Shown here: piece by piece, positions 1 through 64,000 of the stretch
Layout of the letters: each line of letters begins with the position of its first letter
How positions within the stretch are numbered: the stretch's first letter is position 1
IMG/VR virus record: IMGVR_UViG_3300034061_005520
Span: 1-64,000 of that record
Length of the DNA stretch: 64,000 nt
DNA from: a virus
Reading direction: 5' to 3' (one strand)
Notes under the pieces: generated by a model
What the model was told of the DNA's origin: nothing
Database searches by the model: none
The model's input: only the letters and a program-made list of their open reading frames with translations
Position numbers and translations under genes: made by a program

Positions 1-2972
1 GCCCGACCACAACCAGCGGTCCAACCACCACGAGCGTTCCAACTACCAGTGGCCCGACCACAACCAGCGGTCCAACCACCACGAGCGTTCCAACTACCAG
101 TGGCCCGACCACAACTGGCGGTCCAACCACCACGAGCGTTCCAACTACCAGTGGCCCAACCACAACTGGCGGTCCAACCACCACGAGCGTTCCAACTACC
201 AGTGGCCCAACTACCACAAGTACCCCCTGTCCGCCAATTAGTGTTCCACCATGCATTAATAATTGCGGATATAATTTAGTAAGTATTAATGGTTGTTTTA
301 AACTAGAATGCGCAGATTGTCCAACCACAACGACTGGTCCAACTACCACGGGCGGCCCGACCACCACAAGTATACCAAAAAGATGGTCAATAACCTGTGG
401 AGATGCAATAGAGGTATTACCACACTGCTACGAGCTGCCAAGTTATGTAAACAGCAATGGAGAATATGTTTCTCAGGCCGAATGCGAGTCCGCATTACCA
501 ACAAGCGCATGTTTCGGAGCGTGTTGTGAAGGAGAAAATAATTGCACAAATAATGAGACCGCTCCTAGATGTAGACCACAGAACGGAAAAACCTTCTACG
601 CCCAGCAGTCTTGCTCAGATATTAATTGGTGCGTACCAACTACAAGCGGTCCAACTACCACCAGCGGTCCAACCACAACGGGCGTTCCAACCACAAGCGG
701 TCCAACTACCACCAGCGGACCAACCACAACGGGCGTTCCAACCACAAGCGGTCCAACTACCACCAGCGGACCAACCACAAGCGGTCCAACTACCACCAGC
801 GGTCCAACCACAACGGGCGTTCCAACCACAAGCGGTCCAACTACCACCAGCGGTCCAACTACCACCAGCGGTCCAACCACAACGGGCGTTCCAACCACAA
901 GCGGTCCAACTACCACCAGCGGACCAACCACAACGGGCGTTCCAACCACAAGCGGTCCAACTACCACCAGCGGTCCAACTACCACCAGCGGTCCAACCAC
1001 AACGGGCGTTCCAACCACAAGCGGTCCAACCACTACGGGTGGTCCCACCACAACACTAGACCCGAGAAGCGCCTGTTGTTATTTCAGCGTTAATCTAGGT
1101 ACAGGACAAAGAACATTTATCGACTGCATAAACAATATAACAGAGCAGCAGTGCTATTCTCCGTTCCCAGATACCATAGAAACCAATTACATTAGAGGTG
1201 TTTCTTGTTCACAGTCTAATTGCAGCCAAGCTACCACCACGGTTGGCCCAACCACAACTATAGATCCACCAGCTTGGTACTGCGTTAAATTAATAGAAAC
1301 AACAAGCCAGCCCACAAGCGGACCAACAAGCCAGCCCACAAGCGGACCAACAAGCCAGCCCACAAGCGGACCAACAAGCCAGCCCACAAGCGGACCAACA
1401 AGCCAGCCCACAAGCAGTCCAACCACAACTAGTGGCCCAGCAACCACAGCAACGCCAACAACCACAACCACAGCAACGCCAACAACCACAACCACAGCAA
1501 CGCCAACAACCACAGTAGCCCCGACCACCACTGTTCGTCCAACAACTACAACAACGATAGCACCAACTACAATTCCCCCAACAACCACCCCAAGTCCCAC
1601 TCCTCAAAATCTAGTTTGGTCAACATCAAATCTTATCCCCAGCGGAGCAGCCTATCCAACACAAGCCAAATTGACATTTAATTATCCTGTAAATCAGTCA
1701 TATGCGTACAGCGGACCTCCAGACGTTGACATACAATACTACTATACTCCAGCTGTCGGAGAACAACCAAAACCCGGAGCTGTTGCTCTTGCATGGACAA
1801 GCCTGAATAATTTAGGTGGAATTATCCTTTATAGAGAGACTGATTTCAGTACAACATCGAATTGTTCTGGCGGGTACACTCTTTGTGTCACTCCAGGATC
1901 TCAAGGAACCATCTTTTTAGTAGGACTAACAGAATATATAGGATTTGGTAGTTTCAGTTTTAGAATCAGCGTTAACCGCATCGGAAATGGATATAGCCCA
2001 TATTCAGCGGTAGCAATGCCTGGACAACTATTCTTATCCCGTCCAACAACAACAACCCCCGCACCCCCACCTGCCCCGGCATTCAATACCGGCTCTTTTA
2101 GTCTCATTGCTAATACAACTATCAGAAACCAACTAACTCAAGCCGCAAACAGATGGATGCAGAACTTGCGTGTTTCTGGTGCAAATACAAACTATATTAG
2201 AAATTTTAGACCAGACTGGAATGGTATAGAATTAGTAGACTTTCAAGCGGTCAATAATCCCACAGACAACTGGATAGCTTCTTGTGCTGTTGTTAGCGAA
2301 ACAGGTCCTATCGGAAATAATCCAATAAAAAGAACCTCTGTGGAGTTTGATATATGGATAAATACGGCATTCTGGAATAATTATAATAATGCTCAAAAAA
2401 TAGTAATTCTTGTTCATGAACTAGGACATGCCATAGGCATAGGTACATTATGGACAAATATAGAGGTTAGTGAAAATGGGTTAATAGATAATCAATTCTT
2501 ACTTAGAGAAACCCAGCCAAACACATACAATCTCTATGAAAAAGCAGTCAGAAAATATTGTCAATGTGCATTTCCCAACGTTAATCTAAACATGGAGCCT
2601 TGGCCAAGAACAAAAATACCTTTAGAAAATACAGGAGGAGCTGGAACCCCATCAGGACACTGGGAAGACCTATTTAGGCCAGCCTCAACAGCACCATTTG
2701 GAGACCGCGATTCTTATCCAGGATTATCTAACGATATTATGGTTGGTTATTTTGACACCGCAATAAATTATATAATATCATCAATAACAATTCAGAATTT
2801 AGTAGATATGGGGTATGAAGCTATAAACCCAGAAGGCGAGGGTTGTCCAACCTTTGCTAGAGGAGCACAGTTTTCTGTATCCAATATAGAAGACTCATCA
2901 AAAATAAAACTTAATTGCTCTAGACCAAACCACAGGCCTACAAAAATAATTACATTAGGACCAGAATCATGA
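1..2972 (+). CDS. Giant Thr/Pro/Ser-repeat, Cys-rich surface protein with C-terminal leishmanolysin-like metalloprotease domain (5' end outside window)
   Basis: The frame beginning at base 3 is open from the window edge to the stop at 2970-2972, so the true start lies upstream. In order it shows a 17-residue repeat (PTTTSGPTTTSVPTTSG), a Cys-rich module with GACC, a second long PTTTSG/GVPTTSG block, another Cys module (SACC), TSQPTSGP and TPTTTT repeats, a beta-rich stretch, then a peptidase domain. The peptidase has HELGHAIGIGTLW (bases 2415-2453), a later GHW that can supply the third zinc ligand, and IMVGY as a Met-turn-like motif, the pattern of metzincin/M8-like proteases. The repeats look like flexible, possibly O-glycosylated stalks. 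A virion or secreted adhesin-protease is inferred. Confidence 0.8.
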   Translation, partial: PTTTSGPTTTSVPTTSGPTTTSGPTTTSVPTTSGPTTTGGPTTTSVPTTSGPTTTGGPTTTSVPTTSGPTTTSTPCPPISVPPCINNCGYNLVSINGCFKLECADCPTTTTGPTTTGGPTTTSIPKRWSITCGDAIEVLPHCYELPSYVNSNGEYVSQAECESALPTSACFGACCEGENNCTNNETAPRCRPQNGKTFYAQQSCSDINWCVPTTSGPTTTSGPTTTGVPTTSGPTTTSGPTTTGVPTTSGPTTTSGPTTSGPTTTSGPTTTGVPTTSGPTTTSGPTTTSGPTTTGVPTTSGPTTTSGPTTTGVPTTSGPTTTSGPTTTSGPTTTGVPTTSGPTTTGGPTTTLDPRSACCYFSVNLGTGQRTFIDCINNITEQQCYSPFPDTIETNYIRGVSCSQSNCSQATTTVGPTTTIDPPAWYCVKLIETTSQPTSGPTSQPTSGPTSQPTSGPTSQPTSGPTSQPTSSPTTTSGPATTATPTTTTTATPTTTTTATPTTTVAPTTTVRPTTTTTIAPTTIPPTTTPSPTPQNLVWSTSNLIPSGAAYPTQAKLTFNYPVNQSYAYSGPPDVDIQYYYTPAVGEQPKPGAVALAWTSLNNLGGIILYRETDFSTTSNCSGGYTLCVTPGSQGTIFLVGLTEYIGFGSFSFRISVNRIGNGYSPYSAVAMPGQLFLSRPTTTTPAPPPAPAFNTGSFSLIANTTIRNQLTQAANRWMQNLRVSGANTNYIRNFRPDWNGIELVDFQAVNNPTDNWIASCAVVSETGPIGNNPIKRTSVEFDIWINTAFWNNYNNAQKIVILVHELGHAIGIGTLWTNIEVSENGLIDNQFLLRETQPNTYNLYEKAVRKYCQCAFPNVNLNMEPWPRTKIPLENTGGAGTPSGHWEDLFRPASTAPFGDRDSYPGLSNDIMVGYFDTAINYIISSITIQNLVDMGYEAINPEGEGCPTFARGAQFSVSNIEDSSKIKLNCSRPNHRPTKIITLGPES
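3..208 (+). repeat. 51-bp tandem repeat, about four copies
   Basis: The unit is 51 bp and encodes PTTTSGPTTTSVPTTSG. Copies are almost identical at the DNA level, differing mainly by ccg/cca and acc/act swaps. This points to recent expansion by recombination or slippage rather than old protein-level selection. The array continues past the left window edge. Confidence 0.9.
636..1056 (+). repeat. PTTTSG / GVPTTSG coding repeat array
   Basis: This is a run of near-identical DNA blocks encoding PTTTSG, PTTTGV and PTTSG units in higher-order combinations, in the frame of the large surface protein. The other frames are also open because of the repeat, but they have no independent coding signs. Confidence 0.9.
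1302..1514 (+). repeat. Two adjacent 24-bp coding repeats (TSQPTSGP x5, then a Thr-rich unit x3)
   Basis: Bases 1302-1421 hold five 24-bp units encoding TSQPTSGP. Bases 1449-1514 hold two full and one partial 24-bp unit encoding a Thr-rich ATPTTTTT-like sequence. The two arrays differ in sequence, so this stalk was built by more than one expansion event. Confidence 0.85.
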
Positions 2973-4309
2973 GTTGCCAAAACTGTATATATTCATCTGT
3001 TTCTTCTATAGATCAATCAATATATGATATTATTGGTGGACCATATTTAACTCAAGAAGAATGTATAGGAGTTACAACAACAACAACAACAACAACAACT
3101 TTTGGCCCAACCACCACTTTTGGCCCAACCACCACACCATTTAATATTGCATGGAAGTGTGACACTGATTTTTTTGGAGAAACAAGATGTATTCTGGCCG
3201 ATGATGGTACATATGAAAACTATGATGATTGTTGTAGAGACTGTGGTTGTTCTAGCTCATCTGGAAGTGGTTCTAGCAGCTCGTCAAATAGCGGATCTGG
3301 ATCAGGAAGTATTGGCAAATCCGGGGACGGCGAAGGTAAGTCCGGAAGCGGAAGCAGTTCTGGATCGGGTAGTGGCCCCAGTAAAAGCTCATCTGGCTCA
3401 GGAAGCGGCTCTGGAAGCGGCTTTCCTCCAGAAGAAGAGGACCCGTGGCCGGGCGCTGGTTGGGGAGGCGAAATAACACCACCTGGCTATGAAGACCCAC
3501 CCGGAGATGGCGATGGTGGCGGAGGCCCAGGCGGTGGTGGAGGCGGAATTGGTGGCGGCGGCGGCGTACCACTACCCAAACCACAGATACCTCCACCCCC
3601 ACCACCCGGAGACTCATGGACTAAAGATTGCAAACTAGCTGGTGTTGCTATAGGTCCAGGCACACAATATCCCTGGGAAGCCTTCGCAGTCGATGGTCGT
3701 ATCTGGCCTGGAGCCTATAATGCTTGCAAGAGGGGTTTGTTATGCTCGGATTGTAGAGGAGCCGTAGTTAGAGTCACAAACTATAACGGAGACGGTACCA
3801 TAGCCGGGTACGGCGGCTGGAAATGCTGCTGTGGACCACACGCAACCGCAGGCATTAATGAAAAGCCGTGCTGCAACACAGACTCTGACTGCCCGAACAA
3901 TAAAGAATGCTGTGAACCATACGAAAACGACGACAGAGGCATATGCTTAGTTGATTGCCCCTCCAAAGTATGTGATATTGTTAACCCCCAAAGTATAGGC
4001 TCACCGGAACAAGTGTCTATTCAATCATCCACCTATCAGGTTGCTCCCACGCTAGACATATACAGTGGGGCAGAATATATAGAATCTCAGCAGCAAATCA
4101 GATACACAATTAGTTTAATAACACATATACCAAACTCTTTTAGCAACATACCAGAAATTATTGCTGGTTTCAGACCCTCAAATCAAGGGGAGTGTTGCTC
4201 AGAAGCAGAATTTTTTGTCGAACAACGATGTTCGTACATAAACTTCGTGGTGGTATCAACTAGAGATGAATATGTTTCTATCGATGCAGAAGAGCCAGCA
4301 TGCTCTTAA
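2969..4309 (+). CDS. Cys-rich modular protein with Thr, Ser/Gly and Gly/Pro linkers
   Basis: The 446-residue product starts at an ATGA overlap with the preceding stop, so it is translationally coupled to the protease gene. Order: a short N-terminal domain with paired Cys; a run of nine Thr followed by FGPTTT units; a Cys module beginning WKCDTD; a long Ser/Gly linker; a Gly/Pro-rich linker; a Cys-rich globular part; and a CNTDSDCPNNKECC segment resembling a whey-acidic-protein four-disulfide core. Disulfide-stabilised extracellular domains on flexible stalks fit a virion surface or host-contact role. The WKCD module is related to one in the 51.9-57.0 kb tail protein. The function is not recognised. 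Confidence 0.75.
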   Translation: MSCQNCIYSSVSSIDQSIYDIIGGPYLTQEECIGVTTTTTTTTTFGPTTTFGPTTTPFNIAWKCDTDFFGETRCILADDGTYENYDDCCRDCGCSSSSGSGSSSSSNSGSGSGSIGKSGDGEGKSGSGSSSGSGSGPSKSSSGSGSGSGSGFPPEEEDPWPGAGWGGEITPPGYEDPPGDGDGGGGPGGGGGGIGGGGGVPLPKPQIPPPPPPGDSWTKDCKLAGVAIGPGTQYPWEAFAVDGRIWPGAYNACKRGLLCSDCRGAVVRVTNYNGDGTIAGYGGWKCCCGPHATAGINEKPCCNTDSDCPNNKECCEPYENDDRGICLVDCPSKVCDIVNPQSIGSPEQVSIQSSTYQVAPTLDIYSGAEYIESQQQIRYTISLITHIPNSFSNIPEIIAGFRPSNQGECCSEAEFFVEQRCSYINFVVVSTRDEYVSIDAEEPACS

Positions 4310-4392
4310 AAAGAAAATAGATACATATTATTATAATCGTAAAATAGTGTTTTAGCTATAGTTCTAACACCCTTACCCATAAGTCGTAGATC

Positions 4393-4421
4393 TTGACTAA
4401 GCTGCTGGCCTCTCCTATTAT
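4393..4421 (+). promoter_or_regulatory. Sigma70-like promoter upstream of the macro-domain gene
   Basis: TTGACT at 4393-4398, a 17-base spacer, then TATTAT at 4416-4421. Each hexamer matches the bacterial consensus at five of six positions. It lies in the 133-base non-coding gap 4310-4442, which otherwise shows only AT-rich sequence. The start codon follows 21 bases after the -10 element. Confidence 0.6.
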
Positions 4422-4442
4422 ATTTTGAAAACGGAGAGACTT

Positions 4443-4997
4443 ATGAAAAAAACGGCCTCTATACCACAGCACACATTTTCAACTATAAAAGATGATATTT
4501 TTTTATCGTTAGACCGTTTAATATTATCTAGCTCTCACAGCACTACTATTATTGTTCCACACGTATGCAATAATGTTGATGTTTTTGGTGGTGGTTTTAC
4601 AGCAGGAATAGTACAGCATTATCCCATCGTTAGAGATAACTATCATATGCTAGGACCATCCTTTTTAAAGAAAAACCTCGGATACTCACAGTTTATACTT
4701 GCAAGAGAACATAAAAAGAATAATAATCAAATTATTTTTGCCAATATGATATCTCAAAATGGAACAATATCTCCAAGAAATAAAAGGCCGTTAAACTATT
4801 TGGCCTTATGCAGATCCATGCTATCAGTATCCAAATATATTAAAGAAAAAATAAATACCGATCAGTCAGTACAAATACATGCTCCAAAGTTTGGTAGCGG
4901 TCTTGCTGGTGGTAACTGGGGTTTTATTAGCGATCTAATAGATGATATCTGGAGTGATTTCCAAGTATTCATCTACGACATAAACAAAAAGACTTGA
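4443..4997 (+). CDS. Macro domain protein (ADP-ribose binding/hydrolysis)
   Basis: The product is 184 residues. The ATG at 4443 is chosen because GGAGAG lies just before it; a TTG 18 bases upstream is poorer. Macro-fold hallmarks are the N-terminal VPHVCNNVDVFGGGF stretch (the ADP-ribose-binding loop, normally with a GxGxA-like pattern) and the C-terminal HAPKFGSGLAGGNW loop followed by a helix, as in single-domain phage and bacterial macro proteins. Likely roles are removal of ADP-ribose from DNA or protein, or processing of ADP-ribose phosphates. An anti-defence role against host ADP-ribosyltransferases such as DarT-type toxins is inference. It has its own sigma70-like promoter, suggesting early expression. 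Confidence 0.78.
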   Translation: MKKTASIPQHTFSTIKDDIFLSLDRLILSSSHSTTIIVPHVCNNVDVFGGGFTAGIVQHYPIVRDNYHMLGPSFLKKNLGYSQFILAREHKKNNNQIIFANMISQNGTISPRNKRPLNYLALCRSMLSVSKYIKEKINTDQSVQIHAPKFGSGLAGGNWGFISDLIDDIWSDFQVFIYDINKKT

Positions 4998-5022
4998 CAC
5001 CAAAAGATCCATACGCTACACT
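4994..5022 (+). promoter_or_regulatory. Sigma70-like promoter
   Basis: TTGACA at 4994-4999 is a perfect -35 hexamer. A 17-base spacer and TACACT at 5017-5022 follow. The -35 overlaps the stop codon of the macro gene. A start site about seven bases downstream would give a short leader ahead of the ATG at 5047. Confidence 0.65.
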
Positions 5023-5046
5023 AATGCAAGACTTTTGGAGCAAGAG

Positions 5047-5340
5047 ATGAACAATCAACAATGCAAAGAATTTTTGGTATGGCTAATTAATAGGCTAGAA
5101 CGCAAGTATGGTGAAACCCCCGAAGTTCTAGAAAAAATTAATCACCTAATATCACACAAAAAAATTATTGATGAACGAATTAGTGTTAATTTTATTAATG
5201 GTCTTTGTAATAAATATTATCCAGGATTTTCTTTTGAAAAGACCGAAGACCTCTCATTAGGCTACACAAATCATGAAAAGAAAGAAATTTATTCTTTAGT
5301 TTCGTCCATTATTATAGATACCATAAACCAACAACAATAA
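5047..5340 (+). CDS. Hypothetical protein, 97 aa
   Basis: The start is set at ATG 5047 because GGAG at 5037-5040 is spaced six bases from it; the in-frame TTG at 5035 overlaps that site. The product is charged and mostly helical, with no signal peptide, membrane segment or recognised motif. It lies directly behind a strong sigma70-like promoter, so it is probably made early. No function can be assigned. Confidence 0.6.
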   Translation: MNNQQCKEFLVWLINRLERKYGETPEVLEKINHLISHKKIIDERISVNFINGLCNKYYPGFSFEKTEDLSLGYTNHEKKEIYSLVSSIIIDTINQQQ

Positions 5341-5355
5341 AGCAAAGGAGCATGA

Positions 5356-5589
5356 ATGTCAACTACCCTAAACCTTCTACTAAACAACTACACAGTATCA
5401 GTAACCACAGTATCAGAATCTTCTGCGGAGAGTGTTAACCAACTACTAGGTAGCCTACAAAATCTGACCAATCCAAGAGAGATTGTTTCAATTATAGAAT
5501 CAACAGCTGGAGTAGAACAAACAGTAGTTAAGAACCCACAAACAGAAGAAATTGTTCTTTCGTCCGGACTACTATCTCCAGAAGAGTGA
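5356..5589 (+). CDS. Hypothetical protein, 77 aa
   Basis: AAGGAG at 5345-5350 precedes the ATG at 5356. The product is rich in Ser, Thr and Val with acidic ends and no membrane segment or cysteines. It follows the previous small gene by 15 bases and probably shares its transcript. No family is recognised. Confidence 0.6.
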   Translation: MSTTLNLLLNNYTVSVTTVSESSAESVNQLLGSLQNLTNPREIVSIIESTAGVEQTVVKNPQTEEIVLSSGLLSPEE

Positions 5590-5592
5590 AGA

Positions 5593-5739
5593 ATGTTTTA
5601 TATACTATTGATTGCTATGATAGTTGGCTGGTATGAGGGTGGAACCATGTTATCTAGAACCCATAATGGGTTGATCTCAGGAACAGAACCATCTTCAAAC
5701 TTAGCGGGATTTCTTTTTCTAGATAAAAGGACACAATGA
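5593..5739 (+). CDS. Small membrane protein, 48 aa
   Basis: A short reading frame between two real genes, starting three bases after the upstream stop and ending in an ATGA overlap with the next gene at 5736. The N-terminus MFYILLIAMIVGW is a single hydrophobic segment followed by a polar tail, so the product would be membrane-inserted. The tight coupling on both sides supports translation. The function is unknown. Confidence 0.55.
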   Translation: MFYILLIAMIVGWYEGGTMLSRTHNGLISGTEPSSNLAGFLFLDKRTQ

Positions 5740-6266
5740 ATAGACTTAAAAATCAAAGAGTTTATTTGGCCGGTGCGATGGATAGGGTGCCGGATAGAGG
5801 AACCACATGGAGGGATAATATAACTCCATTCTTGGAAGATATGGGTGTGGTTGTTTTTAATCCCATTACAAAGCCTACCACAACCGGAATGGAAGACCAC
5901 GATTCTCATATTATTAAAACCAAACTAAAGCAAAAAGAAAGATATGACGAACTAGCCGAAATGATGAAGGTGATTCGTAGAGTTGATCTTAGATTGGTTG
6001 ACATAAGCGATTTTTTAGTGGTTAATTTAAATCTAGATATTCACCCATGCGGAACATATGAAGAAATTTTTTGGGCCAATCGTCAGAAGAAACCCATTAT
6101 TGTTCATATGGAACAAGGCAAGATTAATGCTCCCGACTGGCTCTTTGGCACAATTCCTCACCAAACGATATTCTCTTCATGGAACGACATAAAAGAGTAT
6201 CTATCCCACATCAACTCTGCAGAAAACATAGATACCTATAAAAGATGGTATTTTTTTTCGGTTTAA
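5736..6266 (+). CDS. Nucleoside 2-deoxyribosyltransferase-like protein
   Basis: The product is 176 residues. It opens with RVYLAGAMD, the characteristic first strand and loop of the nucleoside deoxyribosyltransferase fold. Later it has SDFLVVNLN followed by HPCGTYEEIFWANRQKKPII, matching the family pattern of an Asp in the fourth strand and a glycine loop leading to a catalytic Glu (E in TYEE). The family transfers deoxyribose between bases or hydrolyses deoxynucleoside monophosphates. Here it would feed nucleotide salvage alongside GMP reductase and dCMP deaminase. Related Rossmann-like folds cannot be excluded. It starts at an ATGA overlap with the small membrane protein gene. Confidence 0.68.
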   Translation: MNRLKNQRVYLAGAMDRVPDRGTTWRDNITPFLEDMGVVVFNPITKPTTTGMEDHDSHIIKTKLKQKERYDELAEMMKVIRRVDLRLVDISDFLVVNLNLDIHPCGTYEEIFWANRQKKPIIVHMEQGKINAPDWLFGTIPHQTIFSSWNDIKEYLSHINSAENIDTYKRWYFFSV

Positions 6267-6267
6267 T

Positions 6268-6474
6268 ATGCCAAAATATTATGTTAAGTCTGGACAAATC
6301 AAATACATTATAGATTCTCCAGATCATGAGTCAGCTATACTAGCGGCATTGAAACACTATAAGGGCAGGGGTATTATGACCGGACCCAAAATATGCGTTA
6401 GTGAACAAGGTTTTGATGACCACAAAACATGGAAATGTTACGACACAGATAACTTTATGAAAAGAACTCAGTAA
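6268..6474 (+). CDS. Conserved small phage protein, 68 aa
   Basis: The product begins MPKYYVKSGQIKYII and includes DSPDHESAILAALKHY, a pattern I associate with small unassigned proteins of T4-like and marine phages. It has one predicted beta hairpin and a helix and no membrane segment. It sits one base after the deoxyribosyltransferase-like gene and one base before guaC, clearly within the operon. Confidence 0.6.
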   Translation: MPKYYVKSGQIKYIIDSPDHESAILAALKHYKGRGIMTGPKICVSEQGFDDHKTWKCYDTDNFMKRTQ

Positions 6475-6475
6475 T

Positions 6476-7612
6476 ATGCAAAAAATTATTAATGAACTAA
6501 AGCTTGATTTTGATGATGTTCTAATTAGACCAAAAAGATCCACACTATCTAGCAGATCCGAGGTTTGCTTAGTAAGAGACTTCAAGTTTTTGCACTCACC
6601 AAGAAGATTTTCTGCTATACCGGTTATTGTGGCAAATATGGATACAACTGGCACATTTGCTATGGCCGATGTGGTATGTCATAATCAAGCCATGGTAGCA
6701 CTACATAAACATTATAAACCAGAAACCTTAATAGATTACTATTGTAATAGTAAAAATGACCATAAAGAACTAACCTTCTATTCCACCGGCACATCCGCAA
6801 GTGATATAGAAAAACTAACATTTGTTTTTAATAGTCTAAGAGATAGAGGTTGTCCTCTACCTAATTTGTGCGTTGATGTAGCAAATGGTTATAGTGAAAA
6901 ATTTGTAAAAACAGTAGCCCACATTCGTCGGTTATACGAAGACATAGTTATAATGGCGGGTAATGTAGTAACACCGGAAATGGTAGAGGAATTATTACTA
7001 CATGGAAAAGTAGATATTATCAAGATAGGTATAGGCCCAGGATCTGTCTGCACAACAAGACTAAAAACAGGTGTCGGATATGGTCAAATCTCTGCTTGTT
7101 TAGAGTGTTCCGATGCGGCTCATGGTCTTGGAGGACATATCTGCGGGGATGGAGGCTGTAGATACGTAGGAGATATTTGTAAGGTTTTTGGTACTAACGC
7201 AGACTTTGTAATGTGTGGCAATTTTTTTGCAGGCTGCGAAGAGTGTGAAGGTGAGTGGTCTCATGAGTATAGATGCTCTATTATTAATAATGATAAATCC
7301 GTACACAGTGAGTGGTGGCAATCGCATAACCCAGGATATAAAACAGAAAAACGTAAAAAGAATCTTAGGTTTTATGGTATGAGTTCAAAAGAAGCTATGG
7401 AAAAACACCACAACGGGGTGGCTAATTATAGAACCAGCGAAGGACGGTGCGTTACCATACCATACAAGGGACCAGTACAAGAAATTTTATTAGATATTTT
7501 TGGTGGACTGAGAAGTGCATGTACATATATCGGTGCGTCCAAAATAAAAGATTTTGGCAAAAAAACTACATTCATACAGGTAAATAACACACATAATAAA
7601 ATCCATGAGTAA
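6476..7612 (+). CDS. guaC: GMP reductase
   Basis: The 378-residue product aligns by eye along its length with bacterial GuaC: LDFDDVLIRPKRSTL at the N-terminus, VANMDTTGTF, STGTSASD, CVDVANGYSE, the catalytic loop GIGPGSVCTTR (Cys192), the DGGC phosphate-binding loop, FYGMSS, and a C-terminal GGLRSACTYIGA. The enzyme reduces GMP to IMP and ammonia with NADPH, moving purine from the guanine to the adenine branch. It is distinguished from IMP dehydrogenase by the absence of a CBS domain and by the GuaC-specific ends. About 30 extra, Cys- and charge-rich residues (roughly 262-296) lie before FYGMSS. Confidence 0.93.
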   Translation: MQKIINELKLDFDDVLIRPKRSTLSSRSEVCLVRDFKFLHSPRRFSAIPVIVANMDTTGTFAMADVVCHNQAMVALHKHYKPETLIDYYCNSKNDHKELTFYSTGTSASDIEKLTFVFNSLRDRGCPLPNLCVDVANGYSEKFVKTVAHIRRLYEDIVIMAGNVVTPEMVEELLLHGKVDIIKIGIGPGSVCTTRLKTGVGYGQISACLECSDAAHGLGGHICGDGGCRYVGDICKVFGTNADFVMCGNFFAGCEECEGEWSHEYRCSIINNDKSVHSEWWQSHNPGYKTEKRKKNLRFYGMSSKEAMEKHHNGVANYRTSEGRCVTIPYKGPVQEILLDIFGGLRSACTYIGASKIKDFGKKTTFIQVNNTHNKIHE

Positions 7613-8723
7613 AACTAAAATAAAAACCACTAAAAAACAACAACTAAACCTAATGTGTCCTATAGGCGGGGATAATTTAGGTTCTATTTCTATGAGCATC
7701 TTAAAGGGCTTTAGGGGCATAGATATAGACACCTCTTTATTTCCTATTCTTATAGACGGCAAGTTGTTATTTAATAGCACAGAAGAAGCAGATATTTGCT
7801 CTGGGGCTATAAAATATAGTAGACAATTTAATTATAGAGCACCAGCACTTAAGATATGGCATCCCCATGATCTGGCTACTAGACCAGGAAAAGGTAAGTA
7901 TTACTCTTTAGTGATACCGGACACAGACTATCTAACGGCCTCAGAAGTGCATCACCTAAACTACACAGACGGAATTTTTGTCAGCTCTGATTGGGCAAAA
8001 GATATACTGATTAAGAATCAGATAAAAGTTCCAATACACAAGATATCTCTAGGAGTTGATAGATCTATTTTCACTGTTCCAGAACAAGTAGCTGATAGAT
8101 CTAATAATAACTATATATTCTACTCTACTGGTAAGTGGTCTCTGAGTAATGGTCATGATTTCTTGATTAAGGCATTTAGTCTTGCTTTCAAAAAGACAGA
8201 TAATGTCGAACTTAGATTATTACCAACTAATGATTTTTTAACAGAAGAAGAAACAAATAAGTGGTTGTCTTTGGTAGATAATATACCACATAAGGAAAAA
8301 ATATTTTTATACAATAGATTACAAACCCAATACGATATGGCTGATTTCATCCTATCAGCAGATTGTTTGTTATCCCCACAAAGAGTATGCTCTACCGGCA
8401 CAAGCATATCTGAGGCTATGGTTATGAACAAGCCTGTAATAGCTACACAGTGCGGGGTTGTTGCTGAGTATCCTGAAAGTGAACACCTTTATAGGGCCAA
8501 TATAAGATCTCAAGAAAAAGCATACGATAACAGAATACTATATGGGGAGAGTAATTGGGCAAAGCTGGACCAGTCGGTGCTAGACGAAACTATTGATTAT
8601 ATGAGACACGTTTATAAAAATGAAATTAGGTCTAATCCATCCGGAGTAGAAAAAATGACCAATAGAACGTGGCATAATACCTGTTTAGATATTCTACGGA
8701 TAACCCATAAAAATAAAAAATAA
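7605..8723 (+). CDS. Glycosyltransferase, GT4-like (GT-B fold)
   Basis: The 372-residue product overlaps guaC by eight bases. It has a central ISLGVDRSIF motif, a STGKWSLSNGHDFLIKAF segment (the N-part of the GT-B C-terminal domain) and a later SADCLLSPQRVCSTGTSISEAMVMNKPVIATQCG stretch, which corresponds to the donor-binding E-x7-E-like region of group 1 transferases. It probably transfers a sugar to host polysaccharide, a virion protein or DNA; the substrate cannot be told. The Thr/Ser-rich repeat proteins of this genome are possible acceptors, which is inference only. Confidence 0.75.
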   Translation: MSKTKIKTTKKQQLNLMCPIGGDNLGSISMSILKGFRGIDIDTSLFPILIDGKLLFNSTEEADICSGAIKYSRQFNYRAPALKIWHPHDLATRPGKGKYYSLVIPDTDYLTASEVHHLNYTDGIFVSSDWAKDILIKNQIKVPIHKISLGVDRSIFTVPEQVADRSNNNYIFYSTGKWSLSNGHDFLIKAFSLAFKKTDNVELRLLPTNDFLTEEETNKWLSLVDNIPHKEKIFLYNRLQTQYDMADFILSADCLLSPQRVCSTGTSISEAMVMNKPVIATQCGVVAEYPESEHLYRANIRSQEKAYDNRILYGESNWAKLDQSVLDETIDYMRHVYKNEIRSNPSGVEKMTNRTWHNTCLDILRITHKNKK

Positions 8724-8734
8724 GATCAAATTGC

Positions 8735-8742
8735 GGTGTATA
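8735..8742 (+). promoter_or_regulatory. GGTGTATA element
   Basis: GGTGTATA lies 11 bases after the upstream stop and 21 bases before the ATG at 8764. It is followed by AATTACAC, so GTGTA and TACAC form a small dyad. It is one of nine intergenic copies in the window and is interpreted as a phage-specific promoter core. Confidence 0.5.
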
Positions 8743-8763
8743 ATTACACTAAGGAGATACTAC

Positions 8764-9414
8764 ATGCCTATTCCAAAACCAGAGAACAACGAAGACGAAC
8801 AGAAATTTCTTTCTCGTTGCATGAGTGATGAAGCTATGAAAAAGGACTATGATGACTCTAAACAAAGAGTAGCTGTTTGTCTAGGTCAAACCAAAGCCTC
8901 TCTTGTAGAACAGGTATGCGAAATACTAGAACACGATCCTGATGTTGAGCTATTAACGGAGAGTAATGCTTATTTTCCAGCCGATAATGAATATATGGAT
9001 GTTGGAGAAGCTTCTGAAGAATATATATTACCAATAATAGCTAGATATATTTATATGGATCCTTTAACGCAAGAACTTTATTATTTTCAAAACCCTGGAA
9101 TAAAGAAAAAAGACGGCAGAGTTCTAGTTTTTATGTCTCAAGGATCAGAATATCAAGGCAGAAAGGTTCAACTCAATAAACCCTTTAGAACCCCTGACGG
9201 TCCTAAAAAATTCAGCGTTTATGTAAAGAACGATAAGGGGAATGTTGTAAAGGTAAATTTTGGTGATCCAGAGCGATCTATAAAAAGAGATAGTCCTGAA
9301 CGTCGTAAAAATTTTCGAGCCAGACACGGATGTGATAATCCTGGTCCAAGATATAAGGCCAAATATTGGTCCTGCAAATTTTGGTCAAATAAAAAAGTAT
9401 CCGATTTAACCTAA
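8764..9414 (+). CDS. Conserved phage protein with MPIPKP N-terminus and RARHxCDNPGP C-terminal motif
   Basis: The product is 216 residues. ATG 8764 is chosen because AAGGAGA at 8751-8757 precedes it; an upstream TTG would include the promoter element. The N-terminus (MPIPKPENNEDEQKFLSRCM, then QRVAVC) and the C-terminus (KKFSVYVKNDKGNVVKV, IKRDSPERRKNFRARH, YWSCKFW) are both recurrent in large marine and freshwater phages, where I recall them in head-associated or structural contexts, but I cannot name a function. Cys and His in the C-terminal part could bind metal. It is cytoplasmic, with no membrane segment. Confidence 0.65.
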   Translation: MPIPKPENNEDEQKFLSRCMSDEAMKKDYDDSKQRVAVCLGQTKASLVEQVCEILEHDPDVELLTESNAYFPADNEYMDVGEASEEYILPIIARYIYMDPLTQELYYFQNPGIKKKDGRVLVFMSQGSEYQGRKVQLNKPFRTPDGPKKFSVYVKNDKGNVVKVNFGDPERSIKRDSPERRKNFRARHGCDNPGPRYKAKYWSCKFWSNKKVSDLT

Positions 9415-9441
9415 ATATAATTTTGGAGATCCTATTTTTAT

Positions 9442-9449
9442 GGTGTATT
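9442..9449 (+). promoter_or_regulatory. GGTGTATT element
   Basis: It lies 27 bases past the upstream stop and 22 bases before the start of the GIY-YIG gene. TGGTG here and CACCA just before the start codon form an inverted repeat, so an RNA hairpin could also form over the ribosome-binding site. Confidence 0.4.
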
Positions 9450-9471
9450 TCTCTTATGGAGCATCACCATT

Positions 9472-10212
9472 ATGTACTACGTATACGCACTATACAAGAA
9501 AAACACAAAGTATAAAACTGGTTTTTTGGAAGAAAATTTATTTTATATAGGAATTTCTTCTTCAGATAAAAATTTCTATTTTAGAATGCAGAATCATCAA
9601 AAAGAAAAGAGCAACCCCTATAAGCTGAATACAATTGCAAAGTATGATTTTTTTGTTAAAGTTCTTTGGCAAATCAAGACTAAAGAGGAGGCAGAGAGTA
9701 GAGAAGAATTCTTAATAAGATGGTTTGGAAGAAAAGTCAATAAAACCGGATTCTTAACCAATATTTTATCTAGCTCAACTGACTATTCTTATATACATAA
9801 AAAAAGAACAAAATCTACTAGAAATAAAATATCAAAAGCCCTTAAGAGAATAAACAAAGATAAAAATAAAATTATTGCCAATAGAGATAGAAACTTAACG
9901 ATTCCATATAATAGAGTTATAGAATTAATAGAAGATTGGGCAACCAACCCCCTAGAAACACAACAGGATTTTGCAACAAGACATAGTATTAACAGGTCAA
10001 AATTTAAAGATTGGTTGAGACTATATAAACCAGAATATATTGGATTAACAAAACAAAAACAATTAGAAATTTTTAATCGGGTCTACGACAAAAATAAAAC
10101 TCCTAAAAGAATCATAGAAGACTATGCTAAAATAAGTGGATATGATCATAGTAAAGCTAAAGCAGTGTACTATAGACTACTTAAAACCATTCAAAAAGAA
10201 AACAATAGTTAA
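9472..10212 (+). CDS. GIY-YIG family endonuclease, free-standing
   Basis: The 246-residue basic protein begins YYVYALYKKN and continues LFYIGISSSDKNFYFRMQNHQ, which fits the GIY-YIG fold (VYA in place of GIY, then YIG) with an Arg and an HxxE-like segment downstream. EAESREEFLIRWF supplies the conserved Glu. The C-terminal half is Lys-rich and helical, with a likely helix-turn-helix DNA-binding part (DFATRHSINRSKFKDWL). Free-standing homing endonucleases of this type are common in large phages. GGAG at 9458-9461 precedes the ATG. It may be selfish rather than useful to the phage. Confidence 0.75.
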   Translation: MYYVYALYKKNTKYKTGFLEENLFYIGISSSDKNFYFRMQNHQKEKSNPYKLNTIAKYDFFVKVLWQIKTKEEAESREEFLIRWFGRKVNKTGFLTNILSSSTDYSYIHKKRTKSTRNKISKALKRINKDKNKIIANRDRNLTIPYNRVIELIEDWATNPLETQQDFATRHSINRSKFKDWLRLYKPEYIGLTKQKQLEIFNRVYDKNKTPKRIIEDYAKISGYDHSKAKAVYYRLLKTIQKENNS

Positions 10213-10258
10213 CAACCATAAAATAATTTCTGAACTGAACCAATAAAAAGGATCAAAC

Positions 10259-10726
10259 ATGTCACGATTTAATGAAATACTGAACAATATCAAGCAATAC
10301 TTTTCTTCTGCTGAAGAATCTGAAGACTTTATGTCTATGGAAGAAATAGAAACAACAGAACAAGAAATGATGGAATATAAGAAAGACTTCTATGAAATGA
10401 GTGTTGGGTCGATCAGGGCGATTATGAATCATAGCAAATCTATTCTCGATTCTTTAGAAAACCCAACGGTGCGAGACAACCTAACAGAAAGCTGGCTACA
10501 AGGGAAAATAGCCATAACAGAAGACTATATGAGAACTATACATGATTTTATTATGTATGTTTCTGAAGCTCAACACAATGTAGCAAAGAAAGATCTTCCG
10601 GGATTATGGGAGAATATTCGTAAAAAGAAGCAAAGAGAAGGAAAGAAATATAAGCCAGCTAAACGAGGAGATAAGGATAGGCCCGACCCAGACCAGTGGA
10701 ACAAGTTGACAAAGAAGACTAGTTGA
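10259..10726 (+). CDS. Conserved phage protein, 155 aa
   Basis: The product is acidic and helical in its first half and strongly basic at its end, with GLWENIRKKKQREGKKYK and a GDKDRPDPDQW tail that recur in unassigned phage proteins. A helical segment around residues 60-110 could form a coiled coil. An AAGGATC site precedes the start. The function is unknown, although the Lys-rich LWENIRKK tail is typical of virion-associated or DNA-contacting small proteins. Confidence 0.6.
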   Translation: MSRFNEILNNIKQYFSSAEESEDFMSMEEIETTEQEMMEYKKDFYEMSVGSIRAIMNHSKSILDSLENPTVRDNLTESWLQGKIAITEDYMRTIHDFIMYVSEAQHNVAKKDLPGLWENIRKKKQREGKKYKPAKRGDKDRPDPDQWNKLTKKTS

Positions 10727-10760
10727 CTTTTGGAATACATCAGGTATTCTCACTAAAGTC
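10723..10760 (+). promoter_or_regulatory. Sigma70-like promoter with nested dyad before the sigma-factor gene
   Basis: TTGACT at 10723-10728, a 16-base spacer and TATTCT at 10745-10750. The same bases form nested inverted repeats: GACTTT (10725-10730) pairs with AAAGTC (10755-10760), and GAATAC (10733-10738) with GTATTC (10744-10749). The dyad over the core promoter could be an operator or an RNA hairpin at the 5' end. A leader of about 70 bases follows before the sigma gene, with no other feature seen in it. Confidence 0.5.
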
Positions 10761-10825
10761 TGAGTCGCCCACGGTCGATTCAAGACATAAGGACACAAAC
10801 CCCAAGGATTACACAAAGGAAACCA

Positions 10826-11473
10826 ATGCTATTACAGATTAATGGAATCGGCGATCAAAAAATCGAATACAAAGACCACAACACCATAAAGTTTGACGAT
10901 CTAAAAACTTATATACTACTAGCAAAAAAGGCCATATCTAAGTTTGGTCCAAAATTTTATAGTGGACTATCAGCAAAAATGCTTAAGGACGAGGACGCGG
11001 TATCCTCAATAGCTAATGCTATCATGATGGCGGATTGGAGATGGGATGATAATAGGCTTGGACTAAATGGAGCAAAGAAAACCAAGTACTCTTACAGAAA
11101 TCAGTGTGCTTTGTGGGCCATAAAAACATATGTTTCAAAGGAACATAAGCACACCAAGAGAACAAAGGCTTATTCTCTAGATTATGTAACAGATGAAAAT
11201 GATAGCGGCTATCATTCACTGTCTGCCGATGCTAGATGTGAGCAACCCGATGATATAGCTATGAAAAATGAAGAATCAGAAAATTTATCATCTCTTATAG
11301 AACAGCTTCTTTCACTAAATAGTTTGACAGATAAACAAAAAGACTATATCAAATTATATTACTTTGAATCTTATACATTCGAACAAATTGGAAGCAAGTA
11401 CGGGGTCACTAGAGAGGCTGTCAGACAAGGCCTAAATAAAGCCCTCGACACAATCAGAGGAGTTCTAACTTGA
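10826..11473 (+). CDS. Phage RNA polymerase sigma factor (sigma70 family)
   Basis: The product is 215 residues. The middle part (ADWRWDDNRLG, then SYRNQCALWAIKTYV) resembles the core-binding and -10-recognition helices of sigma region 2. The C-terminus LTDKQKDYIKLYYFESYTFE, then QIGSKYGVTREAVRQGLNKAL, is a clear sigma region 4 helix-turn-helix. Regions 1.1 and 3 are missing, as in small phage and ECF-like sigmas. It would redirect host RNA polymerase to phage promoters; the GGTGTATA elements in this window are the obvious candidate targets (inference). It is preceded by a sigma70-like promoter, consistent with expression by the unmodified host enzyme. Confidence 0.85.
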   Translation: MLLQINGIGDQKIEYKDHNTIKFDDLKTYILLAKKAISKFGPKFYSGLSAKMLKDEDAVSSIANAIMMADWRWDDNRLGLNGAKKTKYSYRNQCALWAIKTYVSKEHKHTKRTKAYSLDYVTDENDSGYHSLSADARCEQPDDIAMKNEESENLSSLIEQLLSLNSLTDKQKDYIKLYYFESYTFEQIGSKYGVTREAVRQGLNKALDTIRGVLT

Positions 11474-11859
11474 GCAAATTTAATATAGATGCCTACTGTG
11501 TGGCTATCACAACAAACTTAGAAGAAAATAAGACGTATATTCTCTCTACAACAGAAAACTCAATAGAGTTTCCAGTGCTAGAAATTGATACTAAGAATGC
11601 TAACTCTATAGATAATAGCCTGATAGACCACATGCGAAAGTTTTTAATGACCAGTCAGTTTGAGTTAAGTCCTCAAATAGTCTCTGCTAACTCAACAATA
11701 ATTAAACCAAGAAAAAAGAATACAATTAATTTAGTTTATTCTTTCCTAATAAAAGAAAACGTTAAGAATTTTGATTCGCACTGGATCAGTTTTAATTTCC
11801 AGAATCCTTCAACAGAGTATGCTGGCTTAATTTTTGAGGTTATACAAAAGCTAAAATGA
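11470..11859 (+). CDS. Hypothetical protein, 129 aa
   Basis: It starts at TTG 11470 in a TTGA overlap with the sigma-factor stop; no in-frame ATG is available until far into the protein, and the overlap supports translational coupling. The product has mixed alpha/beta content and no cysteine pairs or membrane segments. Coupling to the sigma factor makes a regulatory partner (anti-sigma or co-activator) possible, but no residue shows this. Confidence 0.55.
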   Translation: MSKFNIDAYCVAITTNLEENKTYILSTTENSIEFPVLEIDTKNANSIDNSLIDHMRKFLMTSQFELSPQIVSANSTIIKPRKKNTINLVYSFLIKENVKNFDSHWISFNFQNPSTEYAGLIFEVIQKLK

Positions 11860-12263
11860 ATATATTCTCATCTCTTAAAAACTTATTTATCAATAAAAGT
11901 TCTACTGCCGAACCACAAACAACAAAGCAGTCAGACAAAAACAGTATAACTTTTTCTATTGATGGTTTTGGTAGGTCATGGGTTGCTTTGGAACTAAATA
12001 ATAAGGATACAAAGTCCTGTGAGGATTTTGCTAAGATGCTATTTGATATCAATAATAGTAATTATGAACAAGCTACCCTCGATTTGATAGTTAGTTTGTC
12101 AAAGCAGAAACCATTAATGGCACCAACACTAGAAACTATTCTTATCTCTTGGGGCATGATGTTGGCCACAGGACCAATTAATGACGAGCATAAAGTGGCT
12201 AAAAATACTGAGAATAGGCCTTTTATACGCCCAAGAAATGTTTTTCTTGGTACGGATAAATAG
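11856..12263 (+). CDS. Hypothetical protein, 135 aa
   Basis: The ATG at 11856 overlaps the upstream stop in an ATGA arrangement. The N-terminus MNIFSSLKNLFINKSS is amphipathic, a linker follows, then a compact domain with ITFSIDGFGRSWVALEL and a helical C-terminus. It is the third gene of the sigma-factor transcript. No family is recognised. A 74-base gap follows with no recognised signal. Confidence 0.55.
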   Translation: MNIFSSLKNLFINKSSTAEPQTTKQSDKNSITFSIDGFGRSWVALELNNKDTKSCEDFAKMLFDINNSNYEQATLDLIVSLSKQKPLMAPTLETILISWGMMLATGPINDEHKVAKNTENRPFIRPRNVFLGTDK

Positions 12264-12337
12264 ACTCCTACTATAACAATAGCCTTGCGGGGTATATTGA
12301 TAGTAGTAATTCTCGTGTATTCTTCTTAAGAAACTAT

Positions 12338-12787
12338 ATGACATCAAAAAAACCACTAATAGTTTGGCAAAAATGGATTGATCCTTTTGGCAAGGATACC
12401 GATCAAAGCCGATGGACAGACTACGATAACGAGAGTCTCGATATAGACTTGTATAGAAATCAAGACTCCGATACCGAAGATCAACCAATACCAAAGCAGG
12501 CTGGGGAAAGTATTAAAGTTATAGCTTCTCCTATGGGTATTATTCCATATAATGAACACACCGCTTCTGGAAAGATCTTTAATTTCTGGACAGGCCACAC
12601 CAACTTTGATATTACCAAAGAAATCATAGATATATTAGAGAGCGTTGATGGTGTTGAAACCTTAGATGTATTTACTAGATATAGATTTAGAATCGCCACA
12701 GGCAAATGCTTCGATGACGCATTGGTTATGAATGCTATAAATAAGACCGTATATAAATTCTTAGATAATAAATATGAATACCCATAA
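12338..12787 (+). CDS. Conserved phage protein with SPMGIIPYNEH motif
   Basis: The product is 149 residues. The second half (VIASPMGIIPYNEH, FNFWTGHTNF, VDGVETLDVFTRYRFRI) is a pattern I recall from unassigned proteins of large phages, and looks like a small alpha/beta domain. The first half is acidic and low in complexity. It overlaps the ClpP-like gene by 14 bases, so the two are coupled. The function is unknown. Confidence 0.6.
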   Translation: MTSKKPLIVWQKWIDPFGKDTDQSRWTDYDNESLDIDLYRNQDSDTEDQPIPKQAGESIKVIASPMGIIPYNEHTASGKIFNFWTGHTNFDITKEIIDILESVDGVETLDVFTRYRFRIATGKCFDDALVMNAINKTVYKFLDNKYEYP

Positions 12788-13442
12788 CACTATCAATGAT
12801 ATACACACTAATAATATCGACATAGAAAATAGAGAGATATACCTCCATGCTCCTTTGGATAATATCGAAGAAAGCAATCTAGATTATAGGTCTGCTGTAA
12901 TTTTTGAAAAAAATCTAAGATATCTGAATCTTATATCTTTAGACCCTATTTTTATACATATGCATTTGCCAGGAGGAGAATGGCAAGACTGCTTAGGGAT
13001 GTATGACGCCATCAAGGCATCCAAAGCAAAAACTATAATTTTAGCATATGCAAGAGCCGAGTCCTCTAGCAGCGTCTTATTACAGTCTGCTGATCTCAGG
13101 ATATTAATGCCTAATACTAATGTTCTGATTCATTATGGGTCATTTAGCTTAGATGGCGAACACTCAAAAGCAGCAGCGAGTTCTATTAAATGGAACGAAC
13201 AAGAATGCGATAAAATGGTGGACATATTCACAGATAGGTGTATGCAGAGTAGTATGGCGAAAGAAAAAAATTGGAAAAGAATGATGGCAAAAAAACATAT
13301 TGTGTCGCAATTAGCCAATAAATGCGATTGGATATTAACAGCTGAAGAAGCGGTTAATTATGGTTTCGCTGACGGTATTCTTGGTAGCAAGAAATATCCA
13401 AATATTGACTATATAAAAAACTATACGAAAAAACAAAAATAA
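12774..13442 (+). CDS. ClpP-like serine protease
   Basis: The 222-residue product has the ClpP fold signature: HMHLPGGEW with the oxyanion glycines (residues 66-68), GMYDAI, the nucleophile Ser97 in RAESSSS, His120 in VLIHYGS, and Asp200 in LTAEEAVNYGFADGI. The catalytic triad is therefore intact. Phage ClpP-family proteases may mature the head or work with host ATPases; no capsid or portal gene is adjacent here, so its substrate is open. It shares a four-gene block (12338-14122) with a DeoC-like protein. Confidence 0.85.
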   Translation: MNTHNTINDIHTNNIDIENREIYLHAPLDNIEESNLDYRSAVIFEKNLRYLNLISLDPIFIHMHLPGGEWQDCLGMYDAIKASKAKTIILAYARAESSSSVLLQSADLRILMPNTNVLIHYGSFSLDGEHSKAAASSIKWNEQECDKMVDIFTDRCMQSSMAKEKNWKRMMAKKHIVSQLANKCDWILTAEEAVNYGFADGILGSKKYPNIDYIKNYTKKQK

Positions 13443-14122
13443 TGCACATAGATTTTGCCATAATAGACACAGACAAAAATGAAGCAGAAGTAAAAGATTT
13501 GGTCAATGGCATTATTTCAGAGCCAATAAAAATAAACTCTATAACTTGCTCACATTATTATCTAAGAATAATCAAGTCTCTGGTCGATAAATCCGCAACA
13601 TCTCTTTCTTGTCTTGTGGATTTTCCTTGTGGCACATCTGATCTATTGAGCAGAAAAACGGCCATAGAGCAAGCCTTTAAGGCGGGCGCTACCTCTATAG
13701 ATATTGTAATGCCGCAAAATCTTGTTTCTAATAGAAAATATGACAAGATCAGAGAAGATATTAGAACAATATCAGAATATTGTAATGAGCATGGTCTAAA
13801 AACTAGATATATCTTAGAGTATAGGGTATTCGATCATCAATGCCTGAAAAAGCTTTGTGAAATACTAGATAGCTTTAATATTAGAGAAGTTTTTCCTTCT
13901 ACTGGGTATTTTTTAGATAATTTGGCTGATAATCTTATAGCCTCTGTGTTTTTACACGAAAACTCTAAAGACATTAATGTGTATTGTACCGGCAACAGTT
14001 GGACAGAAAATCACTTCAATATTATAGAAAAAACTGGCCTATATGGGGTCAGAGTATTCTCTCGTCCTGCTTTACAGAGCCTTATAAAAATTTTACTAGA
14101 AAAACAAAAGAATACACAATAG
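13442..14122 (+). CDS. DeoC-like TIM-barrel protein lacking the Schiff-base lysine
   Basis: The product is 226 residues. Its middle matches the deoxyribose-phosphate aldolase family: CLVDFPCGTSD, AFKAGATSIDIVM (Asp87 at the place of the catalytic Asp) and YDKIREDI. In the strand that normally reads IKTSTGF, the sequence is VFPSTGY, so the Schiff-base Lys is replaced by Phe151; the second conserved Lys is also not found. It is probably not an active deoxyribose-phosphate aldolase, but may bind a sugar phosphate or have another reaction. It starts at the stop of the ClpP-like gene. Confidence 0.7.
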   Translation: MHIDFAIIDTDKNEAEVKDLVNGIISEPIKINSITCSHYYLRIIKSLVDKSATSLSCLVDFPCGTSDLLSRKTAIEQAFKAGATSIDIVMPQNLVSNRKYDKIREDIRTISEYCNEHGLKTRYILEYRVFDHQCLKKLCEILDSFNIREVFPSTGYFLDNLADNLIASVFLHENSKDINVYCTGNSWTENHFNIIEKTGLYGVRVFSRPALQSLIKILLEKQKNTQ

Positions 14123-14123
14123 T

Positions 14124-14131
14124 GGTGTATC
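14124..14131 (+). promoter_or_regulatory. GGTGTATC element
   Basis: It starts one base after the upstream stop codon and 45 bases before ATG 14177. A weak TTGACT-N17-TATAGA pair (14137-14165) lies just downstream, so this gap may hold two overlapping promoters for the structural gene that follows. Confidence 0.5.
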
Positions 14132-14176
14132 AAATATTGACTATTTAACCAAACTAATATATAGAGGGTTTAAACT

Positions 14177-15001
14177 ATGCCAACTCTTACTGGCCCATCA
14201 AGCACATCACAAGATATCACAATGGCCTCTGCTGGGGCCGACACACTAACATATACAACAGTTGCTTCTGGATCAATGCTTCCGGAAACCATGCAGCTAT
14301 TTGTTGATGGAGTAGAAGCAGCTGGAGTCACACTACCAGCAAAATATATCGGTCAATCCTTTACCTTTACTAAAGTTGGCGGATCACCCCTTTCTGGTGT
14401 TTTCGCTTCCGGCGTTGTAAACTTAGTATCATCAGGCACAACAACCACTCCAACAACAGCCGCCCCAGCAACAACAGCGGGCAGTGTTTATTATATCAGT
14501 GGTAATAAAGCAACAAATGATGGTGGCACAATCAAAGCTGGCGGCAACATTGCTGATGCACGAGTAGAATCCGCTGACAAAGTCTATGGTGGCGAAAGAC
14601 AAGTTGTTGGCTCGGTCGTTGTTGATGGAGTTAACACAGACAAGGGCGTAAGCTCTGGTGTTTTTGCATATAACAACCAGTCACCAGTTGGTAAGAAGGT
14701 CACCGTAACTCTTGGCGGCGTTAGCAACACCGTACTAAGAAGCGGCGCTGCTCAGCCACAACTTGTTCAAAGCATTAACAAGCTTAATGTTCTAAGAACA
14801 AGACGCTTCACCACAGCCATAAGAGAGAACAAATACAACAAATATACTGGTCGTTTCGAGGCTGGATATCCTGTTGTAGCAGTCGATACTCTTGCAACAG
14901 ATAATGCTGCTAATCCAACAAGAACACTCCCCGGTCAACTAGTTTACAAGATCGGAGCAAATGTTCCTGTAACATCAGATTATAAGGCAAAGACCAACTA
15001 A
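14177..15001 (+). CDS. Probable virion structural protein with Thr/Ala/Pro linker
   Basis: The 274-residue product has two beta-rich parts separated by a TTTTPTTAAPATTAGS linker near residues 92-107. The C-terminal part is Gly/Val/Asn-rich with SINKLNVLRTRRFTTAIRENKYNKYTGRFEAGYPV, typical of a surface-exposed virion protein. It opens the tail-fibre region, stands alone between a GGTGTAT element and a stem-loop, and has an AGAGGG ribosome-binding site. A high-copy structural product is inferred from that monocistronic layout. No family is named. Confidence 0.6.
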   Translation: MPTLTGPSSTSQDITMASAGADTLTYTTVASGSMLPETMQLFVDGVEAAGVTLPAKYIGQSFTFTKVGGSPLSGVFASGVVNLVSSGTTTTPTTAAPATTAGSVYYISGNKATNDGGTIKAGGNIADARVESADKVYGGERQVVGSVVVDGVNTDKGVSSGVFAYNNQSPVGKKVTVTLGGVSNTVLRSGAAQPQLVQSINKLNVLRTRRFTTAIRENKYNKYTGRFEAGYPVVAVDTLATDNAANPTRTLPGQLVYKIGANVPVTSDYKAKTN

Positions 15002-15033
15002 TTAATATAACGTAATAATTAACGATACAACTA

Positions 15034-15064
15034 AAGCCAATGATGCCTCGTGTATCGTTGGCTT
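15034..15064 (+). terminator. Stem-loop after the 14.2-15.0 kb gene, terminator-like
   Basis: Eleven-base arms at 15034-15044 and 15054-15064 (AAGCCAATGAT with ATCGTTGGCTT, one G-U pair) enclose a nine-base loop. ATAGTTTTAAT follows. The U-run is short and offset, so partial termination or mRNA 3'-end protection are both possible. Confidence 0.5.
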
Positions 15065-15092
15065 ATAGTTTTAATATAGAAAGACCTAAGCT

Positions 15093-15413
15093 ATGAGTGA
15101 TACCATAATACATTTTTGGGAAAATATTGCCACAACGAGTATTGGTATTATAGTGACAATGGTGGGGTTTTGGGTGGCTATAGGTCGAAACATGGCCACT
15201 AAGGCAGAGGTGTTAGTTATGATAGAAACCCAATCCCCATATGTTCATGACAGACAGTTTATTCTAGAGAGATTAAATACTAACAAGGAAACACAAGCTG
15301 CTTTTGCAGCAGCCTTGCAAAGAAATACCGAAGTCATGAATGAACTTAAGGTTCAAATAGTTATGTTGGGAAAAACTCTGGAAGCCCTAGAAGAAAGAAT
15401 AGAAAGAAGCTAA
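15093..15413 (+). CDS. Membrane-anchored coiled-coil protein, 106 aa
   Basis: A hydrophobic segment at residues 13-30 (TTSIGIIVTMVGFWVAIG) is followed by a charged helical region (AAALQRNTEVMNELKVQIV onwards) with coiled-coil spacing. The size and plan match holin- or spanin-like phage proteins, but also other small virion membrane proteins. It leads the tail-fibre operon and ends four bases before the next start. Confidence 0.55.
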   Translation: MSDTIIHFWENIATTSIGIIVTMVGFWVAIGRNMATKAEVLVMIETQSPYVHDRQFILERLNTNKETQAAFAAALQRNTEVMNELKVQIVMLGKTLEALEERIERS

Positions 15414-15416
15414 AAT

Positions 15417-15821
15417 ATGGCAGCTAGCAAATACGACTTCTCTATAGAACAGGGTTCCTCTTTTAGACTATCCATAGTCCATCGTAACGATTCTGGTAAT
15501 CCTATAAATATGACAGGATATTGTGCTAGGGTAATATGGAAAACCAGCAGCGGTGAAAGTATGATATTTAGCTCGGAAAATACAAATTATTCACAATATA
15601 AGTTTACTATTGATCCTCTAAACGGGAAAATAACACTACTTATCCCCGCTGGTGTCACAAATAATTATGCTTTTAGCAATGCTAAATATGATCTAGAAAT
15701 ACAAACACCGCAAGACCTTTATCTTGGGGGTGGAAAAAATGTTGAAAGAGTTCTTTATGGCACAGTTACAATACTAAAACGATTTAGCCAATCAACAGAA
15801 CAACTGAGCTGCTCAACATGA
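15417..15821 (+). CDS. Tail-fibre-associated baseplate-type protein, 134 aa
   Basis: The N-terminus YDFSIEQGSSFRLSIVHRND and then PINMTGYCARVIWKT is a pattern common in small beta-rich proteins encoded just before phage tail fibres. The whole product is predicted beta. It overlaps the 867-residue fibre gene by four bases (ATGA), supporting a joint function such as fibre attachment. Confidence 0.6.
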   Translation: MAASKYDFSIEQGSSFRLSIVHRNDSGNPINMTGYCARVIWKTSSGESMIFSSENTNYSQYKFTIDPLNGKITLLIPAGVTNNYAFSNAKYDLEIQTPQDLYLGGGKNVERVLYGTVTILKRFSQSTEQLSCST

Positions 15822-18421
15822 GTATATTTACTGTTGAAATTTCTCCATCCCAGGTTACCAGCGTTGAAATAGAAACGACGGTGGGACAAAATCCATCTAA
15901 TATAGATATTATAACTTCTTCAGCTGTTAATTTAGAGATAACCAATAGTGTTGCTTTACTACCATCAGATTTTAATTCTAATATAGACTCTAGACTATTC
16001 TCTGTTATTAATGCTGGATCCGGAATAGATATAGAATATGATATTAATCAGCCATCAATAACAATATCCTCTACCGGAGACTATGCTAATAAAACTCATA
16101 GCCATAATCCAGAAGATATAAACAATTTATCTACATTTATAAATAATAATATATCATCTACAATAAGTGGTCTACAAAGTCAAATTGATAATAAACAGCC
16201 GGTAGGTAACTATGCCACTTTAATTAATGGATTGATACCTCCGTCTCAACTACCAAGTTATGTTGACGATATCCTAGAATATAATAATTTATCATCTTTT
16301 CCTATAAGCGGTGAGAGTGGTAAAATTTATGTATCTTTAGATAATAGTAAAGTCTATCGTTGGGGTGGTACAGGATACATAGAGATTAGTGCTTCACCAG
16401 GATCATCAGACTCTGTACCAGAAGGCAATACTAATAAGTATTATACAGATGCTAGGGCAAGCGCAGCAGCACCAGTACAAAGCGTATCCGGCAAGACTGG
16501 TGCGGTCACACTCAATAAAAACGACGTTAATCTAGGTAATGTTGACAACACTAGCGATGCTAACAAGCCCATTAGCACAGCGGTTCAAACTGCACTAGAC
16601 AGCAAACAGCCCGCTGGGAATTATGCTGCTGCTACCCATAACCACGCTATCAGCGAAGTAAGTGGATTGCAGACCGGTCTAGACAGCAAAGCTCCTCTTG
16701 CTAATCCCACGTTTACCGGTACTGTGAATGGCATAACCAAAAGCATGGTTGGCCTAGGCAATGTTGATAACACTAGCGATACCAATAAGCCGGTTAGCAC
16801 ATCACAGCAAAGTGCTTTAGATCTTAAGGCTCCACTTGCTAGCCCAACTTTTACTGGCACTGTTAACGGTATAACTAAAAGCATGGTCGGTTTAGGCAAT
16901 GTTGATAACATCAGCGATATAAATAAACCAGTTAGTGTTCCACAGGCTTCAGCAGATGCGGCTGTACAAGCAAACGCCGCCATAGACGCCTCAACAAAAG
17001 CAAACTCTGCTCAAGCACATTCTATACAAAGAGCCAATCATACTGGTACCCAAGATATTGCCACAATTAATGGCTTACAAACAGCACTAGATAATAAAGC
17101 TGCTCTGGCTCATGGCCACAACATATCAGATATAAGTAATCTGCAGAATACACTAGACAATAAACAACCTGTTGGTAATTATGCTACATTGATTAATGGG
17201 CTTGTACCAGCGGTTCAATTACCAAGCTATATAGATGATGTTTTAGAGTACTTAAACCTCTCCACATTTCCTGTCGTTGGCGAAACTGGAAAAATTTATA
17301 TATCCTTGGATAACAATAAAACATACCGTTGGGGTGGAAGCTCGTACATAGAGATTACTGCTTCCCCAGGTAGTACGGATAGCATAGCAGAAGGCGGTGT
17401 CAATAAATACTATACCGACGCCAGAGCTAGTGCTGCTGCTCCCGTACAAAGCGTGGCTGGTAAAATCGGTAATATTAGTCTAGTCAAAAATGATGTTGGA
17501 TTAGGCAACGTTGACAACACCAGTGACGCTAACAAGCCAGTTAGCACAGCACAGCAAAGTGCTTTAGACCTTAAAGCTCCTCTTGCTAACCCGACCTTTA
17601 CGGGAACTGTGGCTGGCATTACCAAAAGCATGGTTGGTCTAGGTAGTGTCGATAACACTAGCGATGCTAATAAACCAATCAGTAGTGCGACCCAAACAGC
17701 ATTAGACCTTAAGTCTTCAGTTGGGCATAATCATACATATTCTGACATTTCTAACTTCAATACTGGCGTAGAGTCAATTGTTAGCACATCATTAATAGCT
17801 GGTAGTAATATAGTTTTAACTTATAATACATCAGCAGACACCCTAAGTATATCAACTTCTGGTTTGCAGCCAGCCGGAAATTATGCCAATGCCACACATA
17901 CCCACATTATTGATAATATTACTGGACTACAAACTGCTCTAGACAATAAACAAGCCACTGGCGACTATGCAACTAATACCGATATTAGCAACCTACAAAC
18001 ACAGATAAATAATAAACAAGCATCTGGTGACTACTCTTTAGTTGGCCATCAGCATATTAGTACAGATATTAGCGATTTTGAAAATAGGGTGGTTTCTATT
18101 GTTGCAACAGGAGTACCACTTGAGTATTTGGCAACGTCCGTGTTGGTTCATGATGATCCCATCGATATTACTGGTGATTTTAGTAGCATCACAAAAGAAT
18201 ACGTATATATTTTTAAAGATAGTGCTGTGGGATACAAACTAATATTACCAACTGCGATTAATAACAAAGCTCAATATACTCTTAAAAATAAGACATCAGA
18301 TACCATATATTTATATCCACATTCATCTCAAACGATAGACGGTTATGATTCTATAGGTCTTAACAGAATGGATATGTCTATATCTGTGATTAGCGATGGG
18401 TCGAACTGGATTATGGTGTAA
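15818..18421 (+). CDS. Tail fibre protein with repeated GLGNVDNTSD modules
   Basis: The product is 867 residues. It contains at least five copies of the fibre motif LGNVDNTSDANKPVS followed by QSALDLKAPLANPTFTGTV, typical of T4-like and prophage long tail fibres. A larger block (PSYVDDILEY... to YTDARASAAAPVQSV) occurs twice, near bases 16240-16490 and 17210-17450. HSHNPEDI and HNHAIS segments resemble metal-binding fibre knots. The C-terminal 100 residues form a non-repetitive domain, probably the receptor-binding tip or a chaperone-type end. Confidence 0.85.
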   Translation: MSIFTVEISPSQVTSVEIETTVGQNPSNIDIITSSAVNLEITNSVALLPSDFNSNIDSRLFSVINAGSGIDIEYDINQPSITISSTGDYANKTHSHNPEDINNLSTFINNNISSTISGLQSQIDNKQPVGNYATLINGLIPPSQLPSYVDDILEYNNLSSFPISGESGKIYVSLDNSKVYRWGGTGYIEISASPGSSDSVPEGNTNKYYTDARASAAAPVQSVSGKTGAVTLNKNDVNLGNVDNTSDANKPISTAVQTALDSKQPAGNYAAATHNHAISEVSGLQTGLDSKAPLANPTFTGTVNGITKSMVGLGNVDNTSDTNKPVSTSQQSALDLKAPLASPTFTGTVNGITKSMVGLGNVDNISDINKPVSVPQASADAAVQANAAIDASTKANSAQAHSIQRANHTGTQDIATINGLQTALDNKAALAHGHNISDISNLQNTLDNKQPVGNYATLINGLVPAVQLPSYIDDVLEYLNLSTFPVVGETGKIYISLDNNKTYRWGGSSYIEITASPGSTDSIAEGGVNKYYTDARASAAAPVQSVAGKIGNISLVKNDVGLGNVDNTSDANKPVSTAQQSALDLKAPLANPTFTGTVAGITKSMVGLGSVDNTSDANKPISSATQTALDLKSSVGHNHTYSDISNFNTGVESIVSTSLIAGSNIVLTYNTSADTLSISTSGLQPAGNYANATHTHIIDNITGLQTALDNKQATGDYATNTDISNLQTQINNKQASGDYSLVGHQHISTDISDFENRVVSIVATGVPLEYLATSVLVHDDPIDITGDFSSITKEYVYIFKDSAVGYKLILPTAINNKAQYTLKNKTSDTIYLYPHSSQTIDGYDSIGLNRMDMSISVISDGSNWIMV

Positions 18422-18423
18422 TG

Positions 18424-18431
18424 GGTGTATA
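18424..18431 (+). promoter_or_regulatory. GGTGTATA element
   Basis: It begins two bases after the tail-fibre stop and 31 bases before ATG 18463. A second GGTGTAA lies ten bases upstream, across the end of the fibre gene. Confidence 0.5.
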
Positions 18432-18462
18432 TTATATAGAATAATCAAAAACAGAGGCTACA

Positions 18463-18792
18463 ATGACCTATTTTCCACAAAATCAAAACGGCCAAGCTAA
18501 CAATAGCAATAGTTCTCCCGTAACTATTAGTAGTGATCAAATTGGCGCTAATCAATTAGCCTCGGAAGAAGCAAATATTCTTTTGAGACGAATAGTTAAA
18601 CTATTAGAAAGTAATGCGGTAGTTGACAGTGCAAATAGACAAAGAGTTACGATAGAAGGTATATCTGGTACTGCAAATCTTGGCAACTTAAGCAACGTCA
18701 CTACTATTTCTAATATGGATCATAGACAATTTATAGATATTTCTCGCAACACATATGCAAACTGTATTCGCAGCAAACTTAATTTTTCTTAA
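18463..18792 (+). CDS. Small virion-type protein, 109 aa
   Basis: The N-terminal third is Asn/Ser/Gln-rich and low in complexity; a helix follows (ASEEANILLRRIVKLLES), then a beta-rich end with NLGNLSNVTTI and NMDHRQFIDISRNTYANCIR. This layout is seen in small phage proteins encoded between fibre genes. It precedes the next large structural gene by 20 bases. The function is unknown. Confidence 0.55.
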   Translation: MTYFPQNQNGQANNSNSSPVTISSDQIGANQLASEEANILLRRIVKLLESNAVVDSANRQRVTIEGISGTANLGNLSNVTTISNMDHRQFIDISRNTYANCIRSKLNFS

Positions 18793-18812
18793 TACAATAG
18801 GACAAATAAATT

Positions 18813-21416
18813 ATGGCTTTAACTAATACCCTAAGAACCCAAGTAGACCTTCCGGTATGGGAGTGGCTAAGATTTGCTCCCGCAGTATCCTCTGCTGTGA
18901 GTTCAGCCTGCTCTGCGGACAATAGTTTATACCACGTTAATCACGGAAGATATATTTATTATTTAATTGCTAATGCTAGTTTTTGGAGATATGACACATA
19001 CACCGATACATATTTACAACTTGCGAGTCCGGTTGTGACCCCAACAACATTTAGCAGCATGAAATTTGCTGGTGCTGCTGGCCATAATGGTAGGGTCATT
19101 AGTGCTACTGCTAACACTATTACCACAGATACTATATATGATAAAATTTTAAAGGGATTTGATATTAAGATAGTGGGCGGCACTGGTGCTGGTCAACAAA
19201 GAACCATAATAAATGTTTCAGATGTTGTTGTTGCTGACACCGGCGTATCAACCGCTGTAACAAGTAGCACATCGTTAGTTAGAATCACCGACACTACTAA
19301 AAACTGGACCATCAACCAGTGGGTAGGATACCAAGTAAGAATTTTATTTGGTTCTGGTATCTCTCAAATTAGAAAAGTTTTATATAATGATGCCACAACT
19401 ATAACCCTGGCAGATATTAATCAGTTAGCACAAAACGTTGATGCGATGGCGCCGATGGCCACAGCTATTTCTGTCACAGCAGGCTCTCAATCAATATATA
19501 CCATAGAGTCTGGTACTCTTACAGTAGACTCCAACTGGACCACTCAGCCGGATGAAACCTCAAGATTTGTTATTCAGTCTGGTGGTATATACCTATATAC
19601 AAATGCATCACCAAACTTAACATATTATGACATTGCTGCTGATATTTGGTATTATCGAACAGCACAGGGTAGTGTTCTTAGTAATATCACCATAACAGAT
19701 GGAACCGTAGAAAGAACAACAGAAAATTCATCTATATGGTCAAAGGGTACAGCAACTTCTGGAACAACAACCTCCTTGGTTGATACGTCGAAAAGCTGGA
19801 CGCCTAATCAGTATGCTGGTTACTGGGTTCGTATTTTTAGCGGAACTGGTGTTGGACAACTTAGACAAATAGTTTCTAATACTAGTAATACATTAACATG
19901 GAGCAACGCCGGTACTGCACCAAATTCAACATCACAATATATGATAGAAGGTTTTGATGCTGGTACAGCATCCTCTGGAACAAGCACATCCATCACCGAC
20001 TCGTCAAAAAGTTGGTCAACCAACAGGTGGGCTAATTATGTAGTGCTTATTACTGGTGGCACCGGCGCGGGTCAACAAAGAATAGTATTAAGTAATACCT
20101 CTACTAGCATAACTGTTGCGACACCTTTTGATGTCACTCCAGATAATACATCAACCTTTAAAATCCAAGGAGATACTGATCTTTTATATCTGGCTCTTGG
20201 CGCACACTCTAGTATCTATACTTATTGCGTAGAAGAAGATATGATTGTTGGTAATAAAAAAATAGACGGCGGTGTTGCAAGAAGCGGCGCGGCAGCATAT
20301 GGGTCGCATAAGCCCATAGCAATATCCTCAACAACAAGGTCTGGAACAACAGCTACTGTAACAACGGTACAGAGTCACAACTTTAAAACAGGATACTCTG
20401 TCACTCATTCTGGTGCAACAGGGGCTGATGCCTCTTTGTATAATATAACAGCAACAATTACTGTTACTGGCGCTACAACTTATACCTATACTATTAGCGG
20501 AACTCCTTCGGCCAATGCCACATTTACTGCTCATAGTGCCACAGTATTGGTTGACTCTACAAAGAATTGGACCACTAATCAGTGGGCTGGTTATGTTTGC
20601 TATATGACAACATCATTAAGCGCATCAGCCACAGGACAATCTTTTAGAATAGCATCTAATACTGCTAACTCATTAACCTTTACTACGTCTGTAACTACGC
20701 CAGTTAACGCCACAACGAAGTATGTTATTTCAAAACCAAATGCTTTTGGAGCATTAGACAATGGCATCGCAACCGGCACACATTCCACAACAACACTTCA
20801 GGACACATCCAAAAACTGGGTTACAAATATTTGGGCCGGTCGCAGGGTAAAGTTTACTGGTGGTGCGGGTGTTTCGCAAGAGGCTACTGTATCATCTAAT
20901 ACTAGCAACACATTAACTTTTTCAGCCGCTGTAACCACAGCAGCAACAAGCAATAGTACAACCTATTCAATTCTAGCACCTGTTGCCAAAGGTGCGGGTC
21001 TTAATTTCACATGGAACTTTGGTGTCTCAGACGCTAACAAGAGAGGAAATCATCTAATTATATCTAGGGGTGGTGGCTCTCTTGGTTTTGAAAGATATAA
21101 TATTAATACTGACTCTTGGGATTTGGTTTCAACCACGCCACAAACGGAAACTCTCGGCAGTAGTTCACAGTATGCTTATGATGGCAATGACCGTATTTAT
21201 TTTAGTAAAGATTTAACACAAAGATGTTATTATCTGGACTTGGATACTTATACGATGCATGGCGCTGGACTCTTTCCTTATACTCAAGCTACTACAAATA
21301 CAGGTCTTGGCATTAGTAATAGAATGGAAATATTCGAAACACCCGACCACTTAAAGTATTTGTGGATAAATAGACAGCTAGGTGCAGAGTGTTTTAGAGC
21401 TCTGTTATTTTATTAA
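18813..21416 (+). CDS. Repetitive virion protein with KSWxxNQWAGY modules
   Basis: The 867-residue, almost entirely beta protein carries five recognisable copies of a module running roughly SxTDSSKSWTTNQWAGY, VRITGGTGAGQQR, SNTSNTLT, plus a degenerate first copy. The C-terminal 160 residues (GNHLIISRGGGSLGFERYNI...) have a propeller-like beta pattern without repeats. Such proteins occur among phage tail or capsid decoration genes. Its transcript starts at the GGTGTATA element before 18463. Host-contact function is inferred only from composition and location. Confidence 0.6.
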   Translation: MALTNTLRTQVDLPVWEWLRFAPAVSSAVSSACSADNSLYHVNHGRYIYYLIANASFWRYDTYTDTYLQLASPVVTPTTFSSMKFAGAAGHNGRVISATANTITTDTIYDKILKGFDIKIVGGTGAGQQRTIINVSDVVVADTGVSTAVTSSTSLVRITDTTKNWTINQWVGYQVRILFGSGISQIRKVLYNDATTITLADINQLAQNVDAMAPMATAISVTAGSQSIYTIESGTLTVDSNWTTQPDETSRFVIQSGGIYLYTNASPNLTYYDIAADIWYYRTAQGSVLSNITITDGTVERTTENSSIWSKGTATSGTTTSLVDTSKSWTPNQYAGYWVRIFSGTGVGQLRQIVSNTSNTLTWSNAGTAPNSTSQYMIEGFDAGTASSGTSTSITDSSKSWSTNRWANYVVLITGGTGAGQQRIVLSNTSTSITVATPFDVTPDNTSTFKIQGDTDLLYLALGAHSSIYTYCVEEDMIVGNKKIDGGVARSGAAAYGSHKPIAISSTTRSGTTATVTTVQSHNFKTGYSVTHSGATGADASLYNITATITVTGATTYTYTISGTPSANATFTAHSATVLVDSTKNWTTNQWAGYVCYMTTSLSASATGQSFRIASNTANSLTFTTSVTTPVNATTKYVISKPNAFGALDNGIATGTHSTTTLQDTSKNWVTNIWAGRRVKFTGGAGVSQEATVSSNTSNTLTFSAAVTTAATSNSTTYSILAPVAKGAGLNFTWNFGVSDANKRGNHLIISRGGGSLGFERYNINTDSWDLVSTTPQTETLGSSSQYAYDGNDRIYFSKDLTQRCYYLDLDTYTMHGAGLFPYTQATTNTGLGISNRMEIFETPDHLKYLWINRQLGAECFRALLFY

Positions 21417-21423
21417 AAGTTTT

Positions 21424-21431
21424 GGTGTAAA
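21424..21431 (+). promoter_or_regulatory. GGTGTAAA element (near-match)
   Basis: One mismatch from the GGTGTATA form, seven bases after the upstream stop and 35 bases before ATG 21467. ATTTTTACC at 21441-21449 can pair imperfectly with it, so a weak hairpin is also possible. Confidence 0.35.
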
Positions 21432-21466
21432 TATTGTTAGATAATTTTTACCTATAGGATAATACT

Positions 21467-22711
21467 ATGACCCAAATTAAAATTTCACAATTACCAGTTG
21501 GTGTTGCAGAAAATGACGCTGTTGTTCCGGCCACAAATGCTGCTGGTACTCAAACAAACAAAATAAAACTAACAGACATAGTTAATTTGCCTCATAATCA
21601 TGATAATAGATATTATACTGAAGCCGAGATAAACTCAATATTATCAAATTATGCTGTTCTTGGTAGCAACGGTTCTTTAACATTACCCAACGGTAGTATA
21701 CTAAGTGAAACAAATAATGCTGTTGCACTATCACCACCCACAGCAGTCGCTGGACAAAGCTTAGTAATTCGTCCAACCGCAGCTATTTGGGCAATCAGTT
21801 CTAGTAATTATATTGAATATGGTAATCCCATCACAATTGTAGTTACTTTACAAAACTGGGCTTATTTTGGAACAGTAAACTATACAATCTCTGGTCCTGG
21901 AGTTACCCCACAATCATTGGGTCGAGCACTAACTGGTAAACTAACTTTCGTAAGTACAACCGGTCCAGACGCAGAAAGTATTACTTGGACTATACCAGCT
22001 AATAGCAATATCTCTGAATTTACTCTAACATTAACAAGTGTGGATGGAACAAGATCAACCAATTATCAGACACAAAATGATCCAACACTATATTATAATT
22101 TTGAAGAATCTAATGGTATGCCAACTGGTCAATTTGTTACTGTAACTAATAATGGGATATCTAGTTCAGAACATAGTCATGTTCATCTTATCTCAGGAGA
22201 TCCTTCAACGGTTGATATTTATTTAGGAGATGATGATCAATATGTTAAGATTGAAAAAAATGGTGGAGATGTTATTGTTGGTACAGACAATAATAATAAT
22301 CACTGGACTTTTGGTACAGATGGTAGGTTAACACTACCAATAGACGGTGACATCCTAGACAGTAACGGAACATCCGTATTGGGCGGTTCAACAACCGTTA
22401 TTAGTTCATCATACTCTTCAACAATAAACACCGACGCCGCTACTGGTGACATATTCGATATAACCCTTACAGGCAACACCACACTAGCCAACCCAACCAA
22501 TCCCGTTAACGGTAAAACACTCCGCTGGAGAATCTCCCAAGACTCTACTGGCGGCAGAACCATCACTCTGGGCAACAAATTTAACATTCCTAGCAGCGCC
22601 ACCTCACCACTACCTTGGAGTACAGCAGCGAATAAGATGGACATTTTAGCTGCCACATATCATGCTGGAAGAGACAAATGGGATGTAATTGCTTTTGTTC
22701 CCGGCTACTAA
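21467..22711 (+). CDS. Tail fibre / tail tip protein, 414 aa
   Basis: The N-terminus TQIKISQLPVGVAENDAVVP is a common phage fibre attachment-type start. It is followed by HNHDNRYYTEAEINSIL, a middle immunoglobulin-like region, and HWTFGTDGRLTLPIDGDI plus SSYSSTINTDAATGDIFDI, patterns that recur in cyanophage and freshwater phage fibres. The last 100 residues form a beta end domain. It is probably a fibre or adhesin; the receptor is unknown. Confidence 0.72.
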   Translation: MTQIKISQLPVGVAENDAVVPATNAAGTQTNKIKLTDIVNLPHNHDNRYYTEAEINSILSNYAVLGSNGSLTLPNGSILSETNNAVALSPPTAVAGQSLVIRPTAAIWAISSSNYIEYGNPITIVVTLQNWAYFGTVNYTISGPGVTPQSLGRALTGKLTFVSTTGPDAESITWTIPANSNISEFTLTLTSVDGTRSTNYQTQNDPTLYYNFEESNGMPTGQFVTVTNNGISSSEHSHVHLISGDPSTVDIYLGDDDQYVKIEKNGGDVIVGTDNNNNHWTFGTDGRLTLPIDGDILDSNGTSVLGGSTTVISSSYSSTINTDAATGDIFDITLTGNTTLANPTNPVNGKTLRWRISQDSTGGRTITLGNKFNIPSSATSPLPWSTAANKMDILAATYHAGRDKWDVIAFVPGY

Positions 22712-22742
22712 CATTACGATCAATTTTAAAAAGGAGAAAATT

Positions 22743-23057
22743 ATGAATTTACCCAATCCCGTTACTATTCAACCACCTACTATTACCAGAGCTAATGGTG
22801 AAGTAAGAGTTCAAAAGCCCATTACTCTCTCATCATTAGATGTTACTATTATTGATAATGCTACTAGAAAGAGTGTTGTGGCTCAAATTCGTCCATGCCC
22901 AAGACCACTAGTTCTTTGGGAAGGTGATGCTTATGCGGCCGCTGGCGATTATACTCAGGTCCAAGTTGAAGCAAGAGTTCTTGAGTTGCTTGGCTCTGAT
23001 GTTAAAACTAGTCTTGAAGGCTTATTTTTACCACCAGTTCCTCCGGTTAAAAAGTAA
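22743..23057 (+). CDS. Small conserved virion-region protein, 104 aa
   Basis: ATG 22743 is chosen because AAAGGAGAAAA lies immediately upstream; a longer frame would overlap the fibre gene without a ribosome site. The product is predicted beta with VTIQPPTITRANGEVRV and VVAQIRPCPRPLVLWEG, and ends PPVPPVKK. It may be a small fibre-associated or chaperone protein. No family is identified. Confidence 0.6.
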   Translation: MNLPNPVTIQPPTITRANGEVRVQKPITLSSLDVTIIDNATRKSVVAQIRPCPRPLVLWEGDAYAAAGDYTQVQVEARVLELLGSDVKTSLEGLFLPPVPPVKK

Positions 23058-23074
23058 TTATTAGGAGAAAATAA

Positions 23075-24112
23075 ATGGCAACATTTTACTTCAACGGTGC
23101 GGCAGACGTCGCGGCTGAACTGCCTGGCGACTGGCAGACTCTCGGCAACTGGTGGACGGACTCTGCCCACACCGTTGCCGCGTCTGCCCTGCCCACCAGC
23201 AGCGATAGTGTCGTTTTGAGTGCCAGCGTGGCGATCAACAGCGGCAGTGCGCCAACTGTGGTGAACCTGACGCTCGTCCGGCCCGGCGATGTGTCTGTGT
23301 CTCTCTTGGTCGCAATCACCGTCACCGGCCAAGCGGCGATCAATATGGGTACGCAAAACGGCAGTACCGGCACCATCAACGGCAACGCGACGTTTAACGA
23401 CGGCGCGCTCAACATCGGCACCGTCAACGGCAACGCGACGTTTAACGACGGCACGCAAAACTACGGCACCGTCACCGGAGACGCGACGTTTAACGACGGC
23501 ACGTACAACATCGGCACCGTCACCGGAGACGCGACGTTCAACAACAGCACGCAAAACTACGGCACCGTAACCGGAGACCCGACGTTTAATGACAGTTCGA
23601 TCAACAGCGGCACCGTCACCGGCAACGCGACGTTCAACGATTATTCGGTCAACAACGATGGCTGCACCATCAACGGCAACGCGACGTTCAACTACAGTTC
23701 GCGCAACTACGGCACCGTCACCGGAGACGCGACGTTTAATGTCAGTTCGTTCAACGCAGGCACCGGCACCGTCACCGGAGACGCGACGTTTAACGACAGT
23801 TCGACCAACTACGGCACCGTCAGCGGCGATGCGACATTCAACGACAGTTCGCTCAACGGCAGCGATGTCTACGGCGATGCGACGTTTAATGATTCTGCGT
23901 ACAACGGCGCCTTTGGGCCGGGATACACTTTCTACGGTCGCGTTCATGGCAATGCGACATTCAACGACAGTTCGTACGTCAACGACGGCGGCACAGTCGA
24001 TGGCGATGCGACGTTTCGCGGCGCGTCTTACAACCGACGCGGGATCATCGGCAATGTGATTATCGCCTACGACAAAGGCATCAACGGTTCCTCTATCCTT
24101 GGAATAGTATAA
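23075..24112 (+). CDS. GC-rich beta-repeat protein (GTVTGDATFNDSS repeats)
   Basis: The product is 345 residues. After about 95 residues it consists of 13 copies of a mostly 16-residue unit of the form GDATFNDSSxNYGTVT, which should fold as a right-handed beta-solenoid with Asn/Thr/Phe ladders. Base composition is far richer in GC than every neighbour, with third positions mostly G or C, and changes at the gene edges. It is therefore very likely a recent acquisition, possibly from a GC-rich host. It sits between fibre-type genes with a GGAGAAAAT ribosome site, so a surface or adhesion role is plausible. Confidence 0.7.
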   Translation: MATFYFNGAADVAAELPGDWQTLGNWWTDSAHTVAASALPTSSDSVVLSASVAINSGSAPTVVNLTLVRPGDVSVSLLVAITVTGQAAINMGTQNGSTGTINGNATFNDGALNIGTVNGNATFNDGTQNYGTVTGDATFNDGTYNIGTVTGDATFNNSTQNYGTVTGDPTFNDSSINSGTVTGNATFNDYSVNNDGCTINGNATFNYSSRNYGTVTGDATFNVSSFNAGTGTVTGDATFNDSSTNYGTVSGDATFNDSSLNGSDVYGDATFNDSAYNGAFGPGYTFYGRVHGNATFNDSSYVNDGGTVDGDATFRGASYNRRGIIGNVIIAYDKGINGSSILGIV

Positions 24113-24116
24113 TGCT

Positions 24117-26021
24117 ATGCCAATCTACCTTAAAGACAATAAATTATTAACAAGTAATATGCCTAGTCTTATAGATAAGACTATAATAGCAAATCATATA
24201 AACTCCTCAACAGCTTCTAGATTATCTGGTAAAAATCCCTCTACCGACCGTTTTGTATACTCATCACAAAATCCTTATGGCGGCGTGGGCGATGCGGGAA
24301 TTTGGGTTCGCAATTCCAACTGTTGGATAAATGGAGTAAGCAATATTAGTTGCTTTAGCCCAGCGCAAAGAAGCGGAGCATCTTGGAATACCAGAGGTGG
24401 CACACTCATAACTCGCAAACACGTTCTATTTGCCAAACACTATAAAACCAGCATTCTTCCTAACGGTGGAACCCCGTTAATCTTTGTTGATGAAAATAAT
24501 AACGCCATAAGGCGAAACATAATACAATATGGCGACGATATTTCTGATATAACAATAGCTCTATTAGATAGTGAAGTTCCATCTAATATAAAGATAGCCA
24601 AAGTTTTACCTAAAAACTATCAAGACTATATGGTTTTAGGGTGGCCGACCGGTGGCGATTTGGACTATGGATTATTAGGCATCTTGGGTGTTGGCTTAGA
24701 TCAAGAAGAAAAAGCTCATGTAAAAACATCTACAACTGTAGACTATAATAGTCTATATCATATAATTGCTTTTGATAATTTTTCCGGTCCCCAAGGTAGC
24801 ATTAATCCATATCCACAGTGGACAGAAGATATTGTTGTTGGAGACAGTGGAAACCCAGTTTTTTATATCATAGATAACGAATTGGTAGTTTTAACCACTT
24901 GGTGGACTCCTACTAATGGTCCTTTTATTACCAAGAGATATGATCAAGTTAATGCTATAATAGAAGAATTAAGTCCCGGACAAGGATATTCTTTAACCCC
25001 AATAGACCTACAAGCAGTCTATGATAAATATTATCCTAGATCATTTAGATGCATACGTAAACAAAGCACTAGTAAAAACATTATACCACAACACATTAAC
25101 TCTGGTACAGCAAGTAGGCTGGTTGGTAAAAATCCAGCTACTGATTGCCTAGTCTATTCTTCTCAGAATCCATACGGTGGCGTTGGTGATGCTGGAATAT
25201 GGGTCCGAAACCCCAGCTGCTGGATAAATGGAGTAAGTAATATTAGCTGCTTTAGTCCAGCACAGCGTAGCGGTGCGGCGTGGAATACTCGCGGTGGTAC
25301 TCTCATAACCAGAAAACACGTTTTATTCGCTAAACACTTTGTTACCAGCATATTGCCAAATGGTGGGACGCCAATAATATTTGTTGATGAGAATAATAAT
25401 GCTATTCGTAGAAATATTATACAGTATGGTGATGAGAGTACCGATATTGCAGTAGCTCTTTTAGATAGCGAAGTGCCTAGTAATATAAAAATAGCAAAAG
25501 TATTACCAACTAATTTTATGGATTATCTTAGTAGTAGTATTTTGGCCTCAGTATATGATAGTCTTGGATTGCAGATTAGCTCTTTTAGTATGAATCCTTG
25601 GCTTTATGCTGTAGCCCTAGATCAAGAAGAAAAAGCCATATTAAAACTTTGGTCTGGAGCCAATTTGTTCGGAATTGGAACCTCGCCAAACATCGAGTAC
25701 TACCAAATGGCCAGTGTCAGTAATATAAACCCCAACGCTTCATATAGTACTCCAATAGTACCATCTCCGAATCAATTCGCTTCATGGACCGAAGACATAA
25801 TAGTAGGCGACAGTGGAAATCCAGTATTTTTAATTATAGATAACGAGCTGGTTGTTTTAACAACTTGGTGGACACCTACCGGCGGACCATTTATCACTAA
25901 TAGATACTCTATAGTTAATAGTATTATACAAAGCTTAAGCCCCGGCGAGAACTATAGCTTAACACCAATAGATTTACAAGCGGTTCAAAACAAATACGAA
26001 TTCTCTAATTTTAGTAGCTAA
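24117..26021 (+). CDS. Tandem-duplicated chymotrypsin-fold serine protease
   Basis: The product is 634 residues and consists of two homologous halves (about 20-310 and 320-634). Each half has VLFAKH (His108 in half one, matching the trypsin VLTAAH box), an Asp in DITIALLD or DIAVALLD (Asp144 in half one), and VVGDSGNPVF with the nucleophile Ser (Ser244 in half one). Both triads look intact. Long stretches between the halves are nearly identical in protein but not in DNA, so the duplication is old and kept under selection. It may process virion proteins or digest host surface proteins. No signal peptide is evident. Confidence 0.82.
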   Translation: MPIYLKDNKLLTSNMPSLIDKTIIANHINSSTASRLSGKNPSTDRFVYSSQNPYGGVGDAGIWVRNSNCWINGVSNISCFSPAQRSGASWNTRGGTLITRKHVLFAKHYKTSILPNGGTPLIFVDENNNAIRRNIIQYGDDISDITIALLDSEVPSNIKIAKVLPKNYQDYMVLGWPTGGDLDYGLLGILGVGLDQEEKAHVKTSTTVDYNSLYHIIAFDNFSGPQGSINPYPQWTEDIVVGDSGNPVFYIIDNELVVLTTWWTPTNGPFITKRYDQVNAIIEELSPGQGYSLTPIDLQAVYDKYYPRSFRCIRKQSTSKNIIPQHINSGTASRLVGKNPATDCLVYSSQNPYGGVGDAGIWVRNPSCWINGVSNISCFSPAQRSGAAWNTRGGTLITRKHVLFAKHFVTSILPNGGTPIIFVDENNNAIRRNIIQYGDESTDIAVALLDSEVPSNIKIAKVLPTNFMDYLSSSILASVYDSLGLQISSFSMNPWLYAVALDQEEKAILKLWSGANLFGIGTSPNIEYYQMASVSNINPNASYSTPIVPSPNQFASWTEDIIVGDSGNPVFLIIDNELVVLTTWWTPTGGPFITNRYSIVNSIIQSLSPGENYSLTPIDLQAVQNKYEFSNFSS

Positions 26022-26023
26022 CC

Positions 26024-26031
26024 GGTGTATA
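26024..26031 (+). promoter_or_regulatory. GGTGTATA element
   Basis: It starts two bases after the protease stop and 45 bases before ATG 26077. The rest of the gap is AT-rich with an AAAAGG ribosome site. Confidence 0.5.
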
Positions 26032-26076
26032 TCAAATTAACCTTAAAATTAAAAGCTTAACCAAAAGGTATAAATT

Positions 26077-26289
26077 ATGGCCAATAATATTCAAAAGGCT
26101 GTTTCTGCCAACCAAATTAAAAACGGAACATCTGTTGTTTCAACTACTGCCACAGGTAATAGTTCACTATTAAACACCTATGTGAAAAACACACCAGATA
26201 TGCCTTCTATTGAAACAAAATATAGCAATAGATTTACTAATGGCATATTGGTTACTCTAGTTGATGGCGGCTCTATAGTTGCACCATAA
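26077..26289 (+). CDS. Hypothetical protein, 70 aa
   Basis: The small Ser/Thr/Asn-rich protein has no membrane segment and no cysteine. It ends RFTNGILVTLVDGGSIVAP. It directly follows a GGTGTATA element and lies 21 bases before a holin-like gene. It may be a small virion component; nothing more can be said. Confidence 0.55.
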   Translation: MANNIQKAVSANQIKNGTSVVSTTATGNSSLLNTYVKNTPDMPSIETKYSNRFTNGILVTLVDGGSIVAP

Positions 26290-26310
26290 CACTAATAGCG
26301 GGACTAATCT

Positions 26311-26622
26311 ATGATTAAGCCTGGATATAGAACCAGTGAATTCTGGTTCACTCTGGTTAGTTTTTTGTTTAGCGGTCTATACTTATGTGGTTTACTTGAA
26401 GATAATCAGCAAAAAGAAGATTTGATTCAAGAAACTAGCAAGGGATTAGAAGCTACTATACTAATAATAGGACAATTAACAGTCTTATTTAAGTATATTA
26501 ATGGACGAACTAATCTAAAGCAAACTTGGTGGAGTACTGCCACAGAGCAAGAAAGAAAAGAAGCCAATAAGGCAAATGCTCGTAAAAAAAGAAAGCCTCG
26601 CAGCAAAACCAAAAGCGTTTAA
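26311..26622 (+). CDS. Holin-like membrane protein, 103 aa
   Basis: The N-terminus MIKPGYRTSEFWFTLVSFLF leads into a first hydrophobic segment (about residues 11-30), a short charged loop and a second hydrophobic segment (about 48-63). A highly basic tail ends KARKKRKPRSK-like. Two membrane segments with a cationic C-terminus is the class II holin plan, and similar TTEFW starts occur in phage holins. The neighbours are other small membrane proteins and a papain-like protease. A holin role is likely but not proven. Confidence 0.6.
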   Translation: MIKPGYRTSEFWFTLVSFLFSGLYLCGLLEDNQQKEDLIQETSKGLEATILIIGQLTVLFKYINGRTNLKQTWWSTATEQERKEANKANARKKRKPRSKTKSV

Positions 26623-26636
26623 TCATTTTCCTGTGC

Positions 26637-26644
26637 GGTGTATA
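26637..26644 (+). promoter_or_regulatory. GGTGTATA element
   Basis: It is 14 bases after the holin-like stop and 23 bases before ATG 26668, with AGGAG at 26655-26659 in between. The layout is the same as at the other copies. Confidence 0.5.
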
Positions 26645-26667
26645 TACTCGATATAGGAGCACTATGT

Positions 26668-27090
26668 ATGACCACATCTATTCAAAATCAGATACTTAGT
26701 ATAGAACTCTCTTCTTCGTTAGAAGCACTAATTGATAAAGTTAAAAAGTCTCTATCTGGCTCAAAGTCTGTGGCTATGTCTCAGGCTTGGGGAATATTAC
26801 AGATCGCTATAGCAGAAACAATAAAGATCATAGAGACATCAAACCCGTCATTAAAGGGGTCTAATAAAAAGACTATAGCATTAGCCATGCTTAGTATGTT
26901 TTATGATAAGGTATTTTTAGTTGTAACCGTCCCCTATGTTCCAGTTGTACTACAGCCTATTATAAGTAAATATACAAAAGCTCTTTTGATGTTGCTCGTG
27001 AGTTCAGCTATAGACTCTATGGTTGAAATTTTTAGAAAGAGCGGAATTTTTACAGATCCAAATAGTGTACCAGAGGTCTCAGACAAATAA
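26668..27090 (+). CDS. Membrane-associated helical protein, 140 aa
   Basis: The start is ATG 26668, eight bases after AGGAG; an in-frame GTG further upstream lies inside the GGTGTATA element. The product is all-helical with a hydrophobic stretch near residues 80-115 (VFLVVTVPYVPVVLQ and ALLMLLVSSAI). It may be an integral or peripheral membrane protein of the lysis cluster. No family is recognised. Confidence 0.55.
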   Translation: MTTSIQNQILSIELSSSLEALIDKVKKSLSGSKSVAMSQAWGILQIAIAETIKIIETSNPSLKGSNKKTIALAMLSMFYDKVFLVVTVPYVPVVLQPIISKYTKALLMLLVSSAIDSMVEIFRKSGIFTDPNSVPEVSDK

Positions 27091-27101
27091 GAGGAAACGC
27101 C

Positions 27102-27485
27102 ATGAATTTTACAGAGAGTTTTGATCAATTTGCTAGCAAACTATCCACAATGGATTTGGCTCTTTATGCTGGCGTGGGTTTGGTTTTATGGGTTTTATTT
27201 AAGGATAAGTTAAGCCCCGTGCAAAAATTAGTTCTAAATTTAACAGAAAAGGTCAAAGGGGTTTTAAATCCCGGCGCACCGGTACTACCAGTAGTAGCCA
27301 AGCCAGTGGTGAGTGTTGAGACTAAGAACAATGAAGATGTTTTCTTTAAGTTAATTGTTAGCTGGAAACAAACTAGAGATTTGGCCGTACAAAGTGGTTG
27401 TGTTGAGGCGGTAAAGGTGGCCGATCAAATGTTTCCCTTTTTATCCCCAAATGTGTGCGCAAAAAAGCAGGATACCTTATCATGA
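27102..27485 (+). CDS. Single-pass membrane protein, 127 aa
   Basis: One hydrophobic segment (LALYAGVGLVLWVLF, residues 19-33), then a Pro/Val-rich linker (GAPVLPVVAKPVV) and a helical C-terminal domain with two Cys. The plan suggests an anchored protein with a soluble domain away from the membrane, as in inner spanins, though a coiled coil is not obvious. It overlaps the next gene by four bases. Confidence 0.5.
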   Translation: MNFTESFDQFASKLSTMDLALYAGVGLVLWVLFKDKLSPVQKLVLNLTEKVKGVLNPGAPVLPVVAKPVVSVETKNNEDVFFKLIVSWKQTRDLAVQSGCVEAVKVADQMFPFLSPNVCAKKQDTLS

Positions 27486-27985
27486 CTTTGAATACAAAAA
27501 ATTTAGTATTGGTCGTTGGTGCGATACTAATAATTATTGGTCTAATTAAACCAGACCTCTCAAACCTATTAGTTCTGCCCAACAGACCCGTAGCAATAGA
27601 TGTTCTAGAGCTACCAGCCCCAACAGAAGCCAATCTTAAAAAAGAGGCAGAAGAAGTAGTATCTCTATTAAAGTCTTATAGTGCTGCTAAGTCAGACCTC
27701 AAGAGATTGAGAGATCTAATGTTGGATTTGGGCAGACTAGTGGAGTTGGATGGTGAGGATACTGTTATTAAAAATACCGAAGAAATTCGTCAGGCTAATA
27801 GTTTGTCGGGGGTTATGTTGCGTTTAGATATTAAGGGTAAATATCCCGACTTGGCTAAAGAGTCCAAAGAGGTGGTTGTGGCTGCTGTTGGTGATGATAA
27901 TATTAATCTATCACCAGAATTAAGAGTAAAAGCTGTAGAAGGTTTTAATGCTCTTGCGTGGGCATATAATGAGGCTAGTAAATAA
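27482..27985 (+). CDS. Membrane-anchored helical protein, 167 aa
   Basis: ATG 27482 sits in an ATGA overlap with the preceding gene. An N-terminal hydrophobic helix (LVLVVGAILIIIGLI, residues 8-22) is followed by a long charged helical region (KKEAEEVVSLLKSYSAAKSD and onward) consistent with a coiled coil. It may span the envelope together with the gene before it. It ends in a TAATG overlap with the papain-like protease gene, so the three are translated as a unit. Confidence 0.55.
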   Translation: MTLNTKNLVLVVGAILIIIGLIKPDLSNLLVLPNRPVAIDVLELPAPTEANLKKEAEEVVSLLKSYSAAKSDLKRLRDLMLDLGRLVELDGEDTVIKNTEEIRQANSLSGVMLRLDIKGKYPDLAKESKEVVVAAVGDDNINLSPELRVKAVEGFNALAWAYNEASK

Positions 27986-28911
27986 TGCCAAGACTAACAC
28001 CCCAAGAATGGTATAATAAATATAGACAGGGATACGAAGGCGCATTGTGGAATCAAAAAGAGTTTGACCACTTGATGGAAACTTTAAAGTATCCATTGTT
28101 TGGTGATGCTAGTAAAAGAATTACTAATACTGGAAAAAACAAATTAAGCCTACCATACAAATCTGTATATCAGTTTGATAAAAAACCATACGAAGAAAGA
28201 CAAGTTACTGGGGATTGCGTAAGCCATGGAACGAGAAACGCCTGCGACATTAGCAGAGCTGTAGAAATACATGTTGGGGGAGAAAGAGAAGCATGGATAG
28301 CGAGAGGTGCTACTGAAGCAATCTATGGTAGTAGAGGATGGAGTGGCGAAGGCATGACCGGCAGTAAGGCTGCTGAGTTTGTTAGTAAAATTGGCGGTAT
28401 TCTTGTTAGACAAAATTATAAGGGCGTTGTGGATCTAACTAAATATAATGGTATGCTGGGAGCTGGTTGGGGCGGTCGAGGCGTTCCAGATGCGGTAATA
28501 GATCTGGCTAATGACCACCAAATTAAAACAGCTTCGTTGGTAAGAACAGTAGAAGAAGCTCGCGACGCCCTAGCTAATGGATATGGAATAGCTGTTTGTT
28601 CTAATTATGGCTTTAGTAATAAGAGAGATAGCAAGGGCTACTCTAGAACTAGCGGAAGTTGGGCTCATTGTATGGCTTTTATTGCTTGTGACGACACCAA
28701 AGGTGATACAAGCTTTTTAGTACAAAATAGCTGGGGTAAATGGAATGATGGTGGACATCCAGAGTGGGGTCCAATACCAGACGGCTCTTTCCTAATCCAT
28801 TCTGATGTGGCCGAAGGCATGTTGAAACAAAACGGGTCATACTCATTCTCTAGTTTCAACGGCTTTCCTCTGCAAAAACTACCAGACTACGGTTTTGATA
28901 GCTATCTATAA
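27985..28911 (+). CDS. Papain-like cysteine protease (C1 family)
   Basis: The 308-residue product has QVTGDCVSHG with the oxyanion Gln73 and nucleophile Cys78, SGSWAHCMAF with His228, and FLVQNSWGKWNDGG with Asn248. This is the full papain Q-C-H-N set in the right order and spacing. About 70 residues precede the domain, with no signal peptide. It is coupled to small membrane-protein genes, and no lysozyme, amidase or transglycosylase domain is seen in the window, so a role in breaking a proteinaceous envelope at lysis or entry is an attractive inference. A virion-borne peptidase is the alternative. Confidence 0.82.
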   Translation: MPRLTPQEWYNKYRQGYEGALWNQKEFDHLMETLKYPLFGDASKRITNTGKNKLSLPYKSVYQFDKKPYEERQVTGDCVSHGTRNACDISRAVEIHVGGEREAWIARGATEAIYGSRGWSGEGMTGSKAAEFVSKIGGILVRQNYKGVVDLTKYNGMLGAGWGGRGVPDAVIDLANDHQIKTASLVRTVEEARDALANGYGIAVCSNYGFSNKRDSKGYSRTSGSWAHCMAFIACDDTKGDTSFLVQNSWGKWNDGGHPEWGPIPDGSFLIHSDVAEGMLKQNGSYSFSSFNGFPLQKLPDYGFDSYL

Positions 28912-28915
28912 AATC

Positions 28916-28923
28916 GGTGTATC
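28916..28923 (+). promoter_or_regulatory. GGTGTATC element
   Basis: It lies four bases after the protease stop and 40 bases before ATG 28964. A CCTTTT/AAAAGG mini-hairpin follows in the leader. Confidence 0.5.
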
Positions 28924-28963
28924 TAAATATTATTAGAGAAGTCCTTTTTAAAAGGGTTGACCG

Positions 28964-29140
28964 ATGAGACTTATTGATAAAATCGCTTTAAATAGGCTAA
29001 TTTCTATTATAGCCGATCTTGTAATTCGTTTAGCTAAAATTTTTGCGGATAAATCACCCGTAAACAATCCCTCTAAACCCGTTAGACCAAAACCTCTTAA
29101 GAGATTAATAGATATTGTTCCACTCCCTTGGAGAAAATAA
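28964..29140 (+). CDS. Small basic amphipathic protein, 58 aa
   Basis: A short frame between larger genes, starting behind a GGTGTAT element and ending with a one-base overlap (TAATG) with the next gene. The N-terminal half is an amphipathic helix (MRLIDKIALNRLISIIADLV) and the C-terminal half is Pro/Lys-rich (KPVRPKPLKRL). It may be a membrane-active peptide or an accessory lysis protein; no family is known to me. Confidence 0.5.
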   Translation: MRLIDKIALNRLISIIADLVIRLAKIFADKSPVNNPSKPVRPKPLKRLIDIVPLPWRK

Positions 29141-29430
29141 TGAATAAATTAATTTCTGGTTTGGTAATTTATACTATGTTATTTGGTTCATCTTATTATG
29201 GATCAACAACAGCAGTAGTAACTTTATCTGGCGCCATAATCAAAGCAAAAAGCATTGAGAATACAAAAAAATACAAAAGAAAAGACTGCCCAGTTTGCAA
29301 AGGCAAAGGTTGGTATATGAGCGGAGACAACATTAAAAAAGTTGACTGCGGATATTGCGAACCAGAAGAAGGTGCGAGTCAGTCGGAGTGCGAAGATGGT
29401 CAGTGCAAAACCAAGGTGAGTAAAAAATAA
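29140..29430 (+). CDS. Membrane protein with DnaJ-type CxxCxGxG zinc knuckle, 96 aa
   Basis: ATG 29140 overlaps the previous stop by one base. A hydrophobic N-terminus (about residues 4-30) acts as a signal or anchor. The soluble tail has CPVCKGKGWYMSG and, 16 residues on, CGYCEPEEG, which is half of a DnaJ-type zinc finger, then another Cys pair near the end. It probably binds one zinc ion or forms disulfides outside the membrane. The function is unknown. Confidence 0.6.
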   Translation: MNKLISGLVIYTMLFGSSYYGSTTAVVTLSGAIIKAKSIENTKKYKRKDCPVCKGKGWYMSGDNIKKVDCGYCEPEEGASQSECEDGQCKTKVSKK

Positions 29431-29432
29431 TT

Positions 29433-29840
29433 ATGCATAAGCCAAATAAACAAGACTCTGAGAAACTAGAGGCGATAGCTAAAAAGGTTCTGGTAGACGC
29501 GGGTTTGGCTGGTGATGAAAAATTTGGTAGTGTAATAGCTATACTAATGATTATTAGTGTTATTTTGACCTCTATTCGTATATTACAGGAATGCAATAAA
29601 AATAGAACTCAGTATATGACACATGACGAAAAATGTGCAGCATACGGAGAAGAGATAAAAGAATTTAGCAATAAAAGAGGCTGGTTCACTCGCCTAAGAA
29701 TAAAAAGAGTACTAAAGAGAGAAATGACCAAAGAAGAGTACGAACAATACGGATTTAAGCTTATAGAATCAATATTAAGTATAGGAGAAACCCTCACGGA
29801 CGATGAAATTAAAACCTTAGTGGAGAATGCAAATGTTTAA
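29433..29840 (+). CDS. Single-pass membrane protein, 135 aa
   Basis: A charged N-terminal helix (about 30 residues) leads into one hydrophobic segment (SVIAILMIISVILTSIRIL, residues 33-51), then a basic helical region and an acidic end. It belongs to the run of small membrane proteins from 26.3 to 30.1 kb and starts two bases after the zinc-knuckle gene. No function is recognised. Confidence 0.5.
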   Translation: MHKPNKQDSEKLEAIAKKVLVDAGLAGDEKFGSVIAILMIISVILTSIRILQECNKNRTQYMTHDEKCAAYGEEIKEFSNKRGWFTRLRIKRVLKREMTKEEYEQYGFKLIESILSIGETLTDDEIKTLVENANV

Positions 29841-30081
29841 TATTTTAGTATGGTGTGTTTATGGTTTATTTGTTGGTTCCATAGCCAAAAGCTTGGTGCC
29901 GGGCGATGAGAATTTCAATATGACCAAAACAATTGCCCTAGGGGTTGCTGGCTCATATATGGGCGGCGCTGTTTTATATCTATTAGGAACATACCAAAGT
30001 CTTAGTCCAGCTGGTATTTTTATGGGAGTTGCTGGCGGCGTATTAAGTTTGCTCCTATATAATAAACTTGTCTCCAAGTAA
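29833..30081 (+). CDS. GlsB/YeaQ/YmgE-family small membrane protein
   Basis: The 82-residue product has three hydrophobic segments with conserved glycines: GLFVGSIAKSLVPG, then ALGVAGSYMGGAVLYLLG, then GIFMGVAGGVLSLLLY. This matches the transglycosylase-associated (YeaQ/YmgE) family of bacterial membrane proteins. ATG 29833 is seven bases after GGAG; ATG 29827 is too close to it. The role of the family is unclear; in this cluster a membrane-perturbing role is possible. Confidence 0.65.
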   Translation: MFNILVWCVYGLFVGSIAKSLVPGDENFNMTKTIALGVAGSYMGGAVLYLLGTYQSLSPAGIFMGVAGGVLSLLLYNKLVSK

Positions 30082-30090
30082 AATACACGC

Positions 30091-30118
30091 TTGACTACGA
30101 ACTGATCCTTGATACAAT
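30091..30118 (+). promoter_or_regulatory. Sigma70-like promoter with dyad before dCMP deaminase
   Basis: TTGACT at 30091-30096, a 16-base spacer and TACAAT at 30113-30118, each five of six to consensus. GATCC at 30104-30108 and GGATC at 30122-30126 form an inverted repeat around the -10 element, which could be an operator. The ATG at 30127 leaves almost no leader. Confidence 0.55.
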
Positions 30119-30126
30119 AAGGGATC

Positions 30127-30603
30127 ATGAAGCACCAACGACCACAATGGACTGACTATTTCTTGGGATTGGCCAAGGTTGTATCTCAACGTAGCCACGA
30201 TATACACACAAAACACGGCTGCGTAATTACTGACCAGAATCATAGAATTCTTGGTGTGGGATACAATGGATTTCCAAGAGGATTGGACGATGAAAAATTA
30301 CCAACATCTAGGCCAGAAAAATATCCATGGATGGTACACTCTGAAAGAAACGCATTATCTAATTGCGTAGTTAGGCCGGATAATGGAATTGCTTATGTAA
30401 CCGGTCAATGCTGTAATGATTGCATTATGGCTCTTTGGCAAGAGGGCGTGGGTACTGTTTATATGATAGATGATCATGGAACTCACTTATTTGATTCTGA
30501 TGCACAGCAAAGATTTGATACTTTTGTTACCATGAGTGGTATAAAAATATTCAAAGTCAATCCGGATCTTTCGTGGTTGAAAGATTTGTCTGGTGTAATA
30601 TGA
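30127..30603 (+). CDS. dCMP deaminase
   Basis: The 158-residue product has the deaminase zinc site: HSERNAL (His71, catalytic Glu73) and GQCCNDC (Cys96, Cys99), with VGYNGFPRG and the N-terminal RSHDIHTKHG typical of deoxycytidylate deaminases. It converts dCMP to dUMP for dTTP synthesis. It heads a group with ribonucleotide reductase, consistent with raising deoxynucleotide supply early in infection. Confidence 0.9.
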   Translation: MKHQRPQWTDYFLGLAKVVSQRSHDIHTKHGCVITDQNHRILGVGYNGFPRGLDDEKLPTSRPEKYPWMVHSERNALSNCVVRPDNGIAYVTGQCCNDCIMALWQEGVGTVYMIDDHGTHLFDSDAQQRFDTFVTMSGIKIFKVNPDLSWLKDLSGVI

Positions 30604-30734
30604 CAATATGTTTTTATATATCTATTGGTTTATATGTATATGCGCTTATTTATAATGATCGCACAATGCAAGAAAATAGTTTTCGTGCGATAATAGTGCT
30701 AGGTTTACTTTCAATAATTTTAAACAGGAGATGA
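30600..30734 (+). CDS. Small membrane protein, 44 aa
   Basis: A short frame linking dCMP deaminase and RNR by an ATGA overlap on its left and a one-base gap on its right. It encodes two hydrophobic segments (CFYISIGLYVYALIY and IIVLGLLSIIL) around a short polar loop. Its exact fit between coupled genes argues that it is translated. The function is unknown. Confidence 0.5.
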   Translation: MTICFYISIGLYVYALIYNDRTMQENSFRAIIVLGLLSIILNRR

Positions 30735-30735
30735 G

Positions 30736-32928
30736 ATGTCTGCTCTACAAGAACTACAGAATTATACATTTGTTAGTAAATATGCCAGATGGATCGAAGA
30801 CAAGAATCGTAGAGAGACATGGAAAGAAGCGGTTGAGCGCGTCAAAAACATGATGCATTCTAAGTATGATTCCTACGGGATTTCGGAAGAAATCAACTGG
30901 GCATACGATATGATGTATAAGAAGAAGGTTCTAGGTAGTCAAAGAGCGCTACAGTTTGGCGGAGATCCCATTCTAAAGAGACACGCCAAGATCTATAATT
31001 GCACAAGTTCATACTGTGACAGGTTGAGGTTTTTTCAGGAATGTTTTTGGCTACTGCTCTGCGGGAGCGGGACGGGCTTTAGCGTACAAAAACACCATGT
31101 CGCCAAGCTGCCAACACTAGAACATGAAGTAGAGCAGGATATCGGTACAAAATACGTTATAGAAGATAGTATAGAAGGCTGGGCGGACGCTTTGGGAGTT
31201 CTGCTAAGTTCTTACTTTAGTAAGCCAGTAGACGAGTTTAAAGAATACAAAAATTGCCACATTGTTTTTGATTACTCAAATATTAGAACTAAGGGGTCTT
31301 CGTTAAGTTCTGGCGTTGGTAAAGCCCCAGGCTTTGAACCGCTGCAAAAGGGTCTAGAAAAAATTCGAGCCTTATTAGACAGATGCGTGGCCAATGGTCA
31401 AAAAAGACTTCGACCAATTGATGCATATGATATCGTAATGCATAGTAGCGATGCTGTTCTATCTGGCGGTGTACGCAGAAGCGCATCCTTGGCTCTCTTT
31501 AGTCCTGATGATGAAGAAATGGCCAAGGCCAAGACCGGAAACTGGTATGTAGAAAATCCGCAAAGGGCAAGAAGTAACAACTCGGCCCTACTTCTTAAGA
31601 ATGAGACTACGTTCGAAGAATTTAATACTCTCATGCAATCTGTGAAAGAGTTTGGCGAGCCAGGATTTATTTGGAGCGAATCAACAGAAATGATTTTTAA
31701 TCCATGCGTAGAAATAGGCATGTGGCCAATTGATGAACAAACCGGAAAAAGTGGTTGGCAGGGCTGTAACCTATCGACTATTAATTGCTCTAGCGTTGTT
31801 GACGAAGAAGACTTTTATGAGAGATGCAAGGCAGCAGCCATTATCGGCACTTTACAAGCTGGTTTTACTAAGCTAGACTATCTTGGCAAGATTAGTGAAA
31901 ATATTTTTAATAGAGAAGCACTGCTTGGTGTTTCGCTAACCGGCACTATGGAAAAGCACGATTTGGTATTATCCGAAAACGTATTAACCAAGGGTGCAAA
32001 AATTGCCGTAGACACCAATAAGCAAATATCCAAAAAGATTAGTATTAATCAAGCCGCTAGAGTGACCTGTTTAAAGCCAGAGGGTACTAGTAGTAGTATG
32101 TTGGGTACAAGCTCGGGTATCCACCCACACCACGCTAAACGCTATATCAGGCACGTACAGGCGAACGTTTTAGAAGCACCATACCAACACTTCAAGAAAC
32201 TAAACCCGCAAGCCTGCGAAAAATCCTCGTGGTCGGCCAATAATACAGACGAAGTAATCAAGTTTCCTATTGAGGTTCCGGACGGGGCAAAATTAAAGAA
32301 TCAATTACCAGCAGTAGAGATGCTACAGGTGGTAAAGGAAACACAAAAAAATTGGGTTAATTCTGGTAAAAATAGAGCACTGTGTACTCAAGAGTATTTG
32401 AGTCATAATGTTAGCAATACTGTTACGGTTAAACCGGATGAGTGGGACGATGTAACAAGATACATCTATGATAATAGAAAGTATTTTGCTGGCATATCGC
32501 TTATTCCACAAAGCGGTGATAAGGATTATCCACAAGCCCCATTCACTACCGTTTATACTAGTAGAGAAATTGTAAAAGAATATGGTGATGCGGCTCTGTG
32601 GTGTTCTGGTCTAATAGAGTTAGGACTAAATGCTTTTAACAATAACCTTTGGGCCGCTTGTGACTATATTATTATGTCTCAGAACAAGATTGATGACGAA
32701 GAAAATAAGTTATTATTCTTAACCAAGATGAGAAGGTTCGCAAGTAAGTACTTTGAGGACGACCTTAAGAGACTAACCTATTGCATGAAGGACGTTTATA
32801 ATTGGAAAATATATTGTGATTTATTTGATAGTTTTAAGAAGGTTGATTATACGCAGCTTTCTGAAACAGAAGATAATACGGCCGGAATAGAAGAGGTTAG
32901 CTGCGCTGGAGGGGCATGTTTACTATAA
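30736..32928 (+). CDS. Adenosylcobalamin-dependent (class II) ribonucleotide reductase, monomeric type
   Basis: The 730-residue product matches the RtpR-like monomeric class II enzymes in length and landmarks: YNCTSS and GCNLSTINC with the active-site Cys pair, FNPCVEIGM with the thiyl-radical Cys (about residue 323), and a C-terminal CAGGAC (Cys723 and Cys728) that shuttles electrons, like the C-x4-C tail of the Lactobacillus enzyme. It reduces ribonucleotides (triphosphates in the monomeric class) without oxygen, using vitamin B12. No R2 or NrdD/NrdG gene is present. It implies a host that makes or imports cobalamin. Confidence 0.92.
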   Translation: MSALQELQNYTFVSKYARWIEDKNRRETWKEAVERVKNMMHSKYDSYGISEEINWAYDMMYKKKVLGSQRALQFGGDPILKRHAKIYNCTSSYCDRLRFFQECFWLLLCGSGTGFSVQKHHVAKLPTLEHEVEQDIGTKYVIEDSIEGWADALGVLLSSYFSKPVDEFKEYKNCHIVFDYSNIRTKGSSLSSGVGKAPGFEPLQKGLEKIRALLDRCVANGQKRLRPIDAYDIVMHSSDAVLSGGVRRSASLALFSPDDEEMAKAKTGNWYVENPQRARSNNSALLLKNETTFEEFNTLMQSVKEFGEPGFIWSESTEMIFNPCVEIGMWPIDEQTGKSGWQGCNLSTINCSSVVDEEDFYERCKAAAIIGTLQAGFTKLDYLGKISENIFNREALLGVSLTGTMEKHDLVLSENVLTKGAKIAVDTNKQISKKISINQAARVTCLKPEGTSSSMLGTSSGIHPHHAKRYIRHVQANVLEAPYQHFKKLNPQACEKSSWSANNTDEVIKFPIEVPDGAKLKNQLPAVEMLQVVKETQKNWVNSGKNRALCTQEYLSHNVSNTVTVKPDEWDDVTRYIYDNRKYFAGISLIPQSGDKDYPQAPFTTVYTSREIVKEYGDAALWCSGLIELGLNAFNNNLWAACDYIIMSQNKIDDEENKLLFLTKMRRFASKYFEDDLKRLTYCMKDVYNWKIYCDLFDSFKKVDYTQLSETEDNTAGIEEVSCAGGACLL

Positions 32929-32954
32929 ATATATCCATATATAAATGATTAAAG

Positions 32955-32962
32955 GGTGTATA
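32955..32962 (+). promoter_or_regulatory. GGTGTATA element
   Basis: It lies in the 82-base gap between RNR and phoH, 26 bases after the stop and 48 bases before the TTG start. ACACC at 33006-33010 is its inverted partner just before the start codon. The rest of the gap is AT-rich (about 20% GC) with no other recognised signal. Confidence 0.5.
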
Positions 32963-33010
32963 AGTATAGCGTATTTTTAATATATCATATCTCATAATAA
33001 AGGACACACC

Positions 33011-33739
33011 TTGAGAAAAAACAATAAAGGGTCCAAGAAGAAGTCTAAGGTCATAGACTTAACAAATGAAATAAACAGTAATGGATATGCTTATAGAAAC
33101 AGACTGAAACCAAGAACAGAAAATCAAAGAGACTACATTAGGAACATAGCGGAAAATACCATAACCTTTTGTCAGGGCCTTGCTGGTTCTGGTAAAACAC
33201 ATATCGCTATAGGTATGGCTATAGAGTACCTATTAGATGAAAAAGTCAAAAAGATTATTATTACCAGACCAGTAATAGAAGCAGGAGAAAAGATTGGATA
33301 TCTTCCCGGAACAGCAGAAGAAAAACTGCACCCCTATCTATTACCCATTATAGACGAGATAAACCACTTCATATCATCTGCACAATATGCTTCACTAAGA
33401 CTTAATAATAAGATAGAGGTGGTGCCTCTTGGTCTTATGAGAGGACGTAACTTCCATAACTCTTTTATCGTAGCGGATGAGTGTCAGAACGCATCATACG
33501 ATCAACTGAAAATGCTCTTGACTAGAACCGGACAAGAGAGTAAAATGGTATTGACTGGCGACGTTGGACAATCAGATTTAAGCAGACATCTTCAAGGTGG
33601 GTTTATTGATCTGATTAGAACTCTTGATGGTTTAGAAGGAATCGGCGTTTCTCAACTGGAAGCCAGTGATATCGTGAGAAACCCAATTATAGCAAAGATT
33701 TTGGGACGCTTAGAATCTTATGAAAATAGAAAACAGTAA
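33011..33739 (+). CDS. phoH: PhoH-like P-loop ATPase
   Basis: The 242-residue product has Walker A GLAGSGKTH, then TRPVIEAGEKIGYLPGTAEE, PLGLMRGRNF, Walker B FIVADECQNAS, and LTGDVGQSDL, the full PhoH signature. The family is an ATPase/RNA helicase-like group very common in phages and of uncertain role in infection. The start is TTG 33011 after AAAGGAC, because no ATG occurs before the Walker A motif. It overlaps the HNH gene by 20 bases. Confidence 0.95.
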   Translation: MRKNNKGSKKKSKVIDLTNEINSNGYAYRNRLKPRTENQRDYIRNIAENTITFCQGLAGSGKTHIAIGMAIEYLLDEKVKKIIITRPVIEAGEKIGYLPGTAEEKLHPYLLPIIDEINHFISSAQYASLRLNNKIEVVPLGLMRGRNFHNSFIVADECQNASYDQLKMLLTRTGQESKMVLTGDVGQSDLSRHLQGGFIDLIRTLDGLEGIGVSQLEASDIVRNPIIAKILGRLESYENRKQ

Positions 33740-34301
33740 ATGTTTAATTCTTAATGCAGATTATTCGGCTTTGGGTATTATTGGGTGGAAAAAAGCTTTA
33801 ATATGGTCGATGCAAAACGAAGCGGATGAAAAGCCGAGGGTGGAGATTATAGATTTCTATAAAAATGATTTTATTCAGGGTGTTAATAATAAAAAATACC
33901 CTATCCCAGCGGTTGTAAAAACTTCTAAATATTTTAGGATTCATGATCAAAGGGTTAATTTTTCTCGTAAGAATTTATTTATACGAGATAATTATAGCTG
34001 TCAATATTGTGGGATTAGACAAGAGCTTAATAAGCTAACCTATGATCATGTTATACCCAAATCCTCATGGAAAGATAGGTCGGGGTCTCCGACTAATTGG
34101 ACCAACATAGTAACCGCGTGTGTTGAGTGCAATAGGAAAAAGGGAAATAGAACGCCAAAACAAGCTAATATGCCACTACATAATCTCCCAATAGCACCAA
34201 AGAAGAGTTCCAAATACTTGCCTATCACACACTTCCTGTTTAAGATAAGGAAAGAATTGCCAGAAGAGTGGTCTGCCTATCTACCGGAATCATACTTATA
34301 A
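33720..34301 (+). CDS. HNH endonuclease
   Basis: The 193-residue product has NYSCQYCG, then LTYDHVIPKS and VTACVECNRKKGNRTP. This is a Cys4-zinc-bound HNH nuclease (the catalytic His is in DHV, the second H/N in the NIVTAC region). The N-terminal part resembles the conserved domain preceding HNH in many phage and bacterial HNH proteins. It may act in DNA packaging, degradation of host DNA or homing. It is coupled to phoH and to the FmdB-like gene. Confidence 0.9.
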   Translation: MKIENSKCLILNADYSALGIIGWKKALIWSMQNEADEKPRVEIIDFYKNDFIQGVNNKKYPIPAVVKTSKYFRIHDQRVNFSRKNLFIRDNYSCQYCGIRQELNKLTYDHVIPKSSWKDRSGSPTNWTNIVTACVECNRKKGNRTPKQANMPLHNLPIAPKKSSKYLPITHFLFKIRKELPEEWSAYLPESYL

Positions 34302-34651
34302 TGCCTGCATATACATTTTTTTGCGAAGCCTGTAATAAGAAGTACGAAGTAGTTTGTTCGATTAAAGATTATCACGACAAGCTTCCTTGTGAATTTTGTG
34401 AATCTAATGTTTCTGTTCATAGAATGTATACAGAGGATGCTGCTACTCTTAGTTCTTCCGTTAAAAAATCCGACTCTGAATTAAAGACCGTTGGTGATTT
34501 AGCTAAAAGAAACACCGACAGAATGAGCAATGACGAAAAGCAGTATCTTAAGACAAAACACAACGAATACAAAGAGAATAAGCCGGATGCACCTCTTCCA
34601 AAGGGTATGTCTAGAATGACTAGGCAAAAAACAAAAACAAAGTGGGTATAA
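34301..34651 (+). CDS. FmdB-type zinc-ribbon protein
   Basis: The 116-residue product starts at an overlap with the HNH stop (TAATG). The N-terminus MPAYTFFCEACNKKYEV and then LPCEFCE form the CxxC...CxxC zinc ribbon of the FmdB family. The Lys-rich tail may bind nucleic acid. FmdB-like proteins are frequent in phages, often near nucleases; the role is unknown. Confidence 0.7.
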   Translation: MPAYTFFCEACNKKYEVVCSIKDYHDKLPCEFCESNVSVHRMYTEDAATLSSSVKKSDSELKTVGDLAKRNTDRMSNDEKQYLKTKHNEYKENKPDAPLPKGMSRMTRQKTKTKWV

Positions 34652-34654
34652 ACT

Positions 34655-35047
34655 ATGAAAAATGAAAAAGACTTTATTTTCACACCTAACGCTAATAAGT
34701 CCTACAATACAGAAAGAAAAGAGACACTGTATTGCTTTTTGGGAGAACATGAATTTCTAGACGAAAACAATAATCCCAGGGTTTTGAAAGATAGCTCAAA
34801 GGTATTAGCAAAGAGCGTGAGCACAGCGGCTTCGAGTAGGTATTTTATTAAAACCGGAACCCACGGCAGAATATACAACCCTATTGGTATGTATACGGAA
34901 GGTACGTCTGGAAAGTTTTTAGCAAAAATAGGAAAGAATGAGTGGAATTTTACAGAGGTTAATAAGGGTATCTTTGACCAGTACGTTAACTTTTTAAGAA
35001 CAAAAAACATAGCATGGCTTAACAATGCGGAAAGGGAGCTGATCTAA
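34655..35047 (+). CDS. Hypothetical protein, 130 aa
   Basis: The mixed alpha/beta, mildly basic product has SYNTERKETLYCFLGEHEFL and a Gly-rich core YIKTGTHGRIYNPIGMY-like. No membrane segment, zinc site or known fold is visible. It lies three bases after the FmdB-like gene and abuts the next gene, so it is part of the operon leading to UvsX. Confidence 0.55.
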   Translation: MKNEKDFIFTPNANKSYNTERKETLYCFLGEHEFLDENNNPRVLKDSSKVLAKSVSTAASSRYFIKTGTHGRIYNPIGMYTEGTSGKFLAKIGKNEWNFTEVNKGIFDQYVNFLRTKNIAWLNNAERELI

Positions 35048-35383
35048 ATGGGAGCTGTTACGAAAACACACGAGTATGCTGCTAGATATCTTCATGTTAC
35101 TATTCAAATGGACATAAAGAATATAGCAAAGGAGATAGGGCTGACCCAAAAGCAGGTCGAAAAAATACTTAATATCAATACTAAGAAGGCAAACATTCCC
35201 ACAACCACATCCAGCACTGATAATAGGGATCCTGAGCTTATGATAACTAAAACTCAGGGCAATAGGGGTGGAGTTAGTATTATGACAGCTGCGGCATCTA
35301 CCAAGGCAGAAGAAGTTAATAAATCAGCAGAACCTATTATTTCTAGAACAGCCAGAAACGCTATATTTCGACCCAAGAACTAA
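35048..35383 (+). CDS. Small protein with putative helix-turn-helix, 111 aa
   Basis: Residues about 20-45 (QMDIKNIAKEIGLTQKQVEK, then IL) read as a helix-turn-helix. The rest is low-complexity and Thr/Ala-rich, ending in a basic tail. It starts directly after the upstream stop. A DNA-binding accessory or regulator is possible, with no stronger evidence. Confidence 0.5.
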   Translation: MGAVTKTHEYAARYLHVTIQMDIKNIAKEIGLTQKQVEKILNINTKKANIPTTTSSTDNRDPELMITKTQGNRGGVSIMTAAASTKAEEVNKSAEPIISRTARNAIFRPKN

Positions 35384-35389
35384 GACAAA

Positions 35390-35815
35390 ATGTCTGCTAA
35401 TAAATATCCGTCCAAGTATTCCAATGGGAAGACTGTATCGGCTGCTCAGTATATTACCGAGATAATATGTGAAAGAAAAGCTAAAATAAATAAGCAGGAT
35501 CTTCACTATAGATTTTGGGTAACAAAAACATGGGCGGCTTATTACCGTAATCAAATAGCTTCAGCACATAAGTTATTAAAAACCTATTCTGATACTTCAA
35601 TAGTAAAAGCCTTGAATAGCAAGAAGGCAGAAAAAATTTACTCTCTGCGAGCGCCTCATCTTATACCTATCATAGAACAAGAAGAAAATGCGTTAGCACA
35701 AAGGAACCAGGAACTTTCTTTGGAACTAGACAGAACAGAAAAAACTGTATTTAGAAAAGAAAGAACTACTAATAATATCATATCGAAACTAAAGGGGCTA
35801 GATGATGAGTCTTAA
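35390..35815 (+). CDS. Helical protein of the recombination operon, 141 aa
   Basis: The N-terminal half (GKTVSAAQYITEIICERKAK, then LHYRFWVTKTWAAYYRNQI) is recurrent beside phage recombinase genes, in my memory without assigned function. The C-terminal half is a charged helix. It overlaps the recombinase start by 14 bases, so a recombination-accessory role is a fair inference. Confidence 0.6.
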   Translation: MSANKYPSKYSNGKTVSAAQYITEIICERKAKINKQDLHYRFWVTKTWAAYYRNQIASAHKLLKTYSDTSIVKALNSKKAEKIYSLRAPHLIPIIEQEENALAQRNQELSLELDRTEKTVFRKERTTNNIISKLKGLDDES

Positions 35816-36824
35816 AGAAGATGTAAAGAAGAATTTTGGTGATAATGTAATGTTAACAGCCAATGCTGTTATTGATAAAACTCTAGTAACGATACCGGTA
35901 AGTCCAGCACTAGATGTAGTTTTGAACGGCGGAATACCAGAAGGTTCTTTCGTTATTTTTACCGGTCAACCCAAGTGTGGTAAAACCACAACATCACTAG
36001 ACTTTTGCGCAACCGCACAGAAAAAGGAATATGCTCACGGGTCATTTAAGGATGGGAGAGAAGTGTACTACCTGAACATAGAAGGTAGATTGAAAAAGCG
36101 AGATCTAGAAGGTATACCCGGACTTAATCTAGAAAAATTTAATATCATAGGATCCCAAGAAGGTAAAATCTTACATGCAGAGGAATACCTACAAATAGCC
36201 GAAAGAATTATTAATGAAGTGCCGGGATCTGTTGTTATCATAGACTCATATTCTGCTCTATGTACCGAGACAGAAATTACAAGCGATATGAATAAGATGC
36301 AAAGAGCGGATGGTGCAAAGTTACTCGCTAAGTTTTGTAGAAAAGTCGCTAATGTGATTCCTGTAAATAGGAATATAGTGATTGGTATTACTCATCAAAT
36401 GGGTAATCCAGGTATGGGTCATAGTGAATGGAAAGAAAAGAGCGGTCAGGCTATCGCATATCAAACAGATATTAAGATCAAGGCCAACTACTTTAGTCCA
36501 TGGAACCTTACCACAGATAGTCCACAAATTGGGCAAGAGGTTCACTGGCAAGTTGTCTGTTCTGCTCTAGGAGCGCCGGGTGGAAAGATTACTAGTTATT
36601 TAAGGTACGGGCAGGGTATAGATAAACAAATGGAACTGCTCACGCTCGCTGTAGACCTTGGGTTAATATCTAAGGGTGGTGCGTGGTATACTATTTCTTC
36701 GGTGGAAGAAAAGCCAAAGTTTCAGGGTCTTGAGAAAACAAGACAGTATCTATTAGACCATCCTGAAGTCTATAATGATTTATGGACAAAGGTTAAGGAG
36801 ACCATGGGAATACAATGCAAGTAA
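35802..36824 (+). CDS. uvsX: UvsX/RecA-family recombinase
   Basis: The 340-residue product shows Walker A GQPKCGKTT, a YYLNIEGR strand, Walker B SVVIIDSYSAL, GITHQMGNPG, and a C-terminal LAVDLGLISKGGAWYTI motif as in T4-like UvsX and RecA. It would catalyse strand exchange in recombination-dependent replication and repair. Two ATGs are available, 35802 and 35805; the AAGGGG spacing slightly favours the second. It is coupled on both sides to small genes. Confidence 0.88.
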   Translation: MMSLKEDVKKNFGDNVMLTANAVIDKTLVTIPVSPALDVVLNGGIPEGSFVIFTGQPKCGKTTTSLDFCATAQKKEYAHGSFKDGREVYYLNIEGRLKKRDLEGIPGLNLEKFNIIGSQEGKILHAEEYLQIAERIINEVPGSVVIIDSYSALCTETEITSDMNKMQRADGAKLLAKFCRKVANVIPVNRNIVIGITHQMGNPGMGHSEWKEKSGQAIAYQTDIKIKANYFSPWNLTTDSPQIGQEVHWQVVCSALGAPGGKITSYLRYGQGIDKQMELLTLAVDLGLISKGGAWYTISSVEEKPKFQGLEKTRQYLLDHPEVYNDLWTKVKETMGIQCK

Positions 36825-37222
36825 AAGATTTAGATGGCAATACCCATAATTGGCAATTAATAGGTAATATAGCACATGGATCTATACAGAATAAGTCTAG
36901 TTTGCATTTGCAGGCTAGGGACTTAATACGCGAGTGTTTTCCAACCCTACAGATACTAGAAGAAGTTCCAATTAATCCTAGGCGTTCGGAAACTCTTTAT
37001 TTAGACTTTTACTTACCACTTATAAAAAAATGCATAGAAGTTCATGGGGAACAACATTATAAATTTAGTCGGTTTTTTCACAATACCCCTCTTGGATTTA
37101 TTAGACACAAAAAAAGAGACCAAGAAAAAAAAGATTGGTGTGAATTAAATGGCATAGAATACATAGAGCTTCCCTTTGACGAAACAAACCAATGGATATC
37201 AAGGATAAAAAATGAACACTAA
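36815..37222 (+). CDS. PD-(D/E)XK / Vsr-like endonuclease, 135 aa
   Basis: The motif order TLYLDFYLP, then KCIEVHGEQHY, and KKRDQEKKDWCELNGIEYIEL matches the DUF559/Vsr-like restriction fold: catalytic Asp in LDF, E-x-H in the next strand, and a basic helix. The substrate is unknown; very short patch repair-type or branched-DNA cleavage is possible given the recombinase next door. It overlaps uvsX by ten bases. Confidence 0.72.
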   Translation: MQVKDLDGNTHNWQLIGNIAHGSIQNKSSLHLQARDLIRECFPTLQILEEVPINPRRSETLYLDFYLPLIKKCIEVHGEQHYKFSRFFHNTPLGFIRHKKRDQEKKDWCELNGIEYIELPFDETNQWISRIKNEH

Positions 37223-37694
37223 AGAACAAGTTAACGAATGGGATCGGGTGCTTGATGAGTATGAAAAAAGCATCGGCATGGGGTCTTATAAACCAGACTC
37301 TTTCTCAGAGGAAGAACTTAATGGCTATTTTCAGATGAGTCGAGACGAATTGGAAAAAACCACACCAGAAGTTTGTGGTGAGATAGCATATAGGCTGGGT
37401 CAGTTTGCGTTCCATATTCAGCGTAGTATTAATAGAGAAATATCAAGATTGAATTGGGCAGATGAGACGATAAAAGAGATTATAGCCGATGAGATAAATA
37501 ATTATAAGGGATATGGTTATATTGAGAAGTCTTTACAAGCTATAAAGCATAATGACAAAGCCCTATCATTAAATAAGATAAAGAAATATGCGAAACAAAG
37601 AAGTGATAGGCTTCAGTATTTAGCAAATAGTGTGAAGCATCTATCTGATATTATGTTATCTATTCAAAAAACAAAGGTGAAACATGGGTCTTAA
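37212..37694 (+). CDS. Conserved helical phage protein, 160 aa
   Basis: All-helical, with DELEKTTPEVCGEIAYRLGQ and FAFHIQRSINREISR, a pattern I recall from unassigned proteins in phage recombination modules. A coiled-coil-like C-terminus includes SLQAIKHNDKALSLNKIKKY. It overlaps both neighbours by about ten bases. It may be a recombination mediator or a single-strand-DNA cofactor; unproven. Confidence 0.6.
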   Translation: MNTKEQVNEWDRVLDEYEKSIGMGSYKPDSFSEEELNGYFQMSRDELEKTTPEVCGEIAYRLGQFAFHIQRSINREISRLNWADETIKEIIADEINNYKGYGYIEKSLQAIKHNDKALSLNKIKKYAKQRSDRLQYLANSVKHLSDIMLSIQKTKVKHGS

Positions 37695-38055
37695 TAACGA
37701 CGACATTAAACAACTAATAGCCATATTGCAAAGAGGGTTGACTCAGGACGAGGCAGATCCTGTTGAGACAACAACCCCAAAAAAGACCAAAAGCAGAAAA
37801 AAGTCGGCCGATACCACACCAAAGAAGCCGACTAGAGTTAATATGTTTGATCAAATGGCAGAAAGCAGAATGCACAAAGAAGACGTAGCCATAGACAAAA
37901 AACTAAATAAATCTCCCCCAACACCTAGAAGAGATGAGTTCAAGCCTTTGAAACTCGCTTGTAGAGTTTGCGGCAAGACAGAGGCGGTCGATCCATCTAT
38001 CATAGAGTCCGCAGACAGATACAAATGCAACAAATGCGCCATATCAGCAGGGTAA
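37684..38055 (+). CDS. Basic linker plus zinc-ribbon protein, 123 aa
   Basis: A helix is followed by a Lys/Thr/Pro-rich disordered segment (PKKTKSRKKSADTTPKKPTR) and a C-terminal zinc ribbon LACRVCGKTEAVD ... YKCNKCAISAG. It looks like a small nucleic-acid or protein adaptor. It ends 12 bases before the helicase gene, so a helicase-loading or primase-partner role is possible. Confidence 0.6.
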   Translation: MGLNNDDIKQLIAILQRGLTQDEADPVETTTPKKTKSRKKSADTTPKKPTRVNMFDQMAESRMHKEDVAIDKKLNKSPPTPRRDEFKPLKLACRVCGKTEAVDPSIIESADRYKCNKCAISAG

Positions 38056-38067
38056 TAGAGGATAAAT

Positions 38068-39525
38068 ATGATTTTGTGTGATCCAGCAGCAGAGAGGGCC
38101 GTCTTGGCCGGTATCTGCAAATACGGAGAAGATGCTTACTTAGATGTTGCCGATATACTACAGCCAACATCTTTTACTATAGATAGTAATGGTATTATAT
38201 TTAAGTGTATCAAGACTATCTGTGAAAAAGAACATAAGCCTACTATTGATATAGCCTCAATATATTCTATAGCTCAGGAAATTGGTGTCTCTAATATTCT
38301 ATCCAAAAAAGAAGAGGCCCAGCACCTAAAGGCTATCATGGATTTTCCTGTTAGTCTGGAAAATGTCAGAAAGTTTGCTGCTAAAATCAGGAAACTTGAA
38401 ATAGCTAGACTACTAAGAACTCAGCTAGAAGGGGCAAAAGATAAGATCCTAGAGGTTAACGGATCAGAACCCATAACCTCTATACTAGCCATAGCAGAAG
38501 ATGCTATTTTCAACTTCTCGTCTCTGCTTAATGATGGAAACGATAATAATCCAGAAACAATGGGGCAGGGGTTGGACGAGTACATCAAATATCTGGAGGA
38601 AAACAAGGTTGATCAGGTTGGTATTTCTACAGGGTTTCCTGTTTATGATCAAGCTATTGGTGGTGGTCTAAGAAAGGGTACTGTTAATGTAATTGCAGCA
38701 AGACCGAAAACTGGTAAAACACTATTATCTGATAATATGGGCTATAATGTTGCTAAGTTAAATATTCCTGTATTAAACATGGATACAGAAATGACAAAGC
38801 AAGACCATATTAATAGAGTTCTTGCTATGATGACTGAAACGGAGATAAACTCTATTGAAACCGGCAAGTTTAGCCAAACGCCAGCGGCCAGAAATAAAAT
38901 CATGGACGCTGTGGAACAACTAAAGTCCATAAAGCTCTATCACAAATCCATTGCCGGAAAACCATTTGAAGAACAATTGGCTATCATGCGTAGATGGATT
39001 ATGAAGGACGTTGGCCTAAATGATGATGGAACCGCAAAAGACTGCGTTATATTTTATGACTATCTAAAGCTTATGGATAGTACCGGTATCTCTCAAGATA
39101 TGAAAGAGTATCAGGTATTAGGCTTTATGATGACCAGCCTGCATAACTTTGCAGTCAGGTACAAGGTTCCAATTGTTGCATTTATCCAGCTTAATAGAGA
39201 CGGCATAACCAAAGAAAGTACGGATACTGCCTCTGGTTCAGATAGAATTATTTGGCTGTGCAGTAATTTTAGTATTTTCAAGCGCAAGTCTGATGAAGAA
39301 ATTGCTGAGGATGGTCCGGATAGTGGTAATCGTAAATTGGTGCCTTTAATTAGTCGTCATGGCGGAGGATTGGATGATAACGACTATATTAATTGTCATA
39401 TGAAGGGGTGGTGTGCAAAAATTTCGGAAGGACGCACAAGACTCGAAATATTGAATAATGTTAACAAACCTAAAGACGGATTTATAGTAGATAATGAAAA
39501 CGATGAATCGATCCCATTCGAATGA
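38068..39525 (+). CDS. dnaB: Replicative DNA helicase, DnaB family
   Basis: The 485-residue product has an N-terminal helical domain (AERAVLAGICKYG), a linker, and a RecA-type motor: STGFPVYDQAIGGGLRKGTV, Walker A ARPKTGKT, NMDTEM, Walker B CVIFYDYLKL, VPIVAFIQLNRDG, and a C-terminal ISRHGGG region with the arginine-finger area. Length and order fit DnaB rather than T4 gp41. It would unwind the fork and partner the primase gene that overlaps its end by 32 bases. Confidence 0.92.
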   Translation: MILCDPAAERAVLAGICKYGEDAYLDVADILQPTSFTIDSNGIIFKCIKTICEKEHKPTIDIASIYSIAQEIGVSNILSKKEEAQHLKAIMDFPVSLENVRKFAAKIRKLEIARLLRTQLEGAKDKILEVNGSEPITSILAIAEDAIFNFSSLLNDGNDNNPETMGQGLDEYIKYLEENKVDQVGISTGFPVYDQAIGGGLRKGTVNVIAARPKTGKTLLSDNMGYNVAKLNIPVLNMDTEMTKQDHINRVLAMMTETEINSIETGKFSQTPAARNKIMDAVEQLKSIKLYHKSIAGKPFEEQLAIMRRWIMKDVGLNDDGTAKDCVIFYDYLKLMDSTGISQDMKEYQVLGFMMTSLHNFAVRYKVPIVAFIQLNRDGITKESTDTASGSDRIIWLCSNFSIFKRKSDEEIAEDGPDSGNRKLVPLISRHGGGLDDNDYINCHMKGWCAKISEGRTRLEILNNVNKPKDGFIVDNENDESIPFE

Positions 39526-40651
39526 TCAGGCTAAGCTCAAAGTTGTTGGAGATTCTGTTTGTGATAATATTGAAAGTCTATTAGAGCTTTTCAATATCGA
39601 ATACAAAACAAATCCTAAGATGATCTCCATGGCATGCCCAATACATGGTGGAGATAACATATCTGCCGTTAACATATATCCAGACGGCGAACGATATAGG
39701 GGCAACTGGACTTGTAGAACCCACGGATGCGAAAAGGTATTCAGGGGTTCTATAATAGGATTTATACGAGGAGTTTTATCTCACCAGCAACACGGGTGGA
39801 CTAAAAACGGAGACGATACATGCTCTTTTCAAGAAGCGATTGATTTTGCATTGTCTTTTACGAAACAAGACCTTAAGAATATCAAGATATCCAGAGCAGA
39901 TACAGAAAAAAAGAACTTTTCTAGTGTTGTACACTACATAAATCCATCAATCGAAAAAAACACACAAAGCGGTATTTTAAGAGAAACGGTTAGAAAATCT
40001 CTATCCGTTCCCGCACAATACTATATTGATAGAGGATACAGCAAAGAAATACTTGATAAGTATGATGTTGGCCTATGCTCCAATCCCAATAAAGAAATGT
40101 ATAATAGGGTTGTGGTGCCCATATACAATAATGATCACACCCATATGATTGGCTGCACAGGAAGAAGCATCTTTGAAAAATGCTATAACTGCAAAGGTTT
40201 TCATAGTTCTGACGCTGGTTGTCCTAACGAGGAAAGCGTTTGGAAATATCCAAAATGGAAGCACAATGTTGACTTTAAGAGTCAAAACCACCTGTACAAC
40301 CTATGGTTTGCGAAAGACTATATTCTAAAGACAGGCACAGCCATTGTTGTGGAAAGTCCAGGGAATGTATGGAGACTAGAAGAAAACGGCATACATAATA
40401 GTGTGGCCATTTTCGGGTCTTCAATGAGCGACAGACAAAAGTTTTATCTTGATTCTTCCGGAGCCATGAATTTAGTTATTCTAACAGATAATGACGAGGC
40501 CGGTAGATTAGCAGCAGAAAAAATTAAACAAAAATGTCAACAAGCCTATAGGATTTATATACCCACCATTAGCAAGCCCGATGTTGGGGAAATGACCAAA
40601 GAAGAAATAGAAACAGAAATTAAACCCATACTCAAAGGACTATATGACTAA
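39494..40651 (+). CDS. dnaG: DNA primase, DnaG type (zinc finger plus TOPRIM)
   Basis: The 385-residue product begins with a CHC2-like zinc finger (MACPIHGGDN ... WTCRTHGCEK), continues through an RNA-polymerase-like N-lobe (YYIDRGYSKEILDKYDVG) and ends in a TOPRIM core: IVVESPGNVWRLEENG, then VILTDNDEAG with the acidic DxD-type metal site. It would synthesise primers for the phage fork. ATG 39503 is an alternative start. Confidence 0.9.
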   Translation: MKTMNRSHSNDQAKLKVVGDSVCDNIESLLELFNIEYKTNPKMISMACPIHGGDNISAVNIYPDGERYRGNWTCRTHGCEKVFRGSIIGFIRGVLSHQQHGWTKNGDDTCSFQEAIDFALSFTKQDLKNIKISRADTEKKNFSSVVHYINPSIEKNTQSGILRETVRKSLSVPAQYYIDRGYSKEILDKYDVGLCSNPNKEMYNRVVVPIYNNDHTHMIGCTGRSIFEKCYNCKGFHSSDAGCPNEESVWKYPKWKHNVDFKSQNHLYNLWFAKDYILKTGTAIVVESPGNVWRLEENGIHNSVAIFGSSMSDRQKFYLDSSGAMNLVILTDNDEAGRLAAEKIKQKCQQAYRIYIPTISKPDVGEMTKEEIETEIKPILKGLYD

Positions 40652-41231
40652 GATTATAGCGTTTTCTGGTAGAAAACAATCTGGTAAGAGTACCGCTGGC
40701 GAATTTATTAGCTCTTTTATTCAAGCCAGCGGTATTGAGACATCCCATAAAATCTATAGCTTTGCTGACCCTCTTAAGCAAGATATTTGTATGAATATTT
40801 TGGGTATGAGCCACTCTCAATGCTATGGTTCAGATGACGATAAGAATACCATGACAGACTTGGAATGGAACGGGGAGAAGCTAACCGCCAGAAGGGCTAT
40901 GGAGGTTATTGGCACAAATATATTTAGGCAGATAAAGAGACAGGTTTGGGTTGAGGCCACTATCAATAAAATTCTAAGGGAGAATCTGGACTTAGCCATT
41001 ATTGTTGACTGTAGGTTTCCTAATGAGGTTGACGCTATACTAGATATTAAGGGACATGTGATTAGATTAGACCTAGACCCTTTTCATTCGGATTCGGATA
41101 GTGAAAAAGCATTAGATCCAGAATACTATGACTGGAATAGATTCAGTTGCGTTATAAACAATAGCGCCATGACTGCCGAAGGTAAAAACCACGAGATTTT
41201 AAAGTTTATAAGGGCAAAGAATCTCCTATGA
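40644..41231 (+). CDS. Deoxynucleoside monophosphate kinase (T4 gp1-like)
   Basis: The 195-residue product has P-loop FSGRKQSGKSTAGEF, then SFADPLKQDI, ARRAMEVIGTNIFRQ and IIVDCRFPNEV, the standard features of phage dNMP kinases. It phosphorylates dNMPs (in T4: dGMP, dTMP and hydroxymethyl-dCMP) to diphosphates. It is coupled to the primase gene by an eight-base overlap, linking precursor supply to replication. Confidence 0.85.
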   Translation: MTKIIAFSGRKQSGKSTAGEFISSFIQASGIETSHKIYSFADPLKQDICMNILGMSHSQCYGSDDDKNTMTDLEWNGEKLTARRAMEVIGTNIFRQIKRQVWVEATINKILRENLDLAIIVDCRFPNEVDAILDIKGHVIRLDLDPFHSDSDSEKALDPEYYDWNRFSCVINNSAMTAEGKNHEILKFIRAKNLL

Positions 41232-42271
41232 TTATAACGTATCTAAGGTCTTCTAGTTATGGTACTCATTCTATGTGTGAGCACCAGTATTTTCTTGAAT
41301 ATGTACTGGGATATAGATCTCCATCCAATAAAAAGGCTGATAAGGGCACAATTTTCCACAAGGTGATGGAAATCTTGGCCTATATTAAGCTTACTCAGCA
41401 AAACAATGAGAAGTCATTTGTGGATGACATTGTGGGAGAGGTTAAAGTAGATAAATATAATCTTAATACTCTTATAGAAAAGGTTTATAATTATTATACT
41501 AGTCGATTTACTCATCACGAATGGGATATCAAAGACTACAAAGACTGCCACGCATGGGTTCACAAGGCTCTAGCATACAACGAGGGCATGTTTGATCCAA
41601 GAAACAGTGATATTCTACAACCAGAGCAACATTTTGATATTGAGATAATCAAGCCTTGGTCAAAATATAAGTTTGATACTCCAGAAGGTGTGCTAGAAGG
41701 ACACCTTGCTATCAAGGGTACTATAGACTTAATTACCAAGGTGAACGATAACACTATAGAAATTGTGGACTATAAAACTGGTCGTAGACTAGACTGGGCG
41801 ACTGGGCAGGAGAAGACTCTGGAAAAACTACAAAACGATCCACAGTTAAGAATATACCACTATGCCATTAGTCATTTATATCCAAAGATGGATCATTGTA
41901 TGGTGTCTATATATTTCGTAAATGACGGCGGCGCCTTTTCTGTGTGTTTCGATAAGTCAGACCTTGCCCAAACCGAAAATATGCTAAGGCAAAAGTTCGA
42001 AGTTATAAAGAATAGTCAAAGACCAAAACTAAATAAAACATGGAAATGCAATAAGCTATGTCATTTTGGCAAAAACACATTTGAGAACTCTAATATACTG
42101 CCTATTCTCGAATATAGAGACGGGCAGGTTTGTGGTAAAGATAAAACAATGACCAAGTGTGAACAGGTTAAACACGATATCGAACTCAAGGGCATGAAGA
42201 ACGTTGTTGACGAATACACTGTCCCTGGGTATACTGTTGGAAAATACAAGGCGCCTGGAAGTGCAGAATGA
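41228..42271 (+). CDS. PD-(D/E)XK exonuclease, RecB/Cas4-like
   Basis: The 347-residue product has TYLRSSSYGTHSMCEHQYFLEY with a leading Cys, KGTIFHKVMEIL, and the active site GTIDLITKV followed by EIVDYKTG, as in RecB/Cas4 nucleases. C-terminal CNKLCHFG and later Cys residues, together with the N-terminal Cys, could hold an iron-sulphur cluster as in Cas4/AddB. It is probably a DNA end-processing nuclease for recombination. It overlaps the polymerase gene by four bases. No CRISPR genes are nearby. Confidence 0.85.
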   Translation: MIITYLRSSSYGTHSMCEHQYFLEYVLGYRSPSNKKADKGTIFHKVMEILAYIKLTQQNNEKSFVDDIVGEVKVDKYNLNTLIEKVYNYYTSRFTHHEWDIKDYKDCHAWVHKALAYNEGMFDPRNSDILQPEQHFDIEIIKPWSKYKFDTPEGVLEGHLAIKGTIDLITKVNDNTIEIVDYKTGRRLDWATGQEKTLEKLQNDPQLRIYHYAISHLYPKMDHCMVSIYFVNDGGAFSVCFDKSDLAQTENMLRQKFEVIKNSQRPKLNKTWKCNKLCHFGKNTFENSNILPILEYRDGQVCGKDKTMTKCEQVKHDIELKGMKNVVDEYTVPGYTVGKYKAPGSAE

Positions 42272-44148
42272 AAAAATATGTTCCTCTCCATTGCCATTCA
42301 ATGTATTCACTATTGGATGGCTTGAGTAAGCCTAAAAATATAGCTAAAAGATGTATAGATATTGGTGCTACGTCTTGTGCATTAACAGACCATGGCAATA
42401 TAGCCGGAGCTGTTAAGTTTTATACAGAGATGAAGCAGAATGGTATAAAGCCCTTGTTGGGTTGCGAGATCTATCTATGCGATAAGGATCCCTCCATTCA
42501 AGATCCTTCTAATAGAAACTTGACCCATTTCTTGTTGTTGGCCAAAAACCTCAAGGGGTGGAAAAATTTAATACGTTTGGTATCTGAATCCAACAGACCC
42601 GACTTTTATTATCACAAGCCACGGCTCAATCTGGAGGCTTTGGGAGCCTTTTGTGACGGTAATCTGATTGGTATGTGTGGTCACCTAGGATCTCTATTAG
42701 CCGATAAAATCTTACCAGAGAATAAACCGTCTAAGGATTGGCTATCGGTGGGTACGGAAACTATTGGCAAATTAAAGGGTATTTTTGGTCAAGAAAACCT
42801 GTTTCTAGAATCCCAACTAATGGATGTGCATAATACTCCAATTCAAAAAGATCTGTCGGATATGATTCGTGAACTTGGAAAAAAGACTAACACAAAAGTA
42901 GTCTGCACACCCGACGCTCATTATTGTGAAAAATCTGATGCTGTTGATCAAAGAATCTTGCTTTGTAATAATCTAAAAACAACTCTACCAGATATTAGTC
43001 GTAAGGTTAGTAATAATGAAGAAGTACCAATGTCATGCTTCTTTACCTCCGATAATTTTCATATTTTATCTCAAGAAGAAATAGCAGAGCTTCATACTGA
43101 AGAAGAAATAGAGAACACTAATTTAGTAGCGGATATGTGCGAGGAATATAGTATTCTTAATAATCCTTTGCTGCCACCATTCCCTTGTCCTAACGGACTA
43201 AACCCAGATGAATACTTAAGACATCTTTGTCGTGGTGGATGGAAAGGTAAGATAGCCAATAAGATATCAGAAGATAGTCAGCCTGAGTATGTTGATAGAA
43301 TCAAATACGAACTTGAGGTATTACAGGGGGCTGGGCTTTCCAGTTACTTCTTAATTGTGCAAGATATCGTGAATTATGTTCGTCAAAATGGCTGGCTTCC
43401 CGGTCCCGGACGAGGTTCTGCTGCTGGGTGTTTGGTTTCATACCTTGTGGGCATTACCAGTATAGACCCCATAAAATATAACCTAATGTTTGATCGATTT
43501 TATAATGCTGGTAGAAATTCTAAGGATCATATTTCAATGCCAGATATCGATGTGGACGTACCTATCAATAAGAGAGAAGATATTATTGAGTATATTAAAA
43601 ACCAGTATGGTCAAGACAAGGTATCTCAAATGATTACCTTCAATACTATTAAGGGTAGAGGGGCGTTAAAAGACGTATTGAGAGTTTACGGAAATATCTC
43701 TTTCGAAGAAATGAATAAGATTACTAAGAACATACCAGACGAAGCAAAGATTGCTGACGAACTACAAGAGATGAAAGAAGAGACCGGAGAGTCTTCCATT
43801 ATTAGATGGGCTCTGGAAAACAACCCAGATAAGCTCAGAGAATGGTGTTTCATAGATGAGAAAAACGAACTACAAGGACCTCTTGCTAAAAGGTTCGAAC
43901 AAGCTATAAGATTAGAGGGCACAAAGTCCAATCAGTCTAAACATGCCGCTGGTATCGCTATCAGTTCTCACCCACTAAAAGAATCTTGTCCAATGGTTTA
44001 TGACAGCAAAAACGATCAGCTAATAGCTGGTATGGAAATGCAAGATCTAGAATCTATTGGAATTATCAAGTTTGATATTTTGGGTGTGGCAATGTTGGAT
44101 AAGGTGATGACTATAACAGATCTTCTCAAATCAGGAGTTACAGTATGA
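42268..44148 (+). CDS. dnaE: DNA polymerase III alpha subunit, N-terminal part (PHP plus palm)
   Basis: The 626-residue product starts with a PHP domain (PLHCHSMYSLLDG, ALTDHGNIAG, CTPDAHY) that keeps most metal ligands. The polymerase palm follows: GPGRGSAAGCLVSYLVGI, MPDIDVDV with two catalytic Asp (426 and 428), and IKFDILG with the third (603). The frame then stops 23 residues later, exactly between the palm and the GDTxGVFQLES region found in the next polymerase piece. With the 539-residue C-part it totals 1165 residues, the usual length of a complete DnaE. Confidence 0.92.
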   Translation: MKKYVPLHCHSMYSLLDGLSKPKNIAKRCIDIGATSCALTDHGNIAGAVKFYTEMKQNGIKPLLGCEIYLCDKDPSIQDPSNRNLTHFLLLAKNLKGWKNLIRLVSESNRPDFYYHKPRLNLEALGAFCDGNLIGMCGHLGSLLADKILPENKPSKDWLSVGTETIGKLKGIFGQENLFLESQLMDVHNTPIQKDLSDMIRELGKKTNTKVVCTPDAHYCEKSDAVDQRILLCNNLKTTLPDISRKVSNNEEVPMSCFFTSDNFHILSQEEIAELHTEEEIENTNLVADMCEEYSILNNPLLPPFPCPNGLNPDEYLRHLCRGGWKGKIANKISEDSQPEYVDRIKYELEVLQGAGLSSYFLIVQDIVNYVRQNGWLPGPGRGSAAGCLVSYLVGITSIDPIKYNLMFDRFYNAGRNSKDHISMPDIDVDVPINKREDIIEYIKNQYGQDKVSQMITFNTIKGRGALKDVLRVYGNISFEEMNKITKNIPDEAKIADELQEMKEETGESSIIRWALENNPDKLREWCFIDEKNELQGPLAKRFEQAIRLEGTKSNQSKHAAGIAISSHPLKESCPMVYDSKNDQLIAGMEMQDLESIGIIKFDILGVAMLDKVMTITDLLKSGVTV

Positions 44149-44333
44149 TTACAAAGCAATTTAAAGACCTAGGCGTTGGCGATACTTTTATCTTCAATAA
44201 TGTAGAATATGTTAGGATCGCTGATGAAAAAATTAGTTGTTGCAGAAGTAACAACGCTGCGTTAACCGATGAAACAAAGACAAAAACATTTATTCAGCCA
44301 CTATCGGAAGTACAGGTAAATGATCAACTATAA
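44145..44333 (+). CDS. Small conserved phage protein between polymerase and exonuclease, 62 aa
   Basis: MITKQFKDLGVGDTFIFNNV and then EYVRI with SCCRSNNA is a beta-barrel-like pattern I recall as a common small phage family (KxLxVGDTFxFNG...). It starts by ATGA overlap with the polymerase N-part and overlaps the exonuclease by 14 bases. It may be a tiny accessory factor or simply a passenger. Confidence 0.65.
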   Translation: MITKQFKDLGVGDTFIFNNVEYVRIADEKISCCRSNNAALTDETKTKTFIQPLSEVQVNDQL

Positions 44334-45012
44334 TAAAATTTGCGTATTTGATTTAGAAACAGACGGATCGGATCCTAGGATTTGTAGCCCTGTTCAGATA
44401 GCCGCTGTTATGATTGATCCTATTAAGCTGGAGCTTATCAAGGACTCTGAGTTTAATATAAACATCAAACCAGAGGTTATGGAGAAAGACGATAAGTATG
44501 AGTATACTACAGATATTCTAGATTTTCACGCTAGGGTCAAGGGGTCTTCTAAGGAAAAGGTATATGCCGAATGGCAAACATATCCTAAGCAGGAGCACTC
44601 TTGGAAGATGTTTACCAGTTATCTAGAACAGTATCACACAAGAAGTTCCAAGAAGAGTCAGTTTTCAGCTCCGATAGCCGCTGGGTATAATATAAATAGA
44701 TTTGATCTTCCTATTATCGGTAGACTGAGCGAGAAGTTCGGTAATGTTAATAAAGAAGGACGTACCGATATTTTTTATCCTAGAGACGTAGTAGATATTA
44801 TGAACATGATTTTTTACTGGTTTGAGAACAGTAATGATCTAAAAAACTATACCTTAGACGCGCTAAGAGATTATTTTGGAATATCTAAAGAGGGTGCTCA
44901 CGACGCACTTAAGGACGTAAAGGATAGTGCCGATATACTGATTAGGTTTTTGCGACTTCATAGAAACTTAAGCAAGAAAATCAAATTCCAGGGTGCGTTC
45001 ACAAATGCCTAA
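44320..45012 (+). CDS. dnaQ: DnaQ-like 3'-5' exonuclease (DEDDh)
   Basis: The 230-residue product has VFDLETDGSD (exo I), AGYNINRFDLPII (exo II) and AHDALKDVKDSADIL (exo III with His and Asp), all DEDDh residues present. It is the proofreading subunit counterpart (epsilon). It is encoded between the two polymerase pieces and overlaps the second by eight bases, so the three are co-translated and probably assemble together. Confidence 0.9.
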   Translation: MINYNKICVFDLETDGSDPRICSPVQIAAVMIDPIKLELIKDSEFNINIKPEVMEKDDKYEYTTDILDFHARVKGSSKEKVYAEWQTYPKQEHSWKMFTSYLEQYHTRSSKKSQFSAPIAAGYNINRFDLPIIGRLSEKFGNVNKEGRTDIFYPRDVVDIMNMIFYWFENSNDLKNYTLDALRDYFGISKEGAHDALKDVKDSADILIRFLRLHRNLSKKIKFQGAFTNA

Positions 45013-46624
45013 GACCTTTCAGTATCCTTGTGGCTGTTCTTTCCCCACCACAGAAGACGGCAATATAAGACATATTGATTTTGATCCAACTATAGAAAAT
45101 ATAGATCTAGATTGTCAGAGAACATGGGATCTGATTTCTGATGGGAATACAAAGGGTTGCTTTCAGTTAGAGTCTAGACTTGGTAGGTCTATGGCTAAAA
45201 AGCTAAAACCCACCAATATAGAGCAGCTTTCCGCTTTGATTGCGATTCTCAGACCCGGTTGCTTGGAGGCTATGAGAGACGGCAAAAGTGTGAGTAATCA
45301 TTATATTGATAAAAAAAATGGGCAAGAGTCTGTAGACTATTTTCATCCCGCTCTTGAGCCAATTCTTAAAACCACTTATGGAGAGATGATTTATCAAGAA
45401 CAGGCTATGGAAATTGCCAAGGTTATTGCTGGATTCAATCTCCAAGAAGCGGATATGTTAAGAAAGGCTATTGGTAAGAAAAAGCCAGAAGAAATGGCAA
45501 AGGTTAAAGAAAAGTTTTTAACGGGCAGTAAGGGTCTCGGGATAGTTAATGTGGACGAAGCAGAGCAGATATTCGGATGGATTGAAAAGAGTCAAAGATA
45601 TTCATTTAATAAGTCTCATTCTGTAAGTTATGCTATCAACGCATACTTATCAGCGTATGCCAAGGCGCATTTCCCCAAAATATTCTTTGCTTCATACCTA
45701 CGTTTTGCTAAAGATAAAATAGACCCACAAGCAGAGATCAAAGAATTAACACAGAATGCTAATGAAATGGATATTACGGTATCTGTTCCAGACTTCAGAA
45801 ATCTAAACCAATATTTTATTCTTAATGATAATAAGATCTTTTTTGGACTAACAGACATAAAGGGGGTAGGCCAGTCTGTTTTTAATAAGCTCTTGGAGCT
45901 TAAAGAAAAGAATCTTGATCTAAACAGCACAAGCTGGTTGTACATAGCTATTAATGTGCTTATGAATATTAATTCAACAGCAGCCAAAGCATTAATACAA
46001 AGTGGCGCTTTGTCCTATGTGAAAAAGACCAGAAATAGTATGCTGTTTGAATATGAGCTACTATCAGAACTAACTAAGAAAGAAATAGAGTTTATCAAAG
46101 GTGGTATAGATAAGTATTCTTGTATTGAGCAGGCTTTAAAGGATCTCGTAGCTTTTGGTAAGGCTAATAAGAACCGTAAAGCCATAATCTCTACGGTATT
46201 ATCTACCGCTATGAACCCACCAAGATCCCTAGTAGATAGTCCCGAATGGCTATCTGATGCGGAATATGCGGCCCTTGGATGCTCTATAACTTGTTCCAAG
46301 GTTGATATGTATGATATTAGTATGACTAATGCTACATGTAAAGACTTTAAGAATGGTATAGTTAGAGAAAATATTATTGTTGGTGGTGAAATAGACTATA
46401 TAAACGTTACAAAAACAAAAACAGGGAAAACCCCAGGATTAGAGATGGCGTTTGTAACGCTGGTTGACAGTACTGGATCTATGGATTCTGTAGTATTCTT
46501 TCCTGATCAATACAGAGAATACAGAAATGTATTATTTCAGGGAAATGTAGTAATAGTCAAGGGGTCTAGGTCGAGGTCGGGAGATGCCTTTGTGGTAGAA
46601 AAGTGTTATATTCCCAGGTCTTGA
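45005..46624 (+). CDS. dnaE: DNA polymerase III alpha subunit, C-terminal part (fingers, tandem HhH, OB)
   Basis: The 539-residue product starts at ATG 45005; a GTG 12 bases upstream is possible. After a short CGCSF-containing extension it resumes the DnaE sequence exactly where the N-part stops: TWDLISDGNTKGCFQLES, then LRPGCLEAM, EQAMEIAKVIAGF, RKAIGKKKPEEM and RYSFNKSHSVSYA. It then continues through DIKGVGQSVFNKL (HhH) to a C-terminal OB fold with GGEIDYINVTKTKTG. The intein site used in cyanobacterial DnaE (within FNKSHS) is uninterrupted. It lacks the catalytic Asp set and so must act with the N-part. Confidence 0.9.
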   Translation: MPKTFQYPCGCSFPTTEDGNIRHIDFDPTIENIDLDCQRTWDLISDGNTKGCFQLESRLGRSMAKKLKPTNIEQLSALIAILRPGCLEAMRDGKSVSNHYIDKKNGQESVDYFHPALEPILKTTYGEMIYQEQAMEIAKVIAGFNLQEADMLRKAIGKKKPEEMAKVKEKFLTGSKGLGIVNVDEAEQIFGWIEKSQRYSFNKSHSVSYAINAYLSAYAKAHFPKIFFASYLRFAKDKIDPQAEIKELTQNANEMDITVSVPDFRNLNQYFILNDNKIFFGLTDIKGVGQSVFNKLLELKEKNLDLNSTSWLYIAINVLMNINSTAAKALIQSGALSYVKKTRNSMLFEYELLSELTKKEIEFIKGGIDKYSCIEQALKDLVAFGKANKNRKAIISTVLSTAMNPPRSLVDSPEWLSDAEYAALGCSITCSKVDMYDISMTNATCKDFKNGIVRENIIVGGEIDYINVTKTKTGKTPGLEMAFVTLVDSTGSMDSVVFFPDQYREYRNVLFQGNVVIVKGSRSRSGDAFVVEKCYIPRS

Positions 46625-46648
46625 CCAAGTACGGGCCACAACTACTAT
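46621..46648 (+). promoter_or_regulatory. Sigma70-like promoter upstream of ssb
   Basis: TTGACC at 46621-46626, a 16-base spacer and TACTAT at 46643-46648. The -35 overlaps the dnaE stop codon. GGTGTTGG follows, a weak resemblance to the GGTGTATA element. Confidence 0.5.
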
Positions 46649-46692
46649 ATGGTGTTGGTATTGGTTTTTAATCATTTTTTAGGAGACTTTGA

Positions 46693-47070
46693 ATGAATAT
46701 TACGATTCTAAAGGGTAATTTGGCAAGAGATCCTGAGCTACGCGTGGTAGGCTCTGGCGATAGACAGACTTCTGTGGTCAACTTCACGGTTGCTGTTTCT
46801 CGTGAGTTTACTAAGGCTAATGGATCACAGGACAAGATTACTTCTTTTATTCCGTGCGAAGCATGGGATAGCGGTGCGGAGGCTATTGCGTCTACATTTA
46901 AGAAGGGCGATCTTGTTATGATCGAAGGATCTCTCAGGAACGATAGCTGGGAGAAGGATGGCGTTAAGCATAGCACTCTTAAGATCCGAGTGAATAACTT
47001 CAGTAAGATCTTTAAGACTAAGAAGAACGACCAGACATCGGATCAAGAATCAGAGACGGTCGCGTTTTAA
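46693..47070 (+). CDS. ssb: Single-stranded DNA-binding protein
   Basis: The 125-residue product opens MNITILKGNLARDPELRVV, has VVNFTVAVSREF, FIPCEAWDSGAE and KKGDLVMIEGSLRNDSW, the bacterial-type SSB OB fold, and ends in an acidic tail that finishes in a hydrophobic residue as in SSB partner-binding tips. AGGAGA precedes the ATG. It has its own promoter and a downstream stem-loop, allowing higher expression than its neighbours. Confidence 0.94.
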   Translation: MNITILKGNLARDPELRVVGSGDRQTSVVNFTVAVSREFTKANGSQDKITSFIPCEAWDSGAEAIASTFKKGDLVMIEGSLRNDSWEKDGVKHSTLKIRVNNFSKIFKTKKNDQTSDQESETVAF

Positions 47071-47093
47071 TTATATATCTATACAATGGGATA

Positions 47094-47121
47094 CGTCTAG
47101 GGTGAGAAATCGCCCTAGGCG
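47094..47121 (+). terminator. Strong stem-loop after ssb
   Basis: Eleven-base arms at 47094-47104 and 47111-47121 (CGTCTAGGGTG with CGCCCTAGGCG, two G-U pairs) enclose a six-base loop. No U-run follows, so it may be a weak terminator, an mRNA stabiliser, or a regulatory hairpin in the leader of the next gene. Confidence 0.5.
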
Positions 47122-47145
47122 TAATTCTATCATTAGGGATAAACT

Positions 47146-47913
47146 ATGGAACACCAACTAAGCATCGTACACACACCATGTAAAAGCTGCGTATTCGCTG
47201 AATACGATGAAAATACTCAAACGGGTTGTCGCCTAAACTATATCGAAAAATATAAAGAAAATGGCGAACAGATACTAGAAGCATATGATGATAATAAAGA
47301 ATTCTATATCATTAATGGTAAGAAATGCGTAGGGTATAGAGAAAATCAATGGTTCGCACAATATGGACTAGAGAACGCAAGCCTAGAAGAAAAAGAGAAG
47401 AAGTTCAGGGAATCTAATCATATAGATTATGTACTAGTTGTTAATTTTATAGAAATTGGCGACTCCGATCAAGATATCGCAAATATCAAGAGGGCTTTCT
47501 CTTCTCTAGGTATACATCCAGCTAAAATAGTATTTGTTAGAGGTCCGGAAGGGTCAAAAACAACCATATATGCCTCTATACAAAAACTAATGGCAGACTC
47601 AAAAATAGACTGCAAATGGCGTATTCAAACAATGGTGGATGATTCTATCTCTAATGAGAATATCCTTCATGGAGTAATAACTGAGAATAAGTCTTATAGA
47701 TTTGTTTGCCATATGAAAAAGTCGAGTTGTAATAATCTAAACAACGTAGTGGAAGCTGCTAATGATATAGTTTATAGCCAACTCAATAAGTTTATAGTAT
47801 TAACAGATCCGGACAACTCTTGTGTGTTATTTGGTTCCGGAGTATATAGGTTCTCTTTGGCTGAACATGGTAAGGATATCCTTGCAGACACGGGTGGTTT
47901 TAAAATAGTATGA
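47146..47913 (+). CDS. Cys-cluster plus GT-A-like phage protein, 255 aa
   Basis: The N-terminus has PCKSCVFAEYDENTQTGCRL and KKCVGYR, four Cys that could bind zinc or an iron-sulphur cluster. The remainder (YVLVVNFIEIGDSDQDIANI, then KIVFVRGPEG, IYASIQKLMAD) looks like a Rossmann/GT-A nucleotide-sugar fold. A glycosyltransferase-like role is tentative; no DxD motif is certain. It ends in an ATGA overlap with the following gene. Confidence 0.5.
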   Translation: MEHQLSIVHTPCKSCVFAEYDENTQTGCRLNYIEKYKENGEQILEAYDDNKEFYIINGKKCVGYRENQWFAQYGLENASLEEKEKKFRESNHIDYVLVVNFIEIGDSDQDIANIKRAFSSLGIHPAKIVFVRGPEGSKTTIYASIQKLMADSKIDCKWRIQTMVDDSISNENILHGVITENKSYRFVCHMKKSSCNNLNNVVEAANDIVYSQLNKFIVLTDPDNSCVLFGSGVYRFSLAEHGKDILADTGGFKIV

Positions 47914-48536
47914 TTACTATTATCATAGCTGATGGCTTTAAAAAAGGTATGAAGTCTCGTGGTTGTGTTGGATTATTGCCGTATAATAAGAAGAACAATC
48001 TATTTGAGCAGCAAAGAGACTCTATTCGTGGTGTGTTTCCCAGGTCCGATATAGTTTATATTTATGGGTTTGATGCAAAAAGATTTAGCGGATTTATAGA
48101 AGACACTGGCGAAACAAGTAGTACACAATATATTCTGAATAGTGAATACTCTGAGTATAACCATGGTCATAGTTTATATTTGGCTAAAGACAGAATCGCA
48201 CAATCAGACGAATGTTTAATATTATTAGGATATGAACCGATATCTACCAAAATAATAAAGGCTGCCAAGAAAACAAAAAAGTCTTCGGTGTTACTAGATA
48301 CAAAAAACCAATCAAAGCTTGGTTGTGTGCTAGATAATAATACTAAAATGATTAGTCATATCTTTTTTGATTTAGACAATCATATATCAGATATATACCT
48401 GCTCAAAAAACCCGAAATAAACATCTTAATAGAATGTCTAGAACATGAGAAAATTCATAATATGTTTTTGTTTGAAATTATGAATAATATTATTGCCCGT
48501 AAAGGAAAACTGGAGGCTCTTCAAACAGCAAAGTAA
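47910..48536 (+). CDS. Putative nucleotidyltransferase-like protein, 208 aa
   Basis: It opens MITIIIADGFKKGMKSRGCV and later LLPYNKKNNLFEQQRDSIRG, PRSDIVYIYGFD and ECLILLGYEPIS, reminiscent of MobA/NTP-transferase or GT-A folds, but the glycine-rich loop is degenerate. It is coupled to the Cys-cluster gene before it, so the two may act together on a sugar nucleotide. Assignment is weak. Confidence 0.45.
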   Translation: MITIIIADGFKKGMKSRGCVGLLPYNKKNNLFEQQRDSIRGVFPRSDIVYIYGFDAKRFSGFIEDTGETSSTQYILNSEYSEYNHGHSLYLAKDRIAQSDECLILLGYEPISTKIIKAAKKTKKSSVLLDTKNQSKLGCVLDNNTKMISHIFFDLDNHISDIYLLKKPEINILIECLEHEKIHNMFLFEIMNNIIARKGKLEALQTAK

Positions 48537-48538
48537 TT

Positions 48539-49327
48539 ATGTACTCTAAACTTAACGATGAAGAAAAAAAGAAGTTGATTTCTAGTCTATATACAGAACA
48601 AAATAAAAGTTTCCAGGATATAGCAGCTATGTATGATACATATGCTAATAAGGTAAGGAGAGATGCTAAGAAATTTAATATAGCAATTAGAGATAAGAGC
48701 GAAGCACAGAAAAACGCCCTTAAGACAGGAAAACATAAACACCCCACAAAAGGAACCCAAAGAGATGAAGCTACTAAAAATAAAATAGGTGCTTCTGTAA
48801 TGGGATTTTGGGATAGTTTAACAGAAAGTGAGTTGGATCAAAGAAGGCAAATTGCTAAAGACAATTGGAATAATATGTCCGAGGAGCAGAGAGAACATAT
48901 TAGACAACAAGCGAATGTTGCTGTAAGAGCTTCCAGTAAGGAGGGATCTAAGCTTGAGAAGTTTTTATTGGAAAAACTATTAGGCGATGGATATAGGGTA
49001 GATTTTCACAAAGAGCAAAGCTTAAGCAACACAAAACTACAAATAGACCTTTTCCTACCACAACTAAACGTGGCTATAGAGGTGGATGGCCCTTCTCATT
49101 TTTTACCAGTGTGGGGAGACCATGTTCTAGATAAAAATATCAAATACGATAACAAGAAGACCGGCTTGATACTCGGCAAGGGTCTGGTTCTGATTAGAAT
49201 AAAGCAAACGCGAGAGTTCTCAAAAGCTCGTTCTTTAGTCATTTATGACCAACTAATAGATCATCTAAAAAGTATAAAGAATAAATACCCAGACAGTGAT
49301 AACAGAAATATAGAAATAGGAGAATAA
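48539..49327 (+). CDS. Endonuclease with N-terminal DNA-binding part and PD-(D/E)XK domain
   Basis: Of 262 residues, the first 60 hold a helix-turn-helix (SFQDIAAMYDTYANKVRRDA) and repeated helical segments like those of homing endonucleases. The C-terminal part (LQIDLFLPQLNVAIEVDGPSH, then LIRIKQTREF) is a DUF559/Vsr-type nuclease with catalytic Asp and E-x-D/H residues. It may be a mobile endonuclease. It resembles the 36.8-37.2 kb nuclease in its catalytic half but is longer. Confidence 0.72.
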   Translation: MYSKLNDEEKKKLISSLYTEQNKSFQDIAAMYDTYANKVRRDAKKFNIAIRDKSEAQKNALKTGKHKHPTKGTQRDEATKNKIGASVMGFWDSLTESELDQRRQIAKDNWNNMSEEQREHIRQQANVAVRASSKEGSKLEKFLLEKLLGDGYRVDFHKEQSLSNTKLQIDLFLPQLNVAIEVDGPSHFLPVWGDHVLDKNIKYDNKKTGLILGKGLVLIRIKQTREFSKARSLVIYDQLIDHLKSIKNKYPDSDNRNIEIGE

Positions 49328-49328
49328 T

Positions 49329-50048
49329 ATGGCAAAAGCCAAGAAGGAAGATGTCGAGACAACAACCACAAACACCCCAACCAAGACTGTCACACCTAAT
49401 GATATCGAGTGGACCGACCATGTTCTAAGTTTACTGTCAGATGATGAGAAAATAAGTGGTAATCCCACCACAGATGGACTCAGAAGAATTTTCGAAATTG
49501 CTCTTAATTGTGATATCGTAGAATCATCGAGTAATGTGGTTCAGAGTCCTAGTCCAGACAATGAAAAACGAGCCACCGTGGTTCATACCATATCTTATTT
49601 TTTAAAGGATGGGTCTGTGCCAGTAGAATCTAAACATAGGGTTGTTACGGGCGCTGCTGACGTTTATTGGGGCAACTGCGACAAGGTGTTTCGAAACCAC
49701 GCTGTTGCTGTTGCAGATACACGAGCAGAAGGAAGAGCATTAAGACGAGCTCTTAAGCTGCGTAAGGTAGTAGCAGCAGAAGAATTAGCAAAAGATATTG
49801 AGGATCATCCAGATGCTAATACCGTATCTAAAATTAGCAATAATCAAATTAATTTTATAGATGTGTTGGCTAAAAGATTAAATATTAATGTGGTAAATTT
49901 ACTAGACAGTTTAGATATTAAGGTTACTAGTATATATGATATGTCCCATGATGATGGTGTCAAAACTATCAAAGAATTATCCACACTTCAAACCAACCTA
50001 GATTCTGTTCCGGAAAAGATTAAAGGATACGACGCTGGTTGGAAATAA
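49329..50048 (+). CDS. Putative single-strand annealing / recombination-associated protein, 239 aa
   Basis: The core SGNPTTDGLRRIFEIAL, then HAVAVADTRAEGRALRRALK, with GAADVYWGN, resembles conserved blocks of phage recombination or ssDNA-annealing proteins. The C-terminal helical part (ISNNQINFIDVLAKRLNI) is a type often attached to them. Exact family (Rad52-, ERF- or other) cannot be fixed by eye. The disordered Thr-rich N-terminus is short. Context: next to a nuclease and downstream of the replication block. Confidence 0.45.
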   Translation: MAKAKKEDVETTTTNTPTKTVTPNDIEWTDHVLSLLSDDEKISGNPTTDGLRRIFEIALNCDIVESSSNVVQSPSPDNEKRATVVHTISYFLKDGSVPVESKHRVVTGAADVYWGNCDKVFRNHAVAVADTRAEGRALRRALKLRKVVAAEELAKDIEDHPDANTVSKISNNQINFIDVLAKRLNINVVNLLDSLDIKVTSIYDMSHDDGVKTIKELSTLQTNLDSVPEKIKGYDAGWK

Positions 50049-50059
50049 GGAGAAAAGTT

Positions 50060-50380
50060 ATGTTGGCCAAATATAAAATTAGTGATAAATTAGAGTTTAC
50101 CATAGAGGGCGAAGGTCAAAAAGAGATCTTCAAGGAACTAGCCTCTGTGCAAGAGATATTCGGAGAAGATAAGTGTGGATTATGCTCTAAAAACAACATA
50201 AAGTTCGTTGTTAGAAACGTAGAAGGTAACGACTTTTACGAACTAAGGTGTATGGATTGTGGTGGGATTCTCTCTTTTGGTCAACATAAAAAGGGAGGAA
50301 CCTTATTTCCAAAGCGCAAGGACGATAGCGGCGAATACTTACCCAACAAGGGATGGCACAAATATTCTAAAGAAAAGTGA
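50060..50380 (+). CDS. Zinc-finger phage protein, 106 aa
   Basis: ATG 50060 follows AAGGAGAAAAG, which decides the start over an upstream TTG. CGLCSKN and ELRCMDCGG form a zinc ribbon in the middle of a beta-rich protein; GWHKYSK ends it. Similar proteins accompany phage recombination genes. The function is unknown. Confidence 0.6.
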   Translation: MLAKYKISDKLEFTIEGEGQKEIFKELASVQEIFGEDKCGLCSKNNIKFVVRNVEGNDFYELRCMDCGGILSFGQHKKGGTLFPKRKDDSGEYLPNKGWHKYSKEK

Positions 50381-50386
50381 TAAATT

Positions 50387-51136
50387 ATGTCTCTATTTTT
50401 AGCAGAGAACGGTACACTATATTTATTAGATGGAAAATTGGTTATGCATTCTGGGGAAGGACCCCCTTCTTGTTGCTGTCCTACCACTACCACTACACCG
50501 CCACCGTGTGAAGGCCCGTGCGACACCAGTTGCTATGTCGCCTATTGCTGCTCGCCTGACGGCCAGTGCGGCCCCAATGGCGACGGTTGCGCCGATTTCC
50601 TTGGCTGCCAAGAACGATGGAACGCGCCTGCGTTTTTCGCGACAGGTGCGGAAGCTCAGGAGTTTGCCGACAACTTCAACGCCGACAATCCCTCTTGGCA
50701 GTTTGGCTGCGGTATGTATGTTTTCACTTCGCAAGAACTCGGGCTTGAGTGCCCGCCAGAGAAACAGTCGAACCCGTGCCCCGAAGGGTGCGAGTGCGTG
50801 GATGGGCAGTGCGTGGCGGAGTCGGGCGACTGCGCGACCAACGGTTGCCCTCCTCCGGAAATTAGCGGAGATGAGGCGACTGTATTCTGCTGTGGAAAGT
50901 TTTACTTCAACCCTGCCTGGCCTCCTGAGGAACAGTTTCAAAAAGGAGAGTGCTTCCCTGGTTACAACACAGCCTACTTTTGCTTGGCGAACGAATGCAG
51001 CCTAGAGGACTATCTTGCGTTCAACTGCCCCGACAGTGTGCGTTCAGACATTTGGATTGACACGCCGTGCGGCGACAATGGCGGCTGCCCAGATGGCTCG
51101 CGGTGCGTGTCCATCCGCGTCTGTCCTGGAGCGTGA
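50387..51136 (+). CDS. Cys-rich secreted-type protein with Thr linker and GC-rich body
   Basis: Of 249 residues, the first 28 are encoded by AT-rich DNA like the rest of the genome. A CCCPTTTTTPPP linker follows, then a body of about 200 residues with more than 25 Cys (e.g. CPEGCECVDGQCVAESGDC, CPDGSRCVSI), encoded by clearly GC-rich DNA. EGF- or toxin-like small disulfide domains are likely. The composition switch falls on the Thr linker, suggesting domain capture through linker recombination. Extracellular or virion-surface role inferred. Confidence 0.7.
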   Translation: MSLFLAENGTLYLLDGKLVMHSGEGPPSCCCPTTTTTPPPCEGPCDTSCYVAYCCSPDGQCGPNGDGCADFLGCQERWNAPAFFATGAEAQEFADNFNADNPSWQFGCGMYVFTSQELGLECPPEKQSNPCPEGCECVDGQCVAESGDCATNGCPPPEISGDEATVFCCGKFYFNPAWPPEEQFQKGECFPGYNTAYFCLANECSLEDYLAFNCPDSVRSDIWIDTPCGDNGGCPDGSRCVSIRVCPGA

Positions 51137-51139
51137 CCT

Positions 51140-51844
51140 ATGAGTAGCAAACTTTTTTTTCCTGAGTCTCTCCTTAATGAGATTTCGCGGGCTTTCAGTG
51201 GCGGCCCGCCCGCCAGACCTTCGGCAGCTCGGTTGGCTTCATCGAATACGATCACGAAGTGCAGGGGGCGAGCGTGGTGAAGCCGCTACTCGGCCGAGGC
51301 GATGCTCGGGTTTCTCTGGGCCGGCATCGCGGCCAACTGGTTCGCGCCAGGATGCCCTCCCGGTTCACAGTGCGTGGCAATTGGGGGTGGACAATACAGA
51401 GATTGTATAAAATATTTGTCAGACATACCTCAAAGTTATAAAGATCTTGGTTCGAGTGGGGTTACAGTCGATACCTGGATGATGTACAATGTTCCAGGTG
51501 ATCTTCCATGCGAAAGTGTGATTCCATCTGGGTGGGAAAAAACGGGGGAATTTGTGGCTGTTACCGAGGCGTTCTTCCCTATTGGTCCCATTGGGGATCT
51601 GCCAGTATTCGAACTTCCATATCAGCTAAAATGGATTGATATTCAAGGCAAAAAAACTGGGGACTGGGCGACTTGTTGCGATCCAAACCGCACAGATACC
51701 AGTTTGCCCGGGGATTGTGCTGCCTTAGAGGATCTTCAAGCTGAATACTCCTCCTCACCCTATTACGGGAGCCTCCGAGACTCTTATTACAACGCCATTT
51801 GCGAATCCACCCCGACGACTACAACAACACCTCACCCCGGTTAA
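51140..51844 (+). pseudogene. Frame-disrupted gene in GC-rich segment
   Basis: A frame starting at ATG 51140 (GGAG nine bases upstream) stops at 51278-51280. Protein-like sequence can be followed across three pieces: the start of this frame, then QTFGSSVGFIEYDHEVQGAS in the next frame (about 51207-51285), then SAEAMLGFLWAGIAANWFAP back in the first frame to 51844. Two small indels near GC-rich runs (about 51200-51215 and 51285-51300) would restore one reading frame of about 234 residues. Either a decayed gene or sequencing/assembly errors; the eight-T and five-G runs nearby fit the latter. Confidence 0.5.
51302..51844 (+). CDS. Intact 3' part of the disrupted Cys/Thr-tail gene
   Basis: The frame is 180 residues and opens MLGFLWAGIAANWFAPGCPP, with GSQCVAI that parallels GSRCVSI at the end of the gene before it. 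A globular part with several Cys follows, and a TPTTTTTPHPG tail ends it. Base composition falls from GC-rich to neutral after about 51360. There is no convincing ribosome site at 51302, so if translated it is probably as part of the longer frame-shifted gene. Confidence 0.5.
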   Translation: MLGFLWAGIAANWFAPGCPPGSQCVAIGGGQYRDCIKYLSDIPQSYKDLGSSGVTVDTWMMYNVPGDLPCESVIPSGWEKTGEFVAVTEAFFPIGPIGDLPVFELPYQLKWIDIQGKKTGDWATCCDPNRTDTSLPGDCAALEDLQAEYSSSPYYGSLRDSYYNAICESTPTTTTTPHPG

Positions 51845-51845
51845 G

Positions 51846-51883
51846 AATAATAAGTAAGAGTAAAAGCTCACTTATATATTATT
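51846..51883. terminator. Imperfect inverted repeat between convergent operons
   Basis: AATAATAAGTAAGAG and CTCACTTATATATTATT form an interrupted stem in the 51-base gap between the plus-strand and minus-strand blocks. AT-rich arms flank the loop on both sides, so it could serve as a bidirectional terminator. The pairing is weak, hence low certainty. Confidence 0.35.
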
Positions 51884-51895
51884 TATTAGCTACCA

Positions 51896-54800
51896 TTAAC
51901 TATTCTCTTTGTATGGGTTGTCGCTAGTTAAGAACTTTATAGCAACTCCTCTAACAGTACAGTCTTCATCTGGTGTTGTAAGATTTAAGGTATTCTCTAC
52001 AGTTATTGATGATCCTATATCAATGTTGTTCTCTGTGGTTATTCCAGATAAGCCCTCCACTTTAATAGTGGTTCCATCCCACTGACCGTATATTGTTGGA
52101 GTAGACACTTCTTCATACTTATCTAATACTATATATTCACTCTTATAAGTATCATAATAAGCATAAACCATATCTCCAGCAGCATGTGTTTTACCGATTC
52201 TATCTACGACCTTGATCATAGGGGTGCTGCCACTAAGGTCTGATGTTGATGACGGTGGAGCGGTTGGTGGGGCCGCTGTTGTTTGTGGTGGAGATGTTGG
52301 TACTGGAGGCTGTGTGGGTGGAGGAGCCTTAGTGGTTGTTGTTGGTCTTCTCGTGGTAGTAGTGGTCGTTGTTGTGGTCGTTGTTGTGGTCGTTGTTGTG
52401 GTTGGGTTGCCTGTGGTTGTGGTAGCATATAAGCAGTCATAGTTGCAACCAAATTCATTCTCATATGGTCCGCTCGGATCTACTACGCACTGATTAGTAT
52501 TTTGATCACATCTCCATCGAATAGGAGCCTGTGTGGTACCCGGACCACTGGTTGTACCTTCGCCCGGACCACTGGTTGTACCTTCGCCCGGACCACTGGT
52601 TGTACCTTCGCCCGGACCACTGGTAGTGCCTTCGCCCGGACCACTAGTAGTGCCTTCGCCCGGACCACTAGTAGTGCCTTCGCCCGGACCACTGGTAGTG
52701 CCTTCGCCCGGACCACTGGTAGTGCCACCTCCGCTGTCGCAAGAGGTAGTATTCTCCATAATCCTAGACCAAACTCTGTCAAAAATCTGGTCGATACATT
52801 CGTCGCTAAGATTACATCCTGGTGGACTTGTGGGTGGACTTGTGGGTGGGCTGGTGGTACCGCAACAAGCTTGATAACAAGCATCATATCCAGAATAGGC
52901 TTGTCCACTACCGTTTTGAGAGCAATAACAATTGCCTTGTCCGTCGTTAATGCAGTAGTATGATGGGGGTGGTGTTGTACTTCCCCCTGGCGTAGTTCCC
53001 GCTGGCGTAGTTCCCGCTGGCGTAGTTCCCGCTGGCGTAGTTCCCGCTGGCGTAGTTCCCGCTGGCGTAGTTCCCGCTGGCGTAGTTCCTGCTGGCGTAG
53101 TTGTTGGAGGTTCACAATTTGCTTGGTCGCAAGTTTTACCTAAATAGTGAACACCTCCTTCACTTTCGCAGGTATTTTTTGGAATGTTCTCGTCACACCC
53201 ATAATAATCATCTCTATCCGTACTGTAGTAACAACAAGCTCCCGGTTTTCTGCATATAGAGTCTATATCATCGCAAGTTTTTTCTAGATAAAACGTTCCA
53301 CCGTAATATGTTTCGCAGTCTTGCTTTTCTACTCCATCTTCGCATATATCCGAATAACAACACGCCCCAAACTGTTTACACGGATTTCCGGCACAGGAGT
53401 CGTAAGGACCGCCAACTGGTGGTATTGGGCCTCTTATGGGGTCTAGATATTCTCCATTGGGTAAGTTAGACTGCTTACACTCGCTGCTTTGACCGCCAAT
53501 AGTATAGCAATAATATTTCTTTGAGCATAGTCCTGCATTAACTAAAATCCACTTATATTCTTTCTCTCCTCCTGTACTTTCGCAACTCTTCCCCTCTTGA
53601 TCGGCGGCTGCTACTAACTCTCCATTTTCATCATATAAATTCTTGTAGTATTTATTTCCACCCTTCTCATTTATAAGTATTGCTCTGCCCTCTCCAAAAG
53701 CTGATACTTTTTTAACAATTTTGGCCACCACAATTTTATATGCTTGTGGACTAACCCACATGCCGCGCTCTCGATCAAAACGCAAGTCAACAGGAGCAAC
53801 TGGCCATGTTTTGGGTTTGTTTAACCAGTCTTTTAAAAACTTGTCTTTGAGTTCCGTATCTTTAAACGTACCATTGCCAGCAGCAGCGTCAGTGTCCGCT
53901 TCGTTGGGTACTGGCTTACCATCAAGATCATACCCCCAAGCATGTAGTACCAACGGACCTCTTAATCCTAAAAATCTATAGTCCTCAGAATATCTATTAT
54001 TAGCATTTTGAGCCAAAGCATTCATTAACATCGTCTCATCCGGCGGAGTATCACCCCTACCTAAAAGGTCTATGGCGTGACCGGCGCCATCTCCATCGTG
54101 ATGATGATTACTTCCTGAAACCTTATTAGTAAGAGGATCTAAATATTTTTGATTAATTCGTAGATTATATTGATCCATAGTTATTGGATCGTTACAATTT
54201 CCCTCTTTATCAAAAGGCGGTTGTGGTGATAATGGAGAACTATTAGTTTTATTAATTTGTACAAAATTATTATTTTGATAATTAGCATATCTAGGTAGGC
54301 CACAACCATTATCCCCAGCTTTACATACTGGTCCAAATAAACCATCCAAACTCATAAATGCTTTTTTGGCGTAGTTAAATCTTAATTCTAGTACTGATTT
54401 TGGCAGAGTATCTATACCTACAACAGTTCTTTGACTATCTCCCGACGGCTGTTCGTACCAATCCTTCATATCAGCAATCATGCATCTATGAAGGGTTTGT
54501 CCGTCTGCCACATTTTTATCTGCCGGTTTCCTTGTTCCTCCACCCACGGTTTTTAGTTTTCTATTAATGTTATGAGACATTATAGCTTGGTTTCTTAAAA
54601 ACTGGAGCTGCTTTTGTCTGTTTTTAGCGGCATTCTTCATTTGCTCCACAGCAGATTTTGCTAAGTCACCAAACTTTGGAGTAAATGTTTGAAAGGTATA
54701 GGTTGTTGTAATACCAGAAGATCCAAAATTAACATTAATACCACTAAGATTAGGATTGCTATTATAATCATTCCCTAGAAATGGTAGGTCTGGCAAACCA

Positions 54801-56980
54801 ACGAGGGTGACAGAGCCACTCTCTGCCTGATTTAATCCCATCTGGGATAGTCGTGCTAATAAATTTCCAGCAGTATTCATAGCATTAGAGCCACCAAAAA
54901 CCCATGGGGCAAGGTCTGTATTTTGTTCCGCACTACAACCGCCGGCGTTTTGACCAATATTCGGATTAGAGTATGGACCATATGTGCTAATATTGCTTCT
55001 CATCGGAATTGCGGCAATGATTGGCGTAACAGCTCCGGGTGTTAGCTGGTATTTATTAGTAGAAGAAACATCTAACCCAGATACAGCCTCATTCATACTA
55101 GACATATTCAAGCTATCACATATATACATAGCCTGATTTGTAACTCCCGAGCCACCACTGGTTAAACCAGAGCTTTTTGCTATTGCGGATGCCGCGGCAA
55201 GAAATGCTGCTGGAAACTGTGCTTCTTGAGAATTAAGGGTCGTTAAACAGGCGTCACTAAACTTTATTAATACGTATGTTTGATTATTAATCTTATAGAT
55301 TTTTTCTCCAACCTCTGCCTTAACGTATGCCTCTGACCCATTATCATTTACTAATACCTCATCAGCAGAAATATTATCTAGATTTAATTTACGGCCAGAG
55401 CCAACATTACCGGTAGTAAATTTAGCAAACGCTCCTACTCGACCGTCATCTTGTCTAAAAAAACCGAGGTAGGGATCGGATACGCCCATAACAGTTCCAC
55501 CAGTTTCCACCCAACCACCATCATTTGTTGGTTCCGCACTGTAAAATTTCTCTGTGCTTAAACAAGTTACTGATGAGGCAGAATTTCCGGAGGTCATTAT
55601 GTCTTGTGTATTACCAACACAAATATTTTCACTTAATGTACACAGAAACTGCTTACCGTAATATGTTTGCCTAAGAGACTCTATATAACCATGTATTTTT
55701 TTAGCATCTTCATTAATATATTCTTGTGTCTTTCTGGATGTATTTTGCGAAGGGTTTCCTGCTGTTACGTCTTGTACAGAACTTATTTTGGCACTCGCTT
55801 TTATTCCATTTCCAGCTGCAAAAAAAGCATTTGCAAAATTACCAGTCATACCGTTATCTTCAAACCAAGCTTTAGCTGTCAAAGCATATGAACTTAAATC
55901 AGCATTGCCCGCTAGTACAGCGTCTACCCATAATTCATAGTTTGCTCTCAAGTCGAACTCATTGATATAGAGATCTTCTCCGCCAGCAAAAACTCCTGGG
56001 TTTCTAAGGGATGCGGCGAGAGGTTTTGTATATACCAAGACATTAAAGCCACATGATCCGCCTCCGGGGACCGCTGTTACTGGCTCACATCTAGTATTTT
56101 CTCCAAAATAAGGAAGAAAATTAGATGCTGTGGCCATATAGTGTCTTTTTTCACCAAAAATAATAGAATTTTGTTTTTCAATTCTTAATTCTCGACCAAA
56201 AGACCTATCGGTAATATAGCCAGATATACCTTGTATATAAGAGAAAGATGATGGGTTTTGTCTAAGATCTACTAGTCCAATTTTTATAACGCTGTTAGAG
56301 TTTAAGTAGACATAAAAATCATAGCCAGTAGCGTCACAAACATCGGTAATCAATTGAAGAAGAGTCATCGACGGACCATTGGCCCTATAGGAAGGAGGAA
56401 AGCCAGACGGGAGATCGCTAAGGTCTATACTCAAAGGAGATCCCGTTGGAGTTCGTATAGTCAAATTAGATTGTTGAAGAGCATTGATAATAGCCTGATA
56501 TGATATGCCTCGATCTCCGGATATCCCAGATGTTCCGAAGGTTGAACATTGTCCGCTAGTAATAGCCGATTCGGATTCATAGAAATTATAAACATTAAAT
56601 ACATTGGGTATGTTATTAAGTGCTGTACCAGCATATGTGTCTATGATTAGTGTGCAGTTCTCAAGTATTCTTCTTGGGTCTGTTAATGTTACGCTATAAG
56701 TATTTCCTGACGTGCCGATATTTCTGGTCCAGTTTGTTATGATTCCACAAAAAGAAAAGTTCATTCCTCCAGGATTTTCTGGAAAACATACTGGTGATCC
56801 TATGAGACTATCAGGAAAACCTCCGGCAAACGTCTGACCAGAATCACAATCCTCAACAAGTTCTACAGTTAATGAACTTTCTTGGCTTCCAACGCCAAGA
56901 TTACCATTAAATGATACTACTGTAGCATCTAAAAATGTGATTGGGTTAGTTAATCCTATATTCTGATATTCTGTTGTCAT
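51896..56980 (-). CDS. Giant baseplate/tail protein with Cys modules and Thr-rich repeats
   Basis: The product is 1694 residues. The N-terminal 450 residues (TDPRRILENCTLIIDTYAG, LLQLITDVCDATGYDFYVYL) look like a tail hub/baseplate protein. The middle block (GPLVLHAWGYDLDGKPVPNE, NKPKTWPVAPVDLRFDRERG) is a recurrent phage tail sequence. Then come two GACC Cys modules, TTPAG x8, a CYCSQNG-type module, GEGTTSGP repeats, a WRCDQNT module, a long run of Thr, Pro-rich linkers and a C-terminal beta domain. It is probably a baseplate or tail-tip protein whose C-terminal half bears exchangeable host-contact modules. It is the last gene of the minus-strand operon. Confidence 0.75.
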   Translation of the reverse strand: MTTEYQNIGLTNPITFLDATVVSFNGNLGVGSQESSLTVELVEDCDSGQTFAGGFPDSLIGSPVCFPENPGGMNFSFCGIITNWTRNIGTSGNTYSVTLTDPRRILENCTLIIDTYAGTALNNIPNVFNVYNFYESESAITSGQCSTFGTSGISGDRGISYQAIINALQQSNLTIRTPTGSPLSIDLSDLPSGFPPSYRANGPSMTLLQLITDVCDATGYDFYVYLNSNSVIKIGLVDLRQNPSSFSYIQGISGYITDRSFGRELRIEKQNSIIFGEKRHYMATASNFLPYFGENTRCEPVTAVPGGGSCGFNVLVYTKPLAASLRNPGVFAGGEDLYINEFDLRANYELWVDAVLAGNADLSSYALTAKAWFEDNGMTGNFANAFFAAGNGIKASAKISSVQDVTAGNPSQNTSRKTQEYINEDAKKIHGYIESLRQTYYGKQFLCTLSENICVGNTQDIMTSGNSASSVTCLSTEKFYSAEPTNDGGWVETGGTVMGVSDPYLGFFRQDDGRVGAFAKFTTGNVGSGRKLNLDNISADEVLVNDNGSEAYVKAEVGEKIYKINNQTYVLIKFSDACLTTLNSQEAQFPAAFLAAASAIAKSSGLTSGGSGVTNQAMYICDSLNMSSMNEAVSGLDVSSTNKYQLTPGAVTPIIAAIPMRSNISTYGPYSNPNIGQNAGGCSAEQNTDLAPWVFGGSNAMNTAGNLLARLSQMGLNQAESGSVTLVGLPDLPFLGNDYNSNPNLSGINVNFGSSGITTTYTFQTFTPKFGDLAKSAVEQMKNAAKNRQKQLQFLRNQAIMSHNINRKLKTVGGGTRKPADKNVADGQTLHRCMIADMKDWYEQPSGDSQRTVVGIDTLPKSVLELRFNYAKKAFMSLDGLFGPVCKAGDNGCGLPRYANYQNNNFVQINKTNSSPLSPQPPFDKEGNCNDPITMDQYNLRINQKYLDPLTNKVSGSNHHHDGDGAGHAIDLLGRGDTPPDETMLMNALAQNANNRYSEDYRFLGLRGPLVLHAWGYDLDGKPVPNEADTDAAAGNGTFKDTELKDKFLKDWLNKPKTWPVAPVDLRFDRERGMWVSPQAYKIVVAKIVKKVSAFGEGRAILINEKGGNKYYKNLYDENGELVAAADQEGKSCESTGGEKEYKWILVNAGLCSKKYYCYTIGGQSSECKQSNLPNGEYLDPIRGPIPPVGGPYDSCAGNPCKQFGACCYSDICEDGVEKQDCETYYGGTFYLEKTCDDIDSICRKPGACCYYSTDRDDYYGCDENIPKNTCESEGGVHYLGKTCDQANCEPPTTTPAGTTPAGTTPAGTTPAGTTPAGTTPAGTTPAGTTPGGSTTPPPSYYCINDGQGNCYCSQNGSGQAYSGYDACYQACCGTTSPPTSPPTSPPGCNLSDECIDQIFDRVWSRIMENTTSCDSGGGTTSGPGEGTTSGPGEGTTSGPGEGTTSGPGEGTTSGPGEGTTSGPGEGTTSGPGEGTTSGPGTTQAPIRWRCDQNTNQCVVDPSGPYENEFGCNYDCLYATTTTGNPTTTTTTTTTTTTTTTTTRRPTTTTKAPPPTQPPVPTSPPQTTAAPPTAPPSSTSDLSGSTPMIKVVDRIGKTHAAGDMVYAYYDTYKSEYIVLDKYEEVSTPTIYGQWDGTTIKVEGLSGITTENNIDIGSSITVENTLNLTTPDEDCTVRGVAIKFLTSDNPYKENS
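52355..52430 (-). repeat. Poly-threonine coding tract
   Basis: A run of gtggtcgttgtt-type units (read on the minus strand as ACA/ACC codons) encodes about 16 Thr in a row within the giant tail protein. Mixed ACA/ACC codons limit simple slippage. Confidence 0.8.
52539..52725 (-). repeat. 24-bp coding repeat, eight copies (GEGTTSGP)
   Basis: Eight near-identical 24-bp units on the minus strand encode GEGTTSGP. Copies differ by single synonymous changes in two classes (ggttgta and ggtagtg or agtagtg), showing stepwise duplication. Confidence 0.9.
52985..53102 (-). repeat. 15-bp coding repeat, eight copies (TTPAG)
   Basis: Tandem 15-bp units, nearly identical, encode TTPAG (the last TTPGG). They join two Cys modules in the giant tail protein. 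Confidence 0.9.
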
Positions 56981-56994
56981 AATAAGTCCTTAAA

Positions 56995-58707
56995 CTAACA
57001 TCCTGAAGCACACATATATCCCAAGCTAATGCTATAAGAACCATCAATGGGATTGTCCGTTCTTTGTTTTTGTGTTACTATATAGTTGGTCATATTTGGT
57101 AATGTTATCCCAGCAGGAATACTAAAGCCAGCTGATGCTATTTGTCCAGTTATAGAATTGCCAGTTAAACAACAACTCCTACCACCTAGTCTTCCTTCTA
57201 TACTAATATTGATCTTTTTGGCTGTCTTTGTTTTCATATCTTGTATTACTAATACACCCGTTCCGGGAATAGGTAGTTCTGCTAATACTGGTGAAGAATC
57301 TTCGACAGCAATGCTTATACTTGCTGCTGACCCAGATTGTCCACATATAATATTACTAGAATATTCAACACTATAATTAATAGTACCTTCGTGGTAGTTA
57401 TGTGTCAAGCTAAAAGAAGAAGGTTCTAAACTAGCGCTACCGCATCCAGCTAATTGTTGAGCGCTAATTCCTAGGTTGGTGGCTGTGATTCCTAGTTTTG
57501 TTTTAACATTTTCTATTAGGTCTTCCCCGGAGATAATCTTGTTCAGTGCGGTAAGAGCCTGTGCGTATTTTGTGGAAGAAGATGAGCTAATTAAAATAGA
57601 TCCATTTTGGGGTAGTCTAAACCCTGTTCCTGCACTTCTAATGATACCGCCTTCAAGAAGACCTTCTATTGTTCCTTGTATGCTAATTGTTGTTATTTTT
57701 CTAGTATCGTTTTGAACATTAGTAGCTCTATTAAAAGTATGCTTACTAGCTGGATGGTTAACGTCTGTATTATTATTTTTCTTAATTATAGCATTATAAG
57801 TAACAGAAAAAGTACCATCAGATTCGGAAGTGTTACATGATAATGTCTCGTTGTAAACGCCGTAGGCAGAACCCAGGTTTTGTAAAGAGCCAGATGTTGC
57901 GGAGCCTATTGCACTTAAAGACGACGATGCTGAGCACGCTGTATTTGCTGTTAATCCCAATGTGGAAGATAGCATACCTACAACCTTACGATATAGCCTG
58001 TCTTGTGCAAAGTTCTTGGCCTGTTCCCATGCGGGGATTAGCAGATCATCGACGTAGTGGTTTTTTCCTGTTGCAGATATGGTATAGGTTACGGTCATGC
58101 TAGAATTTTCAGTATCCATCACTCCATAATTTGTGTTTATAACTCTATTGTAAAGATTATCGTCTGTTGCAATAGACCAGTTGTCTGTAAAAGCTTTTAT
58201 CTTATATTTATCTATATCAATTATACCATCAGACTTGCTTGAGGGGTCTAGGTATGAGTCTGAGCAAGCTATGGAATGGAGAGAGGAGCCGTTAATGAGT
58301 TCTACTTCATTAAATTCGATAGTTGCTGAGTATTCCGCATATCCCATCCAATTATTAGGAGATTCATTAAAAGATAAAGATCTAAGAGTACCACCCCTAC
58401 ATTTAATAGTCTCCGTATTATCGTCTTCTCTGATAGATAAAGTACTACCATTACGACTTAAAATTTTCTGCACCATGGCTATATTGTCTGTTACCAAACC
58501 CAAGCTGTTAATAGAAGAGTTGGAAGTATTGGTCTCTGTTGTTTGTCTATAGGCTGTTGCATAGCCCCTAATTGATACGTTGTGTGTATATCCGATAATA
58601 ATATCCCCACTATAATACGGTTCTGTACTAATACTAATTTGTGGGGCTGGTGAAAGCCTATATGCAGAAGATTGGCTGTCCTCTGGTCCATAATATGTTT
58701 TAGTCAT
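56995..58707 (-). CDS. Tail protein, paralogue 1
   Basis: The product is 570 residues, beta-rich. It shares with the following upstream gene the pattern YYGxxxSxSxRLxPAPQISIST, YNRVI/YNNYG, ISATGKNHY/SATGKNFY, PAWEQAKNFxQDR, YNETLSC/YNETITC, ISIAVEDSSPVxAE and a closing DGSYSIS/DGSYNIS. The two genes are therefore tandem duplicates. Position after the tape measure and before the baseplate protein implies tail-tip or baseplate components. Only 14 bases separate it from the giant gene. Confidence 0.72.
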   Translation of the reverse strand: MTKTYYGPEDSQSSAYRLSPAPQISISTEPYYSGDIIIGYTHNVSIRGYATAYRQTTETNTSNSSINSLGLVTDNIAMVQKILSRNGSTLSIREDDNTETIKCRGGTLRSLSFNESPNNWMGYAEYSATIEFNEVELINGSSLHSIACSDSYLDPSSKSDGIIDIDKYKIKAFTDNWSIATDDNLYNRVINTNYGVMDTENSSMTVTYTISATGKNHYVDDLLIPAWEQAKNFAQDRLYRKVVGMLSSTLGLTANTACSASSSLSAIGSATSGSLQNLGSAYGVYNETLSCNTSESDGTFSVTYNAIIKKNNNTDVNHPASKHTFNRATNVQNDTRKITTISIQGTIEGLLEGGIIRSAGTGFRLPQNGSILISSSSSTKYAQALTALNKIISGEDLIENVKTKLGITATNLGISAQQLAGCGSASLEPSSFSLTHNYHEGTINYSVEYSSNIICGQSGSAASISIAVEDSSPVLAELPIPGTGVLVIQDMKTKTAKKINISIEGRLGGRSCCLTGNSITGQIASAGFSIPAGITLPNMTNYIVTQKQRTDNPIDGSYSISLGYMCASGC

Positions 58708-58719
58708 AATAATCCTCTT

Positions 58720-60393
58720 TTAATTATCTCTTTTAATATATGATCTACTAATATTATATGAGCCATCTATACTATTAATCGTCTCTTGATTTTGCACAAG
58801 AATCATGCCACCTATTTCTTTATCGGGGATATCTGCTGGTAGACCCAATCCCGAGCATACATTAGAAACATTAGGACAACACGATATAAGGCTCTCAGAA
58901 AAACCCTCTATGTTTACATTAACCCTTTTGGGGGTGTACGGTCCAAGTTTTTGAATAATTGGCCCGTTTTGTCTTCCCGGAATAACGAATTCCGCAACCA
59001 TAGGAGTGCTATCCTCAACCGATATACTTATGCTTCTATACGATGAGTTGTTTAAGCAGGCTCTACTTGAGTTGTATTCTGCAGAATATGATATGGTTCC
59101 AGTGGTGTAGTCGTGGGTGGAGCTAAAAGAAGAAGCTCTTGGAGAAGATATACAGCTACCAGAAATTAATAGTTCGGCAGCATTAATATTTAGTAGTGTC
59201 TTCATTGATAAAGAAAGATCTTGTCCGTCTCCAACCAAATTGTAAGCTGATAGGGCTGTATTATACTTGGTAGTATTATTTTCTTGCGCTATAAATAGCT
59301 GGCCATTTTGTGGAAATTCTATAATATTAGGAGTATTAATTAGTCCACCAGGAACTAATCCAGTAATACTGCCTTGTACAGAAAGTGATACGTTGGTCGT
59401 TCTTCCGTCTTTTTGTATAGATTTGCTCTTATTAAATGTGTGTATACAATCTATAGCTAGTGGATCTGTTGAATTATATTTAAGAATAGATTTATATGTT
59501 GCACTGAATGTTCCTTCCGCTTCACCAGCCTCACAAGTAATAGTTTCGTTGTATATTTTATGTGTTGTGGAACTAATGCCGTCTATACCACCAGGGGAAG
59601 TAATATCATGGAGTTGAGACAAGGTTTTTGAGGAAGTACAGCCATCACCTGCAGAATCTCTATTGAGTATATTCCCTATCAAACCTTTAACCTGATCATG
59701 TACTCTGTCTTGTACGAAGTTTTTTGCCTGCTCCCAGGCCGGTAAAAGTTTTTGCTGATCGTTATAAAAGTTTTTTCCGGTGGCCGATACAGAGTATTCT
59801 ATTTCTATGTATTGGTTTTGAAAATTTCCATAATTATTATATGCAGCTTCTGATATATTAAATGACCAATTATCATTAAAAGACTTTACCTTATATTTGA
59901 CTAGATCTATGAGATTGGGGGCGGTACCGTTGGAGTCTACGCTCAAAGTATTGCAATTAATAGTATTACTAATATTACATCCGCTAATAATAATTTCACT
60001 AAACTCTATTTCCACCTTATATGGAGCATAGTTAACCCAGTTATTTGCGGACTCTTCAAAAGATAAGGAGCGTATGGTGCCGCCCCTACACTCCATAATA
60101 ACACTATCATTTTTATCGGTTACATATAAAGAGCCGCCGTTTAAACTAAAAATTTCCCTTACTTTGTGAATAGCATCAGACATATCCTTTAACCCATACT
60201 CATTAGCTCCACCGGTAGTTAGATCTAATGCTGTAGCATAACCATTAAGGCTAACAATATAAGAATATCCAGCAACGGTATCATTAGCATAAACCATCTC
60301 GGTACTAAAAGATACTTGAGGAGCAGGAACTAACCTGTCCGATGCTGATCCGTTGGTTCCGTAATATACTTTGCTTCCTGGGTCGTAACTCAT
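58720..60393 (-). CDS. Tail protein, paralogue 2
   Basis: The product is 557 residues, homologous to its downstream neighbour (see shared blocks there), with KVYYGTNGSASDRLVPAPQV at its start and VEIEFSEIIISG in the N-terminal part. It overlaps the tape-measure stop by four bases. It has fewer Cys and a different C-terminus (DGSYNISRSYIKRDN). A heteromeric ring or stacked tail-tip assembly is conceivable. Confidence 0.72.
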   Translation of the reverse strand: MSYDPGSKVYYGTNGSASDRLVPAPQVSFSTEMVYANDTVAGYSYIVSLNGYATALDLTTGGANEYGLKDMSDAIHKVREIFSLNGGSLYVTDKNDSVIMECRGGTIRSLSFEESANNWVNYAPYKVEIEFSEIIISGCNISNTINCNTLSVDSNGTAPNLIDLVKYKVKSFNDNWSFNISEAAYNNYGNFQNQYIEIEYSVSATGKNFYNDQQKLLPAWEQAKNFVQDRVHDQVKGLIGNILNRDSAGDGCTSSKTLSQLHDITSPGGIDGISSTTHKIYNETITCEAGEAEGTFSATYKSILKYNSTDPLAIDCIHTFNKSKSIQKDGRTTNVSLSVQGSITGLVPGGLINTPNIIEFPQNGQLFIAQENNTTKYNTALSAYNLVGDGQDLSLSMKTLLNINAAELLISGSCISSPRASSFSSTHDYTTGTISYSAEYNSSRACLNNSSYRSISISVEDSTPMVAEFVIPGRQNGPIIQKLGPYTPKRVNVNIEGFSESLISCCPNVSNVCSGLGLPADIPDKEIGGMILVQNQETINSIDGSYNISRSYIKRDN

Positions 60394-63300
60394 GCTATTT
60401 GTCCTTGTTGACTTCCTCCAGAACTTGTTGTTCCACGAGAACTAGACGATTTGACTGCATTCTTTGTTGCCAAAGATGTTTCATCTCTGAGCTGGTTAAG
60501 AGCAGATGTAAAATCTGTACCACTAACTAATGTGTTAGCAATTTCTTTTATCTTCTTATCTAGAGCTTCAATAGCAGCAGCACCACTGATCTTAAGATCC
60601 ACAGTATAGTTGCCGCTAATCTTTACTTCATTGGGGATTGTTATGTTCCCAAGGTCTGCAACATATTTTCCAAAACTATTATTGAACGACGTCATGGCTT
60701 CTAGTGCTTTTGGATCTAAAGTGATCATCGTTGCTGTTGCACCGCTATTCTGTTGTTGGGTCTGCGGACCCGTGCCAGTTTGCTGAGACATTTGTTGGGT
60801 CGGTACGGCGGTCGGAATAGGACCAGATGCTGCGGACATATATCTCTCTCTATCTTTATCCGTCATCATCTTTTCTCTAACTTCTGGTCGGAATCTTGAT
60901 AAATATGAGTCTCTTCTGCTAGCCATCATTTGTTCATATCCGACGTTTTTTCTGTGTCCTGACTTATCAAAATCATCGCCAACAGTAGGAGCATCCTTAA
61001 CGGCCAAGTAATCTGTTCTAGCGGAAGACACTTTGTCTTTAGCAGACTTATATTCCTTTGTTTGTCTAAATGCTCCAATTTTATCTTTATCTGCTAGGAA
61101 ATCACCATAACTCATTCCTAGTTTTTCCGCTTGTGCTCTTTCTAGGGATTCTACATTTCCGTGAGCTTTTTCTAGTGTTCTCCACTTTTTAGTTTTATCT
61201 ATTTTATTAGCATATAGTTGAGCGGTAGGCGATCCATAGACCTGCGGAGATGTTGCACTAGCAACAGAAGCCTCGGTTGCAGCAGATTGAGGGGCGGTTA
61301 ATCCATTTTGTGGTCCTGGTGATCCACCATTTGCTGCTACGTTAGCTTCGGTTGCATTGATAGGAGAGGTTTGGGCTCGAAGTGAACTATCTTTGTTTTC
61401 ATATGCTACTGCCCTTTGTTGTCTAGCATATACCATTTGATCATAGTCTAAATCTCTCTCTCCATTATTGCGCCTACGGAAATATTCGTCTGTTCTACCT
61501 TGCTCTAGTTCGAACTCTTCGCGTTCAGATAGTTTTTCACCCCTAGCAGACTTAGCTTCTAATGAAGATTTTCCTCCAGCAATTTGATCGGCAGTTGTTC
61601 CGTATTCTGGCTTTTCTTTTCTATATTTTTCAGCAAATTCTTTATCTGCTTTCTCTTTATCTTTAATAGCTTTTTCTTGTTCTGCTGTTCTGTTATTTGT
61701 TGCAACCGGTTGCTTTGTATCACTTTTAGGAGTTGTTGAACTATATACTTGTGGTTTCGAGGCACTGGTTGTAGAAACTTGGGTTTGTGTAGATTGCTGT
61801 GGGGTTTCTGTCTGGGTAGGAGTTTGAAGTAGAGAGGATGCGGAACTAGCCGAAGAGTCAGAGGTTAGTTCTTTTCTTTCTGTAGTCCCAACAGAAGATG
61901 TCTTACTTTCTATAACTTGTTTTATTTCGTTAAGAGCAACAAGAATTTTATTTAAAATCTCTTCAGCGTGTGTATCGTGAGTGTATATGCTGCCCGGCGT
62001 CATAGCTTGTTTAGCCATATCAGCAATAGTATTGATTTCCGGAGATGATGATGTTGATGGATTTGTAAGATCAATCATAGCGGAGTCGTTCTGCGCTTCT
62101 TTCCACTTTTCATATTCTTTTTCGTAGTCTGTAGACGGCTGTTTTACACCCTTATACAGTGGGGCTTCTCCGGCATCGGCGCGCTGTTTATCAATTATGC
62201 GCTCGGCTTCTTTAGTTGATACATCTTTACCAGTCATTGTCTTGGGAACATTCACAGGATCTTGCTGAAGAGGAGATAGTGCTATTTCAGCCGCGGTATC
62301 CACAGCCATATTAGCACCAGCCTCGACTAATGGATTTTGAATTGCTCTTTTGGTAATCTTAGTAGCATTTGCTGCATATCCAACGAAAGGAATAGCAGCG
62401 GCTGCATTTAAACCCGCGTCGATACCAAAGTCCATGCGATTTTTAGGATCTTTAGACATAGCAGCTCTTCCTGATGATATGGCTGCATTTGCAAGATCCG
62501 CAAATTCTCCTATTCCTGGTATAAAGCCGCCTAGCTCCAATGCGCCCTGTAGCACATCTAAACCCAAGCTTCTTGTTTCTACTTCTGTTTTTTGGTCTTT
62601 TGCTTCTGAGAGTGCTTCTTTTGGTTTGTTTTCTTCTACTCTGATATTATTGTTTTCGAGCGGCTTTATTTGATCTGGCTTTGGGGGAACTGGAGATATC
62701 TTCATTTCTGAAGGCTGTTTTTGTGGTTCCTTTTTTAAAGCATCAGACATTTCTTTACAACAGCAGCACAGCCTTTCGTCTAGTATTGCTCTTATATCCA
62801 TCAATACGTCTAATGCGCTATCTCCGGACATGCCATAATCATCAGCAGACTCGCCGCTCTCTGAGCTATACCCAGCACCAAGAGCCGAAAACGCACCCAT
62901 AAGAGTAAATATTAATCCCAGTCCGGGAATCGCCTTAGCAGCTTTTCTACTAAAGCCTCTTCCGCCGCCACGAGGAGACCTTGAACTTCTACCACTATCG
63001 GTATCAGCATCTGGAGTTTTTGTTTTGCTGTCTGTGTCAGAATCAGGCGTATCCTTGCTTTTATCTGCTTCTGCTGGTGTCTTCTCTTTATTTTTGTTTC
63101 TTCTGTCCTCTCTTCTATCTCTAAACCGATTTACTTCATTTACCGCAAATAGTCCACCAACCCCAGCGCCTAGTGCTACTACCAAGGCATTAAATATACT
63201 ACCAACTACAGCTCCAGCATCTTTATTCGATTCATCTGGAGGTTGAGATTTTCCTTTTGATCTACCTGTTGACAAGGGTTTTTGTGGTGCTGGTTGTGCT

Positions 63301-64000
63301 TCTACGGGTGGTCTTGGTACTTCAGAGTCAGTCTTTGCTGTTTCTAGTATTTTCGCTAACTTTGTCTCTAGGCCAGCAAATAATGATTCGATATCCATTC
63401 TTAATTCTTCAGCGGCTAAAAGAGCATTATCTGCTAGTGCTTGTGCTGCTTGTGCTTGAACTTCTGTGGCCTGTCTATATGCTTCTATATATTGTTCTTG
63501 TACTGGATCCTTGCCTTCTTCGGCCATCTTTAAACTCTGATCAACGGTCATTGGATTGCCTTTAGCATCAACGCCTATCACGGACTGAAGTATTTGTTGT
63601 CCTTGTGGATTGGCCTCTATCATAGAACGTGCTAGTTTCGCTTCCATTTGTTTGGCAATATTTTCCGGTATCACAGACTTAATATTGTCTAGTCCAGCAA
63701 AAGCGTCTTGTCTGAATTGCAGACTTCCTAGTTCCCGTCCTGACGCTTTTCCGCTTATGGTCTTTGTGTAAGCACCCATTTGGCGAGTAAAATCGGCAAG
63801 CTCTCCAGAGTCTGATGTTAATAGTCTGCGAGCCAAGCCCCTAGCATTGTCCCCTAGTTGTTGTCTATCCTGTATAGCATTTAAGGCATTACTTGCTGCC
63901 TCGCTATTATTTGCTAGTTCTTCTAGGGCTTTATTGCCATTATTGATAGCTCTCGTATGTTTGGCTAATGCTTCTTGATCTTTTTTAATTTGACTATTAA
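60390..64000 (-). CDS. Tail tape-measure-like protein (5' end outside window)
   Basis: The frame is open from the right window edge to 60390, at least 1200 residues; a TTG at 63836 is only an internal codon, because coding sequence (KKDQEALAKHTRAINNGNKA, EELANNSEAASNALN) runs on upstream. Composition is Ala/Lys/Glu/Gln-rich and helical with coiled-coil stretches, a hydrophobic helix (AIPGLGLIFTLMGAFSALGAG) and long disordered Ser/Thr/Gln linkers, as in tape-measure proteins. It heads the minus-strand tail operon visible here. A large internal virion protein is the alternative. Confidence 0.65.
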   Translation of the reverse strand, partial: NSQIKKDQEALAKHTRAINNGNKALEELANNSEAASNALNAIQDRQQLGDNARGLARRLLTSDSGELADFTRQMGAYTKTISGKASGRELGSLQFRQDAFAGLDNIKSVIPENIAKQMEAKLARSMIEANPQGQQILQSVIGVDAKGNPMTVDQSLKMAEEGKDPVQEQYIEAYRQATEVQAQAAQALADNALLAAEELRMDIESLFAGLETKLAKILETAKTDSEVPRPPVEAQPAPQKPLSTGRSKGKSQPPDESNKDAGAVVGSIFNALVVALGAGVGGLFAVNEVNRFRDRREDRRNKNKEKTPAEADKSKDTPDSDTDSKTKTPDADTDSGRSSRSPRGGGRGFSRKAAKAIPGLGLIFTLMGAFSALGAGYSSESGESADDYGMSGDSALDVLMDIRAILDERLCCCCKEMSDALKKEPQKQPSEMKISPVPPKPDQIKPLENNNIRVEENKPKEALSEAKDQKTEVETRSLGLDVLQGALELGGFIPGIGEFADLANAAISSGRAAMSKDPKNRMDFGIDAGLNAAAAIPFVGYAANATKITKRAIQNPLVEAGANMAVDTAAEIALSPLQQDPVNVPKTMTGKDVSTKEAERIIDKQRADAGEAPLYKGVKQPSTDYEKEYEKWKEAQNDSAMIDLTNPSTSSSPEINTIADMAKQAMTPGSIYTHDTHAEEILNKILVALNEIKQVIESKTSSVGTTERKELTSDSSASSASSLLQTPTQTETPQQSTQTQVSTTSASKPQVYSSTTPKSDTKQPVATNNRTAEQEKAIKDKEKADKEFAEKYRKEKPEYGTTADQIAGGKSSLEAKSARGEKLSEREEFELEQGRTDEYFRRRNNGERDLDYDQMVYARQQRAVAYENKDSSLRAQTSPINATEANVAANGGSPGPQNGLTAPQSAATEASVASATSPQVYGSPTAQLYANKIDKTKKWRTLEKAHGNVESLERAQAEKLGMSYGDFLADKDKIGAFRQTKEYKSAKDKVSSARTDYLAVKDAPTVGDDFDKSGHRKNVGYEQMMASRRDSYLSRFRPEVREKMMTDKDRERYMSAASGPIPTAVPTQQMSQQTGTGPQTQQQNSGATATMITLDPKALEAMTSFNNSFGKYVADLGNITIPNEVKISGNYTVDLKISGAAAIEALDKKIKEIANTLVSGTDFTSALNQLRDETSLATKNAVKSSSSRGTTSSGGSQQGQIA

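Follow-up and report, generated by a model that had tools for sequence, protein, structure and literature searches.

The heptamer GGTGTAT recurs between genes of this phage sequence, which also encodes a small sigma70-family protein, and the question arises whether the two belong together as a promoter element and its reader. We analyzed a window of 64,000 nucleotides, comprising bases 1–64000 of a 152,676-base phage record (G000). The first-pass annotation had placed GGTGTAT at eight intergenic positions and a near-match at 21424; all eight copies were found on the plus strand, and the near-match reads GGTGTAA. The candidate promoter element GGTGTATA occurs at 8735–8742, 29 nt before gene 8764–9414 and with the SD 17 nt after its first G, at 18424–18431, 39 nt before gene 18463–18792 and accompanied by a second GGTGTA at 18415, at 26024–26031, 53 nt before gene 26077–26289 (present in 3 of 4 orthologs), at 26637–26644, 31 nt before gene 26668–27090, and at 32955–32962, 56 nt before the PhoH-like gene 33011–33739. 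The form GGTGTATC is seen at 14124–14131, 53 nt before gene 14177–15001, where all 5 orthologs in a six-contig set carry the motif, and at 28916–28923, 48 nt before a start at 28964 if that start is used. The remaining two are GGTGTATT at 9442–9449, 30 nt before the GIY-YIG gene 9472–10212, and the GGTGTAA variant at 21424–21430, 43 nt before gene 21467–22711. The GIY-YIG nuclease gene is without an ortholog in five relatives, yet possesses a GGTGTAT promoter of its own. The intergenic placement thus stands as described; by our measurement, 2–28 nt lie between stop and motif and 29–56 nt between motif and start.

The total number of copies in the window is ordinary (12 versus 7.3 expected, a count reached by 8 of 100 shuffles), but their placement is not. 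Intergenic sites on the coding strand that lie at most 100 nt upstream of a start make up 1.5% of all positions, and eight of the 12 copies are located there (p = 1.2e-12), which bears out the excess between genes originally proposed, and GGTGTAT ranks first among the upstream-enriched 7-mers of the window on the coding strand. The other four copies lie in sense orientation within genes (13237 and 50247) or in antisense (18998 and 57252).

We then turned to about 80 IMG/VR loci with orthologs of the sigma protein, which share 43–67% identity with it; the nearest contigs show 62–67% identity and the more distant ones reach down to 43–45%. With the thresholds applied, cultured phages gave no ortholog and only partial matches of 27–42% identity, and comparisons of sigma, capsid and terminase revealed no close relative in culture. 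In a sigma tree of 84 sequences split into seven groups, GGTGTAT, or the overlapping word TGGTGTA of that block, takes first or second rank among the upstream 7-mers in every group, and first rank in most. Six contigs together contain 38 upstream GGTGTAT copies versus 1.6 expected, again the top-ranking upstream 7-mer, and point variants of it are generally not enriched. Equal density inside genes or on the wrong strand had been named beforehand as evidence against a promoter, and neither is the case: the 80 nt upstream of starts in the relatives' contigs contain 205 copies in coding-strand orientation, compared with 3 in the opposite one. Large contigs lacking the sigma gene, for example one of 122 kb, were considered as controls and proved uninformative because they may be fragments.

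The logo of these sites consists of a single block, tGGTGTA(T/A), in which GG is as invariant as TGTA. No conserved block that could represent a -35 box was seen in the motif flanks of this logo, and the bases following GGTGTA(T/A) are barely conserved, the -7 T position reaching only 0.43. Variants exist, as TGTGTA is enriched in clade V only (7/67 versus 7/519, p = 3e-4) and some members of clade VI have GGGGTA at the promoter of the 14177 type, in genomes that retain GGTGTA elsewhere. These variants do not cleanly track changes in the sigma factor. Co-evolution of motif and sigma specificity was considered and rejected, since all sigma clades retain GGTGTA and no clean switch of specificity was found. 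No published promoter with a GGTGTAT-type sequence turned up in the literature searched.

The position of the motif relative to the downstream signals points to its role. None of 200 sites lies 14–24 nt from the start codon, a gap that control words do occupy, and 41 lie at 25–35 nt; the distances span 25–75 nt and break off sharply at the lower end. The first base of the SD is always at least 14 nt from the first G, with a pile-up at 15–17. Because the transcript has to include the SD, it should begin at those sites at most about 15 nt past the first G, which puts the element into the -10 region. The same register emerges from three hybrid promoters (G000:106443, G001:24803 and G003:53464), in which 17 nt separate CTTGACA from a TAnnnT box and GGTGTA overlaps the -10 box in register, which would set the first G at about -16. 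A third estimate comes from phage phiEco32, whose gp36 holoenzyme initiates at middle and late promoters with one element, tAATGTAtA, and starts 6–8 bp downstream of it (PMC8948821); transferred to the present motif, this predicts a start 14–16 nt past the first G, which is compatible with the SD edge, the start-codon edge and the register of the hybrids. Designation of GGTGTA as a phage-specific -10-type promoter element is hence well supported at the sequence level.

Which genes such promoters would serve can be read from the whole record. Its 209 called genes lie on the plus strand at both ends and include a minus-strand structural block at 52–89 kb with a tape-measure-like gene, portal and terminase. 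The tape-measure-like protein (3634 aa, PhageMin_Tail) is encoded on the minus strand from window position 60390 to record position 71294. Gene 79241–80245 probably encodes the capsid protein, as it is strongly conserved and matches the major head protein of Bacillus phage G at 22%. Outside the window, GGTGTA(T/A) also precedes minus-strand genes, at 79158, 82232, 92053 and 113442, and plus-strand genes at 105983, 106463 and 119910. Of 57 distinct contigs, 50 have GGTGTA directly behind the terminator of the capsid gene, a terminator-like repeat GGCTGGCC...GCCGGCC followed by a T-run; in most of the other seven, AGTGTAT takes its place. The motif also precedes the gene next to the capsid gene on its upstream side (80718–82187) in 21 of 25 distinct upstream regions, the orthologs of 78585 in 9 of 10 cases and those of 14177 in 49 of 70. 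At the portal-end promoter (82232, minus strand), part of the conservation may stem from coding constraint; the site behind the capsid gene does not lie in coding sequence. These capsid and tail operons suggest late timing of the genes behind GGTGTA. The late regulon put forward in the first-pass annotation is supported by them, but its targets are not purely structural, as the GIY-YIG gene at 9472 and the PhoH-like gene at 33011 are included.

Another type of promoter prevails in the early-type region at 94–131 kb of the record, where many small genes are preceded by CTTGACA-17-TAnnnT in place of GGTGTA. These sigma70-type promoters have a -35 box and keep the -7 T at 0.70 in the same genomes, and the two promoter classes mostly occupy different genome regions. 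In the early promoters at 94–131 kb, the word GCCGATA recurs within the spacer, and AGTGTAGAAT is found where the -10 box lies. Assignment of the phage to a Chitinophagia host was rejected, as it relied on one 5.5-kb contig in a MAG, possibly a binning artefact, and agrees poorly with the presence of SD sites and of promoters of the sigma70 type.

The sigma70-family protein (215 aa) is encoded at 10826–11473 on the plus strand and was already recognized as such from the open reading frame. Its region 4 (residues 164–211) is clear, with a PF04545 match at 2.9e-13; the helix-turn-helix is detected by PF04545 in 57 of 57 orthologs, and TIGR02937 scores above its cut-off. From residue 114 onward, regions 3.2 and 4 align to residues 503–604 of RpoD in hhalign, the region 3.2-like linker covering about residues 114–140. 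For region 2, no Pfam match was obtained in any of the 57 orthologs. The AlphaFold model (pLDDT 79) matches whole sigma chains over 190–245 columns, close to its entire length, with a probability of 1.00, but with low TM-scores and an rmsd of 12–20. A sigma2-like N-terminal domain (about residues 26–110) is thus predicted from this model and from a weak similarity to phiEco32 gp36, whose region 2 it resembles most among five sigmas compared. The sequence YxYRNQC is invariant in the predicted region 2 of the orthologs, a conservation that is biased because the peptide YSYRNQC was among the search patterns with which they were gathered. Each of four contigs tested harbors one region-4 gene above the family cut-off, and a search, run without a positive control, gave no match to a single-subunit RNA polymerase of the T7 type. 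In 24 loci inspected for autoregulation, the sigma gene is not preceded by GGTGTA.

Given that all sigma clades, down to 43–45% identity, carry the motif and that a single region-4 gene is present, the sigma factor is the likely reader of GGTGTA by co-inheritance and exclusion, in line with the link suggested at the outset. It is a link that we infer, since the motif has been passed on jointly with the genes for sigma, terminase and capsid through shared ancestry. We propose, with a probability of roughly 0.78, that a phage sigma holoenzyme in a lineage of large, uncultured tailed phages reads tGGTGTA(T/A) as a single -10-type element and drives post-early genes. The host core RNA polymerase together with the phage sigma would recognize this sequence without a -35 box and would start transcription about 14–16 nt downstream of the first G. 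Its targets would be the operon that runs into the capsid gene, the tail operon that starts immediately behind the terminator of that gene and accessory operons on the plus strand, whereas the early genes would be served by host sigma70 via CTTGACA-17-TAnnnT. Counterpoints to this proposal are that region 4 is present in the sigma although a -35 element was not seen, that sequence profiles do not detect region 2 and that the TGTGTA and GGGGTA variants do not follow sigma changes cleanly. It is conceivable, though less likely than not, that this sigma retains region 4 without recognizing a -35 element and contacts GGTGTA through an unusual region 2, that its specificity has stayed near-constant throughout a broad phage lineage, down to about 45% identity, and that the hybrids serve both phases.

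The resemblance of GGTGTA to other promoter signals calls for a comparison with alternative explanations. TGTATA is similar to a TG-extended -10, early promoters likewise have GTGTA beside the -10 box, and the three hybrids exist, so that the motif might be the extended -10 of ordinary host sigma70 promoters for which a phage sigma is unneeded. Yet GG is as invariant as TGTA, the TG is displaced by one base from that of TGn, the -7 T amounts to 0.43 at GGTGTA sites versus 0.70 in the early promoters, which have a -35 box, and the two classes are mostly separated in the genome; we regard this explanation as quite improbable. Scarcely more probable is that GGTGTA is bound by another phage regulator that recruits the host holoenzyme, for which a D5-like protein encoded at 87760–88575 of the record would be an example. 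An activator site is normally located upstream of an intact -10, whereas GGTGTA itself lies in the -10 region and its flanks are devoid of another conserved block.

Strand specificity and proximity to start codons would also befit an RNA element in the leader, that is, a signal for processing, translation or stability in place of a promoter. The distances of 25–75 nt with their hard lower edge, the location directly after terminators and the register with sigma70 -10 boxes speak against it and make it very improbable. Chance or composition, to which the unremarkable total count in the window might point, is refuted by the placement of the copies, the strand bias and the conservation in dozens of diverged contigs, and its probability is negligible.

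A phage sigma holoenzyme acting at GGTGTA would have its nearest counterpart in phiEco32. Both phages have a sigma of about 215 aa and a lone element at the -10 position without a -35 box, the TGTAtA core is common to both, and a promoter follows the capsid genes in phiEco32 too (AATGTAT at 9102, before gp13). Early genes are under host sigma70-type promoters in both, those of phiEco32 using host sigma70 (PMC8948821). However, TGTA is preceded by AA in the gp36 element and by GG here, so that the consensus tAATGTAtA is not matched; region 4, clear in the present sigma, is reported to be lacking in gp36; and the similarity to gp36 amounts to about 19% across 53 aa in region 2 and is not significant as a profile. 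The phage lineages are also separate. By the tests run, the system appears to work like that of phiEco32 gp36 but stands outside the gp36 family.

Phage 7-11 resembles our phage in that late genes are served by a phage sigma, gp47, whose C-terminal part is discussed as region-4-like, unlike gp36 (PMC8948821). The gp47 late promoters are bipartite, GTAAtg-16-aCTA, with elements 16 bp apart (PMC8948821). They thus differ in sequence and in having two elements from the single-element GGTGTA promoter. The late promoters of T4 (gp55/gp33/gp45) are single-element, and a single -10-type element for late genes is common to T4 and the phage described here. The sigma at 10826–11473 differs in having region 4 and its PHROG matches are to other sigma families, and the word enriched upstream of genes is not the T4 late consensus TATAAATA (PMC5587285) but GGTGTAT.

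The proposed pair of GGTGTAT and sigma factor is a fresh example of a known strategy and not a new kind of system. It supplies a regulatory code that can be put to the test in a lineage of large phages that is widespread but yielded no close relative in culture by sigma, capsid or terminase. The late operons of this lineage would become readable from sequence alone, and sigma and promoter constitute a compact candidate orthogonal pair. If the proposal is true, single-element phage promoters are not restricted to sigma factors that lost region 4.

Several other features of the record were observed. The GGTGTA promoters at 105983 of the record and at 53444 of G003 directly follow a tRNA-3'-end-like sequence (GGTTCGAGTCC). 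Within the window, positions 15818–18421 encode a repetitive 867-aa protein with matches to many minor tail and tail-fibre families, and positions 30736–32928 a class II (adenosylcobalamin-dependent) ribonucleotide reductase. DNA polymerase III alpha is split at 42268–46624 into a gene with the PHP and an NTPase domain and separate finger, HHH and OB domains, and the two small genes between the parts possibly represent an inserted element.

What the first reader, a model, noticed from the sequence alone, without database searches (positions are those of the whole stretch)
42268..46624. DNA polymerase III alpha split into two genes around its own exonuclease
The sequence directly shows a complete DnaE broken between the palm and fingers: the N-part ends 23 residues after the third catalytic Asp (IKFDILG), and the C-part resumes at GNTKGCFQLES. 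Between them lie a 62-residue protein and a DEDDh exonuclease, all four frames overlapping by 4-14 bases. Combined length equals a normal DnaE. The break is not at the known cyanobacterial split-intein site and no intein residues are seen, so the pieces should assemble non-covalently, perhaps held by the exonuclease.
Basis: partly seen in the sequence, partly recalled or inferred. Interest (0 to 1): 0.78.

Follow-up and report, generated by a model that had tools for sequence, protein, structure and literature searches.

The report
Phage replicase split into two genes
A large group of uncultured phages makes its DNA-copying enzyme as two separate proteins, with the gene of a probable proofreading enzyme lodged in the break; the break is old, not a sequencing error, and should let biologists test how a broken essential gene becomes permanent.

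Summary
The split is real. The window (part of a 152,676-base IMG/VR virus record) encodes a C-family (DnaE) replicase as two genes: N-part (PHP, palm, thumb; 626 aa) and C-part (fingers, helix-hairpin-helix, OB; 539 aa from ATG 45005). The break maps to E. coli DnaE residues about 578-585, the palm/fingers boundary. Between them lie an SH3-like 62-aa protein and a DEDDh exonuclease. It is the only family A, B or C polymerase found in the record.

It is not an error. Of 162 distinct related phage sequences, all 149 holding N, exonuclease and C are split in that order; none is fused. The order persists to about 48% identity. C lies in all three frames relative to N, and no intein or intron lies at the break, so two chains that assemble non-covalently is the best reading (inferred).

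The exonuclease is probably not needed for the break: sister phage L237 and Rossellomorea phage phiT1 break at the same place around unrelated ORFs. Other phages break DnaE elsewhere, some around homing endonucleases. Likely history: a mobile-gene insertion, later occupied by the exonuclease.

Split phage DnaE is already published (PMC7824862), so this is a new variant of a known kind. Assembly and activity are untested.

The parts
42268..44148 (+). DnaE-N: PHP, palm and thumb of DNA polymerase III alpha (626 aa); holds the GPGRGSAAG nucleotide-binding motif, PDIDVD and KFDILG catalytic Asp motifs
   Evidence: conserved over 67 relatives
44145..44333 (+). 62-aa SH3-like small protein S (conserved F-G-F-CC-N-V pattern), 4-base overlap with DnaE-N
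   Evidence: AlphaFold2 pLDDT 92.9, five-strand barrel; weak PHROG 2183 match
44320..45012 (+). DEDDh 3'-5' exonuclease (230 aa), likely proofreading (epsilon-like) subunit; motifs FDLETDG, GYNINRFD, GAHDALKD
   Evidence: RNase_T Pfam; PHROG 192 'DNA polymerase exonuclease subunit'; motifs conserved in 55 relatives; only RNase_T match in the record
45005..46624 (+).
41228..42271 (+). PD-(D/E)XK exonuclease, upstream operon neighbour (4-base overlap with DnaE-N); a like gene also precedes DnaE-N in sister L237
46693..47070 (+). single-strand DNA-binding protein directly downstream of DnaE-C; an SSB-like ORF follows DnaE-C in relatives whose downstream ORF was read (L053, L066, L184, L187, L271)
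   Evidence: Pfam SSB

Best explanation
This is an old, fixed, two-gene replicative DNA polymerase of the DnaE (C family) type. Two chains, N (PHP-palm-thumb) and C (fingers-HhH-OB), are translated next to each other from one tightly overlapping operon and assemble non-covalently at the palm/fingers boundary into a working alpha subunit (inferred). The exonuclease encoded in the break most likely supplies proofreading, and the gene overlaps give translational coupling and matched amounts (inferred). The break probably began as the insertion of a mobile gene into dnaE at a loop that tolerates it; the present occupants, exonuclease and SH3-like protein, came later or replaced it (inferred). Shown: the split, its site, its wide conservation, purifying selection in the pairs tested, and the absence of an intein or detectable intron at the break. 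Not shown: assembly and activity of the two chains, and the insertion origin.
For: Domains and order. Break maps to E. coli DnaE about 578-585, with only a few residues missing. 149/149 distinct relatives with N, X and C are split in the same order, 0 fused; N-part identity down to about 48%. Purifying selection in three pairs: omega 0.03-0.05 for N, 0.01-0.04 for exonuclease, 0.03-0.06 for C. C lies in frames 1/0/2 relative to N in 22/13/10 relatives, and all three stop codons occur at the N-part end, so no conserved frameshift or recoding joins them. No Rfam intron match. C-part folds confidently alone and matches solved DnaE. No family A or B polymerase and no second fingers domain in the held record. 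Insertion origin: sister L237 has the same break with a different 226-aa ORF; Bacillus phage KLEB27-3 is broken around an HNH endonuclease and Lactobacillus phage 8014-B2 around a homing endonuclease; inteins in relatives' DnaE. Precedent: split NrdA of phage Aeh1 is fully functional and split gp43A/gp43B co-purify (PMC2988022).
Against: The L237 226-aa ORF has no family, PDB or phage match, so calling it a mobile nuclease rests on a motif seen by eye. The host DnaE could do replication with the phage pieces used otherwise. The record may be incomplete, so absence of other polymerases holds only for the held sequence.
Confidence: 0.8

Rival explanations
1. The exonuclease (with or without the SH3-like protein) is the physical bridge that holds N and C together; the break exists because the subunit is assembled around it.
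For: In all 149 relatives tested the exonuclease lies in the break, nearly always directly before C, even at about 48% identity, while other cargo changes. By established knowledge, E. coli epsilon binds the PHP domain of alpha, here on the N chain.
Against: phiT1 and sister L237 have the same break without it; L237 is a 49,842-base record that may be a fragment, so the exonuclease could lie outside it. Adjacency may only reflect co-expression.
Confidence: 0.15
2. The halves are joined covalently after translation or at RNA level (trans-splicing split intein, intron, programmed frameshift).
For: Inteins and split inteins do occur in relatives' C-parts at other sites.
Against: No intein halves at the N-part end or C-part start, genes overlap by 4-14 bases so there is no room for an intron, no Rfam match, and relative frame varies between relatives.
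Confidence: 0.03
3. Sequencing, assembly or strain artefact, or a decaying pseudogene.
For: The window itself is a single metagenomic record.
Against: Same arrangement in 149 distinct sequences from many samples, purifying selection in three pairs, two MAG contigs as well.
Confidence: 0.01
4. The phage pieces are not the main replicase: N (PHP nuclease) and C serve separate repair or host-takeover roles and the host replicase copies the genome.
For: No phage beta clamp detected and no C-terminal tau-binding region detected, so host factors must be borrowed or dispensed with.
Against: All three catalytic Asp, the nucleotide-binding motif and the fingers motifs are conserved in separate genes; the region also holds DnaB-like helicase, Toprim primase, SSB and UvsX-like recombinase genes.
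Confidence: 0.08

Closest known systems
Rossellomorea phage phiT1 gp20/gp19/gp18 (PV767480)
   Same: DnaE broken at the same palm/fingers site into two ORFs, with one small ORF between
   Different: Only a 49-aa unrelated ORF between, no exonuclease; about 33%/30% identity to N/C; in the second tree it falls among fused DnaEs (100/98), so probably an independent break, though an AU test on the first tree did not reject one origin (p 0.09)
Split Pol III alpha of group 2.2 jumbo phages (PMC7824862, section 3.4.1)
   Same: C-family catalytic module in two proteins thought to reconstitute an enzyme
   Different: Minimal module without PHP and other domains, distantly located genes, accompanied by a family B polymerase; here nearly full-length, overlapping operon, only polymerase found
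Split DnaE of other named phages: Rhodococcus ChewyVIII, Mycobacterium Send513/Onyinye, Microbacterium Hager/Karate, Bacillus Jayan and KLEB27-3, Lactobacillus 8014-B2
   Same: Adjacent DnaE fragments, usually with an ORF between
   Different: Break elsewhere (after PHP, near the catalytic motifs, inside the fingers); occupants are homing endonucleases or unrelated small ORFs, not the exonuclease
Split gene 43 (gp43A/gp43B) and split nrdA of T4-like phages (PMC2988022)
   Same: Essential replication enzyme made as two chains that reassemble; homing-endonuclease insertion as cause or suspect
   Different: Family B polymerase / RNR; described there for a few Aeromonas phages, whereas this break is fixed across a large clade
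Cyanobacterial split-intein DnaE
   Same: DnaE in two genes
   Different: Rejoined covalently by protein splicing; break in the fingers at the NKSH region (own knowledge). Here no intein at the break
PolC of Gram-positive bacteria
   Same: DEDDh exonuclease physically tied to a C-family polymerase
   Different: Exonuclease is fused inside one chain at the PHP domain (own knowledge); here separate genes at palm/fingers

Membership tests
DnaE / DNA polymerase III alpha (C family) | PHP, palm with GS motif and three catalytic Asp, thumb, fingers | tested here: met
   spread over two genes
DnaE / DNA polymerase III alpha (C family) | single polypeptide | tested here: not met
   149/149 relatives split; hence 'two-gene DnaE', not ordinary DnaE
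DnaE / DNA polymerase III alpha (C family) | polymerase activity of the assembled chains | not testable with these tools
   needs protein
Split-intein DnaE | N- and C-intein halves at the break | tested here: not met
   N ends 23 residues after KFD; C starts with CGC hairpin then fingers; no intein-like sequence at either end; Pfam finds inteins only at other sites in relatives
DEDDh exonuclease, epsilon-like proofreader | DxE, D and HxxxxD motifs | tested here: met
   FDLETDG, NINRFD, HDALKD; RNase_T and PHROG 192
DEDDh exonuclease, epsilon-like proofreader | binds alpha and proofreads | not testable with these tools
   inferred from position and family
Homing-endonuclease-split ('fractured') gene | endonuclease gene in the break | tested here: not met
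   exonuclease and SH3-like ORF in the window; 226-aa orphan in L237
Split Pol III alpha of jumbo phages (Iyer 2021, PMC7824862) | minimal module, distant genes, family B polymerase present | tested here: not met
   PHP present, adjacent genes, no family B match

The most novel reading that the evidence does not exclude
An obligate two-chain C-family replicase, fixed in a large, diverse clade of phages, whose proofreading exonuclease gene has been captured inside the break and is retained there throughout the clade, making N, exonuclease and C one co-translated core. It would be the first ancient, intein-free break of a near full-length DnaE at the palm/fingers boundary to serve as the phage's only polymerase.
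Probability: 0.6. Interest if true: 0.7.

Novelty: new variant of a known kind. Interest (0 to 1): 0.6.

Why it matters
Splits of essential phage enzymes are usually seen as fresh damage by homing endonucleases in single phages. Here one is old, shared by more than a hundred distinct phage sequences and under purifying selection, with later genes, above all the likely proofreader, stacked into the gap. It gives a natural two-part replicase cut at the palm/fingers joint for studying alpha assembly and for building split polymerases, and a lineage series (fused, broken with orphan ORF, broken with exonuclease) that lets the fate of a broken essential gene be followed. phiT1 suggests that the same joint broke twice.

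Tried and rejected
Fused relatives: looked for in the productive viral-contig scans and one genome scan; none in the clade. Frameshift/recoding: relative frames vary and the N frame usually stops soon after its stop; runs past it are at most 64 codons, mostly into S read in N's frame (a 612-codon case, L063, was a wrong start pick of mine). Intron: Rfam empty. S as a bridge specific to DnaE: lost in L187, replaced by unrelated small ORFs in L322/L325, and its fold is shared by many small phage proteins. S against PDB by sequence: nothing; by fold only EF-P/eIF5A and Tudor SH3-like barrels at E about 0.1. phiT1 relatives in IMG/VR: none found. Relatives of L237: only itself. Exonuclease elsewhere in the L237 record: no match (the record may be a fragment). 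Bacteroides phage DAC16 exonuclease relative: sits beside a terminase and a ligase, not in dnaE. 'Pseudomonas phage Y1' DnaE is fused and of bacterial look; probably a mislabelled record. Named phages near the window by DNA: none. First coordinates for S overran stops and were corrected.

Full report
What is there. Pfam assigns PHP and DNA_pol3_alpha to the first, RNase_T to the third, and fingers, HHH_6 and OB to the fourth; the second has no Pfam family. PHROG 405 (phage DNA polymerase) is covered at positions 41-615 by the N-part and 622-1069 by the C-part, so the two genes tile one polymerase. Aligned to solved DnaE, the N-part ends at E. coli residue about 578 and the C-part resumes at about 585: only a short palm/fingers linker is missing. 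The likely C start is ATG 45005, from the junction spacing of relatives. Homology ends at about E. coli 1055; the C-terminal tau-binding region is not detected. No family A or B polymerase, no second fingers domain and no beta clamp were found in the 152,676-base record.

Is it real. IMG/VR scans gave relatives from 100% to about 48% N-part identity. Among 162 distinct N sequences, 149 also hold the exonuclease and C in the stretch fetched: all 149 have the order N, exonuclease, C with an in-frame stop before C, and none is fused. S was detected by tblastn in 136 of the 149; at least some of the rest hold a diverged S. Junctions are tight: in 46 complete loci S-X is mostly -14 to -1 and X-C mostly -8 or -4, the usual sign of translational coupling (inference). 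In three pairs of relatives omega is 0.03-0.05 for N, 0.01-0.04 for the exonuclease, 0.03-0.06 for C and 0.02-0.17 for S.

Could the halves be joined. C lies in all three frames relative to N (22/13/10 relatives); N-part stops are TAA 49, TGA 29, TAG 1 and the frame beyond is short, at most 64 codons. Overlaps leave no room for an intron, Rfam shows none, and neither end carries an intein half. Two chains that assemble non-covalently is therefore the best reading. This is inferred; assembly was not tested. The C-part alone gives a confident model (pLDDT 83) whose best PDB matches are DnaE structures. Published precedent for such reassembly is split NrdA of Aeh1, fully functional, and split gp43A/gp43B, which co-purify (PMC2988022).

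The occupants. The exonuclease keeps DEDDh motifs in 55 relatives and is the only RNase_T match in the record; PHROG calls its family a DNA polymerase exonuclease subunit. A proofreading role is likely but untested. The 62-aa protein has an invariant F15, C32, C33, V56 and a confident small barrel (pLDDT 92.9) resembling SH3-like barrels of EF-P/eIF5A and many unnamed phage proteins. L187 lacks it. A jumbo-phage survey also noted a small SH3-fold gene beside a polymerase gene (PMC7824862), a parallel only. The break collects other cargo: UDG, GNAT and MazG-like genes in L321, an RCC1-repeat protein in L314, two ORFs in L053, DUF1501/DUF1559/ThyX in L062.

History. Fused phage DnaEs surround the clade. 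Sister L237 groups with it at 100/100 and has the same break around a 226-aa orphan ORF; its sequence shows a possible D-x(n)-DLK nuclease motif by eye, but no search supports it. So the break most simply predates, or does not depend on, the exonuclease; support for the exonuclease-bearing group excluding L237 is only 84/52, and L237 may be a fragment. phiT1 has the same break; the second tree puts it among fused DnaEs (100/98), implying a second origin, while an AU test on the first tree did not reject one origin (p 0.09). KLEB27-3 and Lactobacillus 8014-B2 have homing-type endonucleases in their own DnaE breaks, and relatives of the window carry inteins and split inteins elsewhere in DnaE. 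A mobile-gene origin of the break is thus plausible, not shown.

What is known. Split phage Pol III alpha was reported for jumbo phages (PMC7824862), in a minimal, distantly encoded form beside a family B enzyme. Several named phages show adjacent split DnaE genes at other sites in their annotation. Nine literature searches of an open-access library found no paper on this arrangement; subscription papers are not held. The finding is therefore a new variant of a known kind: a nearly full-length, operon-encoded, intein-free split at the palm/fingers joint, fixed over a large clade, with the likely proofreader inside.

Noticed in passing
L002 8726-11092: A near-identical phage carries an intein with an HNH domain inside DnaE-C at ILRPG^C; the window has the empty allele. 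Inteins in DnaE-C also in L268 and L318 (Pfam Intein_splicing).
   Followed up: yes
L066 8678-11691; L320 6580-9242; L062 11967-13777: DnaE-C is broken a second time at the FNK^S/C NKSH site by split-intein halves around free-standing LAGLIDADG (L066, L320) or DUF559/homing (L062) endonucleases: the 'fractured gene' layout, next to the cyanobacterial DnaE intein site.
   Followed up: partly
L237 4980-8228 and 8918-10897: Sister phage DnaE-N carries a LAGLIDADG intein at GRG^C and DnaE-C a mini-intein at FNK^C, besides the gene break: three interruptions in one polymerase.
   Followed up: yes
window 45005-45125: DnaE-C of the clade has a new N-terminal hairpin with C-x-C and a later invariant Cys (C9, C11, C37), absent in L237, L325 and phiT1; possible metal site. 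Predicted as beta strands.
   Followed up: partly
L062 8725-11080: DUF1501 and DUF1559 genes, typical of Planctomycetes (own knowledge), sit between exonuclease and DnaE-C; the host of that phage may be a planctomycete. MAG contigs with the operon are labelled Flavobacteriales (L099) and Chitinophagia (L100), so the host is unsettled.
   Followed up: partly
L321 5913-7281; L314 5935-8439; L053 8769-9784: Other genes inserted in the DnaE break: UDG, GNAT, MazG-like (L321); RCC1-repeat 834-aa protein (L314); two unknown ORFs (L053).
   Followed up: partly
window 6476-7612 and 7605-8723: IMP dehydrogenase/GMP reductase-like gene next to a glycosyltransferase in the phage genome.
   Followed up: no
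window 33720-34301: HNH endonuclease gene directly after a PhoH-like gene.
   Followed up: no
window 51896-63836, minus strand: Four very large ORFs (1694, 570, 557, 1148 aa) with no Pfam or PHROG match; possibly structural genes of a poorly known phage group.
   Followed up: no
OQ572403.1 (L084): Record named Pseudomonas phage Y1 carries a fused, bacterial-looking DnaE; possibly mislabelled or contaminated.
   Followed up: no
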